Assembly (NCBI GenBank): GCA_963921795.1
Contig: OY997649.1
Coordinates: 28,557,362-28,621,361 of the forward strand
DNA length: 64,000 nt
Direction of reading: 5' to 3'
Origin: Nannobrachium achirus
Lineage: Eukaryota > Chordata > Actinopteri > Myctophiformes > Myctophidae
In this document: in pieces, positions 1-64,000 of the stretch
How positions within the stretch are numbered: the first letter of the stretch is position 1
How the letters are laid out: every line of letters begins with the position of its first letter
Notes under the pieces: model-generated
Told to the model about the DNA's origin: nothing
Seen by the model: the letters and a program-made list of their open reading frames with translations, nothing else
Database searches by the model: none
Program-made: the position numbers and the translations under genes

Positions 1-33
1 TGGGTTTTCCAACTATTGTGCAGATGGTGGTTT

Positions 34-1530
34 TCACTGTTTACAGTACGATTTTTCTCCAGTGTGGATACGCTGGTGTCTTTTCAGGTCACGTAACTGA
101 CTGAAACTCTTGTCACACTCTTTACAGTGAAAAGGTTTTTCTCCTGTGTGGATACGCTGGTGAATCTTCAGGTGATCTAACCGACCAAAAGCCTTGTCAC
201 ACTGTTTACAGACGAAAGGTTTTTCTCCTGTGTGGATACGCTGGTGAATCTTCAGGTCACGTAACTGACTGAAACTCTTGTCACACTCTTTACAGTGAAA
301 AGGTCTTTCTCCTGTGTGGATACGCTGGTGAATCTGCAGGTCACGTAACTGAATGAAACTCTTGTCACACTCTTTACAGTGAAAAGGTTTTTCTCCTGTG
401 TGGATACGCTGGTGTATCTTCAGGTCACGTAACTGAATGAATCTCTTGTCACACTCTTTACAGTGAAAAGGTTTTTCTCCTGTGTGGATACGCTGGTGAA
501 TCTTCAGGTGATCTAACCGACGAAAAGCCTTGTCACACTGTTTACAGACGAAAGGTTTTTCTCCTGTGTGGATACGCTGGTGAATCTTCAGGTGATCTAA
601 CAGCCTGAAACTCTTGTCACACTGTTTACAGTGATAAGGTTTTTCTCCTGTGTGGATACGCAGGTGCTTCCTCAGGTCAGTTAACCGACTGAAACTCTTT
701 CCACACTGCTTACAGTGAAAAGGCTTTTCTCCTGTGTGGATACGCTGGTGTAGCTTCAGTGATTCTAACCCACTAAAAGCCTTGTCACACTGCATACAAT
801 TGAAAGGTTTTTTTCCAGTGTGGATACGCTGCATGTGTGTCCTCAGGTTAGCTAATTGACTGAAACTCTTGTCACATTCTTTACAGTGGTAGGGTTTTTC
901 TCCAGTGTGGATACGTTGGTGAATCCTCAGGGAACTTAACACACTGAAACTCTTGTCACACTGTTTACAGTGATAAGGTTTTTCTCCTGTGTGAATACGC
1001 TGGTGACTCTTCAGTGCACTGAACTGATTAAAACTCGTGTCACACTGTTTACAATAGAAAGGTTTTTCTCCTGTGTGGATACGCTGGTGAATATTCAGGG
1101 AACCTACCATACTGAAACTCTTGTCACACTGTTTACAGTGATAAGGTTTTTCTCCTGTGTGGATACGCTGGTGTCTCCTCAGGTGACCTAAGTAACTGAA
1201 ACTCTTATCACACTGTTTACAGATGTGAGTTTTCTCACAAGTCAGCTGTTGTGTCTTCACTTCTTGGTAAGTCTTGGTAAACCTTTGATGACTGTAAGAT
1301 TTAGGTTCGTCTGTGTCTCCTTGTTCCTGGCTGGTTGCAATTCTGGTGATTTGCTGGAAGGATTCTGAGGGGATCTGTCCATTTCTGGGCATTTGGCAAT
1401 AGAGGTCATCATGGCTCGATTGAGATGTGAAGTATAAACAATTAGAACAGCGGACCGTAGTCTGGGAAGATTGACACCTCACTCCTCCTTCCTGGAGTGA
1501 CGGTTCATCATCACATCTGCATCTATACAT
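34..1530 (-). CDS. C2H2 zinc-finger protein, 14 tandem fingers
   Basis: This frame encodes 498 residues and is probably a nuclear DNA-binding transcription regulator. About 100 N-terminal residues are Cys/Ser/Gln-rich and show no KRAB, SCAN or BTB motif. Fourteen C2H2 fingers follow, joined by TGEKP-type linkers, and the protein ends shortly after finger 14 (TGEKSYCKQ). Finger 5 has an extra residue between its zinc histidines (H-x4-H). Fingers 10, 11, 12 and 14 share the base-contact set Q-R-D, and fingers 9 and 13 share R-D-H, so one- and two-finger units were recently duplicated. The ATG at 1530-1528 is the first in frame; upstream non-coding or short coding exons are possible, so this may be the last exon of a spliced gene. 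KRAB-less multi-finger genes like this are numerous in fish. The finger array is certain; the target and the exact start are not. Confidence 0.88.
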   Translation of the reverse strand: MYRCRCDDEPSLQEGGVRCQSSQTTVRCSNCLYFTSQSSHDDLYCQMPRNGQIPSESFQQITRIATSQEQGDTDEPKSYSHQRFTKTYQEVKTQQLTCEKTHICKQCDKSFSYLGHLRRHQRIHTGEKPYHCKQCDKSFSMVGSLNIHQRIHTGEKPFYCKQCDTSFNQFSALKSHQRIHTGEKPYHCKQCDKSFSVLSSLRIHQRIHTGEKPYHCKECDKSFSQLANLRTHMQRIHTGKKPFNCMQCDKAFSGLESLKLHQRIHTGEKPFHCKQCGKSFSRLTDLRKHLRIHTGEKPYHCKQCDKSFRLLDHLKIHQRIHTGEKPFVCKQCDKAFRRLDHLKIHQRIHTGEKPFHCKECDKRFIQLRDLKIHQRIHTGEKPFHCKECDKSFIQLRDLQIHQRIHTGERPFHCKECDKSFSQLRDLKIHQRIHTGEKPFVCKQCDKAFGRLDHLKIHQRIHTGEKPFHCKECDKSFSQLRDLKRHQRIHTGEKSYCKQ

Positions 1531-1719
1531 GGACCGTTCTGGGGACAGAGTTGTAGGTTCTGTTGGGTAATGGACTATTTATTTATCCTCTTCCTCCCTA
1601 TGTTTCTATCTCCTTCTCTCTAGACACTGAGTACAGTCAGTTAATGCTACAAGCTCTGGGGGATGAAGTGAAATTCTAAAATATTTTCAACTCTTATATG
1701 CTTGAGCAGAGCTCTGGTC

Positions 1720-1824
1720 TGACGTCACATACAACACAACCGGTTGCCGCGCATGCCTGACAACACCGATGTGCACAGGCAGGCAGCCGTCACTCTTGCC
1801 CATATTTGGGCAAGAGTGACGTCA
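1720..1824 (-). promoter_or_regulatory. CRE-containing upstream region of the zinc-finger gene
   Basis: Exact CREB/ATF sites TGACGTCA occur at 1720-1727 and 1817-1824, and a third lies at 2088-2095. They are about 190-570 bp upstream of the zinc-finger start codon on the minus strand. The second site adjoins a palindrome at about 1789-1820, whose arms read GTCACTCTTGCCCA and its complement around a short AT loop. Promoter function is inferred from position and motif only. Confidence 0.4.
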
Positions 1825-1950
1825 TCAATATGACATTACGACCATTATGATGGAAGAAATCCACATAGATGCCATGCTGTAATTAGACCAATATATATGG
1901 TATTATTAAAGGGGAGATATAATTGACCAAAGTCAATTCTCCTTACCTTT

Positions 1951-1955
<5 letters not shown>

Positions 1956-2044
<89 letters not shown>

Positions 2045-2060
2045 TGTGTGCGTGCGTGCT
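1956..2060. repeat. (TG)n/(CGTG)n microsatellite
   Basis: A TG dinucleotide run grades into CGTG tetranucleotides. Reading frames through it only encode His-Thr or Cys-Val runs and are not genes. Confidence 0.97.
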
Positions 2061-2362
2061 GGACGGCTGGTTATAGGAACCAATGTCTGACGTCAGAATC
2101 ACACCAATCAAAAATCTAAAATCCCATTGACATTTTAAAAATATATTGTACAACTTAAGAACCGTACTCCGAAAATAAGAAAAAGAAGTAAATGAGTCTG
2201 AGCATTCTGCCAGGAAAGTGGCGGTGGTTGCACTGTATCGTTACTTGCGCCCATCAGAAAAGCGAGGCGCAAGTACTGCGTTCAGTTGAACGTTTTTTTT
2301 TTGTCTGTTGGCACACATAGGAACACTTAAATATAATATAATATATATATATATATATATAT

Positions 2363-3454
2363 CAGAGGTTGCGCTAGGATTTTTAACAGCCGGTCACCGT
2401 GACCGGCATGATTAAAATTTATCGGACATCTGATAAAAATACCAGACATAATAATTTTAATGCATGGATGACAAGCAGGTGCAAAAACATAGCCAATAAC
2501 AACAGTTTAAGTCCTGCTGTATAGTTGGGACTGAACTAATTGAATGTAAAGGAGTAGTAGGCTGTACAAAAAACATACAGCTTCCGAAGCTGTATGTTTT
2601 GATGATGATCGATCATCTTGCATAAGGAAATTAATTATATTGGACTGTCTCACGCAGGCTGTGTGTTTGCACAGATACTGCATGGTTTCATAACAAGTTG
2701 TTTCTGTTTTGCATCATATTTCAGGCCAACACATAATAATGTACAGAATAATGAGAAATAGTCTGAAAGTGGGGTCTGCGCAATGTTTCATAGGTTGATA
2801 GATTAATCTGGCCAGAAAGGAATCAATTGACTACTCACTAGTATGGTCGAGTGGTCACGATCATCCTGCATCTCTGTTATGCAACTTTGGGAAGGTTGAA
2901 AAGGCTTTGGTGGTGATCTTGTACAGTTTCCATAACATCTCCTCATAAAGAACTTCAATCGAGTGTATAAAGTTTGTTTTATATGGGTTGTAGTTGTCCT
3001 GCGTGCCTTCAATAATTCCCATGGGTTCACAGTGCGCATTGCAAAATGACGCTGAAATGGACACCGTGAATATCCAACCTGAATCCAACTTCACCGCGGT
3101 GAAATGGACTGCTGTCTTCTCTCTCCCCCAGCGCCCCGTTCGCAAATTAATGTTTAGGCTAAACAGTTCTGATAATACAACTTATTTTTGACTGTCCATT
3201 CATGTACTATAACTTAAACTGCGCGCTCATATTCCAAAACCAAGGCAGCTCATAGAGAGCATAGCGACAACATAACAAACCGACAACTAGGCCTACCCAG
3301 CAACAACTATCATTTCCTGTCTTACCTTCACAATAAAGTGTCTCCCGTTTACCTCCCAATGCAGCTTATTTCACACAGGTTATTATTAACAGGAAAAAGT
3401 GTAACTTAACCCGTGTGTGTTTGTGCAACCAGACGTGCATGTGAGAGAGAGTGA

Positions 3455-3536
<82 letters not shown>

Positions 3537-3686
3537 TGAGAAAGAGAGAGAGAGAGAGAGAGAGATTTGCGGTGAACTGCCGTGTCATTTTCAATCGGTC
3601 CTTATGTCCGATGAGGTTTATATTTTCCGGTCTTTGTCATTATAAATCGGTCAAATCCGGCAATTTCCGGTCTAACGCAATCTCTG
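2363..3686. mobile_element. Non-autonomous hAT-like transposon inserted in a TA array
   Basis: The left end reads CAGAGGTTGCGCTAGG and the right end, reversed, reads CAGAGATTGCGTTAGA, giving imperfect terminal inverted repeats of the hAT type. Both flanks are ATATATAT, so an 8-bp target duplication is compatible but uninformative. The 1.3-kb body has no transposase-like frame. It contains a long (GA)n array at about 3459-3565. Confidence 0.7.
3459..3565. repeat. (GA)n microsatellite
   Basis: An almost uninterrupted GA run with one short break near 3533. It lies inside the 2363-3686 hAT-like element. Confidence 0.97.
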
Positions 3687-3723
3687 ATATATATATATAT
3701 ATATGTGTGTATATTGTAGAGAG

Positions 3724-3776
3724 ATTCCAGATTGCTAGTCTGGAATCCAAGATTAAGGCCGAGAGGGTCCATCACT
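3724..3776. repeat. Dispersed repeat, copy 1 (next to TA array)
   Basis: This 53-bp block (ATTCCAGATTGCTAGTCTGG and onward) recurs at 6847-6898 with a few mismatches. Both copies directly follow a (TA)n array, so the array and the block belong to one dispersed unit. At 3830-3850 GGGTGGGTGACGTGACG faces the inverted GTCACGTCACTGACCC near 6685, which suggests terminal inverted repeats of that unit. Confidence 0.6.
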
Positions 3777-4819
3777 TTAAAATCTGAGATTGAATTCTCA
3801 AGATTGAGAAGGTAATATATAATATATATGGGTGGGTGACGTGACGTAACGTTTTCGCTGTCCTCGGTGTCAAACATGTATAAATAAAAAATATATTTGT
3901 CAAAAACCTTCTGAATATTGTGCAGGACATTAAGCTTTATGTGAACTTACTCAAGATTAAAACATTTCATTCCTCATTTCTTCAGAATTTTCAACCAAAC
4001 ATGGCAAAACTCATATGGTGTGACTGTCCTGACCTTGTTTCTCAAAGTGGGAACTTGAATAAAACTAAGAAAAAGAATTGCTAAAAATCATTTGAAAATG
4101 AATTTAGGATCAAAAACATTTTGTCCCCCAAACCAAAATCATTTGGTGTGACACTAGTTTGGACAAATTAAACAGGCAATTATTTGGACACCTATTGGCT
4201 AGAGAGGTCCTTCTTCTGTAAGGCTATTCAGCACTCCCAGCACAACTGCAAGACAGGTGTCTGAGGTGAGTTATGATTTTAACATTTTCATGAAATGCCA
4301 TCTTGTTGAAACTTTGACAAACTCACCACTTTGGATGTCTGTTGGTGTGACACCTTTTCATTAAAAAAAGCTTAAGTTATTTGAAGTTTTGGTCATATTT
4401 CCATGTAGATCTAGGTTGCTTTGTTATAGCTAGCATGCTGTTAGCATGCTAATGTGTACATAGTAGCCTCAAGGTAAACCTAAATGCAGAAAACGTAATA
4501 TGGTGTGACACTTAATCATAATGGTGTGACATGTCTGCTTGTCACGCCATATGACTTGATTGTCACACCATATGATTTATACTGTATTTAACTACAGATA
4601 TAACAATAAATAACAAAGTTCCATGTTTCTTTTGTACATTTAAACATTTGTTTTAAACATTTTTACATAAAATGTAATTTAGCTTCATTCAGTGATACTT
4701 CAAATTCATCAGACAGAGCAGAAACCCCTTCACAGAAACCTTAACATATTGTTTCAATCTAAACAATATTTTCTCTTTGTCTTAAACTATACATTCCATT
4801 TTCTTTTGTCAGCTGGAAA

Positions 4820-5014
4820 ATGACAAGTGCTGAGAGAACGAGAAAGTACAGGGAGAAACTAAACAATAACCCAGCAAGGAGAGAGGAGCCAAAGGGGCGA
4901 GACTGCATTTTCTACGAAGAGCAGGAGGTTGTCTGTGGCATAGCAGAACCGCAACAAGGCAGCCGGTTTGCTACCCTCACCAAATACGACTGGCTGATGT
5001 ACAATACAGTCTAA
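4820..5014 (+). pseudogene. Short ORF, possible exon relic of an unidentified protein
   Basis: This is a 64-codon frame beginning MTSAERTRKYREKLNNNPAR. The SAER-x-RKYREKL start is basic and probably helical, and it recalls the N-termini of repetitive, uncharacterised fish proteins; I cannot name the family. A pyrimidine-rich tract ending in CAG (to about 4812) precedes the ATG and looks like a splice acceptor. The frame then degenerates and stops. It sits among the CATATGGTGTGACA repeats, so it may be cargo or relic of the same element. It could also be a chance ORF. Confidence 0.3.
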
Positions 5015-5107
5015 ATGTATAATCTAATCTGATCTAATACTTTTGTACTTTCACTCACTGGACTGGACAGTGGACAGTGTTAAGGTAGGACCCGAGACAA
5101 AACTAGC

Positions 5108-5172
5108 GAAAATAGCTGATCTACAAGCTCTCAACACGTTGTGCTGCGAGAGCTTGTAGATCAGCTATTTTC
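5108..5172. repeat. Short hairpin element (BglII-type palindrome family)
   Basis: Two arms, GAAAATAGCTGATCTACAAG and its complement, flank a short GTT/GCTGC loop. It is one of about 16 related palindromes in the window. This copy is free-standing, with no recognisable host transposon around it. Confidence 0.75.
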
Positions 5173-5934
5173 GGAGTTGCGCAACCCAGCACTCTTTAGC
5201 TAGTGGAGATGTGGTGTAATGTCATGATTCCTAATTACATTTGTTCAACACAAAATGCTGTGTTCAAGTTCAGGAGACTTCGGAAAAAAGCAATTTACCT
5301 GAATGCTGAGTTCTGTTTCCACTAATTGGTGTTAATAAAATGTTGCCTTGGCTCCAAGTGTGGCTATGCGCCTTATTGTCTCTTTAGGATCCTTCTGCCG
5401 TGGGCCGGCAGAAGACTTAGGTGTGCGTAGCATTCCTGTGCACTACCTCATCATCCATCTACTACTACAATTCTTTCTTATCCCATGTTAAAGCCCTACA
5501 ATAATATCCTGTTCAGAAATATTAAGGCCATCTTATCCTGGGTAATTGTTTAATCAATCAGTAAAGTTCAGTACTCACTAATAGGTAGGTTAAAACACAG
5601 TTTGCTTTGACACATGAAGATATGATCATACGGTGTGACACTAAATCATTTGGTGTGACATTCCAAATAGTGAAAAATCATACCTTTATTAATGATTAAA
5701 CCAAAAAAATGTTTATGGATTACATAGAGAATATTATCAGGAAGAGTCACAAATATTTGTGTAATTTTAGAGAAAGTTTTGACAGAATACATTTAAAATA
5801 TGTTGTAAGATCATGAACATGGGCCTCACACAGAGTGTCGATTATGAAAAAAATATACAGATATAATTAATTTTCAAAAAACTATAGTGGATCACTGGTT
5901 AGTTATGATAAAGGACTTTGATAAAGTGAGTAAC

Positions 5935-6465
5935 TTAAAGCTATACTGTGTAAGATTCTCAACTAGTGGTCAGTAGCCATATAGCAAACCGCGGTCGCGT
6001 TCGCGTCTTTCGCCCGTTTTTCGTACCTTCACACCCCCGCGTCTGCCTCCACAACGCCGAGAGCTATCTTTAGAGGGGTCCCTGGTTCCTGTGCGTTCAG
6101 GCATTCCGGAGAAACGGACTACTTCACCCTGCCTGGTAGGCGAGATTAGCTTTTGAGTAAAGAGACACACGGGCGACTACAAATATGGCGACCCCACTTC
6201 AAGATGCGCTGCATTGGCCGGTAGTGTACCATGTGTGCATGATCGGCGATGTGATTGGGCAACGTATACACAACGTATACAGATGATGCAGATTACGTCA
6301 TCATGGCGCGAAATTCTCCCCCCCTCACGGCTCATAGAAAACATATAAAGAGAAGGCTTCAGAAGCTGAAAATAACGGAGTGGGTGTTCTAAAACTTTAG
6401 CGATTTAACAGTTAGGACAATTTTAAGATTTGTTTTATAAAAAAAGTTACATAGTAAAACTTTAA
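5935..6465. mobile_element. Candidate MITE, TTAAAG...CTTTAA ends
   Basis: The left end TTAAAGCTATACTGTGTAAG matches the reversed right end TTAAAGTTTTACTATGTAAC at about 16 of 20 positions. The interior (about 5985-6330) is CpG-rich and non-coding. The ends include TTAA, so a TTAA or TA target is possible. Superfamily not assigned. Confidence 0.5.
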
Positions 6466-6726
6466 GAAAGATGTACTCCATTTTCATTTTATGAACAATT
6501 ATTTTCATGTCACACCATATGATGATTTTAGGCACAAGTACAACAAACTGCTGAATAAAGTCTGATTCCAATAAAATATCTAAAAACAAAATGTATTTCC
6601 ATAAGGTTGAGAGTGAGTAGAACAAAAGTAAATAACTTTTATGCCTGCAATTTAAAGTTTTTTTAAAAACAAATTTTTTGGGGCGTCACGTCACTGACCC
6701 ATATGCCTCAGAGACCACCTCTAAGA

Positions 6727-6738
6727 CATATATATACA

Positions 6739-6834
<96 letters not shown>

Positions 6835-6838
6835 TATT
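6727..6838. repeat. (TA)n microsatellite
   Basis: Two long TA runs are separated by ATACACC. They are followed by copy 2 of the dispersed block first seen at 3724. Confidence 0.97.
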
Positions 6839-6846
6839 GTGGGGGA

Positions 6847-6898
6847 ATTCCAGACTGCTAGTCTGGAATCCAAGATTAAGACCGAAAGGGTCCATCAC
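6847..6898. repeat. Dispersed repeat, copy 2
   Basis: Matches 3724-3776. Downstream (to about 6975) a degenerate phrase meaning CCACTCTGGAxTCCAAGA recurs, so the unit is internally repetitive. Confidence 0.6.
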
Positions 6899-6979
6899 TG
6901 ATCCCTGAGAAGTTCTACCACTCTGGAGTCCAAGAGTAGGATTGAGAAGGTCCACCACTCTGGAATCTAAGACTGAGGT

Positions 6980-7461
6980 AGATTTTCAAGAAAACTTACA
7001 GAAAAGATGAATTGAAAGAAGGCGCAAGTTTGCTCCTCGTTAGAGGTGCAGTCTTGTTTATGATATGTTTTAGTTATATTTGATATTTGATATAGTCTGC
7101 GATTTGTATGCGTGCTTGTACTTTGCCTCTTTGGATAATACTTCCCTTGTCAGTTTATGCTTGGTAAACATAAGGAGTAAAATGCATGGACTCGTTTCAT
7201 TTTTGTTTTTTGTGATTATTTAAAAGGAACAACTCCATGGGGGGGGGGGCAACAGAGGTCTTTCAGTTTGCCTGATCATGTGGCTCTCATGTGGCTGTCA
7301 GAGAGAGAGATCACAGGGCTACAGAACAAATACCAGGCTAAGCTACAGTACGTCCCAGCAGTGTGCGTGCATATGTACCAGTCCGGTATGTATGTGTGCA
7401 CGGGTGTGAGACGTAGAGAGACAATTCAGCCCAAAGAAGAGCAGTGGGAGAGACAGTCATG
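6980..7461. other. No recognisable gene
   Basis: AT-rich sequence with a G10 run near 7241. Short frames show no protein signature. Confidence 0.6.
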
Positions 7462-7646
7462 CAGTGATTCTCAAAGTGGATTCGAGGGACTCTGTGGGTT
7501 CCTTTAGAGGGGACTAAATTGATCCATAACTCTAACAGTATACAAATGGACCCTAACAGGTCACATTAAAATGGAACATTTGGTTCCATTTGTATACTGT
7601 CAGTGTTAAGGGGAGACCTTGAAATGTAACATTTTGGGAAACACTG
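7462..7646. mobile_element. Small hAT-like MITE
   Basis: The ends CAGTGATTCTCAAAGTGG and (reversed) CAGTGTTTCCCAAAATG are imperfect terminal inverted repeats. A 16-bp inverted repeat inside (ACAGTATACAAATGGA near 7528 and its complement near 7590) makes a foldback. Flanking octamers agree at only 5 of 8 bases. Confidence 0.5.
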
Positions 7647-8819
7647 CTCTAATGTAAACAGCGATATGTTCTGATCACCCCTTTGTGGGCTTAGAGTGGT
7701 ACAATTGTTCCCGATACCGACACCGGTATCTAATATAGCATCTAATATATCTAATATAGCATAATATTAGATATTGAGACTTTTATGAGTGTGTACTACT
7801 CTCATTCTGATTGCATACAGTATGTGCACTAAATTAATCTGCAGCTAATCTTCAGTAACTCTCTTATGTTGATCAGAGTAGGGTAATTCATTTGTATGCA
7901 GTTAAATATATATAAAAAAGGGGAAATTAATTTTTTGAGCCATTTAAGCTATTGGTCCATATTTCTCTACAACAGAGGAATACAAATGTTGTTGTGTTAT
8001 GGACAAGAAGAGTCTTCTTCACAAGTTTACTATGGGTTGTTTTCTCAATAAAATATGTTATAATGTTAGCTGCTGCATTGCAATGTGTTGATGTGTACCC
8101 TTCGATCACATTTATATGTGTCAAATGTGTCTCCCAATGGAAATACATGTATTTCAAATAGGATTTGCCTTATACCGCCACCACATTACATTTGAAATGC
8201 ATTATATGTCAATAAAGGTGCTTCATGCAATGGATTTAAGCAACTCATGCATTGATAATGATGAGCAAGTACTGAAGCCAGTGTTATTTTACCACTGCTT
8301 ATGCTAGTTTCCTTAATGAAAACATTTAATCTGTGGATTAAAATTATAATTAAAATTCATGTTACAAAGGTATAGAGAATGATTACTCCAAATTAGTTTA
8401 ATCTCTTTATGTTTAAGGGATTTTATATATTGTGCAAAACGGCAAATATTTTGCCTCAACATGCATTAAGTATTAACTGTGATCATAGGTGGCTCAGGGG
8501 TGTTGTGTACTGCCTTAAACTGATTTATCTGTTGCTGCCTCACGGCAGCAATAAACACATCTCATATTAAGGGGGAATCTGAGATTGTCGACAAGAGGAT
8601 TAGGGCCACCAAGTGATAAATTAAACCAAGAGCAGTCAACAAGATCTTGCCTGATATTTAAATTTGTGTTTTTCATCTGCTTTAGATTTAATCAACTTGA
8701 TACAAAAATAAAAAATAAAAAAAGCTTCCGTGTACATCCAAAACCTCAAAGACTATCCACAGCATTTACATTCTGACGCCACATCTTTATCATATTGCTC
8801 CACCCTCCGCACCCCTGGC
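7647..8819. other. No recognisable gene
   Basis: AT-rich unique-looking DNA. Short overlapping frames on both strands have no motif, and I see no splice-consistent exon. Confidence 0.6.
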
Positions 8820-9239
8820 CAGGGGCGTCACTCACAAGGGGTAGGAAAGTGGGACTGAGTTACTAGGGCCCAAGGTGGTGGAGGGGCCTTAATTATTTTA
8901 TACTTTAGCTATTGAAAAATAGCAGATATACAAGCTCACAGCGCGGCACCGAGTGCACGCGAGTGCCCATCTCAATATTTTGAGATGGGGTTCCGTGGCC
9001 AAATACATACCATTTTGGGGGTCCTTCACATGAAAAGGTTTGAGCTCCACTGACATAGAAACATAAGTTTTTCCAAAAACCTCAGAAGGATTTGAAATAT
9101 TCAAAGATTTTCATGATTTTTCAAAAATAGCAGATCTACAAGCTGAGCTTGTATATCTGCTATTTTTCAATAGTTAAAGCACAGGGGCCCCGCAGTGAAT
9201 CCTTGTACCCAGGGCCCAGAATTTGGTGCGACACCCCTG
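8820..9239. mobile_element. Non-autonomous hAT element carrying two hairpins
   Basis: It begins CAGGGGCGTCACTC and ends GTGCGACACCCCTG. Flanking octamers CCCCTGGC (8812-8819) and CCCCCGGC (9240-9247) differ at one base, consistent with an 8-bp hAT target duplication. It contains a truncated hairpin (8911-8950) and a full one (9122-9170). A second copy of the element, inverted, lies at 17677-18204. Confidence 0.8.
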
Positions 9240-9923
9240 CCCCCGGCCCTCCCCCTTGTCAGTCTGTTCAGGACGTTAAAAGCTGGCAGGAAGGATGCAC
9301 ACAAGGCTTGCCAGAACACTGATCATTCCCACCTAGTTTCATGATTTTTGATGATGCCTTTATTTCAGTGGAACAGTGTAGAATAGATTGACAGGAAAAG
9401 CAAAGGTCTGTTGGGCTCAAACCCAAGACTCGCTTTCGGGCTGCATCGTGGCAGTGGTGTAAAGTAACTTACTTAATACTATACTTAAGTACAGTTTTGA
9501 GGTATTTGTACTTTACTTGAGTATTTCCAATTTCCAATACTTTTACGTCTACTCCACTACATCTCAGATCCAAATATTGTACTTTTACTACACTACATTT
9601 ATTTGAGAAATTAAGTTACTAGTTACTTTACCCCCATTGATACTCACACAAATGCATTTGTGTCCCCATCCAAGGCCTTTTTATTTGGGTCCCAAATCCA
9701 GGCCCATGCATTTGGGTCCCCATCCAGAATCAATGGGGGTAAATTTACTCTAATACATTTTTGTCTTCGAAATGCGACAAATACAAAAAAATATTATCGA
9801 ACTCAAGTCTCCATGGTGTGACGAATCAATAGAAAAAAAGTCATTTTGGGGTGAACTACTCCTTTAACCACTTTAGCCCTATTTTATACCTAGGCTGTTT
9901 GAAAATAGCCGATCTACAAGCTC

Positions 9924-12020
9924 ACCTCTTGATTGAGTGGGGAAGTTGCCAAGTACTACCGAGCAGGATGATTGTATTTATGTTCAAGAGTGCTTACTTA
10001 GGTTATCTAATGTTACATGTTCTATGTTGATGTGTTGGTGCCTACATGTACCTGTAATGTCTTTGGACAAGAAAAGAGTCTGGTTTATAAATAATCATGG
10101 AATTGATTCAGAGTTGGTATGGTCCAATGGGAGGGGTTAAACCTTTAAGAGGGAGACCTGCCATTGCTCTAGAGGCAGTCAATGAAGGACTGGGGTTGAG
10201 TTAAGACCTAATGCCAACTGCTGGCCAGTGAAATGTATAGTTTGACTTTGTGCTGTGCCTATTTTGATCGTTTTTTCCTGGACACTGTTAAGAAGAGGTG
10301 AATAAAACATTTGGCTTTTTGAAACATCGGACTCTGACCTCTACTTTTGAATATGTTGCTCTTAGTTGTTGGAGTATTTTGAGTATCAAGTATTTATTAA
10401 GTATAAATACACGTGCCTTGTGGCAAAACACTATCCTCACTCAGAGTCAGAGTGTGACATTTGGTGGCAGTGGTGGGATGTCCAAAGGAAAAAAGTTTGC
10501 ACAGTCAACTCAAGAATGCGTCTAGAACCGTCACCAGCAGCAAGCCATGCTCTTGAAGGAAGAAAGTGCCATAGGGGGGAGCCGTCGCGAAGGCTTCCAG
10601 CTCAGGTGGACATGACCACTTCCCAAGGGGCGAGTTCTACAACCAGGGCCTGCTGCCGGAGTCATTCACGCAGTCCCGGAGGAAGAATGAGAAGGAGACT
10701 GAAGTTCAGCGGCCTCAACCACCAGCTCGCACAGCTCCATTTGCGTGTATCCAATTGGGTGAATATTCAACCTGAGACCAACTTCATCGTGCTCCGGACA
10801 TTGAGGCAGCCGTGGCACAGCCAAGGGTGCCTGGTGGGTCAGTGTGGCCTGTCGGTGGCAGCGACAGAGTGGCGGCGACAACAGGTTCTGCAGCAACAGC
10901 CGTGCCAGTGGAGGAGCCAAAGCGGGTGGGGTTGAAAGACTTGAACCCAAACAAACACAAGACCCAAGGTAGTTGCGTGCAATCCACCCTTCTATCTCTG
11001 TGCAAGAAATGTCAGAGATTTTGCAGGAGACTTCCTTTCCTAGACGCCACAGGGGGCGTCTTCAGAAGGGGGGGGAAATGTCACGGGGCAGCCCGTGCCC
11101 TATTCATGTACACCTGGATTGAGGACAAGGCACACACCTACGTTTCCATTTGACTAACTTGCCGGCCGGCTTGGAGATGGCTGGGTGAAAGTTTTGTTCT
11201 TGAACTTTTTTCCTTTGGACATCCCACCACTGCCACCAAATGTCACACTCTGACTCTGAGTGAGGATAGTGTTTTGCCACAAGGCACGTGTATTTATACT
11301 TAATAAATACTTGATACTCAAAATACTCCAACAACTAAGAGCAACATATTCAAAAGTAGAGGTCAGAGTCCGATGTTTCAAAAAGCCAAATGTTTTATTC
11401 ACCTCTTCTTAACAGTGTCCAGGAAAAACGATCAAAATAGGCACAGCACAAAGTCAAACTATACATTTCACTGGCCAGCAGTTGGCATTAGGTCTTAACT
11501 CAACCCCAGTCCTTCATTGACTGCCTCTAGAGCAATGGCAGGTCTCCCTCTTAAAGGTTTAACCCCTCCCATTGGACCATACCAACTCTGAATCAATTCC
11601 ATGATTATTTATAAACCAGACTCTTTTCTTGTCCAAAGACATTACAGGTACATGTAGGCACCAACACATCAACATAGAACATGTAACATTAGATAACCTA
11701 AGTAAGCACTCTTGAACATAAATACAATCATCCTGCTCGGTAGTACTTGGCAACTTCCCCACTCAATCAAGAGGTTCACCACAGCACTAAGGAGAGACAG
11801 GTGCCAACCAATCATAATTAATCACCCCATGATTACCACCACCACAATGCAAAACATTTCAACCATTAAAATGCATAGGGAAATAAATTCACTGTTCAAG
11901 AACAAAACTTTCACCCAGCCATCTCCAAGCCGGCCGGCAAGTTAGTCAAATGGAAACGTAGGTGTGTGCCTTGTCCTCAATCCAGGTGTACATGAATAGG
12001 GCACGGGCTGCCCCGTGACA
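9924..12020. mobile_element. Rearranged, internally deleted Gypsy-type LTR retrotransposon
   Basis: Pieces in order: a 5'-truncated plus-strand LTR (9924-10459) ending GTGTGACA; a primer-binding region TTTGGTGGCAGTGGTGGGAT from 10460; about 600 bp of internal sequence with no intact frame; a G-rich polypurine tract ending GGGGGGGGAAA before 11079; the first 127 bp of a plus-strand LTR (11079-11205); 35 bp of inverted primer-binding region (11206-11240); and a complete 780-bp minus-strand LTR (11241-12020). No pol domain is present. The left end lacks the LTR start, so the target duplication cannot be read. Confidence 0.75.
11241..12020 (-). repeat. Complete 780-bp LTR (minus orientation)
   Basis: Read on the minus strand it starts TGTCACGGGGCAGCCCGTGC and ends GAGTGTGACA, with TGTCAC/GTGACA termini. 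Bases 11241-11775 are the reverse complement of 9924-10459, and 11894-12020 of 11079-11205. Only 11776-11893 is single-copy in the window. Confidence 0.8.
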
Positions 12021-12167
12021 AACGTATCGCATCGCGACGCGTTGTGAGCTTGTAGATCTGCTACTTCAACCATTTTACACTTATACCGGTATATTGCAGT
12101 ATTGATACTTTTACTTAAGTAAAATATGTGAGTACTTTTTCCACCACTGTGCTGTGGTATGCGCCTT

Positions 12168-13072
12168 AGAGGTCTTCGGACCTGCCCGAGATCCGAAATT
12201 ACCCGCGATCCGAACCGAACCAAGCCGGGTAACGGGGCCGTTTTCTAGCTTTTACCGCGGGGCGGGCCGGGGCCGGGGCCGTCTGCCCCGGTTCCCCGGG
12301 TATCTCCTGTTACCCGAGTGGAGCCGAGACAGGCCGAGATTGAAGTGAAAGTGAACGCAACAACTGCACCAAATAGATAACGCCACACGATGGCACTAAA
12401 GATGCAGCATGTAATATGTTGCATTGGTTGTGAGAACTGAGAAGTAGAACTCACTCAGTCACAACAACACTGACTGTATCAGTTGGATTGTTATTATTAT
12501 CAAAGATATTAACGTAACGTTTTGGTTAACGGTTTACAATGGAGTTGTCATTGCGTGTTGTCATGCTCTGCAGAGCAAAATGGACACTCAAAGCAGAAAG
12601 ATATAATGAACAACACATGCGACAGAAAACGATAGCATTAGCATTGGCTATAGCCAAAGAAGAAGGAATAAAAACATGGATTTATTTGTATTTACAAACT
12701 GTCCGCATTGACTTACTGGTCTGGGAAAAGATCATCTTTTGGCGAGAGGCACAGCGCCGCTGACAGCAACAGCAGCACCGTGGCGACGTTAGGTAAGAAA
12801 TATGTCTGATACAACTCTTAATATAATAACGTTGGCATTCTTTCATTTCGGGGCGACAGGTTCGGGTCTCGGATCTCTCGTTCTGCTCGGGTATCGGATC
12901 CAATTTTTCTAATAACAGGCGGGGCCGTTCGGATCGGATCCATCACGTCTCGGGGCTGATCGGGTAACGGTTCTCAAATTCCAAATGATAGACGGGGCCA
13001 TATGGGTCCGGGTCCGTTTCCCCCGGGTCCTTTTGGGTTCGGGTAGTTCAAATTGGACCCGTGAAGACCTCT
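12168..13072. mobile_element. Non-autonomous hAT-like element, GC-rich
   Basis: The terminal inverted repeat is AGAGGTCTTC...GAAGACCTCT. Flanking octamers TGCGCCTT (12160-12167) and TGCGCCCT (13073-13080) differ at one base. The ends are rich in CCGGG/GATCCG strings, while the middle is ordinary AT-rich DNA without a transposase frame. Confidence 0.75.
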
Positions 13073-13306
13073 TGCGCCCTCGCCCCATTCATTCATTCCT
13101 GCTTTTTACCGTAACCTTCACGGTGACCTTTACAACCAAAAAGTTAATCATGTCTTGTGTTTGGCCCACTGATCATTCCTGGCATTTTTCATGACTGTGT
13201 GACCTTCATTGTGACCTTGACCTTTGACAAATGAGACCCAAAAGTTAATAACAACCTACTACTGATCATTCCCACCAAGTTGTATGAATATATCTGCCAT
13301 GTGTTC

Positions 13307-13793
13307 CAGGGGCGTCAATTGGGTATGGCAGGGGTATGCAGCAGCCATACCCTGCATGGGTCCAGGGGGGAAAATAAAAGTTACTTTTAAATATAAATCC
13401 ATGAATGTCTCTCAAAATGGTCACTTTAACAAGGTATTATAATGATATTCTCCACACTTTTATTCTCCCCATCTTGACAGAATGGTATATTCCCAGGTTC
13501 CACAGGTCAGCTGCACAGGTGAAATGCATTATTGTTAATTGTGGCACGTTTACTAACATGCCAAGTTTAGCTGCACTTGAACAACCATTCCAGGCTGCCA
13601 TATCCAGCCCAAGAAACCATAGAAACGTGGGGAAAAATAGAATGTACTTCTTAAAATAAATGTATCATGCCTGTTGCTAAGGTGACATGGCAACATGACT
13701 GGTGGCAACATGACTGTTGCCACCAGTCTTCGCGCGCGTGCAAGACACAAGTCATGTTGCCATACCTTAGCTTTTTCTGAACTGACGCCACTG
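13307..13793. mobile_element. Non-autonomous hAT element
   Basis: It begins CAGGGGCGTCAATTGGGTAT and ends GAACTGACGCCACTG. Flanking octamers ATGTGTTC (13299-13306) and ATCTGTTC (13794-13801) match at 7 of 8. Sub-terminal GGTATGGCA and TGCCATACC are also inverted. No transposase frame. Confidence 0.75.
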
Positions 13794-13801
13794 ATCTGTT
13801 C

Positions 13802-14424
13802 TTCAGTTGTTTCGTTACACCCACGCACACACACAGTACAAATTTATGTACAGGACTGATTACAACCCCATTCCTACATGGTTGTCAGTATTTATCAGAA
13901 CCAAAACTCTTCTCTGTCAATATTGTCATCTAGAATCACAAGCAGTGGTGCGAGTAAATGGAGAAAATGGACACTCATGTATACTGTACGATAGGAACTA
14001 AATGTGCTTTTGTCTCAATTGTTTGGAATCACAGTTTTGATACTGTCTATGATGTTGATTAGAGTAGATCTTTCTATTCTATTCTATCTGTACTGTGGCT
14101 CTCACACATGTCAACTCTGGGGACCGTGGTGACAATTTCGATGTCTGTCAGTTCTGAGTAATAGCTCATCAGTTGAGCATCTCTGCAGGCAACTAGCCTA
14201 CCTCACCCAACATACACGCGCGCATGCTTGAACGCACACACAAAAGCATGCACGCACATGCACACAGGTAGACTACACAAGCTGTATCTGAACACAGGAA
14301 TATGCACAGGTGCACACATGTTTGCACGTGTGCACGCTCACACATACACCCGCATGCACACGCACATGAACAAACACAATCATGTCCTCCACTGCCGCTG
14401 CTGCTATGCACATCCATCACAATT
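13802..14424. other. No recognisable gene; degenerate CA-rich tract
   Basis: A decayed CACA/GCACA tract (about 14205-14375) makes Cys/His-rich frames on both strands. These are composition artefacts. Confidence 0.6.
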
Positions 14425-14562
14425 AAGCCAGATTTATGCTCTGATGAACGACAATGTCGCATGCCAAAAATAGCCGACCTACAAGCTCACAATGCTCGCG
14501 GATGCAAGGCTTTGTGAGCTTGGACGTCTGCTATTTTTAGGTGTGGAGCATAAATTAGGCTT
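14425..14562. mobile_element. Short MITE enclosing a hairpin
   Basis: The ends AAGCCAGATTTATGCTCT and (reversed) AAGCCTAATTTATGCTCC are 18-bp terminal inverted repeats resembling PIF/Harbinger-type MITEs. Most of the interior is one member of the dispersed hairpin family (14464-14541). Confidence 0.6.
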
Positions 14563-14570
14563 GTGCAATA

Positions 14571-15613
14571 TAGTCCAGTCATTTTAGGGTTAGACCCGGA
14601 ACAAATTGCAATAGTAGCAAACTCAACTGATTCTGTATCCTCATTATGTCCTTAGTGAGGGAAAAAAAGTCCCAAGAAATCCCACCGGGGCAAAGTTTTG
14701 AAAACGACCTATCTACCTTCACTTACTATACACTACAATATAAAGGAAAAAATGACTGAAAAAAAATCTGCTTTAAGTGGGATGTGAGGGGTCTAACTAG
14801 GGGTTTGTCATCATGCTGAATCCATTGCAGGCATTTGTTTTGCACAAAAAACATTCTGTGGGCTAGAAATGGCCTTAGAAAACAATACACGTATGGGTGC
14901 GTTTTCATGTTAGTCGGAGGCCTTAGGGTTTTTTTTTTTCTCGTGCTAATCAGTCTAAAAGTTCAAAATTTTGCACAGATGTAGTTCAGGGCATGCTCTA
15001 ATGATTTAGCTAGGGCGCCCGAGTCTGCAACATTCGGGGTCGCCACAGCGGCCAAATCAAGTTGGGCTCCCATCGACTTTAGTGATGAAAAGTGATGAGT
15101 CATCACTTTTCAGAGTTTTGTTGGTGCTGTGGCGACCCCGAAGGTCGCAGACTCGGGCGCCCTAGCTAAATCATTAGAGCATGCCCTGAGCTACATCTGT
15201 GCAAAATTTTGAACTTTTAGACTGATTAGCACGAGAAAAAAAAAACCCTAAGGCCTCCGACTAACATGAAAACGCACCCATACGTGTATTGTTTTCTAAG
15301 GCCATTTCTAGCCCACAGAATGTTTTTTGTGCAAAACAAATGCCTGCAATGGATTCAGCATGATGACAAACCCCTAGTTAGACCCCTCACATCCCACTTA
15401 AAGCAGATTTCTTCTCAGTCATTTTTTCCTTTATATTGTAGTGTATAGTAAGTGAAGGTAGATAGGTCGTTTTCAAAACTTTGCCCCGGTGGGATTTCTT
15501 GGGACTTTTTTTCCCTCACTAAGGACATAATGAGGATACAGAATCAGTTGAGTTTGCTACTATTGCAATTTGTTCCAGGTTTGGACAAATTTTGGCCTAA
15601 AATGACTGGACTA
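14571..15613. repeat. 1.04-kb near-perfect palindrome (foldback element)
   Basis: The sequence runs from TAGTCCAGTCATTTTAGG to its complement. The symmetry centre is near 15099 (AAAAGTGATGA-G-TCATCACTTTT) and each arm is about 520 bp. The arms differ by a few substitutions and one indel of about 10 bases close to the outer end. The trinucleotide ATA lies directly outside both ends. Matching short ORFs in both arms are mirror images, not genes. It is probably a foldback or MITE; the family is unknown to me. Confidence 0.85.
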
Positions 15614-16757
15614 ATAGCAGGAACAGCTCAGCATTTTGGAGAACATCAAGTCAACTTTCTGGAACATCAGTGGTTCTCACAGTGGGGTTGGGGACCCCCA
15701 CAAGTCCTTGAGGTGGTTCTAGGGGGTCCCCAGCAAAAGCATTAAAGCATTCAAATCAGTTTAACCAAATGCAATTCAGTTTGAGGGTCCTTGATAATTA
15801 ACACAAAACATGTGTTAATTATTTTCCATACTAACTGGTTTCTATGTTTATTTTTGCCATCAAAACATGTTGATTGTTCAGTATACAGTCTTTATAGGCT
15901 ATGCCTCCTGTACAGTCAGCAGTAGGTTACACTGGTTTGGGTCCCGGGCTAAATGTCTAACCTTTCTTTTGGGTCTTGAGACTTGAGCTAAAAAGTTAAG
16001 GAACCACAGGTTGTTAAAATGGAGCGTTAAATTAACACTCAGGAGTTTACAGTGTAGAAGCACTATGTTAGTTTAACTATGTATAATTGACCTTTAGGTC
16101 CAATTGAATGAAGACTGGGGAGTGTGTATGTGTCCCTCTATATAATGACCCACCGTATATATAGGAACCTTTCTGTGACATTTCTCTGCACCCACCCTTC
16201 TAAACAGCAGCTTCAAGCAACACCTCTGTGCCATGCAAGGTCAGCAAGTATACGGTACCTGCTGGTATCTTTGTAGACCAAGTCCATACAACAACACCCC
16301 ATTCTATTCTACCCTTCTCTTCTCTTATATTTATCTCTTTTCCCCCTTTCAATTTCCCTGCTGCCAGTGGGTTGGGTGCAGCTTGCATGCGTGGGTGCAC
16401 CACGTGTGTGTGGACTGGAGGTGGGGATATATGCTGCTGTACAAAAAAACGACTACATTGACCTAGTATCCTTTTTACATTTATCTTTGTTGGAAAATTT
16501 TACAGGTTTGCCTGTTCTGTTTTCGCCTGGAAGGAGAAAGGAAGAAGAAGGTAAACAATGGGTTGTGAAACAACTGGAGAAGGAGGCAGTGCAGAGGACT
16601 GCCTGCATTGTCACTGAGACCAGCCGTATTCTATTTCTGTTCAGCAAGAAGCCATTCCCTTAATTAGAGTCCCTTGAAGCAATATCATTTGGAAATATAC
16701 AAGTGATTTGATTAATGGGTTTTACTGACTTCTATCTTCAGCTGTTAAAGGAGCCCA
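15614..16757. other. No gene; one hAT relic
   Basis: Bases 15667-15740 (CAGTGGTTCTCACAGTGG and onward, with GGGGACCCCC motifs) are a decayed relative of the hAT family at 58191-58562. The rest shows nothing recognisable. Confidence 0.5.
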
Positions 16758-16768
16758 GTGGTGTGTGT

Positions 16769-16827
<59 letters not shown>

Positions 16828-16832
16828 CGCGC
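16758..16832. repeat. (GT)n microsatellite
   Basis: GT run ending in GCGCGCACGCGC. Confidence 0.97.
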
Positions 16833-16947
16833 ATGTATTTTGCATTATTTTATATGTATACTAACAGCACAGATGAGTGAGCGCCAGAAAGAGAGAGGTA
16901 AAGCACAGTAATTCAGTAGCAATATGTACATTTCACATAATGGTAAT

Positions 16948-16968
16948 ACACACGCACACACACACGCG

Positions 16969-17057
<89 letters not shown>
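16948..17057. repeat. (CA)n microsatellite
   Basis: CACACGCG start followed by a long pure CA run. With the GT run 120 bp upstream, it can form an inverted pair of simple repeats. Confidence 0.97.
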
Positions 17058-17059
<2 letters not shown>

Positions 17060-17676
17060 TATACAGTAGTTACAACAATTCATCACTGTGTCATGCAGTA
17101 TATTAAGGGGCTCAGTAAAGGTTAGATGAGTTCAACCCAGCTCCCTAAAATATAAATCAAAATCACGTTGAGTCATGCTATTTATGAACAGTGTTAGACT
17201 GTAGGTCCTGGACATTCAACTCCACTACAGGTTTGTAGTGTTTCATAAAAGAATATCACAAATCACTAGTCACTCACACAGCATTGCACAAAATGTCTCT
17301 TAATCACAGTTAATCAGAGTGAACAACTATTTGCAAACATTACATTTCCATTTTCAGCGTATAACCCTCAACATATAGCATAACACTTTATGAGGCATTT
17401 TCTGTCAAACTTCATCTTTAGTCTCATAAATTACGATGAGAGTAATAACATAAGGAAGGCCATAATAAACTCCATGTAATTGTATGAATATAAGGAACAA
17501 GGGGGGGGAATGATGGGATCATAAATGTGAATCACAAATCTTAAAGGTTTTAACTCCTCAAAAGAGGAGGTTGGACGAAATTTGCAGGAGATTAAGTGAG
17601 ATTAAAAATGCTTTAATACCTGGTGGCTCATCCTTGGGAACTTTCCTTGACGCAGTGACACGAAAGGTGACATTGA

Positions 17677-18204
17677 CAAGGGTGTCGCACTTCTGGGCCC
17701 TGGGTACAAGGATTCACTGCATGGCCGGCCCCCATGAATGTTGTTCATAGACTGGGAACGCACTATTACGCATTATTTTGCATGCTTTAACTATTGAAAA
17801 ATAGCAGATATCCAAGCTCAGCGCGGCACCGACTGCCACGCTGCGAGTTTGTAGATCTGCTATTTTTGAAAAGTCATGATTTATTTTTTCAGTTCCTATG
17901 TCATTGGTGCTCAAAATGTTTCATGTGAAGGACCCCCAAAATAATATGTATTTGGCCACGGACCCCCCCCATCTCAAAATATTTAGTTCCAGGGCCCCCC
18001 CAGAAGTTACAAATGTTTGCTTAAAAAATACATATTTTCAAAGATTTGCACATATTTTCAAAATCAGCAGATCTACAAGCTCGTAGTGAGCTTGTATATC
18101 TGCTATTTTTCAAAAGCTAAAGTATAAAATAATTAATGCTCCTCCACCTTGGGCCCTAGTAACTCAGTCCCACATTTCCCCCCCTTGTGATGCCCATGCC
18201 CCTG
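17677..18204. mobile_element. Non-autonomous hAT element, second copy of the 8820 family
   Basis: Inverted relative to 8820-9239. It begins CAAGGGTGTCGCAC and ends near CCCATGCCCCTG. It shares the GGGCCCTGGGTACAAGGATT start, a central region with runs of C, and the GGGCCCTAGTAACTCAGTCC end. It holds two full hairpins (17793-17870 and 18056-18115). The octamers flanking it do not match. Confidence 0.65.
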
Positions 18205-20440
18205 CATCACAAGGGGGCATCACAAGTCATGTCATGTGGGACATGACTGTCATGTGGGAGCAGCTTCCCTCAAAGGCCACACCCCACAAATGCAGCAACA
18301 CAATAATAGGACATTATCGATCTGGGAAATGTCCAATAATGCCTTCATTGAGACCGTTTGTATATAAAAGACATCTTAAACTGTTGGTGCTATACTTCAT
18401 TTCAGGAGAGAAGCATACAGTTCTTTGATTTTTGTTCTTTGATAAGTGGCACTTTTCAAATACACCACACTTAAAAATCGCCTTCACACAAAATATGACT
18501 CTATCCAATCTTGTCCATTTTGAATGGTAACGACTGGGCCTCTCTGCAGGTTCATACATCATTCCCATTACAAAGGATCCTATTACAAATCCCATTTGAT
18601 TTTTTTATATTGTATGAAATAACATTTATCAAAAGGACAATCCACGTGAACCAAGACATCCTTTATTTATGATTCTCTTATGATGATTCATTGAACACCT
18701 ATACAGTAGATAATGCAGTGTATTCATCAAAGTCTCATATAGATCACAGAGGGTTGCACATGCACAAAGATTGGCCCTATCTTTGGGTTTTCATGAGTTG
18801 GGTGCTATCATTTCATGATCAATTTCACCCTCAGTAATGTAAAATGGGATTTGTGCACTGGAGAAAATAGGAAGTATATATTTTGTAGAACAAAAATAAA
18901 ATAGTAAAAGCTAAGCGTACATATATCCACTTATAAATGATTTCAGTGGAGAAGGAAATCAATAGCTCTCTGGCTGTGTTTCTGCCAGTTTGATGGAGGT
19001 GGTTGGTGTTCAGGTACAAAGACAGATCTAGTTGTTAGTTAGAAATCAATCAAATCCCAAGCATTCTATTTGAGGAGTGTCAAATGTAGGGCAGCAAACT
19101 GTGCAACAGTCCATTTCCAAGCACCGGGGTTCAGTCATGTTGGAACAGAGTAAGCCACACCAGATGCATAGTAAAGATGCAAGCTATAAATGTAATTGAA
19201 ATGAAGCTACACAGTATATCCATTACGGTAACCTGCAATCTGATTACTGTTTTATTCAATGAGCAACAGCATTTTCTATCATTTAACATCCTTTGCAACA
19301 ATAAATAAACGTTTAAATTACAAAAAAAGGAAAACAAACAAATAAGGGGAGTGAAATAAAGTTGATCAATTAAACAAAGGTTCTGCTGTGGTTTTAATGA
19401 TTTCTAATTAAATCTTGTGAATTTTGCTCCATTACAAAAATATCTATATTCAGTCGTATCTCGTTGATTTTACATTTTTTCCTAGTATGCTGTCCTCTGC
19501 TCTTCAGTTCTGTGATATATTGTGGATATTTGACAGCTATATCTGCTGACAATTGCCACATAAAGGCCATGTTTACTGGACGTGTCCTTTTTGTGAGTAT
19601 GTTTGTGTGTGTGCATGTGCATGTGTGTGTGTGGGGGGGGGGCTCTGTGCAAGGTCTAAAGTACCATTGTCTAACTAGCGAGGTCACACAAATTAAGTCA
19701 CCATATAATGACAAGTATGAATAGCTGTTTGTGTGAGTTGCCATAATTGCACCGTTAGGAACCATTACCTGTTCTTCCCAGGTGAGATTATCAAGGCAAT
19801 GGTCTTGAACTAATGACCAGAACATTGAGCCCACATGCCGGTGCCAACTGCTCAGCTCCAAGCGACAGACAGAATGTCTTTGAGGTGAATCACCAATTAG
19901 CTTTTCTTCCAGGTTCGGGGAGGATTCGTTAAAATCATTAGTGGCGATGGATTATGGTGTTCCTGCTTCTTACTTCTCTGTAAGCTCCCAAAGCATATGA
20001 AATCGTTTTAAGTTATTGCATGTTCATAACACTGGTGGGTGAAGTCAAGGTTGAATATCTACCTAGTTTTATTAGTCATGTAGATCAGCCTAATGGCGAA
20101 CTTTGATCTATTGTACAACTGTACATTCCCACTTCTTCCCCACTCATGGGGAATTGAAGAAATAATATATATATATAAAGTCATAGTTCAGCTAACCCTA
20201 AGCCTGATGCACCTGTCCAACATTTCTACAAAATGCCTGTCTTAATCAGGGTGACTTAGGTAATTCAGAATCAACTTTATTGTCACATCACAGGTTTGCA
20301 GGTCTAAAACAGTGTGTGAAATTCGTTTTGGTCATTTACATACCGGTAAAAGAGAAAGATTGTGCTGTTTTAATGGTTACAAGGGACATGAACATTGCTA
20401 TAAGCTTACAGTACATTAAGTGAAAACATTTATGTTCAAC
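18205..20440. other. No recognisable gene
   Basis: Mostly AT-rich unique-looking DNA with small palindromes near 18200-18260. A 155-codon minus frame (19394-19861) has no domain or exon signals. A fish-type dispersed repeat (TCAACTTTATTGTCACATCA) begins near 20270. Confidence 0.55.
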
Positions 20441-21461
20441 AGTGTAAAAAAAACATCACAAGGATGCAACTGGGACGTATCATCAGTGATGTAGCCTGGG
20501 GTCGACGGGTGTTTCGGGTCTCGCAACATCATACACCCTCGCCCAGGTGACCCAGCCGGGGTTGATCAAGTCCTGACTTACGTCCCAGTAGCTATCCACG
20601 ATCAGTCCTATTAGGGAAAGACAGGGTCACTCAATGTGCTGCACCGGAACTACTCTGCCGGGATTGGGGGTACCATTCTGGCGCGTGGAAGAACTAGGCT
20701 CTATGGGTTGACTCCTGGCCGGGCTCCTCCTACGTCTCACCAGGTCCTCCCCTGCTCTCACCAGGTTCAGAACCTGTGCGTTGCACCAGACCCCAATCCA
20801 AACATTCCATTCAGCTGCTGCAGTTGAATGGCCCTCCTAAAGGCCTCACCGTGGATTTGTTGGGCTTCTTCCTCACGGAAGACACAGGCTGGGGCGCTAA
20901 CCCAACCTGCTCCCGGGTGCCGTCTAAATTCCGGCCGTCAACCGAGTCTCCGGTGGTCACCAAACTATTCCTGGTTGTCACATAGTCTATTCCTATGAGC
21001 CACTATAAATAGAACTAATAGTGTAAAAAAAACATCACAAGGATGCAACTGGGACGTATCATCAGTGATGTAGCCTGGGGTCGACGGGTGTTTCGGGTCT
21101 CGCAACATCATACACCCTCGCCCAGGTGACCCAGCCAGGGTTGATCAAGTCCGGACTTACGCCCCAGTAGCTATCCACGATCAGTCCTATTAGGGAAAGA
21201 CAGGGTCACTCAATGTGCTGCACCGGAACTACTCTGCCGGGATTGGGGGTACCATTCTGGCGCGTGGAAGAACTAGGCTCTATGGGTTGACTCCTGGCCG
21301 GGCTCCTCCTACGTCTCACCAGGTCCTCCCCTGCTCTCACCAGGTTCAGAACCTGTGCGTTGCACCAGACCCCAATCCAAACATTCCATTCAGCTGCTGC
21401 AGTTGAATGGCCCTCCTAAAGGCCTCACCGTGGATTTGTTGGGCTTCTTCCTCACGGAAGA
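20441..21461. repeat. 579-bp tandem duplication of a dispersed repeat
   Basis: Unit 20441-21019 is followed directly by 21020-21461, which repeats its first 442 bases with only a handful of differences, so the period is 579 bp. The identical 63-codon frames at 20636 and 21215 arise from this duplication. The CpG-rich unit (GGGTCGACGGGTGTTTCGGG) looks like retroelement-derived sequence that I cannot assign. Confidence 0.85.
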
Positions 21462-22319
21462 TCACAGTGCATGATCTTTACAAAAATGCATAATTGTGGG
21501 CTCGCCTGGAAGGCGAGCACACGTATGTTATCTTCATATTTATTTATCTATCAGTCAGTCAGTATCTCCTCAAAACTTTGGCGCGCTTCATCTCTTAAAC
21601 GCTTACACCTTTCAACACCATTCAAATTTTTATGTGTTCAGCTTACTGAGGACACGTGTGCTTGTATTTTTTGTTTTGAAATGTTTTGTAGTATAAATAT
21701 AAAAAAATTAAAATGTTTAAGCACCCAATGCATTTCCAATGGGTTTAGTGAGTGGGGACAGAGTGGAGAGAAGGATAATAGACCCATGTTTATGTTAAGG
21801 CGCTGTGGCTGCAGTGTTCACACTTCAGATATGCTATCTATATCATTGCGTTCACACAGGTCTGCTCTCTGATTTGATCCAAATGTCTAAGCTGTGTGAT
21901 GTATAAAACTATAGTTATAGTTAAAACTATAAATAAATGTCCCTCTTCACTCTACTGATTACACAGCTGTGATCAAGAATCAAGTCCGGGCGATGGGATG
22001 TAAATCCCATAGCCATATATCCTAGAGCCCGCAGGGACAGTCAGCCATATTAGTGGTTGTTGTTGGTTGTCAGGGAGATATCAAAACCAATGCATTTCCA
22101 AGTCAGATCCACAAACACAATAAAAGCCATGCTCCACTCCTCAGTCTGGAGTGGCCACATAGAAGAACGCCTTGGTTATAGACATAGTGGAGGACAGATG
22201 TGATCTGGGATTGTTAGCCTACAGTATATGCACTCAATATACTCCACTACAGTTGGAGTCCATTTGACAGTTGCTGGTTCCCAAACACAGAATCAAAAAT
22301 GTAGATCTAGAACACATAG
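21462..22319. other. No recognisable gene
   Basis: A small hairpin (GCTCGCC-TGGA-GGCGAGC) is near 21500. There is no coding signature. Confidence 0.55.
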
Positions 22320-22918
22320 AATATGTACAGTACAGTAAGGTTCAGTAGAGTACAGTAAAAGTACAGTAAGGTTCAGTAGAGTACAGTAAAGTACAGTAAG
22401 GTACAGAAAGGTACAGTACAGAAAGGTACAGTAGAGTACAGTACAGTAAGGTACAGTAAAGTACAATACAGTACAGTAAGGTACAGTAGAGTACAGTAAA
22501 GTACAATAAAGTACAGTAAAGTAGAATAAAGTACAGTAAGGTACAGTGGAGTACAGTAAAGTACAGTAGAGTACAGTAAAGTACAGTATAGTAAGGTACA
22601 GTAGAGTACAGTACAGTAAGGTACAGTACGGTACAGTAGAGTACAGTATAGTATAGTACAGTAAGGTACAGTACAGTACAGTAAGGTACAGTAGAGTACA
22701 GTACAGTAAGGTACAGTAGAGTACAGTAAAGTACAGTAAGTTACAGTAGAATACAGTAAAGTACAGTACAGTAGAGTACAGTAAAGTACAGTAAGTTACA
22801 GTACAGTACAGTACAGTACAGTACAGTACAGTACAGTACAGTAAGGTGCAGTACAGTATAGTAAGGTACAGTACAATACTGTAAGGTACTGTACCTTACA
22901 GTACCTTAAAGTATCCTA
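22320..22918. repeat. GTACA/GTAAG/GTAGA minisatellite
   Basis: About 120 pentanucleotides of the form GTAxx (GTACA, GTAAG, GTAAA, GTAGA, with rare GTATA) run for 0.6 kb. Higher-order phrases such as AAGGTACAGTAGAGTACAGT recur, which shows multi-unit amplification. Not a CRISPR: there are no constant-length unique spacers. Confidence 0.95.
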
Positions 22919-23317
22919 TTTGTTGGGTTGGAATCGAGCCCACACTGTTTCGAAGGAACAGTATTTCTAGTTGCAATATAGAATTGTTCTCTATATTTCA
23001 ACAATCTTGGATATTGCTGTGTGCTCCACTTTCAGTGAGGTCAAACAAAACATACATCTAACGCTTGTAATGGTGCTGGTTTGGGGATTTAAATTAGGAC
23101 TGGATGTGATTAGAAATGATGGGGAATATTACAAACAATCAGCATTTGTGTCTGATGTGGTTTCTATGGCAGCACATCTGAAAGCCTAAAAATAAGAAAG
23201 CGATAATCTCACACCTGCTGTCTGCAAGTAAATTCTGCAAGCTGGATAGACCTTGAATACCGACAGGCAGACACACAAACACGTGCACACACATCTCGCT
23301 CGCACACAGGCACGACA

Positions 23318-23319
23318 TG

Positions 23320-23372
<53 letters not shown>
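23318..23372. repeat. (CA)n microsatellite
   Basis: Nearly pure CA run in a CA-rich neighbourhood (23268-23372). Confidence 0.95.
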
Positions 23373-23376
<4 letters not shown>

Positions 23377-25469
23377 GCATATGAAAATAGTAAGTATACT
23401 CTACACACACTCGGCTTGCACCTAAACATCTGAGTCCAAACATCTGGAACTAATGCCCAAGATGAGTGTGATTTTATTTTGTTATATTTCTTCCCAGCAC
23501 AACTCTATTTAGAAGACTCTTTTGAGAGGGAGGAGTTGACTGTGGTACCTACCTCGCCTCAGAGCTGCAGCATGGGAAGTGGAGCTGTCCTGTTTTTTTT
23601 AGGCCCTAAAATTAATATTGTGTTTCCAAGGCAATCCTGTTAGCACCTCCTAATCTGACTCTGAGTGGCAGACCTGAAGATTGGTCCCAGAGGCAATATG
23701 AGGATTATATAACACAATGATCTTCCATACACACTTGCTTGCCTAAACATTTATAAAATAGAAAGGGGGAAAAAAACATCAGTCTGTATGGGAAAGGCAT
23801 AAATAGAGTGAAAACAGGTCTTTGAGAACCACAAATAAAATGCCAGTCCCAGTCACTGTGGATTGATGAAGGAAATATGAGGAGGGATAAAAGTGAGTGA
23901 AAACTCAATATACCACAAGCAGCTTGTGCCATCCAATTGTAGATGGCACTCAGGGGGGGTTTGAGTCTCACAAGGCTGCTGCAGGCTGTCAGTGTTTGAT
24001 ATTTACCACAGCTGTTCCTCTTGTCTTTGTGGTTATTGGAAGTTCATATTCATGTGGCTCTGCTGATCCAGTTTTCATCTTCTCAGCTTTGCTGGCACGT
24101 CATTCTCTCACGCCTTCCATATCCCTCTCCCTAGAGGGAACAGTGAAAGCCTTTGCAGACGAGAATCTATCACATGTCCAAGGCTTGCGTTGGCGTAAAA
24201 TGAAAAGGCCTCGGTTTTCACACATAAAACGTATCAGAGAAGAATTAAACAATGGTCCCATTGTTATGTTGCTTTGCAACTTATATAAAAAATAGATAGG
24301 GCAATGTATAATAGAATAAAAATAACTTCTTTCACTTGCACAGCATTCATCAGAGAGTATAGAATACATTAAAGCTAATTGAGCATATTTGCCATTTGGG
24401 CTGTATTAATTGAAAAGCCATCACTGCCAGCCATGCACCAAATGACCACATTAACAGTCAGCATTATGTTTGACATCCTACTAGATGGAACTGTGCTTGG
24501 GGAGCTCTCAGAGGGCTCTGAAACAGACGCAGAGTGAAGAGCCATACTGAGCTTAGATGGTCAGGCCTAAAGTCAAAGTACGATCTGTCCTCAGCTAATC
24601 ACAGTGGATTAATTTACCTCATCACTCAGAAACTGGTCTGCTGGAGACAAACAGCACAAACTTTAGAAAAGCAGTAGTCTATATGGGAATGGAAAGGCAT
24701 GAAAAGGTATTTAGAGGGGAGTTTATTGCCATGTTGTTTGCTCACCATTCTTGTTCAAAGAACATCTATTATGTTGCCCCTTCTTCCTGCAAGATATTTT
24801 CACCCTTGTTGCTCCCCGCCGTCCCCGGGTCTCGTCCTGGTCGAGTATCTCAGCTTGTGTTGCAGCACGGGTAGCCCAGGGAGCAAAACACTGATTTCTG
24901 TCTCCTTTGGTACATTATACACTCACTCAAGTGCTGCTAGTGCGCAGTGTGGCGCTTGGAAGATGACAGCGGTGCTTAATTTGAACATAAAGGTATCTGA
25001 GAGATGCCTCCGGTGCTATGGAGTTCAGAGCGAACCCAACCCAAACACAGAATGCAGACACAGGAGATAAGATGAGGGTTAAGGTTTATTTGTAGAGAGG
25101 GTGGCTGAGTTAAAGGGGTGATGGTGAATGGTGTGGACAGGCTGGAATAGCAGGATGACTGACAGGCATGCAAGCAGGTAAGCAGTCAAGAAATTGGGCA
25201 GGCAAGCAGACAAGGAATTATCCTGTGTGAGCACAGGGAAAGTCTTTGTAATAAACATGTAAAACTAATCAACTCAAAACCAATCTAACTCTGACGGTTT
25301 GAGGCATTTCACTAACGCTGGAGCTAATTGCATTTCCATCAACCTGTTTTTTTAACAGGTAAACCGGGGTTAGATGCTGGAGGCGATAAGCTGATTACTG
25401 ACAGGTGTGTTGGATGAGGGAGGTGAGAGGCTGACTGCAGGCAGGTGTGCAGGATTCAGGTGAGTCAGC
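23373..25469. other. No gene; possible regulatory DNA
   Basis: Quiet, non-repetitive DNA. About 24370-24660 has balanced composition and no transposon hallmarks, so it could include conserved non-coding sequence, but this cannot be judged from one species. Confidence 0.4.
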
Positions 25470-25534
25470 GCCAAGACAGGAACTCATGCACACACGCGCG
25501 CCGTGCTCGCGTGTGTGCATGAGGTCCTGTCTTG

Positions 25535-25536
<2 letters not shown>
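25470..25536. repeat. 67-nt near-perfect hairpin beside a CA repeat
   Basis: The left arm GCCAAGACAGGAACTCATGC and onward pairs with the right arm over about 29 bp with one mismatch, around a short GC-rich loop. A (CA)n run follows at 25537-25568. Confidence 0.85.
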
Positions 25537-25570
<34 letters not shown>

Positions 25571-25825
25571 ACACACAGACCAACAACAGGGGACACAGAA
25601 GGAGAAGGAAAACGCATGCACAGACACGCACGGTAAGATACAGGTGCATGGCCATAGCTCATGGCTGCTGTGACACGACTCCCGCTCAACGGGTGCCTCC
25701 AGGCGTTTGCCAGGATGTTCTTTGGACGAGGGAAGAATCCAGGATGAGACGGGGGAATATCCACCTGCTAACCAGGTAGCTACTGGTACCCACTACCCAC
25801 ACAACTTCAGTGATGTATGCCAGAT

Positions 25826-26374
25826 CAGGGACGTGCTGGCCATTGGGAAAAGCGGGACAACTCCCGAACGGCCGGGCCGGTCCAGGCCGGCCATTAGGAA
25901 CATTTTTAAAATAAAATGTCAGCCTTCGTTCCATTTTGGGGGCTGGGTGGCCAACAAAGTAAATCGCCACTGTCGGGCAGAAACCTCGTATCTCCAAGTT
26001 TCAAATTGATAAATTTTTTCGCAAAGCAAAGCCCTGCTTCATCATACAAGGCCGTTGCACAAAAGTGGTGAAAACAGCAGATCTACAAACACATAACGTG
26101 TGCTTGTAGATCGGCTGTTTTCACTAGTTTAAATCATTTTTAAAATGATAAATACAAAACAAACGGTTTTGGACGTATAAGGTTTCCACCCGACAACGAC
26201 GAAATATAACTCATGTACAGTAATTGGCCCACTGGCTTGTCACTTGTCATGATCTGAAATGGCAAATCTTTGAGTAGCAGCAGCGCTATAGATCTCTCTA
26301 TAGCGCGCAATGAGGGCCTCCCGGCCTCTCCAACTCTTTTTCCCGGGCTGAATCAGGGGCCCAGCATGTCCCTG
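25826..26374. mobile_element. Non-autonomous hAT element with perfect 8-bp target duplication
   Basis: It begins CAGGGACGTGCTGG and ends CCAGCATGTCCCTG, flanked on both sides by TGCCAGAT (25818-25825 and 26375-26382). It encloses a dispersed hairpin at 26068-26124 and a small palindrome GCGCTATAG...CTATAGCGC near 26285. No transposase frame. Confidence 0.88.
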
Positions 26375-26382
26375 TGCCAGAT

Positions 26383-27444
26383 GGTCATCGATGACGCAGG
26401 GGTGGAGGGGCGATGACCGGGACTATAGGACATGGATTTCAATCACGCTGGGTAAGTGCGTTGTTTTAACGGAAGTTTTCGAATTTGGCCGAAGTGCTTT
26501 TAAGGGAAGTTACGTCATGCGTAACTGTTTACATCCCCCAGCAAAACAAACAAAGATTGTAGCACTTAACTCGCTCTTGATAGGTTGTCAGAAGAATCCA
26601 TGTTGTGTTTGGATATTGTTTATTGCGAGTGCAACCAAAGGAGCGGGAGAAATATAACAGATTTATTCTTTTCAGCTGGGAATTACATTTGCAGGATCAC
26701 CGCAGTGACCGCACTGTGAAAAGAGACAACTTCCGGAATCCAGGGAAATTCACACGGCGGAAGTCCCACATTTCTAGACACTCTCTGCCTTATGTCGTGA
26801 CCAGGCTTTTCTCTTCGCAGATGAGTAGATTTCAACAGAGAATAGTGGAAGGTCATCATTGGTTTGTATGGCGAAGTATTAATGATGCAGTCTATTATGT
26901 GTGGATCAATGTACCACTATAGGATGCAGGTGTTCTTGGTGCCAAACCTTCTGACCTGGTTGGTAGTTGACTGCTGGGGTCCGGTGGCAGTAACAGTTGC
27001 TGACATTCAGATAATTCAATCACTACTGCATTTGCTCAGGCAGATGTTACATTGTGCTAATAAGATCCAGTTGTCAGAGAGTTGAGGAGAGGGTCGAGAT
27101 TCAAACAGGGAGAGCTTAATTGATTTAGATGGATGGGCTGAGGCAGGTATTTAGACTGATGTGAATATAATTACGCATCAATCTGTGTTATGCGTTACAC
27201 AAGAGGCAGCAATCATAGTTAGCAAGTGATGAATGAGTTGGGAAACAAATTAAATCAAGTCACCTTTTTTAAAGAAATTACATTTGGTGGAATCCATATC
27301 ATAACAGGGAGCAAAATAACATCTTACACGGTTATATGCTCTGCATTTTTACTTCCATTCAGCAGACAAAATCTACCTTAATTTTTTTCTGTGGCAGCTG
27401 TTTTTCTGTCACTGACATGGTGTTAGCATAAAGCTCACAGTCGT
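26383..27444. other. No recognisable gene
   Basis: Several short frames exist, but none carries a motif or is supported by splice sites. Confidence 0.5.
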
Positions 27445-27481
27445 GTGCGCGCGCGTGTGCGCGCGCATGTGCGCGTGTGTG

Positions 27482-27513
<32 letters not shown>

Positions 27514-27522
27514 TACGTGCGT
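27445..27522. repeat. (GTGCGC)/(CGTG)n microsatellite
   Basis: Mixed GTGCGC and CGTG repeats, alternating purine-pyrimidine throughout (potential Z-DNA). Confidence 0.95.
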
Positions 27523-28591
27523 GTTCAAAATAACCACAAAACCCATATGTGTGTTCTCCCTCCATGAGACATACAGTTATCTTGGGCATAAATGTAACAT
27601 TGCAGGAGAATGTTATCATCATCCTATCCGAAGTACATCTAGGTTGGACTATATTGACAGATGCTCCCTACCTCTAGGCTAGCTATGAAGCTAGAGGCCA
27701 TTAGACCGGTAGCACTATCTACAAGTCCAACACTTTTTCTCAAATGTTCATATCCAGCAGAAGGTACTAAGTGAAATGAACAATAAAACAGTTACTTATG
27801 GTACGTTAGTGATTTGCCCTTAACACAACCGTGATGTCATTTTCCATCCTCAGTTGGGGAAGGGCTGTATGTATGTACCCAATGTGTCTTGGACTTATAT
27901 CAGTACGTGTTTCCCACCTCTTGAACATGCTGAATAATGATGATAGGGTTGTAAGGGAGTTGGTTAGATTTTCCCTGTTCCTAGATAGATTTAAGGAGAC
28001 GCAAGGTCCTTATAGCCAGGGAGTCAGAGCCCCACTTCCTAGGGTTCAAAAGGAAACCCAGTGGAAAACTGGACACTAACTCCACGGGCTTTGGCATCTC
28101 ATCAGACTGGCCGGACTTTAACGATCTATGTGTACAAACTTGAGTGTCGCTAGAGTGTGTGCGGTATGACCCAGAGACTGTGAGGGTCTCTGAGGACATA
28201 ATAACTGCCCCCTCACCTCTGTTAGAGCAACAGCAATCTGGGAACCCATCGTCAAAGAAGAAAGGGTGACACCTATCGGTCTGTCTCTAGCGCTCTGAGA
28301 GATTAGAGCAACAGTGACTTGTGGTGGACACACTCACCTGTTGACATACAGGTGCTCGGAGGACCCTGTTGGATCTGTTTCAACATCAGTAACACTGGAC
28401 ACTGGACTGGACTCAAACTCCAGGGAAAACGTGCATGTCCTCCCAATGCTGATCACTCTGTTTCCCATTCATTTCTCAGGAACACTGCTCTCAATGAGGA
28501 CATTTTCCCCTTTACAAAAAAAGCCAGGTTACAGGTCCTTCCCACCAAACTCAGCCTTTCCCTCTGGTTCCCCTCCACCCATGCACCTCAT
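27523..28591. other. No recognisable gene; left flank of the DIRS element
   Basis: A 172-codon frame (28314-28832) crosses the retroelement boundary and is therefore not a gene. Confidence 0.55.
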
Positions 28592-28782
28592 TGTTTATTT
28601 TCGGTCTTCCAGTTCGGTACTCCCTCCTTTGGGTGGCGCTATTGCGTCAGCCTCACAACAGAACGTACTCACGTTAACTCCCGCAGGGCGATCCCTGATT
28701 GGCCGGAGGGCTTGTCACTCAAGTTTTACGGTGCTGGGTCAGCCCCCTATAAAACCTGTGGCATCCCATAATACTGTCTCTT
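28592..28782 (+). repeat. DIRS left inverted terminal repeat with TATA box
   Basis: The core 28616-28782 is, as read, the exact reverse complement of 36437-36603. The outer 24 bp (28592-28615) are not shared with the right ITR but are complemented in the ICR. TATAAAA at 28748-28754 probably drives the element transcript; the right ITR carries the same box facing inward on the other strand. Confidence 0.9.
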
Positions 28783-28971
28783 TTCGCTATCTGCTCCTCA
28801 AATGGTACAGCGCGAAATCTCACAGCTCCTGACCTACGTAATTTGTAAGTATATTTCAACCTATTCTAGAAGATATAATCGTCTCGAGGATAACCGAGAG
28901 CGACAGCTTAGGACCAGTCCACCGGTCTCGGGACTATTCTTCTCTTCTTTGTCCAACGTTAAGTTTCACTT

Positions 28972-29215
28972 TGTTGTTAGCTTCACGTTACTTAGCCTAG
29001 TGTTAGCTCTTAGCTACCGGCTTCGTTGTTTGTGCTAACGCAGCGCTCAGCTGTTTATTCCTTGTTATTAGCTTCACGATAGCCTAGCGTTAGCTCTTAG
29101 CTACCGGCTTCGTTGTTTGTGCGAACGCAGCGCTCAGCTGTTTATTCTTTGTTATTAGACGATAGCCTAGCGTTAGCTCCTAGCTACCGGCTTCGTTGTA
29201 TTGTGCTAGCTTTGT
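28972..29215 (+). repeat. Tandem repeat in DIRS leader
   Basis: About 2.7 copies of an 87-bp unit (TTAGCTCTTAGCTACCGGCT and onward, ending CAGCTGTTTATTC) lie between the left ITR and gag. The third copy is degenerate. They could be promoter or packaging repeats; function unknown. Confidence 0.8.
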
Positions 29216-29339
29216 TATTGTTGGCGTTAGCTGTTTTGCTACTGGCCTTGCCTGTGCTCACGCTAATACACGCTTTTCTGCCTTAGACTCTCGGCTCCTG
29301 TGTCGACGCTAAAGCTATTGGATAAAAGCTATTTTGGAT

Positions 29340-30692
29340 ATGGCGTCCTCGCGCTCCTATGGCCGTTGTGCTAACCCTGCCTGTAGGTTGCTGGTAGCCC
29401 CGGACGATCTGCATGGTGCGTGTATCGCCTGCATGGGCTGGCGTCACGCCTTGGATGCTCTGGAGGAAGATCCTCCTGTGTGTTTGGAGTGTCGCGACCT
29501 ACCTCTAGGTGCGCGTCGGCTCCGCCTGGACACAATTTCTCTTCTCTCGGGTCTCGCCTCTGCTGTTTCCCCGGGCCTCCCTGTAGGCCGGTGCGGCGGT
29601 GACCCTCCGGCGGTTGGCGGCGCTCCTCCAGGCGGCGGCGGCGGCGCCTCCGTTCCGGCCGACGGCGCCGCTCCCCCGGCCGATGGTGGTGCCTCTCCAG
29701 CCCACTCCAGGGCTGACAGCTATTCATCTGAGTTTTCCTTCTCTGCTTTCGACCGTCACGATAGCGAGGAGGCTATTGGGGAAGAGGGGGACTTTTCCCC
29801 CACCCAGCAGCCTGATGAGGACGTGATCTTGATGGAAGTAGGGTCCCCTGTGATCCATCTCCACCCTGATGAAAATGACTCGCCTCTCTCTACTCATGCC
29901 TCCATCGCTGCTGTGGCCAGGGCCCCGGCAGGCTTCGCTGCCGCCCCGAGTCAAGCAGCTTCTGTTCCTCCTGCCACCACTCAGGCCGGGACTCAAGCAG
30001 GCCTTGCTGCTTCCCCAGCCCCCGGTGGCACTGAGCCTGCTCCCTCCGCCTTGCCGGAGTCACAGGCCTCCTCTGCTGCCGGCAGTTCGAGCCTGACACA
30101 GGCGGCGGCCTTGTCCGCGTCTCAGCTCCCTCCTTCCGGCACCGTAGCAGCTTCAGGTGGCGCCACTGGTGCCAGCCCTCCCCTTCCCATGGACCCCTGG
30201 TCTGTGCTGGAGAGGGCCGCTCGCTTGCAGAACCTCACCGTCCCTGTACGGCAGCAGCCTGCAACTTCTCGTCAACCGCGGCTGGGCGTGGACCGTGCTC
30301 CGCTCCTGCCGCCTGTCATGGCTTGCCTGCCGGCCATCACTGGCCTACAGCAGGTTCTCCAGGAGACTTGGGCCACTCACAAGGATCCGGAAAAGCTGGA
30401 CTACTCCACGGAGTTCGAGGGGGCGCAGGAGATGGGCATTCCTAGATGCCCGCACATCAGCCCTGCCTTGGCCTCCATGCTCCAGGCCCGGTTCCTCCAT
30501 GACAAACCTGGTGAGACCAGTCCCTACTCACTGTCGGTTGTCCACCCGCTCCTGGAGGACAAGTGGGAAAGGTTCATGGCCAAGGCCACCCAGGAGGCTT
30601 ACAGAGCTGATGGACATGCTGTAAGGGCTCTCAATGCCGCGGGCCTGTTGGCGGCCTATGTGAAGCTCCTCCAGAACCCACCGGCCTCTGAC
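29340..30692 (+). pseudogene. DIRS gag, N-terminal part (interrupted)
   Basis: This frame of 451 codons from ATG 29340 ends at a TAG that is the first codon of an inserted hAT element. The N-terminus carries a Cys/His cluster (CANPAC, then HGACIACMGWRHA, then CLEC), typical of fish DIRS gag proteins and probably metal-binding. A long Ala/Pro/Ser-rich low-complexity middle and a more ordered C-terminal segment (ITGLQQVLQETW and onward) follow. The reading frame resumes in the same phase after the second copy of the target duplication. Gag presumably forms the particle in which reverse transcription occurs. Confidence 0.8.
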
Positions 30693-31927
30693 TAGAGTTC
30701 TCAAATTCGGCCCGAACCCGACCCTACCCGACCCGACCCGACGTTATCGGGCCGAGCCGGGCCCAAAAATTATAATAATTAGTCGGGCCGGGCCGGGCTC
30801 CGGGCTCCGTCACTCAAGCAACAGAGAACAGACGCATATTGCTGTCTGCCTGTCTTCAGCGCAGCACTGAAACCTGCCTAAGTTCCTAACCAATGGACCA
30901 AGGATAATCGGTGACGCATACGGAAGTATAGTCTATCATTCTCATAGAGCAGTCTGGTTGTTGTGATGACATCACAATCGAAACCTTTGGATATACGGAA
31001 GTCTGTCACAGGCAGCGAGTCAGCGTTAGCTCTGTGTGGAGCGGCCACGATGAAAGTTTGGAGCTGCATGTTAAATTAAAAGGCAGCAGGCAGTTTCACA
31101 AGTTTGTAATAAGTTATAAATCGAAGAAAAGTACATTCAAAGCGGAACCAACCTGGATATTATTGACAAGGACTTAAGAGGATTGTATTAACAACAACAT
31201 CAACATGACCAACCTAAAAGCACCATACGTTGACATCCTCTTACCTTATAGAGACGATCATCTCGGCTGGTAAGATATTATTAATTCCATTATGCTTTCT
31301 GGTTAATCAAGTGTCCTTTGCTGCTGCTGTGTGCATTTATATTAAAGGGTTTACAGCCGCAGCGCGCCGCTTATTACGTGCCTGAGTTGTATATGTTTAA
31401 GCATGGTGGTCAGGTGGTGTCGCGCACTAAACAACAGATCTGCAAGCCCAGGATGCAAGCCAGATGAACACGTTTTGGGTTTATAGATCTGCCGAGCCAG
31501 CTGCTGCCTGCGTTTGATGCGTGACCGTTGAAAGGACGAAACATAAATCACGCAGGCAGCGACAACGGCAGGGAGAGAGAGGATGAGAGCTGTATGATTG
31601 AGATTGACTGTTGACAACAACAGGGATTTAACGTTAGCACATTTTGTGCAGAACCTTGCATGTTTCATGAACAATTTAACATGTGAAGTTGCCATTTCGC
31701 CAACTATTATATGTCCGTTCTCTCACTGTTGTAATTTGAGACACTGGTGATGCCAGCTGCCTACTGGCGACGTTTCTTTTTTTTTCTCTCTCTCTCTCTC
31801 TCTCTCGGGCTTTCGGGTTTTCGGGCCGAAAATGATGATAATTGTTAGGGTCGGGCCGGGCTTCGGGTCGGCCCACTCGGGCCCAGTTAGGGCCGGGCCT
31901 TAATTTTCAGGCCCGTTGAGAACTCTA
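30693..31927. mobile_element. hAT element inserted in DIRS gag
   Basis: A perfect 12-bp terminal inverted repeat, TAGAGTTCTCAA...TTGAGAACTCTA, is flanked by perfect 8-bp duplications CCTCTGAC (30685-30692 and 31928-31935). The sub-terminal regions are rich in GGGCCGGGC. The 1,235-bp body holds a (CT)n tract (31783-31806), a divergent hairpin (31431-31493) and no transposase frame, so it is non-autonomous. Confidence 0.93.
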
Positions 31928-31935
31928 CCTCTGAC

Positions 31936-32898
31936 CCTTCCCTCGATGTGGCGGCTGAGATCAAGGCCTCACTGGACCTCATGATCGAGCTCAATTTCCA
32001 TGCCATGGCTTGGGTGGGGCGTTCCATGGACCAGTGTATGCAGATGGAGTCCACCCGCTGGCTGGAGCCCATTGACTGGAAGAAGGAGGAAGCGGACAAA
32101 AAAGAGCTTCGCAACCTGCCCTCTTCTGGAACGGAGATCATGGCGGGCGGGCTCGCTCTCTTCCAGGCGCGGGCGGCTGCCAGGAAGGAGACCAGGGAGT
32201 TGGTGGTTGAGACTGTACCTCCGACACCTGCTGCCCAGTCTTCTCAGCGGTCGGCCACCAAGCAGCGTACCCCGCGTTCTATGGTGAGGGTCGTCCACAG
32301 GACCGACTACAGGGACAGGGCTTCGGGATCAAGCTCCAGGTCTTCCTCCAGGGGGGGTCTCGAGCCCAGACCCACGGGCCCCCTCCTGCTTCCAGGCCCA
32401 AGGAAGACCGTCATCAGCAGCGTTCCCAGCCCCGCTCCGCGAAGGGACGCGGAAGGCAGCAGCGTAAATGACTGTTTGCCCAGGGAGGCACGGCCTCCCC
32501 AGGGGCCTCTTGCCCCTCAGTTGAAGGCGGGTTCTTGTGTGCAGTGTGTTTGTGTTGTGAACCCGCCCGTGTTGTGTGCTGCAAAAATTCTGACTGCTGT
32601 AAATTTCGTGCCTTGCCAGTCGAAAATACCAGTAAAGAATTGTGTGTTCGATACAAACTGTGTCTTTCTTCCCTGTGCATCTTCTGCTGTAAAGAAAGTT
32701 GTATGTGCTCAGCCTCCTCAGGCACCTTCGCTGCCTCAGCTAGTTCCGCACTCACACAGTCTGTACAAGGGTTTGGTTTCTCGGCCTATTCAGGCTCCAG
32801 TTCCTTCTCTGCTAGAGCCACTCACACCCAGCTCACATTCCCCTCCTCACGAGGGCAGCATAGTTCACAACTTCACACTCCTCACAAGGTTTTGGTAA
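31936..32898 (+). pseudogene. DIRS gag, C-terminal part
   Basis: This continues the gag frame after the hAT insertion. The first third (LDLMIELNFHAMAWVGRSMD) is conserved-looking; a basic Arg/Ser-rich stretch follows (SSRSSSRGG), suggestive of nucleic-acid binding. The frame stays open to 32898, but the biological end may be near 32470, because the RT frame opens from about 32535 in another phase. Confidence 0.65.
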
Positions 32899-34958
32899 AC
32901 TGCCCACTGCGGCAGCCCAGGAACAACCTGCTAATGTTAAAAACCATGAGCCCTTCCGGGACGTTTCCAGGAAAGCTAAGGGTAAAGCGCGCTTCCCCTC
33001 AGGTGGTGGAAACGCTTTCTGTAGGCCCGAGTCGGGCGAAGGTAAAGAAGGTGGATCACAGGTGGATTCCTGCGCTGCCTGCGGCGCACCACGTGACCAG
33101 GTCGGCGGCAGCTTCCTCTGGCCACAGCGGACGGCCTACAGTGTCGCGGCCGATAGCTCGGCAGGTGCTGCCGGCACATCTTTACGCTCCACTGGCACCT
33201 TGTGCAGATCAGTGGAGGAGGTGCAATCCAAACCATTGGATTTATCGCACTATTACAAGGGGCTACAGAATACAGTTCAAGATGTCGCCCCCGCTTTCCC
33301 CCACGGTGAGCTTCACCAGGGCCGAGGGCGAGAACGCCCGCATTCTGGAGGAAGAGATACAGGCCCTTCTCTTGAAGGGGGCTGTACGGGAGGTCCCGTG
33401 GAGTCAGCTCCATTTAGGGTTCTACTCCAACTACTTCCTGGTTCCCAAGAAGACGGGGGGGCTGCGGCCCATATTGGATCTCCGCGGTCTCAACCAGTAC
33501 TTGATGACCTTCAAGTTCAGGATGTTGACCGTTGCCAGCCTGCTTCGAACCGTGAGAGAGAACGATTGGTTCACCTCAATAGATCTGAAGGATGCTTACA
33601 CGCACGTGTCGATCTATCCTCCTCACAGGAAGTTTCTGAGGTTCGCTTTCCAGGGGAAGGTCTACGAGTACGCAGTCCTCCCCTTTGGCCTGTCTCTCAG
33701 TCCACGCGTTTTCGTGATGGTTACGAAGGCAGCTATAGAACCTCTCAGGCGGCAGGGGATAAGGATCTCAAACTACATCGACGATTGGTTAATAAGCGCA
33801 AGCTCGAGCCAGGAGGTGGCGCAACACACCCGGGTGGTGATAGCGCACCTCGTGTCCTTGGGGTTCGCAGTCAATTACGAGAAAAGTGTGCTGAACCCAT
33901 CTCAGCGGACCACCTTCCTGGGTGCAGAGTGGGACTCCCGGGAGATGGTCGCCCGCCTCTCTCAGCAGAGGGTGGACAAGTTCTTGTTCCGTGCCAGCAC
34001 CTTCCTTTCCGAGGAGGAGGTCTCCTTCAAGTTGGTGCAGCGTCTCACGGGCCTGATGGCTTCGGCCGTGGATCTTGTGAGTCTGGGAAGGTTTCACTTG
34101 AGGCCTTTCCAGAAATGGATGCTCTCTCTGAACATCCCCTCTTGCTAGGGCGGCACTCTGGTCCGGGTCTCCGAGCGAGCACGGACGGCCCTGAGCCCTT
34201 GGCTGGTTCCCGGCTTCCTTCGAAGCGGCGCCAGGCTAGGGGCGGTGATTCACAGGAAGGTAGTCACCACGGACGCCAGTCTTTCGGGTTGGGGTGCAAC
34301 CCTGGAAGGACGTACGGCGAGGGGACCTTGGGGCCCCGACTTAATGAACAAGCACATCAATAACTTGGAATTGATGGCGGTGTTCCTGGCGCTCCAGGAG
34401 TTCGAGCCCTTCATTCGGAACTGTCACGTCCTCATCAGGACGGACAATACCGTAACAATGTGTTATGTGAACAAACAGGGGGGGCGGCGGCGAGCCCTGG
34501 ACGGGCTGGCTCGCAAAGTGGCCCTTTGGTGCTCGGAGCACCTACAGTCGGTCAAGGCCTCCCACGTCCCTGGTCTTCTGAACAGCGGGGCGGACCTGCT
34601 GTCCAGGAGGAGGGTTCGCGACGAGGACTGGTCCCTGAACCAGTCGGTAGCGTTTCAGATCTGGACCAAGTATGGTCATCCGGTGGTGGATTTGTTCGCC
34701 TCTCGCGAGGACGCAAAGTGCTCACTGTTCTTCTCCCTGAGGGGGCCTGCACCCTTGGGGATAGACGCTATGGCGCACGATTGGCCCCAGGGCCTGCTGT
34801 ACGCCTTCCCACCGATGAACCTCATTACTCCGACCCTCGAGAGGGTTCGTCGTTACGGTCACGAATTGCTTCTAATAGCACCGAGGACGGGGACTTGGAG
34901 CTCACTCCGCTCCTGTACAGGGATCCTTGGCAATTGCCCCAGATACGGGATCTGCTGA
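32535..34958 (+). pseudogene. DIRS reverse transcriptase and RNase H, disabled
   Basis: One phase carries both domains. RT motifs are clear: FLVPKKTGGLRPILDLRGLN, DLKDAYTHVSI, LPFGLSLSPRVF and the catalytic YIDD at 33774-33785. An in-frame TAG at 34146-34148 separates RT from RNase H. RNase H keeps its acidic residues (TTDAS near 34272, NLELMAV near 34366, RTDN near 34440). After about 34885 the expected C-terminal tail continues in another phase, which implies a small deletion. No ATG opens the frame at 32535 and the true start is unclear. In DIRS elements this enzyme makes the cDNA that is circularised. Confidence 0.85.
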
Positions 34959-35007
34959 GTCAAGCGGATCGCGAGATCTTCCACCCGGACCCTCAGAGGT
35001 TAGACCT

Positions 35008-36075
35008 ATGGGTCTGGCCCGTGAGAGGGAAAGGCTGATCGCAGCCGGTCTGGACCCTTCAGTCGTTGATACGATGCAGAGGTCCAGGGCTCCTTCTACA
35101 CGTAAAGTGTATCAGGGCAAGTTGGAAGCCTTTGAGGAGTGGTGTCGGGTTAAACACCCTTCGGTGAACCCGGTGTTCTCCTCAATTCCGATCATTCTGG
35201 AGTTCCTACAGGATCGGGTGGATAGGAACTGTAAGGCCTCTACGGTGAGAGGTTACCTTGCGGCCATTAGGGCCTGTCACCAGAGCCTTGATGGCGACCA
35301 ATTGTCCAAACACCCGTGGGTGGTACAGTTTATGGCAGCGGTTAGGCGGGACTCCCTGACGGCGAGACCCCTGGCCCCGGCCTGGGACTTGGAGGTGGTC
35401 TTACGGGGATTGAGTCAACCCCCGTTTGAGCCTCTGGAGAGCATCTCTCTGAAGCTCCTTAGCTACAAGACTGCTCTTCTTCTGGCCTTAATCACGGCCA
35501 AGAGGGTTAGTGACCTACATGCCCTCTCAGTGTCAGAGGATTGCATGAGGTTCTCTCCGGACGGCCGGCAGGTGCTGCTTAAACCTCACCTTCACTTCAT
35601 TCCGAAGAATAAGGTGGTGCAGCATGTTCCGGTGCGGCTTTTGGCCTTTCATCCTCCTCCCTTTGGTACGGAGGAGGACAGGCGCCTTAATCTTCTTTGC
35701 CCTGTGAGGGCACTGAAGATTTATTGTGAGAGGACTCAGGCGCGCAGGAAGTCGCGCAGCCTGTTTGTCCCTCACGGCAAGTCCACCGCGAAGATGGAGA
35801 TTGCTAAAGCAACCCTTTCGGGGTGGATTGTCGACGCCATTAGGTTGGCGTATGATAGTGCGAATGTGGCTAGACCTGTGGGTTTCACAGCTCATTCCAC
35901 TAGGGGGATGTCTTCCTCTTGGGGTCTCTGGCAAGGGACCACCATTCAGGAGGTTTGTTTGGCGGCGAACTGGACTTCGCCGTCCACCTTTGCAGCTCAT
36001 TACCAGTTGGACGTGGCCCCACGCTCGTTAGCGCATTCAGTCCTCCAGGTGGCTGCTGACTCTTCTGCAGAATGA
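35008..36075 (+). CDS. DIRS tyrosine recombinase (integrase)
   Basis: The frame has 355 codons from the ATG at 35008 and is open upstream to 34927. It has a phage-integrase fold: an N-terminal SAM-like core-binding part (STRKVYQGKLEAFEEWC) and a C-terminal catalytic part. The catalytic residues are present: Arg in AKRVSDLHAL (35503-35505), His and Arg in HSTRG (35893-35895 and 35902-35904) and the nucleophilic Tyr in AHYQLD (36001-36003). It should cut and rejoin the circular cDNA at a target. It starts inside the RT/RNase H tail, as is usual for DIRS. It is the only DIRS frame here without a visible lesion. Confidence 0.88.
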   Translation: MGLARERERLIAAGLDPSVVDTMQRSRAPSTRKVYQGKLEAFEEWCRVKHPSVNPVFSSIPIILEFLQDRVDRNCKASTVRGYLAAIRACHQSLDGDQLSKHPWVVQFMAAVRRDSLTARPLAPAWDLEVVLRGLSQPPFEPLESISLKLLSYKTALLLALITAKRVSDLHALSVSEDCMRFSPDGRQVLLKPHLHFIPKNKVVQHVPVRLLAFHPPPFGTEEDRRLNLLCPVRALKIYCERTQARRKSRSLFVPHGKSTAKMEIAKATLSGWIVDAIRLAYDSANVARPVGFTAHSTRGMSSSWGLWQGTTIQEVCLAANWTSPSTFAAHYQLDVAPRSLAHSVLQVAADSSAE

Positions 36076-36295
36076 GGAGGACCCTTGTGTCTTCCTCCTC
36101 GTCTGGAGCGCTTGGACTGCCCTTGTGCTTTCTGGTGCGCTCCTCTTCCTTTCTTTCCTATTCACTGCCCCCGACTGATTCCGGTGGTCTCAGGGGGGGA
36201 CCGGGTGGGCGAAGGTGTGTCTGGAAGACATCTCCTTTGCCGTTCATGTGTATGGTGAGTAGACGTTGGCCGACGTCGCATACGGGAGTTGACGT

Positions 36296-36394
36296 ACCCA
36301 AAGGAGGGAGTACCGAACTGGAAGACCGAAAATAAACACAAGTGTTTCGAACGAAACACCTGTTTATTTAGGTTTGGAAGGAGGTACTCCCTCC
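36296..36394 (+). repeat. DIRS internal complementary region (ICR)
   Basis: Bases 36296-36338 are the reverse complement of the outer left ITR (28592 onward), and 36362-36394 of the outer right ITR (to 36624) with one mismatch. Between them is GTGTTTCGAACGAAACAC (36342-36359). In DIRS-1 the ICR is the template that joins the two ends of the replicating circle. Confidence 0.88.
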
Positions 36395-36436
36395 GAGTCT
36401 CTGCCCTCTGTTCGATTTTTCGGAGCAGATGCTTAC

Positions 36437-36624
36437 AAGAGACAGTATTATGGGATGCCACAGGTTTTATAGGGGGCTGACCCAGCACCGTAAAACTTGA
36501 GTGACAAGCCCTCCGGCCAATCAGGGATCGCCCTGCGGGAGTTAACGTGAGTACGTTCTGTTGTGAGGCTGACGCAATAGCGCCACCCAAAGGAGGGAGT
36601 ACCTCCTTCCAGACCTAAATAAAC
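36437..36624 (-). repeat. DIRS right inverted terminal repeat
   Basis: The core 36437-36603 is, as read, the exact reverse complement of 28616-28782. The outer bases 36604-36624 (TCCTTCCAGACCTAAATAAA and C) differ from the left end and match the ICR instead, which sets the right boundary near 36624. Confidence 0.88.
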
Positions 36625-36703
36625 CAGTAAGCACTGACGCGTCATCAGACGGGTCTGAGGTCGCGTCAGATGACGGTGACGGAGCTGTCAGCGGCTGTCT
36701 CTC

Positions 36704-36739
36704 AAATAAACAGGTGTTTCGTTCGAAACACTTGTGTTT
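36704..36739. repeat. Outer copy of the DIRS ICR centre
   Basis: This 36-bp sequence is the exact reverse complement of 36334-36369 and includes the palindrome GTGTTTCGTTCGAAACAC (36714-36731). It lies 80 bp beyond the apparent right end of the element. Confidence 0.85.
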
Positions 36740-37321
36740 GCATCACACCACAGGGCTTGTTACAGAAACCATGTCACACATTCTGAATGGCTGGCATGCC
36801 TATAAAGGACTTTACATAGCACACCACGACAGAATTGATCTCAAAACAAAGGACATTACTATACATTTTGCACTGTCCGTGAGAATGTACAAACATTCCT
36901 GTGTCAAACCTGTGTCAAACCTGTTTCATCTCTGTACTGAAAATCCTGAAATTGTTCAGTTTCCATTCTTGAAGTGGGTGGCACATTTGATTCTAGCTTA
37001 GAGGAAGCCATCACAGAGCTAGGCCATAGGTGCAATCTATTTGTGTTCATCTTTGGCAGCCTTGGACATGTACTGTACATAGGATGGTTGTAAGAGGCTT
37101 CCAACAACTTGGGATGCCAAAAAAGGAAGCTAAACGGCTTTCAAAATTCTGTGCAATCTTTTCTACTATCGGTAGTCGGCAAATATTGCGAAGGCGTTGT
37201 TACTTACCCTTGAAGGGTGTGTGGGTATTGGATATTTGTCAAGGATTAGTTGACTGTATATTATTTACAGCACCTTGTAATATTTGTGTCCTTGTATCTC
37301 TTATGTGGACATAAATAAATA

Positions 37322-37324
<3 letters not shown>
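36740..37324. other. No recognisable gene
   Basis: Unique-looking DNA with short frames only. Confidence 0.5.
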
Positions 37325-37374
<50 letters not shown>

Positions 37375-37379
37375 TGTGT

Positions 37380-37429
<50 letters not shown>

Positions 37430-37442
37430 GCGTGCGTGTGTG
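37325..37442. repeat. (GT)n microsatellite
   Basis: Long GT run with rare CT and GC interruptions. Confidence 0.97.
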
Positions 37443-37659
37443 TATTTGAGAAACATTGAGGACAATTTTCCAACAAGAGAAATGATTGTTTTATGGTTAA
37501 AAACTATTTTTAGTTTTTAACAAGCCTCCAACATTTGTGAGCAAGAAGATCTGCTATTTTTAGGTAGCCTCGTGAACCAGCCTCTCCCGGAAATTTACAT
37601 TTTAGGCACTTTTCAGCTATATTTTTAATGGTCCTTGATGTCCTCTCAACTAGTAATAC

Positions 37660-37660
37660 G

Positions 37661-37716
<56 letters not shown>

Positions 37717-37723
37717 TGTGTGG
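37660..37723. repeat. (TG)n/(CGTG)n microsatellite
   Basis: TG run followed by CGTG repeats. A half hairpin of the dispersed family (AGATCTGCTATTTTTAGG) is at 37545-37564. Confidence 0.95.
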
Positions 37724-39334
37724 GTGTAGTCCGTCGGATGTAGCCCTGGTGTGAGACAGCTTTTCCTCGATCCCACCTGGAGGACATTGCTGAAGCTGCC
37801 AGGCTTCTGCAGGGAATGCCACAGTAGAATGCTTTAGACACAGGGACTAATGCAGCCCATGCTAAATCCCTCATCTAGAGAAATTCACTTTCAACTTGGC
37901 TTTGTGCTGAGGACATTCAAACCATTTCCAGTACTAGCCTCTCTTCATGGTTGCACTGGTTATGTGGGTTTATAGTTTATACTGTATATGGGTCGAAGAC
38001 GTAGACCTATAAGATTTTCAATTCATTATCAAATTTGAGTATAAAAATAATATTTTATATGATCATTTCTCATAATCATTATATATTAATGCTTAACTAT
38101 CAGCGATTTTACTAGCCAGAAAAAAACAACATTCTTTTATTTTGAATATCACATATTTGATGTGTCAGGGGTATAACGCACAAGTTGTTGAAGGTTTGTT
38201 ACAAAAACCTCCTGCCTTACAATGAAAAAAAGAAAACATCTATGAAGACATTTCTAAATTTGAGATTTGTTTTTGTCCATCTTAGTGAGCAAAACAAAGT
38301 TATTGTATTTTAATCATTGTTATTTTAAATATTGGCATCACGAATGACACGTATCACTACAGCCAATTGCTAAACCTTGATTCCTTCAGCAATAACAATT
38401 ATGGCCCTGTGACATTTATTACTATCAACACAATTCCTTCTATTGACAACCCATCTTGGCGTTATAGGATATATGCCGTGACGTGAGAAATAAAGGAAAG
38501 AGAGAAAGTTTTGGGCGTATGCATGATGTCATTTAAACTTTACTTTCTCCATTTATCAGTTGTTGGTCAACTTTTAATTATCACAATATCCTTTGTGCTG
38601 ATTTAATCTCACTCAAGAACAAGAGGTCAGTTACTTTATCTGACCGCTATCATCCTAGACCTTGGAAGTAAACATTGAATTCATGCCAAGAAGTTAACTA
38701 TCAGATAAGAAATAAAGTGTTTGCAACCAAATGGCGCTTTTCAACCCAAGATGGACATAGAGCGAGAGAACGTGTGGATGATGTGATAGCTCTTGGTTCT
38801 AATATACCCACTAAAGAAACACATACACAGATTTTCCAACAGCCAGGTTGTAATCCTATTAAATCAGGCACTACGCTCAGACAAATGAAATAATCTGCTA
38901 CAACCAACCCAACAACTGGAGGTGGGCCAAGTTTACATAAATAAATTAGGAAACAGATTCTCTTCCACCCCCTTCAGTGATTGCACCTGTATTCCCTGAA
39001 CAGGACAAATGCATGATTCAACTGATAAAGGCCTGTAAATGTAATGCACTCACATGGCATTTCATTCAGCTGGCCAGTCGTGTTTTTATCCCCTTGTAAT
39101 TTATAATGTTTCAGTCATGATATGCAATGGTATTTACCCTCTTTTAGGAACGGCATACACATTCAGGGAAAGCATATTGGCTTAATTAGCCTTGTTTTTG
39201 ATATCTCTTGTGACATATTCTGAAACATATTGTTTGCACACAGAGCATGGCATTTGGTGGCTGATCATTTAATTGTTTGAACCTGAATGAAGAAACTCAT
39301 TTATGAAATACAGTCGGTTGAGTCACACAGCACA
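37724..39334. other. No gene; unique-looking AT-rich DNA
   Basis: No exon, transposon or RNA signature was found. The segment near 39060-39280, rich in TAAT and ATTA strings, is a possible conserved non-coding element. Confidence 0.4.
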
Positions 39335-39393
39335 CACGCCGCGCGCACACATGCACACACACGTACGCGCACGCACGCACACACACGCACGCA

Positions 39394-39450
<57 letters not shown>
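39335..39450. repeat. (CA)n/(CGCA)n microsatellite
   Basis: Mixed CA and CGCA repeats. Confidence 0.97.
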
Positions 39451-39452
<2 letters not shown>

Positions 39453-41095
39453 TGCCAAAGGGTATATAGCCTACTTGAAGGCTGGAGGAGCTTCAACCAA
39501 GTTCAATAGTAACCACAGAACTTGCATGATGTATGGAGATGTTTGATCACTTGTTAACTAAGAGTTCTGCTCCAAGTTCACAGTGTTATTTCCTCTCTCC
39601 TAATTGTGTAAAGCCAGAACCAAAACTCTTTTCATAGTTCCATTCATTGGGCTTGGCAGGACTGCCCACACATCTGCTAACGAAATCATCCAACCTTTGA
39701 AAACCCCAGAGCCTTGTCAAGTCGGAGTCCACTATCGCTGTGAACTGGTTAATAATTGTACAGGGGCCTTGGAAGACACTGACGATCTCTTGATGCTGCT
39801 GTATATCTAAATCTGTCCAGCTTTAGATGTCAAAACGTTTTATGTAATTCGACTCGACCAAAATCCAATTGATTTGCACTATATGAAGTAGCATAACCCT
39901 GACCAAAAATGATTTGATTAACAAAAAAAGCTTGCATTGTTTCGTTAAGGTGGTTGTGTACTCGTATAGCAGCCATTTGGTAGGTCTGATGTTTAATGTT
40001 TTATTTCAGGGTATGCAGGTGTGCATACTAGACAGCCTTTTGTTCTCTTAAACAGTCTGCTTCATTTCCTCCTGAACAAGTTAAGATGAATGGGTTTAAT
40101 TTCCATTTGAAATCCCTGAAAATTGGATGAATATTTTGGCAAACATTCCATTATTCTAGGCCCTGAATAAATGATATGATGAATTAAAAAAAGAAAAGAA
40201 AAAAGAAATGAGGGCTTTGTTGACATTGGGAGAATTTCTATTACAAGGCCAAGAAAATGAAACATGTTTCATCAAACCCTGATATCTGACAGCAGTGCAT
40301 CATTCACTCTTGGCAGCTTAATGGCGCTTTTTATGCTTGAACCTTGGATTAATGCTATTTTCAGTTCTACAACACAATTTTCAGGTGTCCCCCTACCCTT
40401 AATCCGCTTAGTTTGTGTCTATCCATTGAGAGCAATTTTGAGCACAGGGGAAGAAGAACAGGAAACCACCTAATTGCACCGATAGAGATCTTAGCTGATG
40501 ATTTGAAATGTGACATTATGTGTTACAGTGAAAAAGTAGAAGAGAAAGGTCCTTTATTATCCTTACTTTGCATTGAAAACCACAAGAAAAAAGAACTGCA
40601 GCAATGATCCATAGGGTATTACATTTTAATGGCATTATTACAGCAGGCGACTACAATTAGTTCATCAGCAGAATGGAGAGATAATTTTCAATGGCTCAGC
40701 TCCATTTAATGACAGTCCCAGGGAATGCTGGCACAGCAAGGGACTATGCAACTGGAACACTCAAACACACAGTGGCATTTAGAAGCATAAACAATTGCTC
40801 ACACATCTTAACGACAGAGGTAATTTACCTGAAAAGCCACAATACTTTGTCCAACTAACTGCTCATGTGCCTATTAGTCAACATTGTGCTTATAATGACT
40901 TGCCCAAAAATGTGGGTTACAGCCAGGGCAGCCAGACTATAGTACTTACTTTCTTCCATCTTTCTTTCCGGATAAACTTTATTTTGCCATGCTATTCCTC
41001 CCACAGTTTTGGTGGCACGAACTTGGCACTTTGAAGAGCAAATGGGAAAACTATAATGTTACCATCACAGCAAGGCATGCAACCGTTTAGCTCAT
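39451..41095. other. No gene; candidate conserved non-coding DNA
   Basis: Low-repeat sequence with homeodomain-like ATTA/TAAT sites, notably 40060-40190 and 40610-40790. In human chromosome 8p21.2 the neighbour of PPP2R2A on one side is EBF2, across a large gene-poor interval. If synteny holds, such enhancers would be expected here. This is inference; no ebf2 exon was seen. Confidence 0.35.
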
Positions 41096-41335
41096 TACTT
41101 GCGCCAGCAGAGCATGCAAGTACTGAGTTTGGCTGCGTACCTACAGGTCAGGGACCAGCATTTCTGGCAACGTCATCATTAACAGCCAATGAGGGACAAT
41201 CATTCCTGGTGATGCCAGTGGTGATGTCACTGGCATCGCCAGAGGTGATGCCAGAGCGCACCTCATGGCGCGCTCTGCTGGCGATGATACATGGCCAACT
41301 TGTGCACAAGACGCAAGTTGGCACCTCGACAGAGT
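41096..41335. repeat. Cluster of stem-loops (decayed foldback element?)
   Basis: Three consecutive inverted repeats: GATGCCAGTG...CACTGGCATC near 41211-41238; AGAGCGC...GCGCTCT near 41252-41276; and GCCAACTTG...CAAGTTGGC near 41293-41321. The start TTACTTGCGCC...GCAAGTACTG resembles 2240-2275. Confidence 0.5.
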
Positions 41336-45479
<4,144 letters not shown>

Positions 45480-45568
<89 letters not shown>

Positions 45569-45592
45569 CGTGCGTGCGCGTGCGTGTGCACA
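45480..45592. repeat. (GT)n microsatellite
   Basis: Long GT run grading into GCGT. Confidence 0.97.
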
Positions 45593-45609
45593 CACTTGCG
45601 TGCATCTGT

Positions 45610-45918
45610 CAGTGATGGAAAAAGTACTCACATTATTACTTAAGTAAAAGTATCAATACTGCACTGCAGAAATCCTGTTACAACAAGTAAAAGTCCGGGA
45701 TAAAAAAATACTTATATTATAATTATATGACTGAAGTGGTTAGTGTGTTTTGTAATAGGCTAATAATCAAACTAGTAACTAAAGCTTTCATATTATTGTA
45801 GCTGAGTAAAAGTAGAATATTTTCCTCAGAGATGGAGTAGAAGTAAAACTATTGGAAATTGGAAATACTCAAGTAAAGTACAAATACTGTACCTCAAATA
45901 CCTTACTTTACACCATTG
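45610..45918. mobile_element. hAT-like element, second copy of the 9452 family
   Basis: It begins CAGTGATGGAAAAAGTACTC and ends CTTTACACCATTG. Read in reverse it matches both ends of the element split at 9452-12149 (TACTTGAGTATTTCCAATTT; ACTTTTACTTAAGTAATAAT). No target duplication was seen. Confidence 0.65.
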
Positions 45919-48477
45919 TCCACCAAATGAGCATTGTCCACATTTGAAGTGAGTGGCTCTATGCAATATAATGTAATGGCAATGGCATACACCCGCCTCA
46001 CCATTTACGTTGGAATTATTTTATACGTTTAGAATTTTTAAATATAATCCAAATAGGCTATGAAGCCACGGTTTATAAAACAGATGAAGTTGTGATTGGA
46101 ATCAGCGGAGGGTTCTCATCTGTCATACAGTTATTGCATAAAGCCCCAGAGGTGGCCTACAATGTATTTGTAAGGCTCCTTTCACCATTTCATGTTATAT
46201 TGTTGTTTTTTAAAAACTAAAAACATCGATAACATATTGGTGCTCCTTCCATTTTGGTTTTGTGGTGCTTCTAAAATTTGAAACTGGTAGCACCAGTGCT
46301 ACCAGGTAAAAAAGTTAATTTCGAGCCCTGACATACCACACCAACAGAATCCATATATGGCCAAGACAGATGGCCAAGACAGCCCATATCTGTGTGGCTG
46401 GTTCTATACAGACAGGGATCTCCATGTATGGCATACAAGGGTAAGAATGTCAGATGCCATAGACAACATAGGACTTTCACATAACGAATAACTGAGTAAG
46501 CATGTTTGGGCTCTCACAGCATATCTCCATATACAGTACATGGATCTCCATATATGGGTACCAGGGTTCTCCATATATGGGTAACTGGTCCGATATACAT
46601 CACTGGCAAGATGGCCAAGAATGTTGCCCTGAGGCGTCTTACTATGTTGTTGCGACCGTCCGTAGGTCGCTAGTATGAAAGCCTCCAGCTCATGTCTGTC
46701 TGTCACTCTTCTGACATCTTTCTGTCACTCTTCTGACATCAATGACATCACAATATAGCTGACCTGTTGACATCACCTCATCCCAGCTCAGCAGAAGGAT
46801 ATAGCTGACCTGTTCTGACATCACATTGATGTTGCAACTGAATTCCGTCCTTGTCCCTTTTATGCCCATATATGGAGATCCCTGATGTCATCAATATTAC
46901 GCCAATGTGTGTCACAGTGCGTGACATGGTCTGACACCTCATCCCAGCTCATCCATATTTGGGAAAATATGGACACATTTTGGCCACATTTGGCCAACTT
47001 TAACAACCAACCGCAACGCAAGTTGATATAACACTTGATATTTTGACTAAGAAGTTGCGGATGAAACTTGGTTTCTTTTACTGAAACAGAAGATGCAAAA
47101 TTATAGGTGCTTTTCCTTTCTGCTTTGGATTATGGGAATGTAATTTACAAAAAATGCATCAGCTACCACACTTGGATTCAGTTTATCACTTGACACTCTG
47201 TTGATTTATAACAGAGAATAGTTATAGTACCCACCATTCATCGCATCCTCTAACAGGGTTGGAATACTGCCTATATCATATACGTGCTCCCAGGATTCAG
47301 GACTGTCTGACGATCTTAAGACTTTTAAGTTGTGTGCCCCGCTTATGGAACAATTGCAGGGTCTGCTCAAGGGAGTTGTAACGCTGTAATGAGATCTCTA
47401 TCACATTATCAATCTGTAATGTGACTATAAATTGAAATTGAGTTTAAGTCGATCTATGGTTCCACAAACGGCTCCTGGAACTTCTCAATTTTGAAAAGGA
47501 GTAACATCAAATTTTCTCTATTATAGCACAAGTATGGAATAAATTATATCATACTTATTTGCATTATACAGAAAACAAAAGCATTGAGACAAAATTTTAA
47601 AAAGGCATTTAGACACAATTAATAATAAAAAAAAGGGGTTCAGGTTGAAAAGTCAATGAGGTACAGTGGCAAACAAACATTTAAAAGAAATGAGAGTTGT
47701 AGCAAACAACAGATATGGTGCTGTTTCTCCTCATTTAATTTTGAATCTGGGAACAGAAAGCAGAGCTGTCCCAGACAATCTGACAAGTCTGGGTGGTAGG
47801 CTACATAATAGCAGAAGATCATAAATGTGTTTTGGCCCTAAACAATTCAGTGCTTTATAAAACAACAAATCAAGTATTTGACAGCCAGGATCTGAGTTCC
47901 TGTTCCAGTGCAATGGAATTTGAATCCCATACCAGACTACATGGGCTAAAACAGTAGTAGGCTAATTCAATATTGCCATCTTGTGGTCATTCATAAAAGA
48001 CAAAATATTCTGTCACATTCTTACTTGCAAAAAAGGATGGTCCGGGTCCTGAGACAGTTCTGGGATGAAGCAATGTGTCCTGAATCTGAAAATATCACCT
48101 GAAAAATGAAGAAAACAACAACAATAATAAGATTATTTTCTAAATTGTAACATTATTTCACTTTTAAATGGTGGGCCCCATTTTTAAGGAACATGCATTT
48201 GTGGGATGAGCAGCACAGTATGTGGGCTGCACTCATGAAAGACTTGCCAAATATTCTCTGCCAATGCCAAGAAGCTTATTCTGCTGTTGCTAATGTCTTC
48301 TTTTTGGGGGGTGGATTGGATGATTGAAGTCTATCTGAAACAAGAAAGAAACAAGACATATTGGCAATTTTACAATGTATTCATTAATAACTGTTACCGG
48401 AGCCTCGGTTTTGTGTGAACTAACCATACACAGCAACAACAGCCTCTCATGTTGGTCACCAGCTGTCACACGCAGCT
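45919..48477. other. No gene; iterated CCATATATGG sites
   Basis: Four exact CCATATATGG (CArG-box) sites lie at 46351, 46548, 46571 and 46866, with several near-matches (CTCCATGTATGG near 46420). The remainder, including 46900-48470, has no recognisable gene. Confidence 0.5.
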
Positions 48478-49180
48478 GTGGGAGTAGGATGGTATCAACC
48501 AGAATTTGTAGCTGATCCAAACAAATATTCATTTGGGTTGAGGTCAGCCCAACTCTTTATCCAAGCCTCAGACATCTCAAAGCTTAACTCCTTCCTCACT
48601 GGCCTCCCGACATGCTCACTTAAGCACCTCCAAATGAACCAGAATGCAGCACGCCTGGTCTTGGCCGGCCTACAGGCAACCAAAGGAACGACACCCTCAT
48701 ACCTTCAAGGCCTGCCCTGATCCAACCCTACAACCCCATGGCTGTCTGAATGCTCCAATGTCCTATAGAGACTCTTCTCAGTCCAGGCTCCCGAACTGTG
48801 GAATAACTTGCAGTCAGAAGTGTAGACTCACTCCCAAATTCCCACCATAATCTGAGGACTCATCTCTTCAGACTCCACCTCACCCCCTAGACCTAGCACC
48901 TTGCCAAGATATGGCTCGCTAATACTATGCAGACATATCATAATCACTCGTTCTCATGTCTTGTTTCTTAAGTTCGTTTTTCTTGACCACAAATGTTAAA
49001 TGTAATTTAGCATGTTCTTTAGAGTTTTAGACAGATGCCAGGTTCATTGTTTACCTGATAATGTATCCTTGTTTCAACTAGGTACATCACTGCTGTCGGG
49101 CTGTGCTCTCTCTGCATTCTATGTGATTATTTACGTTACTTATTTTAAGTCGGTCTGGATAAGAGTGTCTGCTAAATAGT
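48478..49180 (+). mobile_element. L2-like LINE 3' end, decayed
   Basis: The plus-strand translation includes LPTCSLKHLQMNQNAARLVL, matching the C-terminal region after the polymerase domain of fish L2/CR1-type LINEs (consensus LPACxLKPLQxIQNAAARLVF). The 3' end GTCTGGATAAGAGTGTCTGC near 49153 is the usual LINE tail of this group. Frameshifts throughout; non-functional. Confidence 0.7.
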
Positions 49181-49374
49181 AAATACCTAATTGAAATTGA
49201 TAATAAATTCAGTCAGGACTGTTGGCAGGCCATTCCATTCTGTAGGTAGTCTCTGATAAACCCCACACTGTGTTCTTTCTACTGACAGACGTCAATCATC
49301 CAATCCATCAATCTACAGATTCTACACCAAACAAGAGAATAAGCTGTTTGGGGCAGAGAAGATTTTTGGATCAG

Positions 49375-49608
49375 GCTCAGGAGGTAGAGCAGCCTTTCGG
49401 TTCCCAGTTCGATCCCGGGCTCTCCCATAGTGTTGAAGACGAAGTGTCCTTGAGCAAGACACTGAACACCCTAATTGCTCCCAATGTGCAGGTTGGTGGT
49501 GCCTTGAATGGTTTCCACTGCCATTGTGTATGAATGTATGGGTGAATGTAATGCACAAACATTGTAAAGCGCCTTTCATAAAGGCCCTATATAAATGTAC
49601 CATTTACC
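49375..49608 (+). mobile_element. tRNA-derived SINE
   Basis: The head has an A-box-like GGAGGTAGAGCAGCC and a B box in CAGTTCGATCCCGG, as in a tRNA-derived RNA polymerase III promoter. The body (GTGTCCTTGAGCAAGACACT) and tail (AAGCGCCTTTCATAAAGGCC, then CTATATAAATGTACCATT) are typical of a widespread fish SINE. It ends in a CA repeat. Confidence 0.72.
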
Positions 49609-49611
49609 ATG

Positions 49612-49653
<42 letters not shown>

Positions 49654-49654
49654 A

Positions 49655-49725
<71 letters not shown>
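49612..49725. repeat. (CA)n microsatellite
   Basis: CA run directly after the SINE tail. Confidence 0.97.
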
Positions 49726-49730
<5 letters not shown>

Positions 49731-49735
49731 CTTGC

Positions 49736-49815
49736 GTGCCAAAAAAGAACAGATCAAGACAACACATCAATTGTCGGGCAGGATGCGTTGATTGTAGATC
49801 TGTTCTTTTGGGCAC
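49736..49815. repeat. Divergent hairpin of the dispersed family
   Basis: The arms GTGCCAAAAAAGAACAGATC and (reversed right) GTGCCCAAAAGAACAGATCT surround a loop with GATGCG. The AACAGATCTACAA core links it to the other hairpins. Confidence 0.6.
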
Positions 49816-49847
49816 GGACACCACCATAATCCGGAGGCCCTCTATTG

Positions 49848-50343
49848 CAGTGGTTCTCAACCTTTTCAGGACGTGACCCCCAAAATAATCATATTTTAAC
49901 TGGGGACCCCCCACCCTGATGAGCACTAAGAGTGGAGGAATTACATCTTGTATAATACGGTTCTATTGTGAAAATAGCAGATCTACATCGGCTATTTTCA
50001 CAATTTCTGCCTCTAATATTAGAAGATTTGGCCAATGTTTAATTTGTCATTTTAGTAGCCTAGTATTAAAAAGTTCTTAAATGGTCATTTGGTGGACCCT
50101 CTATGCCAGACGGAGCCGGAGGTAAAGCCATGTGTTTAGTTTGAGGGGAGCACATCTTGCGGGGAGCACTGCCTTTTGGCCCGGCCCTCCACAATATTTT
50201 CTGTTGTTCATGTGAAATAAAAAATAATAATTGCCCACCCCTGCTCTTTACTGTTGAGTAAGAAAACAATGTTGCACATTAAGTTAATCATCTGGGGACC
50301 CCCAAATAATTTGGGGACTCCCCTGGGACTCCCGAACCACATG
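49848..50343. mobile_element. hAT-like element (CAGTGGTTCTCAACC family), 3' end lost
   Basis: The start CAGTGGTTCTCAACCTTTTC and end block CATCTGGGGACCCCCAAATA match the complete copy at 58191-58562. The final inverted repeat is missing where a second hAT element begins at 50344. It contains hairpin 49965-50004. Confidence 0.65.
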
Positions 50344-50876
50344 CAGTGGTTCCCAAACTTTTCAGGTCGAGACTCAGAAGAGACATTAGACATTTGCCTG
50401 GCACCCAAAATAGTGAAAACAGCAGATCTACAAGCTCATGACGCGTGTTGCGAGCATGTAGATCAGCTATTTTCACAACTTCTTCAACATTTGTTTTCTA
50501 ATTTATGGAATTTCTTAGATTTTTCATTAATTCATTAATGAAATTACTAAGAAAAATCATTGCATTTTTTTCCATTTTTGGGAAAAAGGTTTGAAATAAT
50601 AATAAATAAATAAAAATTGGAAACAAAAAATCACACCTAGTGAGGGCTGAGCAGTGCTATTTATGAGTTAATTTCATCAAGTGTCCGCTAGCCAATCACA
50701 GCACGATCTGCGAAGCTTGGCCAATGGGACCCTGGCGTAGGCTACAACAAACTTTGTCCCCAGACCATTTTGATTTTGGTGTTCCAGACCAGGAGCACCG
50801 CTCAAAAATAAATGGACCCAGAAAAATATGTCTGCGACCCACAAATGGGTCCCGACCCAGTGTTTGGGAACCCGCG
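50344..50876. mobile_element. hAT-like element (CAGTGGTTCCCAAAC family)
   Basis: It starts CAGTGGTTCCCAAACTTTTC and ends near GTGTTTGGGAACCC, with imperfect inverted ends. It holds a full hairpin at 50413-50476. Confidence 0.6.
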
Positions 50877-50927
50877 AGACGAGCGTACAGATCAGATCAG
50901 CCCTGTCACTTGGGTCTGCTGGGCGAC

Positions 50928-51637
50928 TATTGTTTCCGTAGGCGATGCGTTGTCGGCCGCGGCTTGTGATTGGCTGAACCGGAGGTAGGGAGCGTTCCAC
51001 TACCGGTATGTTCACTTGGACCGCGCGGAGGTACCGACAGACAGTAGGGGGGATTTAAGATTCTGACGGCGCCGAGTAGTAGGCTCAACTTCAAGCGGAC
51101 CTCGCAACGCTTGACACGGCGACGATTTAGCTCACTTGGCGGTGTCTCACGTGACTCATGTCAGCTTGAGACGGCGCGCCTCCGTTGTCTCCACCGAAAA
51201 CAATTAAGCAATAGCCCCTCTCGAAACAAGCGCTCCCTTACAAGGCATCGCCTACGGAAACAATAATAGCGTCCGGCGGTCGCCGAACGCCTCCCGCGTT
51301 GCGCCATTTTGAAAGTGTACGCAGGGGAGAGGCAGGGAGACAGTCAGCCAGCCAAGGCGAGGGGAAGAAACCTTAAATTGTGAAGTTCAAAGTCAGGGGG
51401 AAAAAGCCATACGGAGAATTCGCTGTTGACTTTTCTCTTCGTTTGCAAGCTGTTTTGGAGCTAAACCCATTCCTCGTGAGTCGTGTTGCAAGAGGAGCTG
51501 TAAGGTGTTCCGGTGCTAACGCCTCCTCGTATCATAGCCTCCTAGCTTCCTCCACTCTGCTCTCTCCGGTCAGTCACAACACAACCAGCCCAGAACAACA
51601 GGGCCCCAAACCCGCAACAAACACCCTCTCGCTCACC
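50928..51637 (+). promoter_or_regulatory. ppp2r2a: CpG-rich promoter and 5' UTR of ppp2r2a
   Basis: CpG density rises sharply from about 50870 to 51640. There is an E-box CACGTG at 51148-51153 and GCGCCATTTTG at 51301-51311, which resembles a reversed YY1 site as found near TATA-less housekeeping starts. No TATA box was seen. The transcription start is probably near 51300 but cannot be fixed. A 21-bp inverted repeat (50928-50948 and 51245-51265) brackets the upstream part. Confidence 0.65.
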
Positions 51638-51644
51638 ATGGCAG
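51638..51644 (+). CDS. ppp2r2a: ppp2r2a exon 1 coding part
   Basis: ATGGCAG encodes Met-Ala and the first base of Gly. The start context CACCATGG is strong (A at -3, G at +4). Donor GTAAAA, phase 1. The same phase is open upstream but has no ATG. Confidence 0.92.
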
Positions 51645-54600
51645 GTAAAAAACAAAACAAAATGATAATGGATATTGTTGAGGAAAGCCTTGTTTAAGAT
51701 GTGGGGAATAAGGTTTATTATTCTGGATAATAACTACTACCAGCTTCCCCTGTTGAGCATACAGTGTTTTATGCTACAGATGCTAACGCTAGTTAGCCCG
51801 CTAGGATACTTCTGGTTGCAACAAGATGCTGCGGTGTGATGGATGTCTTTCTACATCTCTGCCCAGAACTCCACTGTTCCACGAATTCAAAACCACTCTG
51901 TAGATATCGTGTAATCACTAATATCAACGATCAGTCCGTGATGTTAAATAAGTAATTTGTGGCCGTTTCCTCCTCAGTGATGACTGAAGTGAGCTAGCTG
52001 CAAGCTAACGCGTGCAAAGTTGTCAGATCATGTTGGTGTGTGTTTAATTGATTGATTGATTGAATACTTTATTAGAAGTTTGCATAGGAAAATGTACAGG
52101 ACAGTACAGTTAACTGGTACAAGGTCAACTAAAAGGATAAAGACTACAAGAAAGCTTTTTGTTTGCATTGGGGTCCCTTTGAACTCAGTTCATACAACAT
52201 TAAATGACCGACAAATAAAACAGTACTATGCAAAAATAATAATAATAATTAAAAAAAAAACTGAATAAAAAATAAATGGTATTATACTATTTACAGTAAA
52301 AAGGTCAGGGGGGCCTTTTTTACCAGTTTCGATCATTTGGATTATTTGTATTTATTTTGTGATTTGTGCAGGAGCCGGTGGTGGGAGCAATGATGTGCAA
52401 TGGTGCTTCTCCCAAGTCAAAGGAGCTATCGATGATGATGTCGCTGAAGGTAGGTCCATGTGATCGATGGTTAATAATAGCTTGCAGGAGCACCTGCCTT
52501 GGTTCGAATCGCATCCTAGCTTAGCTTGCCTGAAGGTAATAATATAGCTTTCTGTGAAAAACTAAATACATGGCGTTTTTTGCGCTTTTGTACTGTAGCG
52601 AAGGTATTTCACCTCAACACATTGTAACACTGTTGGCTGTCTCATTATGAAGGAGGGATCAAACCACCACAATCAGTTTGGTGGTTTGGACTTTTTGCAG
52701 ACAAAGGGCATCTTATCATTTGCCCAAACAACACAGTTGTTAAGCTAACCCCTTTATATAGTACAAATCACATTGTTTGTAACATGTGTGTAACACATAG
52801 CATCTGTGTCCTGTATTGACAGTAACACATGGGGTAAGTGTGATTCCAGGTTTCAACTAGTGGCTGAAATGAGAATCAATCTGCCTTGCAGTTCTTGATG
52901 CACTGCTTTGATCTCAGTGGTCTTTAATTTGAGGCATATTTCCTCAAAATAAATGTATGCCCTTGGTAACATTTTGATGGTGGTGCATGCATGATCAAGT
53001 TTAATGCTAAATCTTTTCCCTACTCGAGGGGAAAAATGTACAGAATGTCTGCTAATGAGGGGGTGGTAGTTCCCTTATCCTTATTTATCCAGTGAGTATT
53101 ATAGTGATGCACTAGATTCTGAAATGCATCTGTTTATAGTATGTGACTGACTCTTATTTGTGACGTACACTGCATGGTTGTTTACAGTAAATTTTGCCTG
53201 AGAACAAGGGTAACTGTTAGCCTGTCCTTATTGTGTCAATACACAAAGCAATATGAAGGCTTAATCGCAAGACTCGACACAAGGCTTGTGCAAGTTTTCC
53301 TTGTTGCCTTAAAAAAAAAATCCTTCATTCTCCACTCTTTCGCTCTCATTGTCTCGTATGCAAGTGCATGGAGTCAAGTTGTACGGACCATTTGTGTGAA
53401 GCATTAGAAGCAGAGCAAGTTGTGTGATTGTCTATTTTAAGGATACAGCAGAGATTTGTGCCATGCCGTGATAAAGGGTTGATTGTTGTATTGTGGGATT
53501 GATGAGAATACTCATCTTGATTCAGTAGCTGCAGATGGCAAGTCATTTTTTTTCCTCCTACTAAAGGCCAATTAGTTAACAATATTTTTCAGTTTGCACA
53601 TGATAATAATATATCATGTGTTGTGAACATGCTATCAGAAGATTATATCAGATAAATTGGGCAAAATTGGAACACATTTGCTATATTTGGAATTTGCTGA
53701 ACATATCACTTTGTACCATGCTCTGCTTTGACATGCCAAATTCCAGTAAACGGTCAATGGGTTCCTTTGCCATCTCTGGTAGCTGGGCTCTTTGTCCCAT
53801 CTTTCAAAATCAATGACTGCAGTGCAAACTGGGGGAAAGAAATCTTTTGAAAATATGACCGTGGACAGAAATATCCCTGTTGGGCATATATATGTGGTTG
53901 AATGATTTGTATGAATAAACATGAAGTAGCAGGAAACTAAATGCAAAAATTAGCATTGAGAGATACTAAAGACCCATTATTTGCTATAGAATGTGTCAGC
54001 ACATCTGGTAAAATTAGGATGGGGGTGTTTTGAATAATCGTCTGTAATTGCAATACCTTTCTGACAGCTGACATCATATCTACTGTTGAATTCAACCACT
54101 CTGGAGAGCTGCTAGCCACTGGGGACAAAGGAGGCCGAGTTGTCATCTTTCAGCAGGAGCCAGAGGTACGTTGCTGTGACTCATCAGGGTTGATGTGAAT
54201 CTGTGGCCGGCGGCCGCCTAAAGCTTTGCTTCATGTAGAGAAAATACCAGGTTTCTATTATGTTATGTAGAGCCCTACCAATGCCAGGTTTGTGTCTGAT
54301 CCCGATTTCTGAGAGTCCAAACCACTGATTACAAATGTTTTGACTGATATTTTTTATGAATTAGCTTGTAGATCTTTTTTTTTTTTACAATTAAACAACA
54401 GTGCAACAATGCCCCAAATTGGGATACTAGGAAGTTGTAAAAAAAGAATTGGGACACAAACATAATTGCAGATCAAAATCAAGTCTGGCTCTAACGTTAA
54501 GCAAATGATGGACTCGGTACCGGAAAGATTTCATTTGAGCTAGCTCATTACATGGGACCTTAAATATGTTATTGGGTGTGGGTTTATTTTAGGTGTGACA

Positions 54601-57600
54601 CGTTGAATAAATACATCTTCAAATAACCGGTTCAGTGATGTAACCCATCATATAAAAATGTTACAACTTCAACAAAATGCCAACACTTTGTGTTGCTGGC
54701 TGCTGTGTAAACATATTAAGCAATTTCAAGATGTCGTGGCTTGGGATAAATAAATGAGTATTTAACACGATTTTGTACTTTTACCATCATTTGATCTAAA
54801 TTAAAGTCTCGTAGTTCTGTGATGTGACTTGGGAACTCACTGTGGTTGTTTTGTGTGTCATTGTTTAGAGTAAAAATCAGCCACAGTGCCGTGGAGAGTA
54901 CAATGTTTACAGCACCTTCCAGAGTCACGAGCCTGAGTTCGACTACCTGAAAAGCCTTGAGATTGAGGAGAAAATCAACAAGATCCGGTGGTTGCCTCAG
55001 AAGAATGCAGCACAGTTCCTCTTGTCCACCAATGGTTAGTAAGAGTCATAACGCTGTAAAATCCAGACTCTTAACCTGAGGCCAATTCTAAAAAAGAAAA
55101 GCCTTCTTAAACCTAACCTAAGGTTTCTGAAAACCTTCAAATTCTTATTCAAATGTAAACTTAACGATGTTGCTCTATGTATAGCAAATACTAATGAGAG
55201 ACAGAGGTGGCATTTAAGGTAGAGGGTGAAATGGATTGAGCAAGTGAAGACACCGTGCAGGTGTTTTTGATTGTTAGATTTGAACGCATCTACTTCACCA
55301 GTGCACATTTAGTCTTAGTTTTCTGTAAAACCTGTCTGCCAGCATTCTGGGCAGCTGTTCTGCTGAGTGAAGACTATCAGAATTATTTTTATTGCCAAGT
55401 ATGTTTGGACAGGAATTTGACCCGGAGTATTACACTGAAGGAACAATATACACTTTAACTGTTAACATAAGTATGACAATACTATATACTACCTTATATA
55501 CACTATAGACCAGGGTCTTTTGTAACTCAAGGCCCAACTGGGTACTAATACTTGTAAATACAGGGGCATTATGAACCACAAACTATTTCTATGTCGCTGC
55601 AATGATTTTATTAAATATTCTGCTTAAACAACTCCTCTAAGATTAAGGAAACACACATTAAACAGCCAAAATTTACATTGACAAAAAAAAAATTTCAGTC
55701 TATAAAGCCAAATGTGACAGGCATACAAATCGGCATACAAATCCTCATTGTTTTTTTTATACTTAATTGGCAGGTATTTTTGTGCCCAACAGTCATTTGG
55801 CTGCAAAATCTTAAATGTGATAAACTAAATGTATGTTTTTTAAATTTAATATGAAATATTAATGAAATAAAAATGTGCCAGTTTCCGCTGCCCACTGTGA
55901 GGAGCTCTGAGGACCACTGGCTGCTTAAGTGTACACAGAGGGTAGTAACACATCATTTACATACCAAATCCACATTGCACTTGTATGAATAAATTGACCA
56001 TGTTACACTTCAGAGCCACTTGGCTCTGAAAAGACCTGGCTGAGGAGCTCAGACTGGGTAAATTAGTATTGCTTCTTAAAACTTAATTTAATTGAAAGGC
56101 CTTTTTCCATCCATAAATAACATTTGGTATTTAACTTGATGTTTTTATTATTCACTGCACTTTATATTTTATACACGTCATCATGTTTTTGTTTTTATGC
56201 AGTTGCTGAATTTTATTTTGCTTTTATTCAGTTTTATGTGAAGCACTTAGTAACTTTGGTTTGAGAGGTGCTTTATAAACAAAGTTTATTATAATAAGTA
56301 AATTCATTATGACACTTGTATTCACTGTCACCTGTCACTGAACACAATCTTTCCGGGTGATTTATGTCTCCATGTTTGCAGACAAAACCATAAAGCTGTG
56401 GAAAATTAGCGAGCGAGACAAGAGACCAGAGGGCTACAACCTAAAGGAAGAAGATGGACGTTACAGAGATCCCCATACTGTCACAACACTACGGGTGTGT
56501 AGGCTGGCAACTAGGGATGTGACTGTTTTATGTTTGGAATTTTCAGAAAAAGCCCTGATGTCCATAGTTAAAAAAGAAATCCAAATCCGTGCTTAAAGGA
56601 AAACTTAGTTTTTTTACAACAAGGGTTCATGTTTTAGATTGAAATTGGAGAAAAGAAAAGATGAGTGTTAAAGATTTTTCATTTACTGCTTACATTTTAG
56701 CCATTTTAGCGATTGATTGATTGATTGATTTCATGCATGCGGACAAGTGGCTACATTTTTTTTGACACAATAAGCCAGCGATTTCTTTATTACTAATTAC
56801 AGTAACACTGCTTGCCCCCATATGTCACATCTGCCCATGAAAGATTGCGTTGCATCTTGGCAATGGGAAGCGGGAGGTAAACAATGAGTCTACTACCATT
56901 GCTGCCATTACTATGTGTAGTGTGTGTGTGTGTGTGTGCGTGCGTGTGTGTGTGCGTGTGTGTGTGTGTGTGGGGGGGGGGGGGGTTGTAGGGTTCGATA
57001 AAGCTCTAGAGGTATTGGAGTGCCTTACCTTTGGCTGCTTTGCTAACCAACATTTACTCTGCGGGCAACAACTGGGATCCAGTGGAGGAAGAGATGAACA
57101 TTTTGGCTGGTTGAAGACGAATTGTGCTGCGGCATTCAGGATAGTTTGGAGAGGCTTAAGTGCACATGCCGGGAGGTCAGTGAGGAGAGAGTACAGTAAT
57201 CGAGTTTTGATATGAGTCATGTCTTGATAAGGAGCTGGGCTGAGTCCTGGGTGAGGAAAGGTCTGATCCTTCTGATGTTATGGATCGGGTGACTGATGCA
57301 ATGTGTGCCTTGAATGAGAGCTGACTGTCTAGGACAACACAGAGGTTTCTAGCACTTGGGACTTAAGTCACCAGGCGTTGTCTATGGAAATGTTTAGATC
57401 CTGCATGGGGCAGGACTTTGCTGGGAAGAAGAGAAGCTCTGTCTTATCTGGGTGCAGCTTGAGGTGAAGAGATGTCAGCCAGACATGCTGCAATGAGCTC
57501 TACCACTTGTGTGGCAGAAGGATGGAAACCGTTGGGTGTCATCGGCATGGCAATGATAGGATAGCTTGGGAGCAGAGATGACCAAGAGATTTAGTGTACA

Positions 57601-60600
57601 GGGAGAAAAGGAGGGGCCTAGTACAGATCTCAGGGGGACTCCGGTTAGGAGGGTGCGGGGGGACGAAAGCAAACCTTTCCAAGAGGGTGCCATGGCATTG
57701 GTCCGAAGGTTCATTAGTCCGAATTTGTTAAGAATACTATTAGGGATGCCCCGATCAGGGTTTTTTTGCTCCCGATCCGATACCGATCAAATATTATTGC
57801 TTCCGATTCGATCCCGATCTTTCCCGATCCGATCTTTTGGCAAGGCATTAAGAAAAAAAAATTCTATTCATTCTATCACTTAGTGCAGCACTGAATCAAC
57901 AAATTAAAAACAAAGCTTATGAGTAGTGTATAGTGATATAGGCCTACTAGTGCAGTGTTTCTCAATCATTGTGCAGCGGACCTTTGGTGTGGCCTTTGAA
58001 ATTTGGCAGTGAAGTCACGATTTAAGGACTTTTAAAACCTGTTTAATACCTCAAAAAATAAAATAAAATAGACCATTACAGCATCAAAAATAATCAACAA
58101 ACTATATAAAAACTGGTAAAACATTGGCCATTTTTAAAGTTGAAACAAAATAAGTTAAGAACCAATTAACCAGTCTGCTTTAAAAGTATGCAGTGGTTCT
58201 CAACCTTTTCAGGCCGTGACCCCCAAAATAATCATATTTTAACTGGGGACCCCCGACCCTGAAGAGTTGAGGAAGTATATTTTGTATAACACGGTTCTAT
58301 TGATCGGCTATTTTCACAATTTCTGGCTTTAATATTTGACAATTTGGCCAATGTTTAATTTGTCATTTTAGAGGTATTAAAAAGTCCTTAATTTTTCACT
58401 TTCGAAATGTGCAGATACCCTCTATACACTTAAACTTTATGTTGATTTGTTTACTGTTGAGAGAGAAAACAATGTTGCACATTAAGTTAATCATCTGGGG
58501 ACCCCCCCAAAATAATTTGAGGACCCCCCTGGGGGTCCCGACCCACAGGTTGAGAACCACTGAGCTAGTTGACAGTGCAGAGAGACATAATTGCCTTCCT
58601 TTGATCCATTAGCAAGGGGCCAATTACTACTTATTGGCATCAGCTGCCAGCTGTACACAGAGTCTGACACAATCACCTTCCCTCTGCAGTGCTCTGTCTG
58701 TCTCATTTCTCCAAAAGCCCTTGAATATGATTGAAAATTATTAAGGATTACTGTGATTATGGTAAGCTTACATTTCATATCGCATTCACCTTACCTGTAA
58801 CTTTCAGTACTCCCAGAAAAAAAAAATTGGAAAAAAAAAAAAATTCGATTTTTTTTCCCCCGATCTCCGATCTTATAAAACCGGCCATATCGGTGGCCGA
58901 TCCGATCACGTGATCGGGATCGGGCAACCCTAAATACTATGCCTAACTCTAACCCCAAACCTAACCTCAGTAACCCTAACTAAATTCGGACTAATGAACC
59001 TTCGGACTTATGGGCCAATAGACCTGGTTTATGTCCCCATGTAAAGCGTCTTTGGGTACATGGAAAATCGCTATATAAATTCTAGATATTATTATTGTTA
59101 TTATTATTATTAGGTCCGGTCAGTTAGGTAGGAGGAGAACCACTTTAGTGCCACCCCAACGATGCCTATGTTGGACAAGGGTGTCCAGGAACAGCTGGTG
59201 GTTCACTGTCAAATGCTGCTGAAAAGTCTAGAAGAATCAAGACTGCAGAGTGGGAGACATCCTGGGCAGCATGAGTGCTTCTCTAACAGTAGTACCACAC
59301 TGGGTACTGCTGAGAACAGCTACAACCTGGTATTTGTACAAACAAGTACTAGTATTGCATAAATGTATGTGACATGCATTCCCAACTTGCATTGGGACCG
59401 ACTAGGACTGTCAAGGAATATTCTATAATTGAATATTCTATCGAATGTTAACAATAAAAGAATATTCGACTGTAAAAAATTAAGCTTCGATTAAAAAAAT
59501 GTTTATAAAAAAGAAATCGACCGCAGTTCACGTGAGATTCTGGGCGCATGTAACGTTAAAAGGCGCCTGGTCTCGCGAGGCAGTAGTCTTCACTCGCCGC
59601 TGCAAAAGTGAGCTGATCTACAAATCCACAATGCGTCGCTGATCCAATACGTTTGGGCTTGTAGATTAATGGGTGGTTTAGCGACACCGTCATACAGCGA
59701 AGAATAAACCAGCTGCTGTTTCGCTTCACACTGACCGTCCGACTTGCAGTCGCAGACAGACAGCACATACAGTGCTAGACTTGCTCACGTTTAATCACAC
59801 AATGTAACTTTAATTGATTCAGAATGATAACGATTCAAGCTGAAACGGGCGTCGGGCGATTCATTTGGTAGTGAAGGGAAGGCAGACTGTTTACGAGACT
59901 TGGCCACCGAAAACACGATGTAAAAAGCATGGGGTCTCACGGCATCGAGTCTCACGGTTTCCCCCCACGGCCACGGTAAAACTCCCTCCATGTCACACTA
60001 CTCTTGTAGACTACCTTTCATTGGTTTCATTATAATTGCCCGTTTCATGTCATGGTTGTTCCAACTTCCATGACAGCATAATGGGCGCATTGTCGGTGCG
60101 ACACGTTCCTGTTCTCCAGACAAGCCCGGACTTGTATCAAATTATCAAAACCATACAGCGTAATTAAAATTAGTCTATAGAATAAAGTAATTATGAATCA
60201 TTAATTTGATCTAGCAAGAGATTGCATTTCTCAGCACCTGCGTAGGTCTACTGTATATAGGCTATAGAGAAATAAATAGACTGCATACAATATTTTATGG
60301 ATATTAATGGATTCGATGCTCCGAATCCCCGGTGGGTTTTAAAGGGAATATTCGATTGTCATTGTTGGCCAATTTTGATAGCTTTAGTCCCGACTTGAAT
60401 TATTTCTTCGTAGGCCGGTGCCTGTGATAATGGGTACAGCACTGGGTACTCTTAACAAGAGGTACAGTGACTACTCTCGAAAACCTGTTCGACAGGTTTC
60501 GCACAACCCGGGTGGGGCTTACATTCCCAATTTGCATCGTTCCCGGCTTGTGTTTTTGGCGTGATTCCTAAACCCACCAGGATTGACTTAAGACCCACCT

Positions 60601-63600
60601 CCTCTCGATAATCTTAATAAGTATGAAAGTGCCCATGAACGTTAGTGCTGCTCGCTCAAGTGCAAAGTACCTACTACCTACTGATCCATTACAATAATAC
60701 ACACAGCATAATACGCCCAAAGCCATATCCAAACCATAACAATTTAACTGATAATCAGTAAGAGTTTTTATTTTGAGCACAGTAGTGACAAATGAATAGC
60801 TTTCTCAGTACGTTTTTCTCTTTAGCAAAGTTACAAAGTTTTCCCTTTATTAAATAAGCACAGTACAATTAAGTCAGTTTCAAGTTTTTTTTAATAGCAC
60901 AGTTTATTTTGAGCACTGTAGTGAGAAATTAATAGCTGTGCATTGTGCAAATGCAGGCTTTTCTCAAGTACAAGTCTTCATGCCTCTGACTTTATCCACC
61001 CTCTATGTGTCAGGAAGGGATTTCAGCCACTCCTGGAAGTCCTCGCGTTTCCGCGAGGCGGGTCTTAACTCAAGCCTGGTGGGTTTAGGAATCACGTGTG
61101 TTTTTGTTGTGGTCCCCGAGTAAGCCAGTGCCCAAAGGGCACCAGTCTAACTGTACCTCTAGGCTCAAGAGGTACAGTATAATGGTACCTCTTTTAGTAT
61201 TCAATCCAATAGGTATAATAATAATTTGTGTTATTGTCCGGGAGAGCGGACAGCGCAACTCACTAAAGGTCCTGACCCACTGCAAGCGTCAGACGCGCAA
61301 AACATGTTGAGGTGTGTTTCAGAGCTCTGTTCTATTTAGGAGCGTTGACGCAGAGCACAGACCTGAGAGAATGGAATGATGGAGTACAATCCAGACTCGC
61401 AGTGCGTGTGTCTGTTTTTCGATGCAGTTCAAAATATTAATAATTGTGATGCGGTCTGTAATTGTATTTATTTGCAATGATACATGGATGAGATAAGTGC
61501 CACAGTAGTAGTTTATTTTCGGACTTCTGTGCCAGTGTTGAAGACGGCTACAGGGACAATACAGACTGTAGGCACAGAGGCTCATTACAAAACGTGAAGA
61601 AATACATTACACAGACAAATATATCTATATTTTCACATAGCCAGGAAGTGCAGGAAGTATAGTAGACATTTAGAAATGAATCTCATGTGAAAACGTGCAC
61701 TGATCTTGTGTGGCGGAAGTTTGACATTTTACGGCAAGCTTCCTAATAATTTTTACGGGAATGTACTGGCAGAAAAAAAATGTCCCTGAAGTGAAAACGC
61801 TTGAAAAATAATGACTGGGATAGCGTCATGATGACGTGGACGAAGAGAAACAGAACATTGATTGAGAGAACACTTGAACGGTCATTGTGTACAAGAGAGC
61901 ATTAGTCTCAACAAGAGAGCGAGCGTGCGACAGGCTCCAAGTACATACCTGTTGCCAAAACTGTTCAGTGACCAAATGCTTCAGTGCAATGTTGACAATA
62001 TAGCCTCTGAGAAAGGTGAAACTTACATAATGTGTTGCATGAAGAAGATTGCTTGTCCTAAGATGTAAGTTAAAGCTCCGTTTGTAGGGAGAGGGGTGAG
62101 AGAAAATACATTGGATTACTGGTAATGTTGCAATATCTCGTGCTTACAGTCACCTCTTGTGCAAGTATAAAGCACTATACTGTTAAAATAAACAAATTAA
62201 AACGGTCGCTTATCATCCTCATGAATGAATGCAAACAAATCAAATTCTGCTCATGTATAACACTACAAAACCGGGTTCTGCATTATTCATTTCAATCAAT
62301 ACAATTTTCAACTTCTTGTTGATTCTGCTATTTGAAATGGGACTGAATCCACAGATCCAGATCTTCAAATGGTACAATATGCAGAAAGTTTCTAAAAAAA
62401 AAATAAAGAAATGCAGAAAGTGTTTTTAATGTTATATGTTGTCAGAATCAACTTTGTGTGTGTTATTACTGTCTAGTAGTCTTTATGCCTTGCACTGTAT
62501 GTGAGGTGAGGTCTATTTATTTATGTTTAAGTAAGATGAATCTTTTGCCTTTTTTAAAGACTCTTTCTAAAGCCTTGAGGATTAAATGTTGCAACTCTGT
62601 CCCTTTTGGCTTCAGGTACCAGTGTTTCGGCCCATGGACTTGATGGTGGAGGCCAGTCCCAGGCGGGTGTTTGCTAATGCTCACACCTACCATATCAACT
62701 CGATCTCTGTCAATAGTGATTGTGAGACCTACCTGTCCGCAGATGACCTGCGTATAAACCTCTGGCACTTGGAGATCACTGATCGCAGCTTTAGTATCCT
62801 TTTTCCCTTGTACAGACTTCTGGTTCAATGTGAAAATCCGGGAAAGCATCTGTAATTCTTTGATTTTTGAGTTGGTCATTCAAAAATAACAGATGTACAA
62901 GCTCACAGCGTGTCACTTTGTGTGAACTACGTTGCGAGTTTCTACATCTGCTATTCTTGAACAATCTTGAAAGTGTGAGAGCTATTGATTTAGAAGGCAT
63001 TTTTAGAATCGGCCTCAGGTCTTAATCGGTTAACCCCTATTACCAATTTAATGTTTTTATTTGGGGTCTTGGGCGTGGCTGAAAGCAACTACCTAGGTTC
63101 CACTTGTATTTCATTTGTTGGAAACAAGTTTAGTCCCTTAACCTGCAAACCTTTTCTCAGACATTGTTGACATAAAGCCAGCCAACATGGAGGAGTTGAC
63201 TGAAGTCATCACAGCAGCGGAATTCCACCCCAACCAGTGCAACACTTTCGTCTACAGCAGCAGCAAAGGAACAATCCGGCTGTGTGACATGAGGGCATCA
63301 GCACTGTGTGATCAGCACTCCAAAAGTAAGCTAAAATGAAAGCAGATGCAGCATTCCTTCTGTTACAAAGTGTTTTTTTTATGGGCACATTAAAATTGCT
63401 AATGTCTCTTTAAATATGCTAACGGCTCCTTTAACTGTTCTAGATTCTGAATACAATGTTAATTGGATAGCTGTGTCAAGGCTAGCTAATACGTTCCAGT
63501 AAGGACTGACCTCTGGGGATCCATCCATTTATCACATGATCTTAATGGAGAGTTTTGCCTGATTATGGCTTTGAGCTATAATAGTTACTACCTATTAGTA

Positions 63601-63903
63601 CCTCCTTTCTTTTGTTTGAGTACTGCCTTTTCTTCCCCAGCTGACAGATGAAAGGGTACTGGACAATTCCGTCCAATTATTTTAAGACTGTCCATTGTGT
63701 GTTAAACTGACAGCCATGCCCATCTTTTATCAGTGTTCGAGGAGCCAGAGGATCCAAACAACCGCTCCTTCTTCTCTGAAATAATCTCCTCCATCTCGGA
63801 TGTGAAGTTCAGCCACAGTGGACGTTACATGATGACCCGTGACTACTTGTCTGTCAAAATCTGGGATCTCAACATGGAGACTCGGCCAGTAGAGACGTAT
63901 CAG
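51638..63903 (+). CDS. ppp2r2a: ppp2r2a, PP2A regulatory subunit B55-alpha, exons 1-8 (3' end outside window)
   Basis: The product is the B/PR55-alpha subunit, a seven-bladed WD40 propeller that binds the PP2A A/C core and selects phospho-substrates in cytosol and nucleus. Coding exons: 51638-51644, 52372-52449, 54068-54165, 54869-55034, 56382-56494, 62616-62793, 63161-63325, 63734-63903. All internal junctions are GT-AG and the phases agree, giving 325 codons without a stop. Diagnostic strings include [60 protein letters not shown] and [28 protein letters not shown] and [10 protein letters not shown] favour the alpha over the delta paralogue. Human B55-alpha has 447 residues, so about 120 C-terminal residues are missing. 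Which fish paralogue (aa or ab) cannot be told. Intron 5 is 6.1 kb and transposon-rich. Confidence 0.95.
51645..54067 (+). other. ppp2r2a: ppp2r2a introns 1 and 2, no further gene
   Basis: Intron 1 is 51645-52371 and intron 2 is 52450-54067. Apart from a GATT-repeat-led dispersed segment (about 52045-52270) nothing is recognisable. Confidence 0.6.
52372..52449 (+). CDS. ppp2r2a: ppp2r2a exon 2
   Basis: Acceptor TTTGTGCAG, donor GTAGGT. Encodes the glycine-rich start and [20 protein letters not shown]. Phase 1 to phase 1. Confidence 0.94.
54068..54165 (+). CDS. ppp2r2a: ppp2r2a exon 3
   Basis: Acceptor TTTCTGACAG, donor GTACGT. Encodes the first WD40 blade ([20 protein letters not shown], then VVIFQQEPE). 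Ends in phase 0. Confidence 0.95.
54869..55034 (+). CDS. ppp2r2a: ppp2r2a exon 4
   Basis: Acceptor CATTGTTTAG, donor GTTAGT. Encodes [20 protein letters not shown] and [17 protein letters not shown]. Ends in phase 1. Confidence 0.95.
55035..56381 (+). other. ppp2r2a: ppp2r2a intron 4, no further gene
   Basis: AT-rich intron without recognisable repeats or frames. Confidence 0.6.
56382..56494 (+). CDS. ppp2r2a: ppp2r2a exon 5
   Basis: Acceptor TGTTTGCAG, donor GTGTGT. Encodes [20 protein letters not shown] and DPHTVTTLR. Ends in phase 0. Confidence 0.94.
57741..58932. mobile_element. hAT element with perfect 8-bp target duplication
   Basis: It begins TAGGGATGCCCCGATC and ends GATCGGGCAACCCTA, flanked by AATACTAT on both sides (57733-57740 and 58933-58940). 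The sub-terminal regions are CCGATC-rich. It contains another hAT (58191-58562). No transposase frame. Confidence 0.88.
58191..58562. mobile_element. hAT-like element (CAGTGGTTCTCAACC family), complete
   Basis: It begins CAGTGGTTCTCAACCTTTTC and ends GGTTGAGAACCACTG, a clear terminal inverted repeat of about 15 bp. Flanking octamers do not match. At 58300-58320 only one arm of the dispersed hairpin remains, whereas the related copy at 49848 has both arms. Confidence 0.78.
59403..60395. mobile_element. hAT-like element with ATTCGA-rich ends
   Basis: It starts near TAGGACTGTCAAGGAATATT and ends near GGCCAATTTTGATAGCTTTA followed by GTCCC. The ends resemble a common fish hAT family with GAATATTCGA sub-terminal strings. 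A divergent hairpin is at 59608-59668. Boundaries are approximate. Confidence 0.5.
60556..61106. repeat. Inverted repeat pair
   Basis: GTGATTCCTAAACCCACCAG and onward at about 60560-60605 is inverted at about 61048-61095. Between the arms, GTTTATTTTGAGCACTGTAG-type sequence occurs twice (about 60765 and 60903). This suggests a degraded transposon in ppp2r2a intron 5. Confidence 0.5.
61110..62615 (+). other. ppp2r2a: Rest of ppp2r2a intron 5, nothing recognised
   Basis: Short frames only. A decayed repeat cannot be excluded at 61250-61850. Confidence 0.5.
62616..62793 (+). CDS. ppp2r2a: ppp2r2a exon 6
   Basis: Acceptor GGCTTCAG, donor GTATCC. Encodes [20 protein letters not shown] to [11 protein letters not shown]. 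Ends in phase 1. Confidence 0.95.
62880..62959. repeat. Dispersed hairpin in ppp2r2a intron 6
   Basis: TCAAAAATAACAGATGTACA and onward is inverted at the right end (TACATCTGCTATTCTTGA), with a loop carrying ACAGCGTG and ACGTTGCG. It is free-standing in the intron and would form a stem in the pre-mRNA. Confidence 0.7.
63161..63325 (+). CDS. ppp2r2a: ppp2r2a exon 7
   Basis: Acceptor TTTTCTCAG, donor GTAAGC. Encodes [20 protein letters not shown] to SALCDQHSK. Ends in phase 1. Confidence 0.95.
63734..63903 (+). CDS. ppp2r2a: ppp2r2a exon 8
   Basis: Acceptor TTATCAG, donor GTCTGT. The split codon gives Met before [15 protein letters not shown], where human has Leu. Ends VETYQ in phase 0, where the human protein continues VHEYLRSK; the remaining exons are beyond the window. 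Confidence 0.94.
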
Positions 63904-64000
63904 GTCTGTATGCTGCATAAGTGAAATGAAGATTCTGGTGCTGCAAGCTGAAATTCACTGTTCTTTACATGGTCCACACTACAGCTCCCGAAGGGAGGTG

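Follow-up and report, generated by a model that had tools for sequence, protein, structure and literature searches.

The closest described system is Angel, a palindromic MITE of zebrafish whose single strands pair with themselves and for which, in the excerpted text of PMC12628747, a stem-and-loop mechanism of amplification is set out on the basis of Angel studies. According to excerpts of a second report, autonomous Tol2, a hAT transposon, carries inside it an Angel element that has inverted repeats (PMC8151067). A parallel of another kind is provided by the highly conserved domains of SINEs, of which the V domain is, according to the abstract, also found inside a MITE of the DNA transposon MER6 (PMC6887750).

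The hairpin described here was analysed in a window, that is, a whole stretch of DNA of 64,000 nt, and in the genome from which this window comes. Like Angel, it is a palindrome predicted to fold as a stem-loop, a likeness drawn from description and not from sequence comparison, and like the Angel of Tol2, as excerpted, it is a palindromic element inside hAT-like transposons. Given this precedent, the hairpin is a variant of something known and not a new category. Unlike the Angel and Tol2 case, one palindrome is here spread over several hAT-like families. The recurrence of one short domain across different mobile elements is shared with the SINE domains as abstracted; by contrast, the usual carriers of the V domain are SINEs, and the abstract makes no mention of a palindrome. 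The hosts resemble nonautonomous hAT MITEs in their 8-bp target duplications and in ends that start with CAG or TAG. To our knowledge, an internal palindrome common to families with different ends is no defining feature of hAT elements. The best reading of the hairpin is an Angel-like palindromic module that was only rarely taken up by hAT lineages and spread along with them.

Hairpin copies in the window and the genome

The window (G000:C12:28557362-28621361) was searched with the arm TAGCNGATCTACAAGC at up to 3 mismatches, and 25 matches were found, whereas 100 shuffles averaged 1.21 and never exceeded 6. Thirty-three copies of the same genome, 27 from other stretches and six from the window (5103, 14461, 17792, 26065, 50410 and 62877), were used to build a covariance model. 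With this model, ten window copies were detected at E <= 0.01, six of which are training rows and thus match by construction; one more copy, at 31435-31491, was detected at E 0.03. These results confirmed the recurrent palindromic hairpin that an earlier note on this DNA had reported. Full copies have a 71-nt core that is a near-perfect palindrome and extends to about 83 nt. Predicted folding of 12 window copies was strong in most and weak in those at 31431 and 59608. Most of the positions given in the earlier note were recovered by model or alignment (Table 1), with moderate support for 59608, which was aligned but not matched by the model, and a weak case at 37545.

Table 1. Hairpin copies and hAT-like elements in the 64,000-nt window.
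Feature	Positions	Strand	Evidence
Full hairpin copy	5103..5177	.	model E 4e-13, training copy
Host hAT-like element	8820..9239	.	ends CAGGGGCGTC/CAGGGGTGTC, target duplication CCCCTGGC/CCCCCGGC with one mismatch; TSD + TIR scan
Left half of hairpin, other arm lost	8911..8950	.	alignment to 17772-17869
Hairpin copy	9118..9172	.	model E 1e-10
Left half of insertion-split hairpin	9898..9923	.	alignments; insertion from 9924 to about 12020
Right half of the split hairpin at 9898	12035..12070	.	alignments
Hairpin copy	14461..14543	.	model E 3e-12, training copy
Hairpin copy in CAGGGGCGTC-family element (about 17677-18204)	17792..17872	.	model E 1e-13, training copy
Second hairpin of the 17677-18204 host, inverted arrangement	18055..18115	.	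model E 8e-10 and alignment
Host hAT-like element	25826..26374	.	ends CAGGGACGTGC/CAGGGACATGC, exact target duplication TGCCAGAT
Hairpin copy, centre of ~240-bp palindromic MITE in hAT-like 25826-26374	26065..26127	.	model E 8e-11, training copy
Host hAT-like element	30693..31927	.	ends TAGAGTTCTCAA, exact target duplication CCTCTGAC
Diverged hairpin copy	31435..31491	.	model E 0.03
Possible half hairpin, weak	37545..37564	.	32 nt, E 0.005 against 14511-14542; no model match at E <= 1
Diverged palindrome related to the hairpin	49737..49814	.	model E 0.004
hAT-like element	49848..50341	.	start CAGTGGTTCTCAACC; pieces align to 58189-58547 at 80-90%
Hairpin with central deletion	49965..50004	.	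model E 3e-5
Hairpin copy in second hAT-like element, start about 50344 (CAGTGGTTCCCAAAC)	50410..50479	.	model E 7e-12, training copy
Hairpin remnant, left arm gone, same place as 49965 copy (element about 58191-58562)	58300..58320	.	alignments
Diverged hairpin	59608..59668	.	82% to 12019-12066, E 1.4e-5; no model match at E <= 1
Hairpin copy	62877..62963	.	model E 3e-12, training copy

The copy at 5103 belongs to a longer repeat, not recognised as a hAT, that is also present at locus L084 (aligned to 5034-5946 at 90.5%). The stretch 17783-18204 aligns to 9181-8820, that is, the host of the 17792 copy resembles the element at 8820. The flanks of the 62877 copy also resemble the CAGGGGCGTC family (17754-17879 compared to 62840-62970, 69%); this copy is found between coding stretches of what we take to be a PPP2R2-like gene. 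The insertion that separates the halves at 9898 and 12035 had been called an LTR element, a description that needs correction, as its 574-bp repeats (9924-10497 and 11775-11203, 99.8% identical) are inverted and not plain direct LTRs. The window also includes CA repeats and open frames that are presumably of zinc-finger and DIRS-like type, and by these features it resembles teleost DNA. A frame of 460 aa (29313-30695), from a retroelement read as DIRS-like, is broken by the element at 30693-31927.

Across the whole genome (1,658,514,493 bases in 564 contigs), AAAATAGCNGATCTACAAGCTC with up to 2 mismatches had 341,706 forward and 341,460 reverse matches, compared to 0 for the reversed-pattern control. 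In 20 sampled stretches of 10 kb, picked by coordinate without a random generator and from contigs up to C15 only, 56 model sites (E <= 0.01) were found in 185,860 non-N bases, or about 300 per Mb. If these stretches are representative, about 500,000 model sites would be present per genome. Hairpins are spaced at about one every 3 to 5 kb. Single-arm scans picked out 55 stretches of viral contigs and 2 of genome contigs; when these were compared with six window copies, all matches were short or weak (best E 0.001) and we read them as chance. A two-arm pattern had 0 matches in the viral contigs. A literature text search for four arm words returned nothing judged relevant. Literature searches for a palindrome common to hAT MITEs, or for Angel in fish, likewise gave no description of this hairpin among the papers listed; most subscription journals lay outside these searches, so the hairpin may still have been published.

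Elements that carry the hairpin

Three window hosts (8820-9239, 25826-26374 and 30693-31927) were typed by target duplication and look like hAT elements; several others were assigned by their ends or by similarity alone, and the copies at 5103, 14461, 37545, 49737 and 59608 belong to neither group. Exact 8-bp duplications with matching ends were also detected at L097 414-867 and L107 95-539. Among hAT-like hosts whose 8-bp duplications agree exactly or with one mismatch, the ends differ, namely CAGGGGCGTC, CAGGGACGTGC, CAGTGGTTCTCAAA, CAGTGGTGTATACA, CAGGGGTCTTCAAT, CAGTGTTTTCACTG, CAGGGTTCCCCAAT, CAGGGGTTCCCAAA, TAGGAATGGGACGA and, found likewise, CAGCGCTACTCA. Typeable hosts are mostly short hAT-like elements with clearly different ends.

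Enrichment was assessed by a scan of the window and the 20 stretches for 8-bp duplications with inverted ends, blind to hairpins, which gave 31 rows. These were reduced to 21 and then to 20; rows dropped were of low complexity, had ends other than CAG/TAG, or had 'ends' that were hairpin arms, and among them L091 7192-9668 and L093 6560-9489 held hairpins. By this approach, 11 of the 20 hAT-like elements, kept by hand in a filtering done after hairpin content was seen, carried a model hairpin (lengths 213 to 1772 bp) and nine did not, compared to a mean of 3.1 for random intervals of the same lengths; the maximum in 5000 draws was 10, and 0 of 5000 reached 11. Enrichment in the hAT-like elements of the window and these stretches is supported by this comparison. 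Assignment of flanks to a host library (85 of 124 sites and 45 of 57 paired hairpins) was rejected as an enrichment test because the library was built from hairpin hosts, which makes it circular; its label CAGGGACGTGC also captures a nested TCGTCG element.

When 15 host copies were masked for the hairpin and compared all against all, similarity was found within end types and in three cross-type cases. In the first, a 69-bp stretch adjoining the hairpin is 90% alike between the CAGGGACGTGC host and the CAGGGTTCCCCAAT host, because both carry the ~240-bp palindromic MITE described below. In the second, L081 (ends CAGAGATG) contains a copy of family B, with matches of 59 to 216 bp at 65-84%, and in the third L081 matches the CAGTGGTTCTCAACC host over 68 bp at 68%. 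Over 75 bp, part of the family A (CAGGGGCGTC) host is also 73% similar to the beginning of the family C (CAGTGGTTCTCAACC) host. Many hosts are mosaics, as in the CAGGGGCGTC family, where two hairpins flank a piece that resembles the end of another hAT. The differing ends and the little similarity outside the hairpin bear out the earlier proposal that one hairpin is present in elements with different terminal repeats.

Descent of all hosts from one ancestral hAT that already carried the hairpin, with divergence of everything else, had been named as a finding that would overturn this proposal. The hosts typed by target duplication are indeed all hAT-like, and some share short flanks or pieces, but the hairpins are 70-84% alike across families while other host sequence is mostly unalignable, such that descent from one ancestor would need strong constraint on the hairpin alone. 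With hosts of different ends little alike outside the hairpin apart from the three exceptions, we regard a single hairpin-carrying ancestor as improbable.

The window and the 20 stretches contain 57 paired hairpins, of which 12 have flanks that match no typed host, although one of these 12 (L100:6296) can be aligned with an element of CAGGGACGTGC type. Together with the window copies at 5103 and 14461, which are in other repeats, these show that hAT elements are not the whole story. The hAT dimerisation domain PF05699 had 150 scored matches among 1653 first-look candidates, many of them free of stops, compared to 0/14 in control genomes; the transposase that would mobilise the hosts may be among them. 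Among the elements examined, none was an autonomous hAT with the hairpin.

Pairing between the arms

In an alignment of 33 copies, made up of two shorter ones from the window and 31 of the 38 full ones, 87.4% of the cells over 39 pairs were paired compared to 80.1% in shuffles, a comparison in which pairing is favoured since seven irregular copies were left out. Changes on both sides were detected in 111 cells, compared to 47.2 when shuffled. The covariation score of 0.239 exceeded that of the shuffles (0.129, with 0 of 500 as high), and sliding by 1-3 columns gave <= 0.063. The majority consensus was paired at 36 to 39 of its 41 positions in each of four families, which were represented by 15 of 18 copies of family A, 3 of 8 of family B, 5 of 6 of family C and, for family D, two copies plus L087:997, which is unassigned in the identity comparison. 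Arm identity was 0.87-0.88 inside families A, B and C versus 0.70-0.84 across families, and family E hairpins were 0.77 alike among themselves. Family C copies mostly have ACATGCTC in both arms, and both family D copies have AAAACAGC and AAGCACAC in both arms. These comparisons showed that host families differ in their version of the hairpin, with arms that changed together across families.

Within family B, the one family tested, the arms were shown to decay independently. In 520 cells of 20 copies (those of span 111 among 49 sequences, from the 100 places listed of 941 counted), 42 changes in one arm and 1 in two arms were found, with 0.93 of the latter expected by chance. Arm-to-arm conversion after insertion was not seen in these 20 copies. 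Coupling is thus present between families and absent after insertion in family B, which points to source lineages for the upkeep of pairing.

A long near-perfect stem and arms that change together would suit a selected RNA hairpin, either a small RNA or a structured transcript, but mispairs of G.T type numbered 40 versus 50 of A.C type (some of the counted loci, L058-L087, were picked because they have an exact arm, and some of them overlap). The G.U-type excess over A.C of a structured RNA is therefore absent, and no described family was matched in a search of the window against Rfam at gathering scores. Since G.T is not above A.C, pairing appears to be maintained in DNA and not in RNA, and we consider selection for an RNA very improbable.

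Past the core, the extension of palindromy had a mean score of 3.8 (median 3) compared to 2.8 (median 1) for mispaired flanks, and a score of 10 was reached in 5 of 93 cases versus 23 of 492 mispaired flanks. Long extension is no general feature by this measure, and outward growth of the hairpin by fold-back copying was dropped on these grounds.

Presence and absence of the hairpin within host families

Family B elements (ends CAGGGGTCTTCAA) were counted by exact flanks in two gap classes, leaving out 31-61 nt, and 941 were found with a gap of 62-92 nt and 113 with a gap of 0-30 nt. A word test was applied to 100 listed short alleles. Remnants of both arms were recognised in 48, of a single arm in 41 and of no arm in 11; the GATC common to the two arms forms the joint in 23, and 7 have the sequence AAAATATTTTT. 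As 89 of the 100 keep arm pieces, these alleles are mostly deletions and not empty sites, and deletion has often removed the hairpin in family B. All aligned family B copies have the hairpin, or what is left of it, at one position, which is what a single acquisition with later amplification of the host would give. In family C, 309 short alleles of many lengths were counted, of which three sequences were shown, and a stricter pattern had 1 match.

A tiny mobile palindrome that targets MITEs had been among the suggestions of the earlier note; a related reading is a self-inserting palindromic MITE centred on the hairpin. Such a MITE, ~240 bp long, palindromic, with the hairpin in the middle and ends close to TCGTCGTTGTCGGG, was found in three hAT types and in both orientations (the third type, at L093 2942-3493, has the other orientation) and is possibly the one remaining case of insertion. 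The lone hAT copy without this MITE, at L093 3782-4760, appears to have extra bases at the joint, however, and thus is no clean empty site. A self-inserting palindrome would also be consistent with the 14461 copy, which is central in a stretch of ~134 bp (about 14427-14560) with inverted ends GCCAGATTTATGCTC / GAGCATAAATTAGGC, read by eye, and has no typed hAT. Four identical short joints of family B (CTTTGGCTAAAG), at separate loci among ordinary copies, keep no arm piece; these can be explained by deletion between TTTG repeats, and an old empty site is also possible. Against self-insertion, no constant target duplication was noticed by eye at the palindrome itself, no convincing empty site was found in the word test of the 100 listed short family B alleles, these alleles being mostly deletion derivatives, and the hairpin has a single place in the aligned family B copies. 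Repeated insertion was thus not supported, and we judge a self-inserting palindrome unlikely.

Discussion

We consider it fairly probable that the hairpin is a palindromic DNA module inside many short hAT-like hosts, which was passed between lineages only a few times and then multiplied with these hosts. The transfers between hAT lineages may have come about by capture, ectopic exchange or rare insertion of a palindromic MITE, and the module would then have been amplified in cis by hAT transposase working on the host ends. Least certain is how source copies stay palindromic: a DNA hairpin may aid multiplication and be selected in the source, in line with the stem-and-loop model drawn from Angel (PMC12628747), for example in single-stranded DNA at replication forks or during gap repair, or, alternatively, fold-back copying might restore the palindrome in the sources. 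Inserted copies would then decay, often with loss of the centre, for example by slippage between the GATC of both arms. A shared cis signal, also suggested earlier, fits arms that change together between families.

Somewhat doubtful, and put forward tentatively, is the further proposal that the module is cis-acting, selfish or helpful, moves between unrelated hAT lineages, and is palindromic only in sources because the folded hairpin raises multiplication. If this were true, the module would be the DNA-transposon counterpart of the conserved domains common to SINEs.

The rise of MITEs to huge copy numbers is an open question for which hairpin-based models exist. With arms that are coupled between families and uncoupled within family B, the mechanism is already constrained. 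One palindrome with several end types and family versions provides replicated natural tests within one genome, in which it can be asked whether families with an intact palindrome outgrow their deletion derivatives and whether sources are more palindromic than expected.

Rearrangements of the hairpin and other repeats

The insertion that separates the two halves of one hairpin in the window (9924-12020) was found to carry two pairs of inverted repeats of 574 and 127 bp; it does not have the form of a simple LTR pair. Elsewhere in the window, a very long palindrome and a pair of direct repeats were detected. A retroelement that we read as DIRS-like was also observed, the first long frame of which is broken by a hAT-like element flanked by an exact 8-bp target duplication.

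Coordinates of repeats and elements in the window and in other stretches (L) of the same genome
Feature	Stretch	Position	Details
Inverted repeats, 574 bp	window	9924-10497 vs 11775-11203	99.8% identity
Inverted repeats, 127 bp	window	11079-11205 vs 11894-12020	100%
Palindrome	window	14564-15619	~92% alignment to own reverse complement
Direct repeats, 300 nt	window	20438-21316	99% identity; start-to-start 579 bp
DIRS-like frames	window	~29313-36075	
hAT-like element	window	30693-31927	
Tandem array	L069	600-750	six 25-bp units
hAT-like element	L074	911-2242	duplication GTGTAGGT, exact
Nested palindrome	L090	4889-5922	

Other arrangements of the hairpin were found outside the window. Two hairpins, set in a larger inverted arrangement, lie within the hAT-like element of L074. 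In L090, the arm motif lies inside out (TTTGTAGATCTGTTTATT ... AAAAACAGATCTACAAA) within a nested palindrome similar to the diverged palindrome at window 49737. In L069, the hairpin arm (GCTTGTAGATCTGCTGTGACTTACA) is present in every unit of a tandem array, which is the arm converted to a minisatellite.
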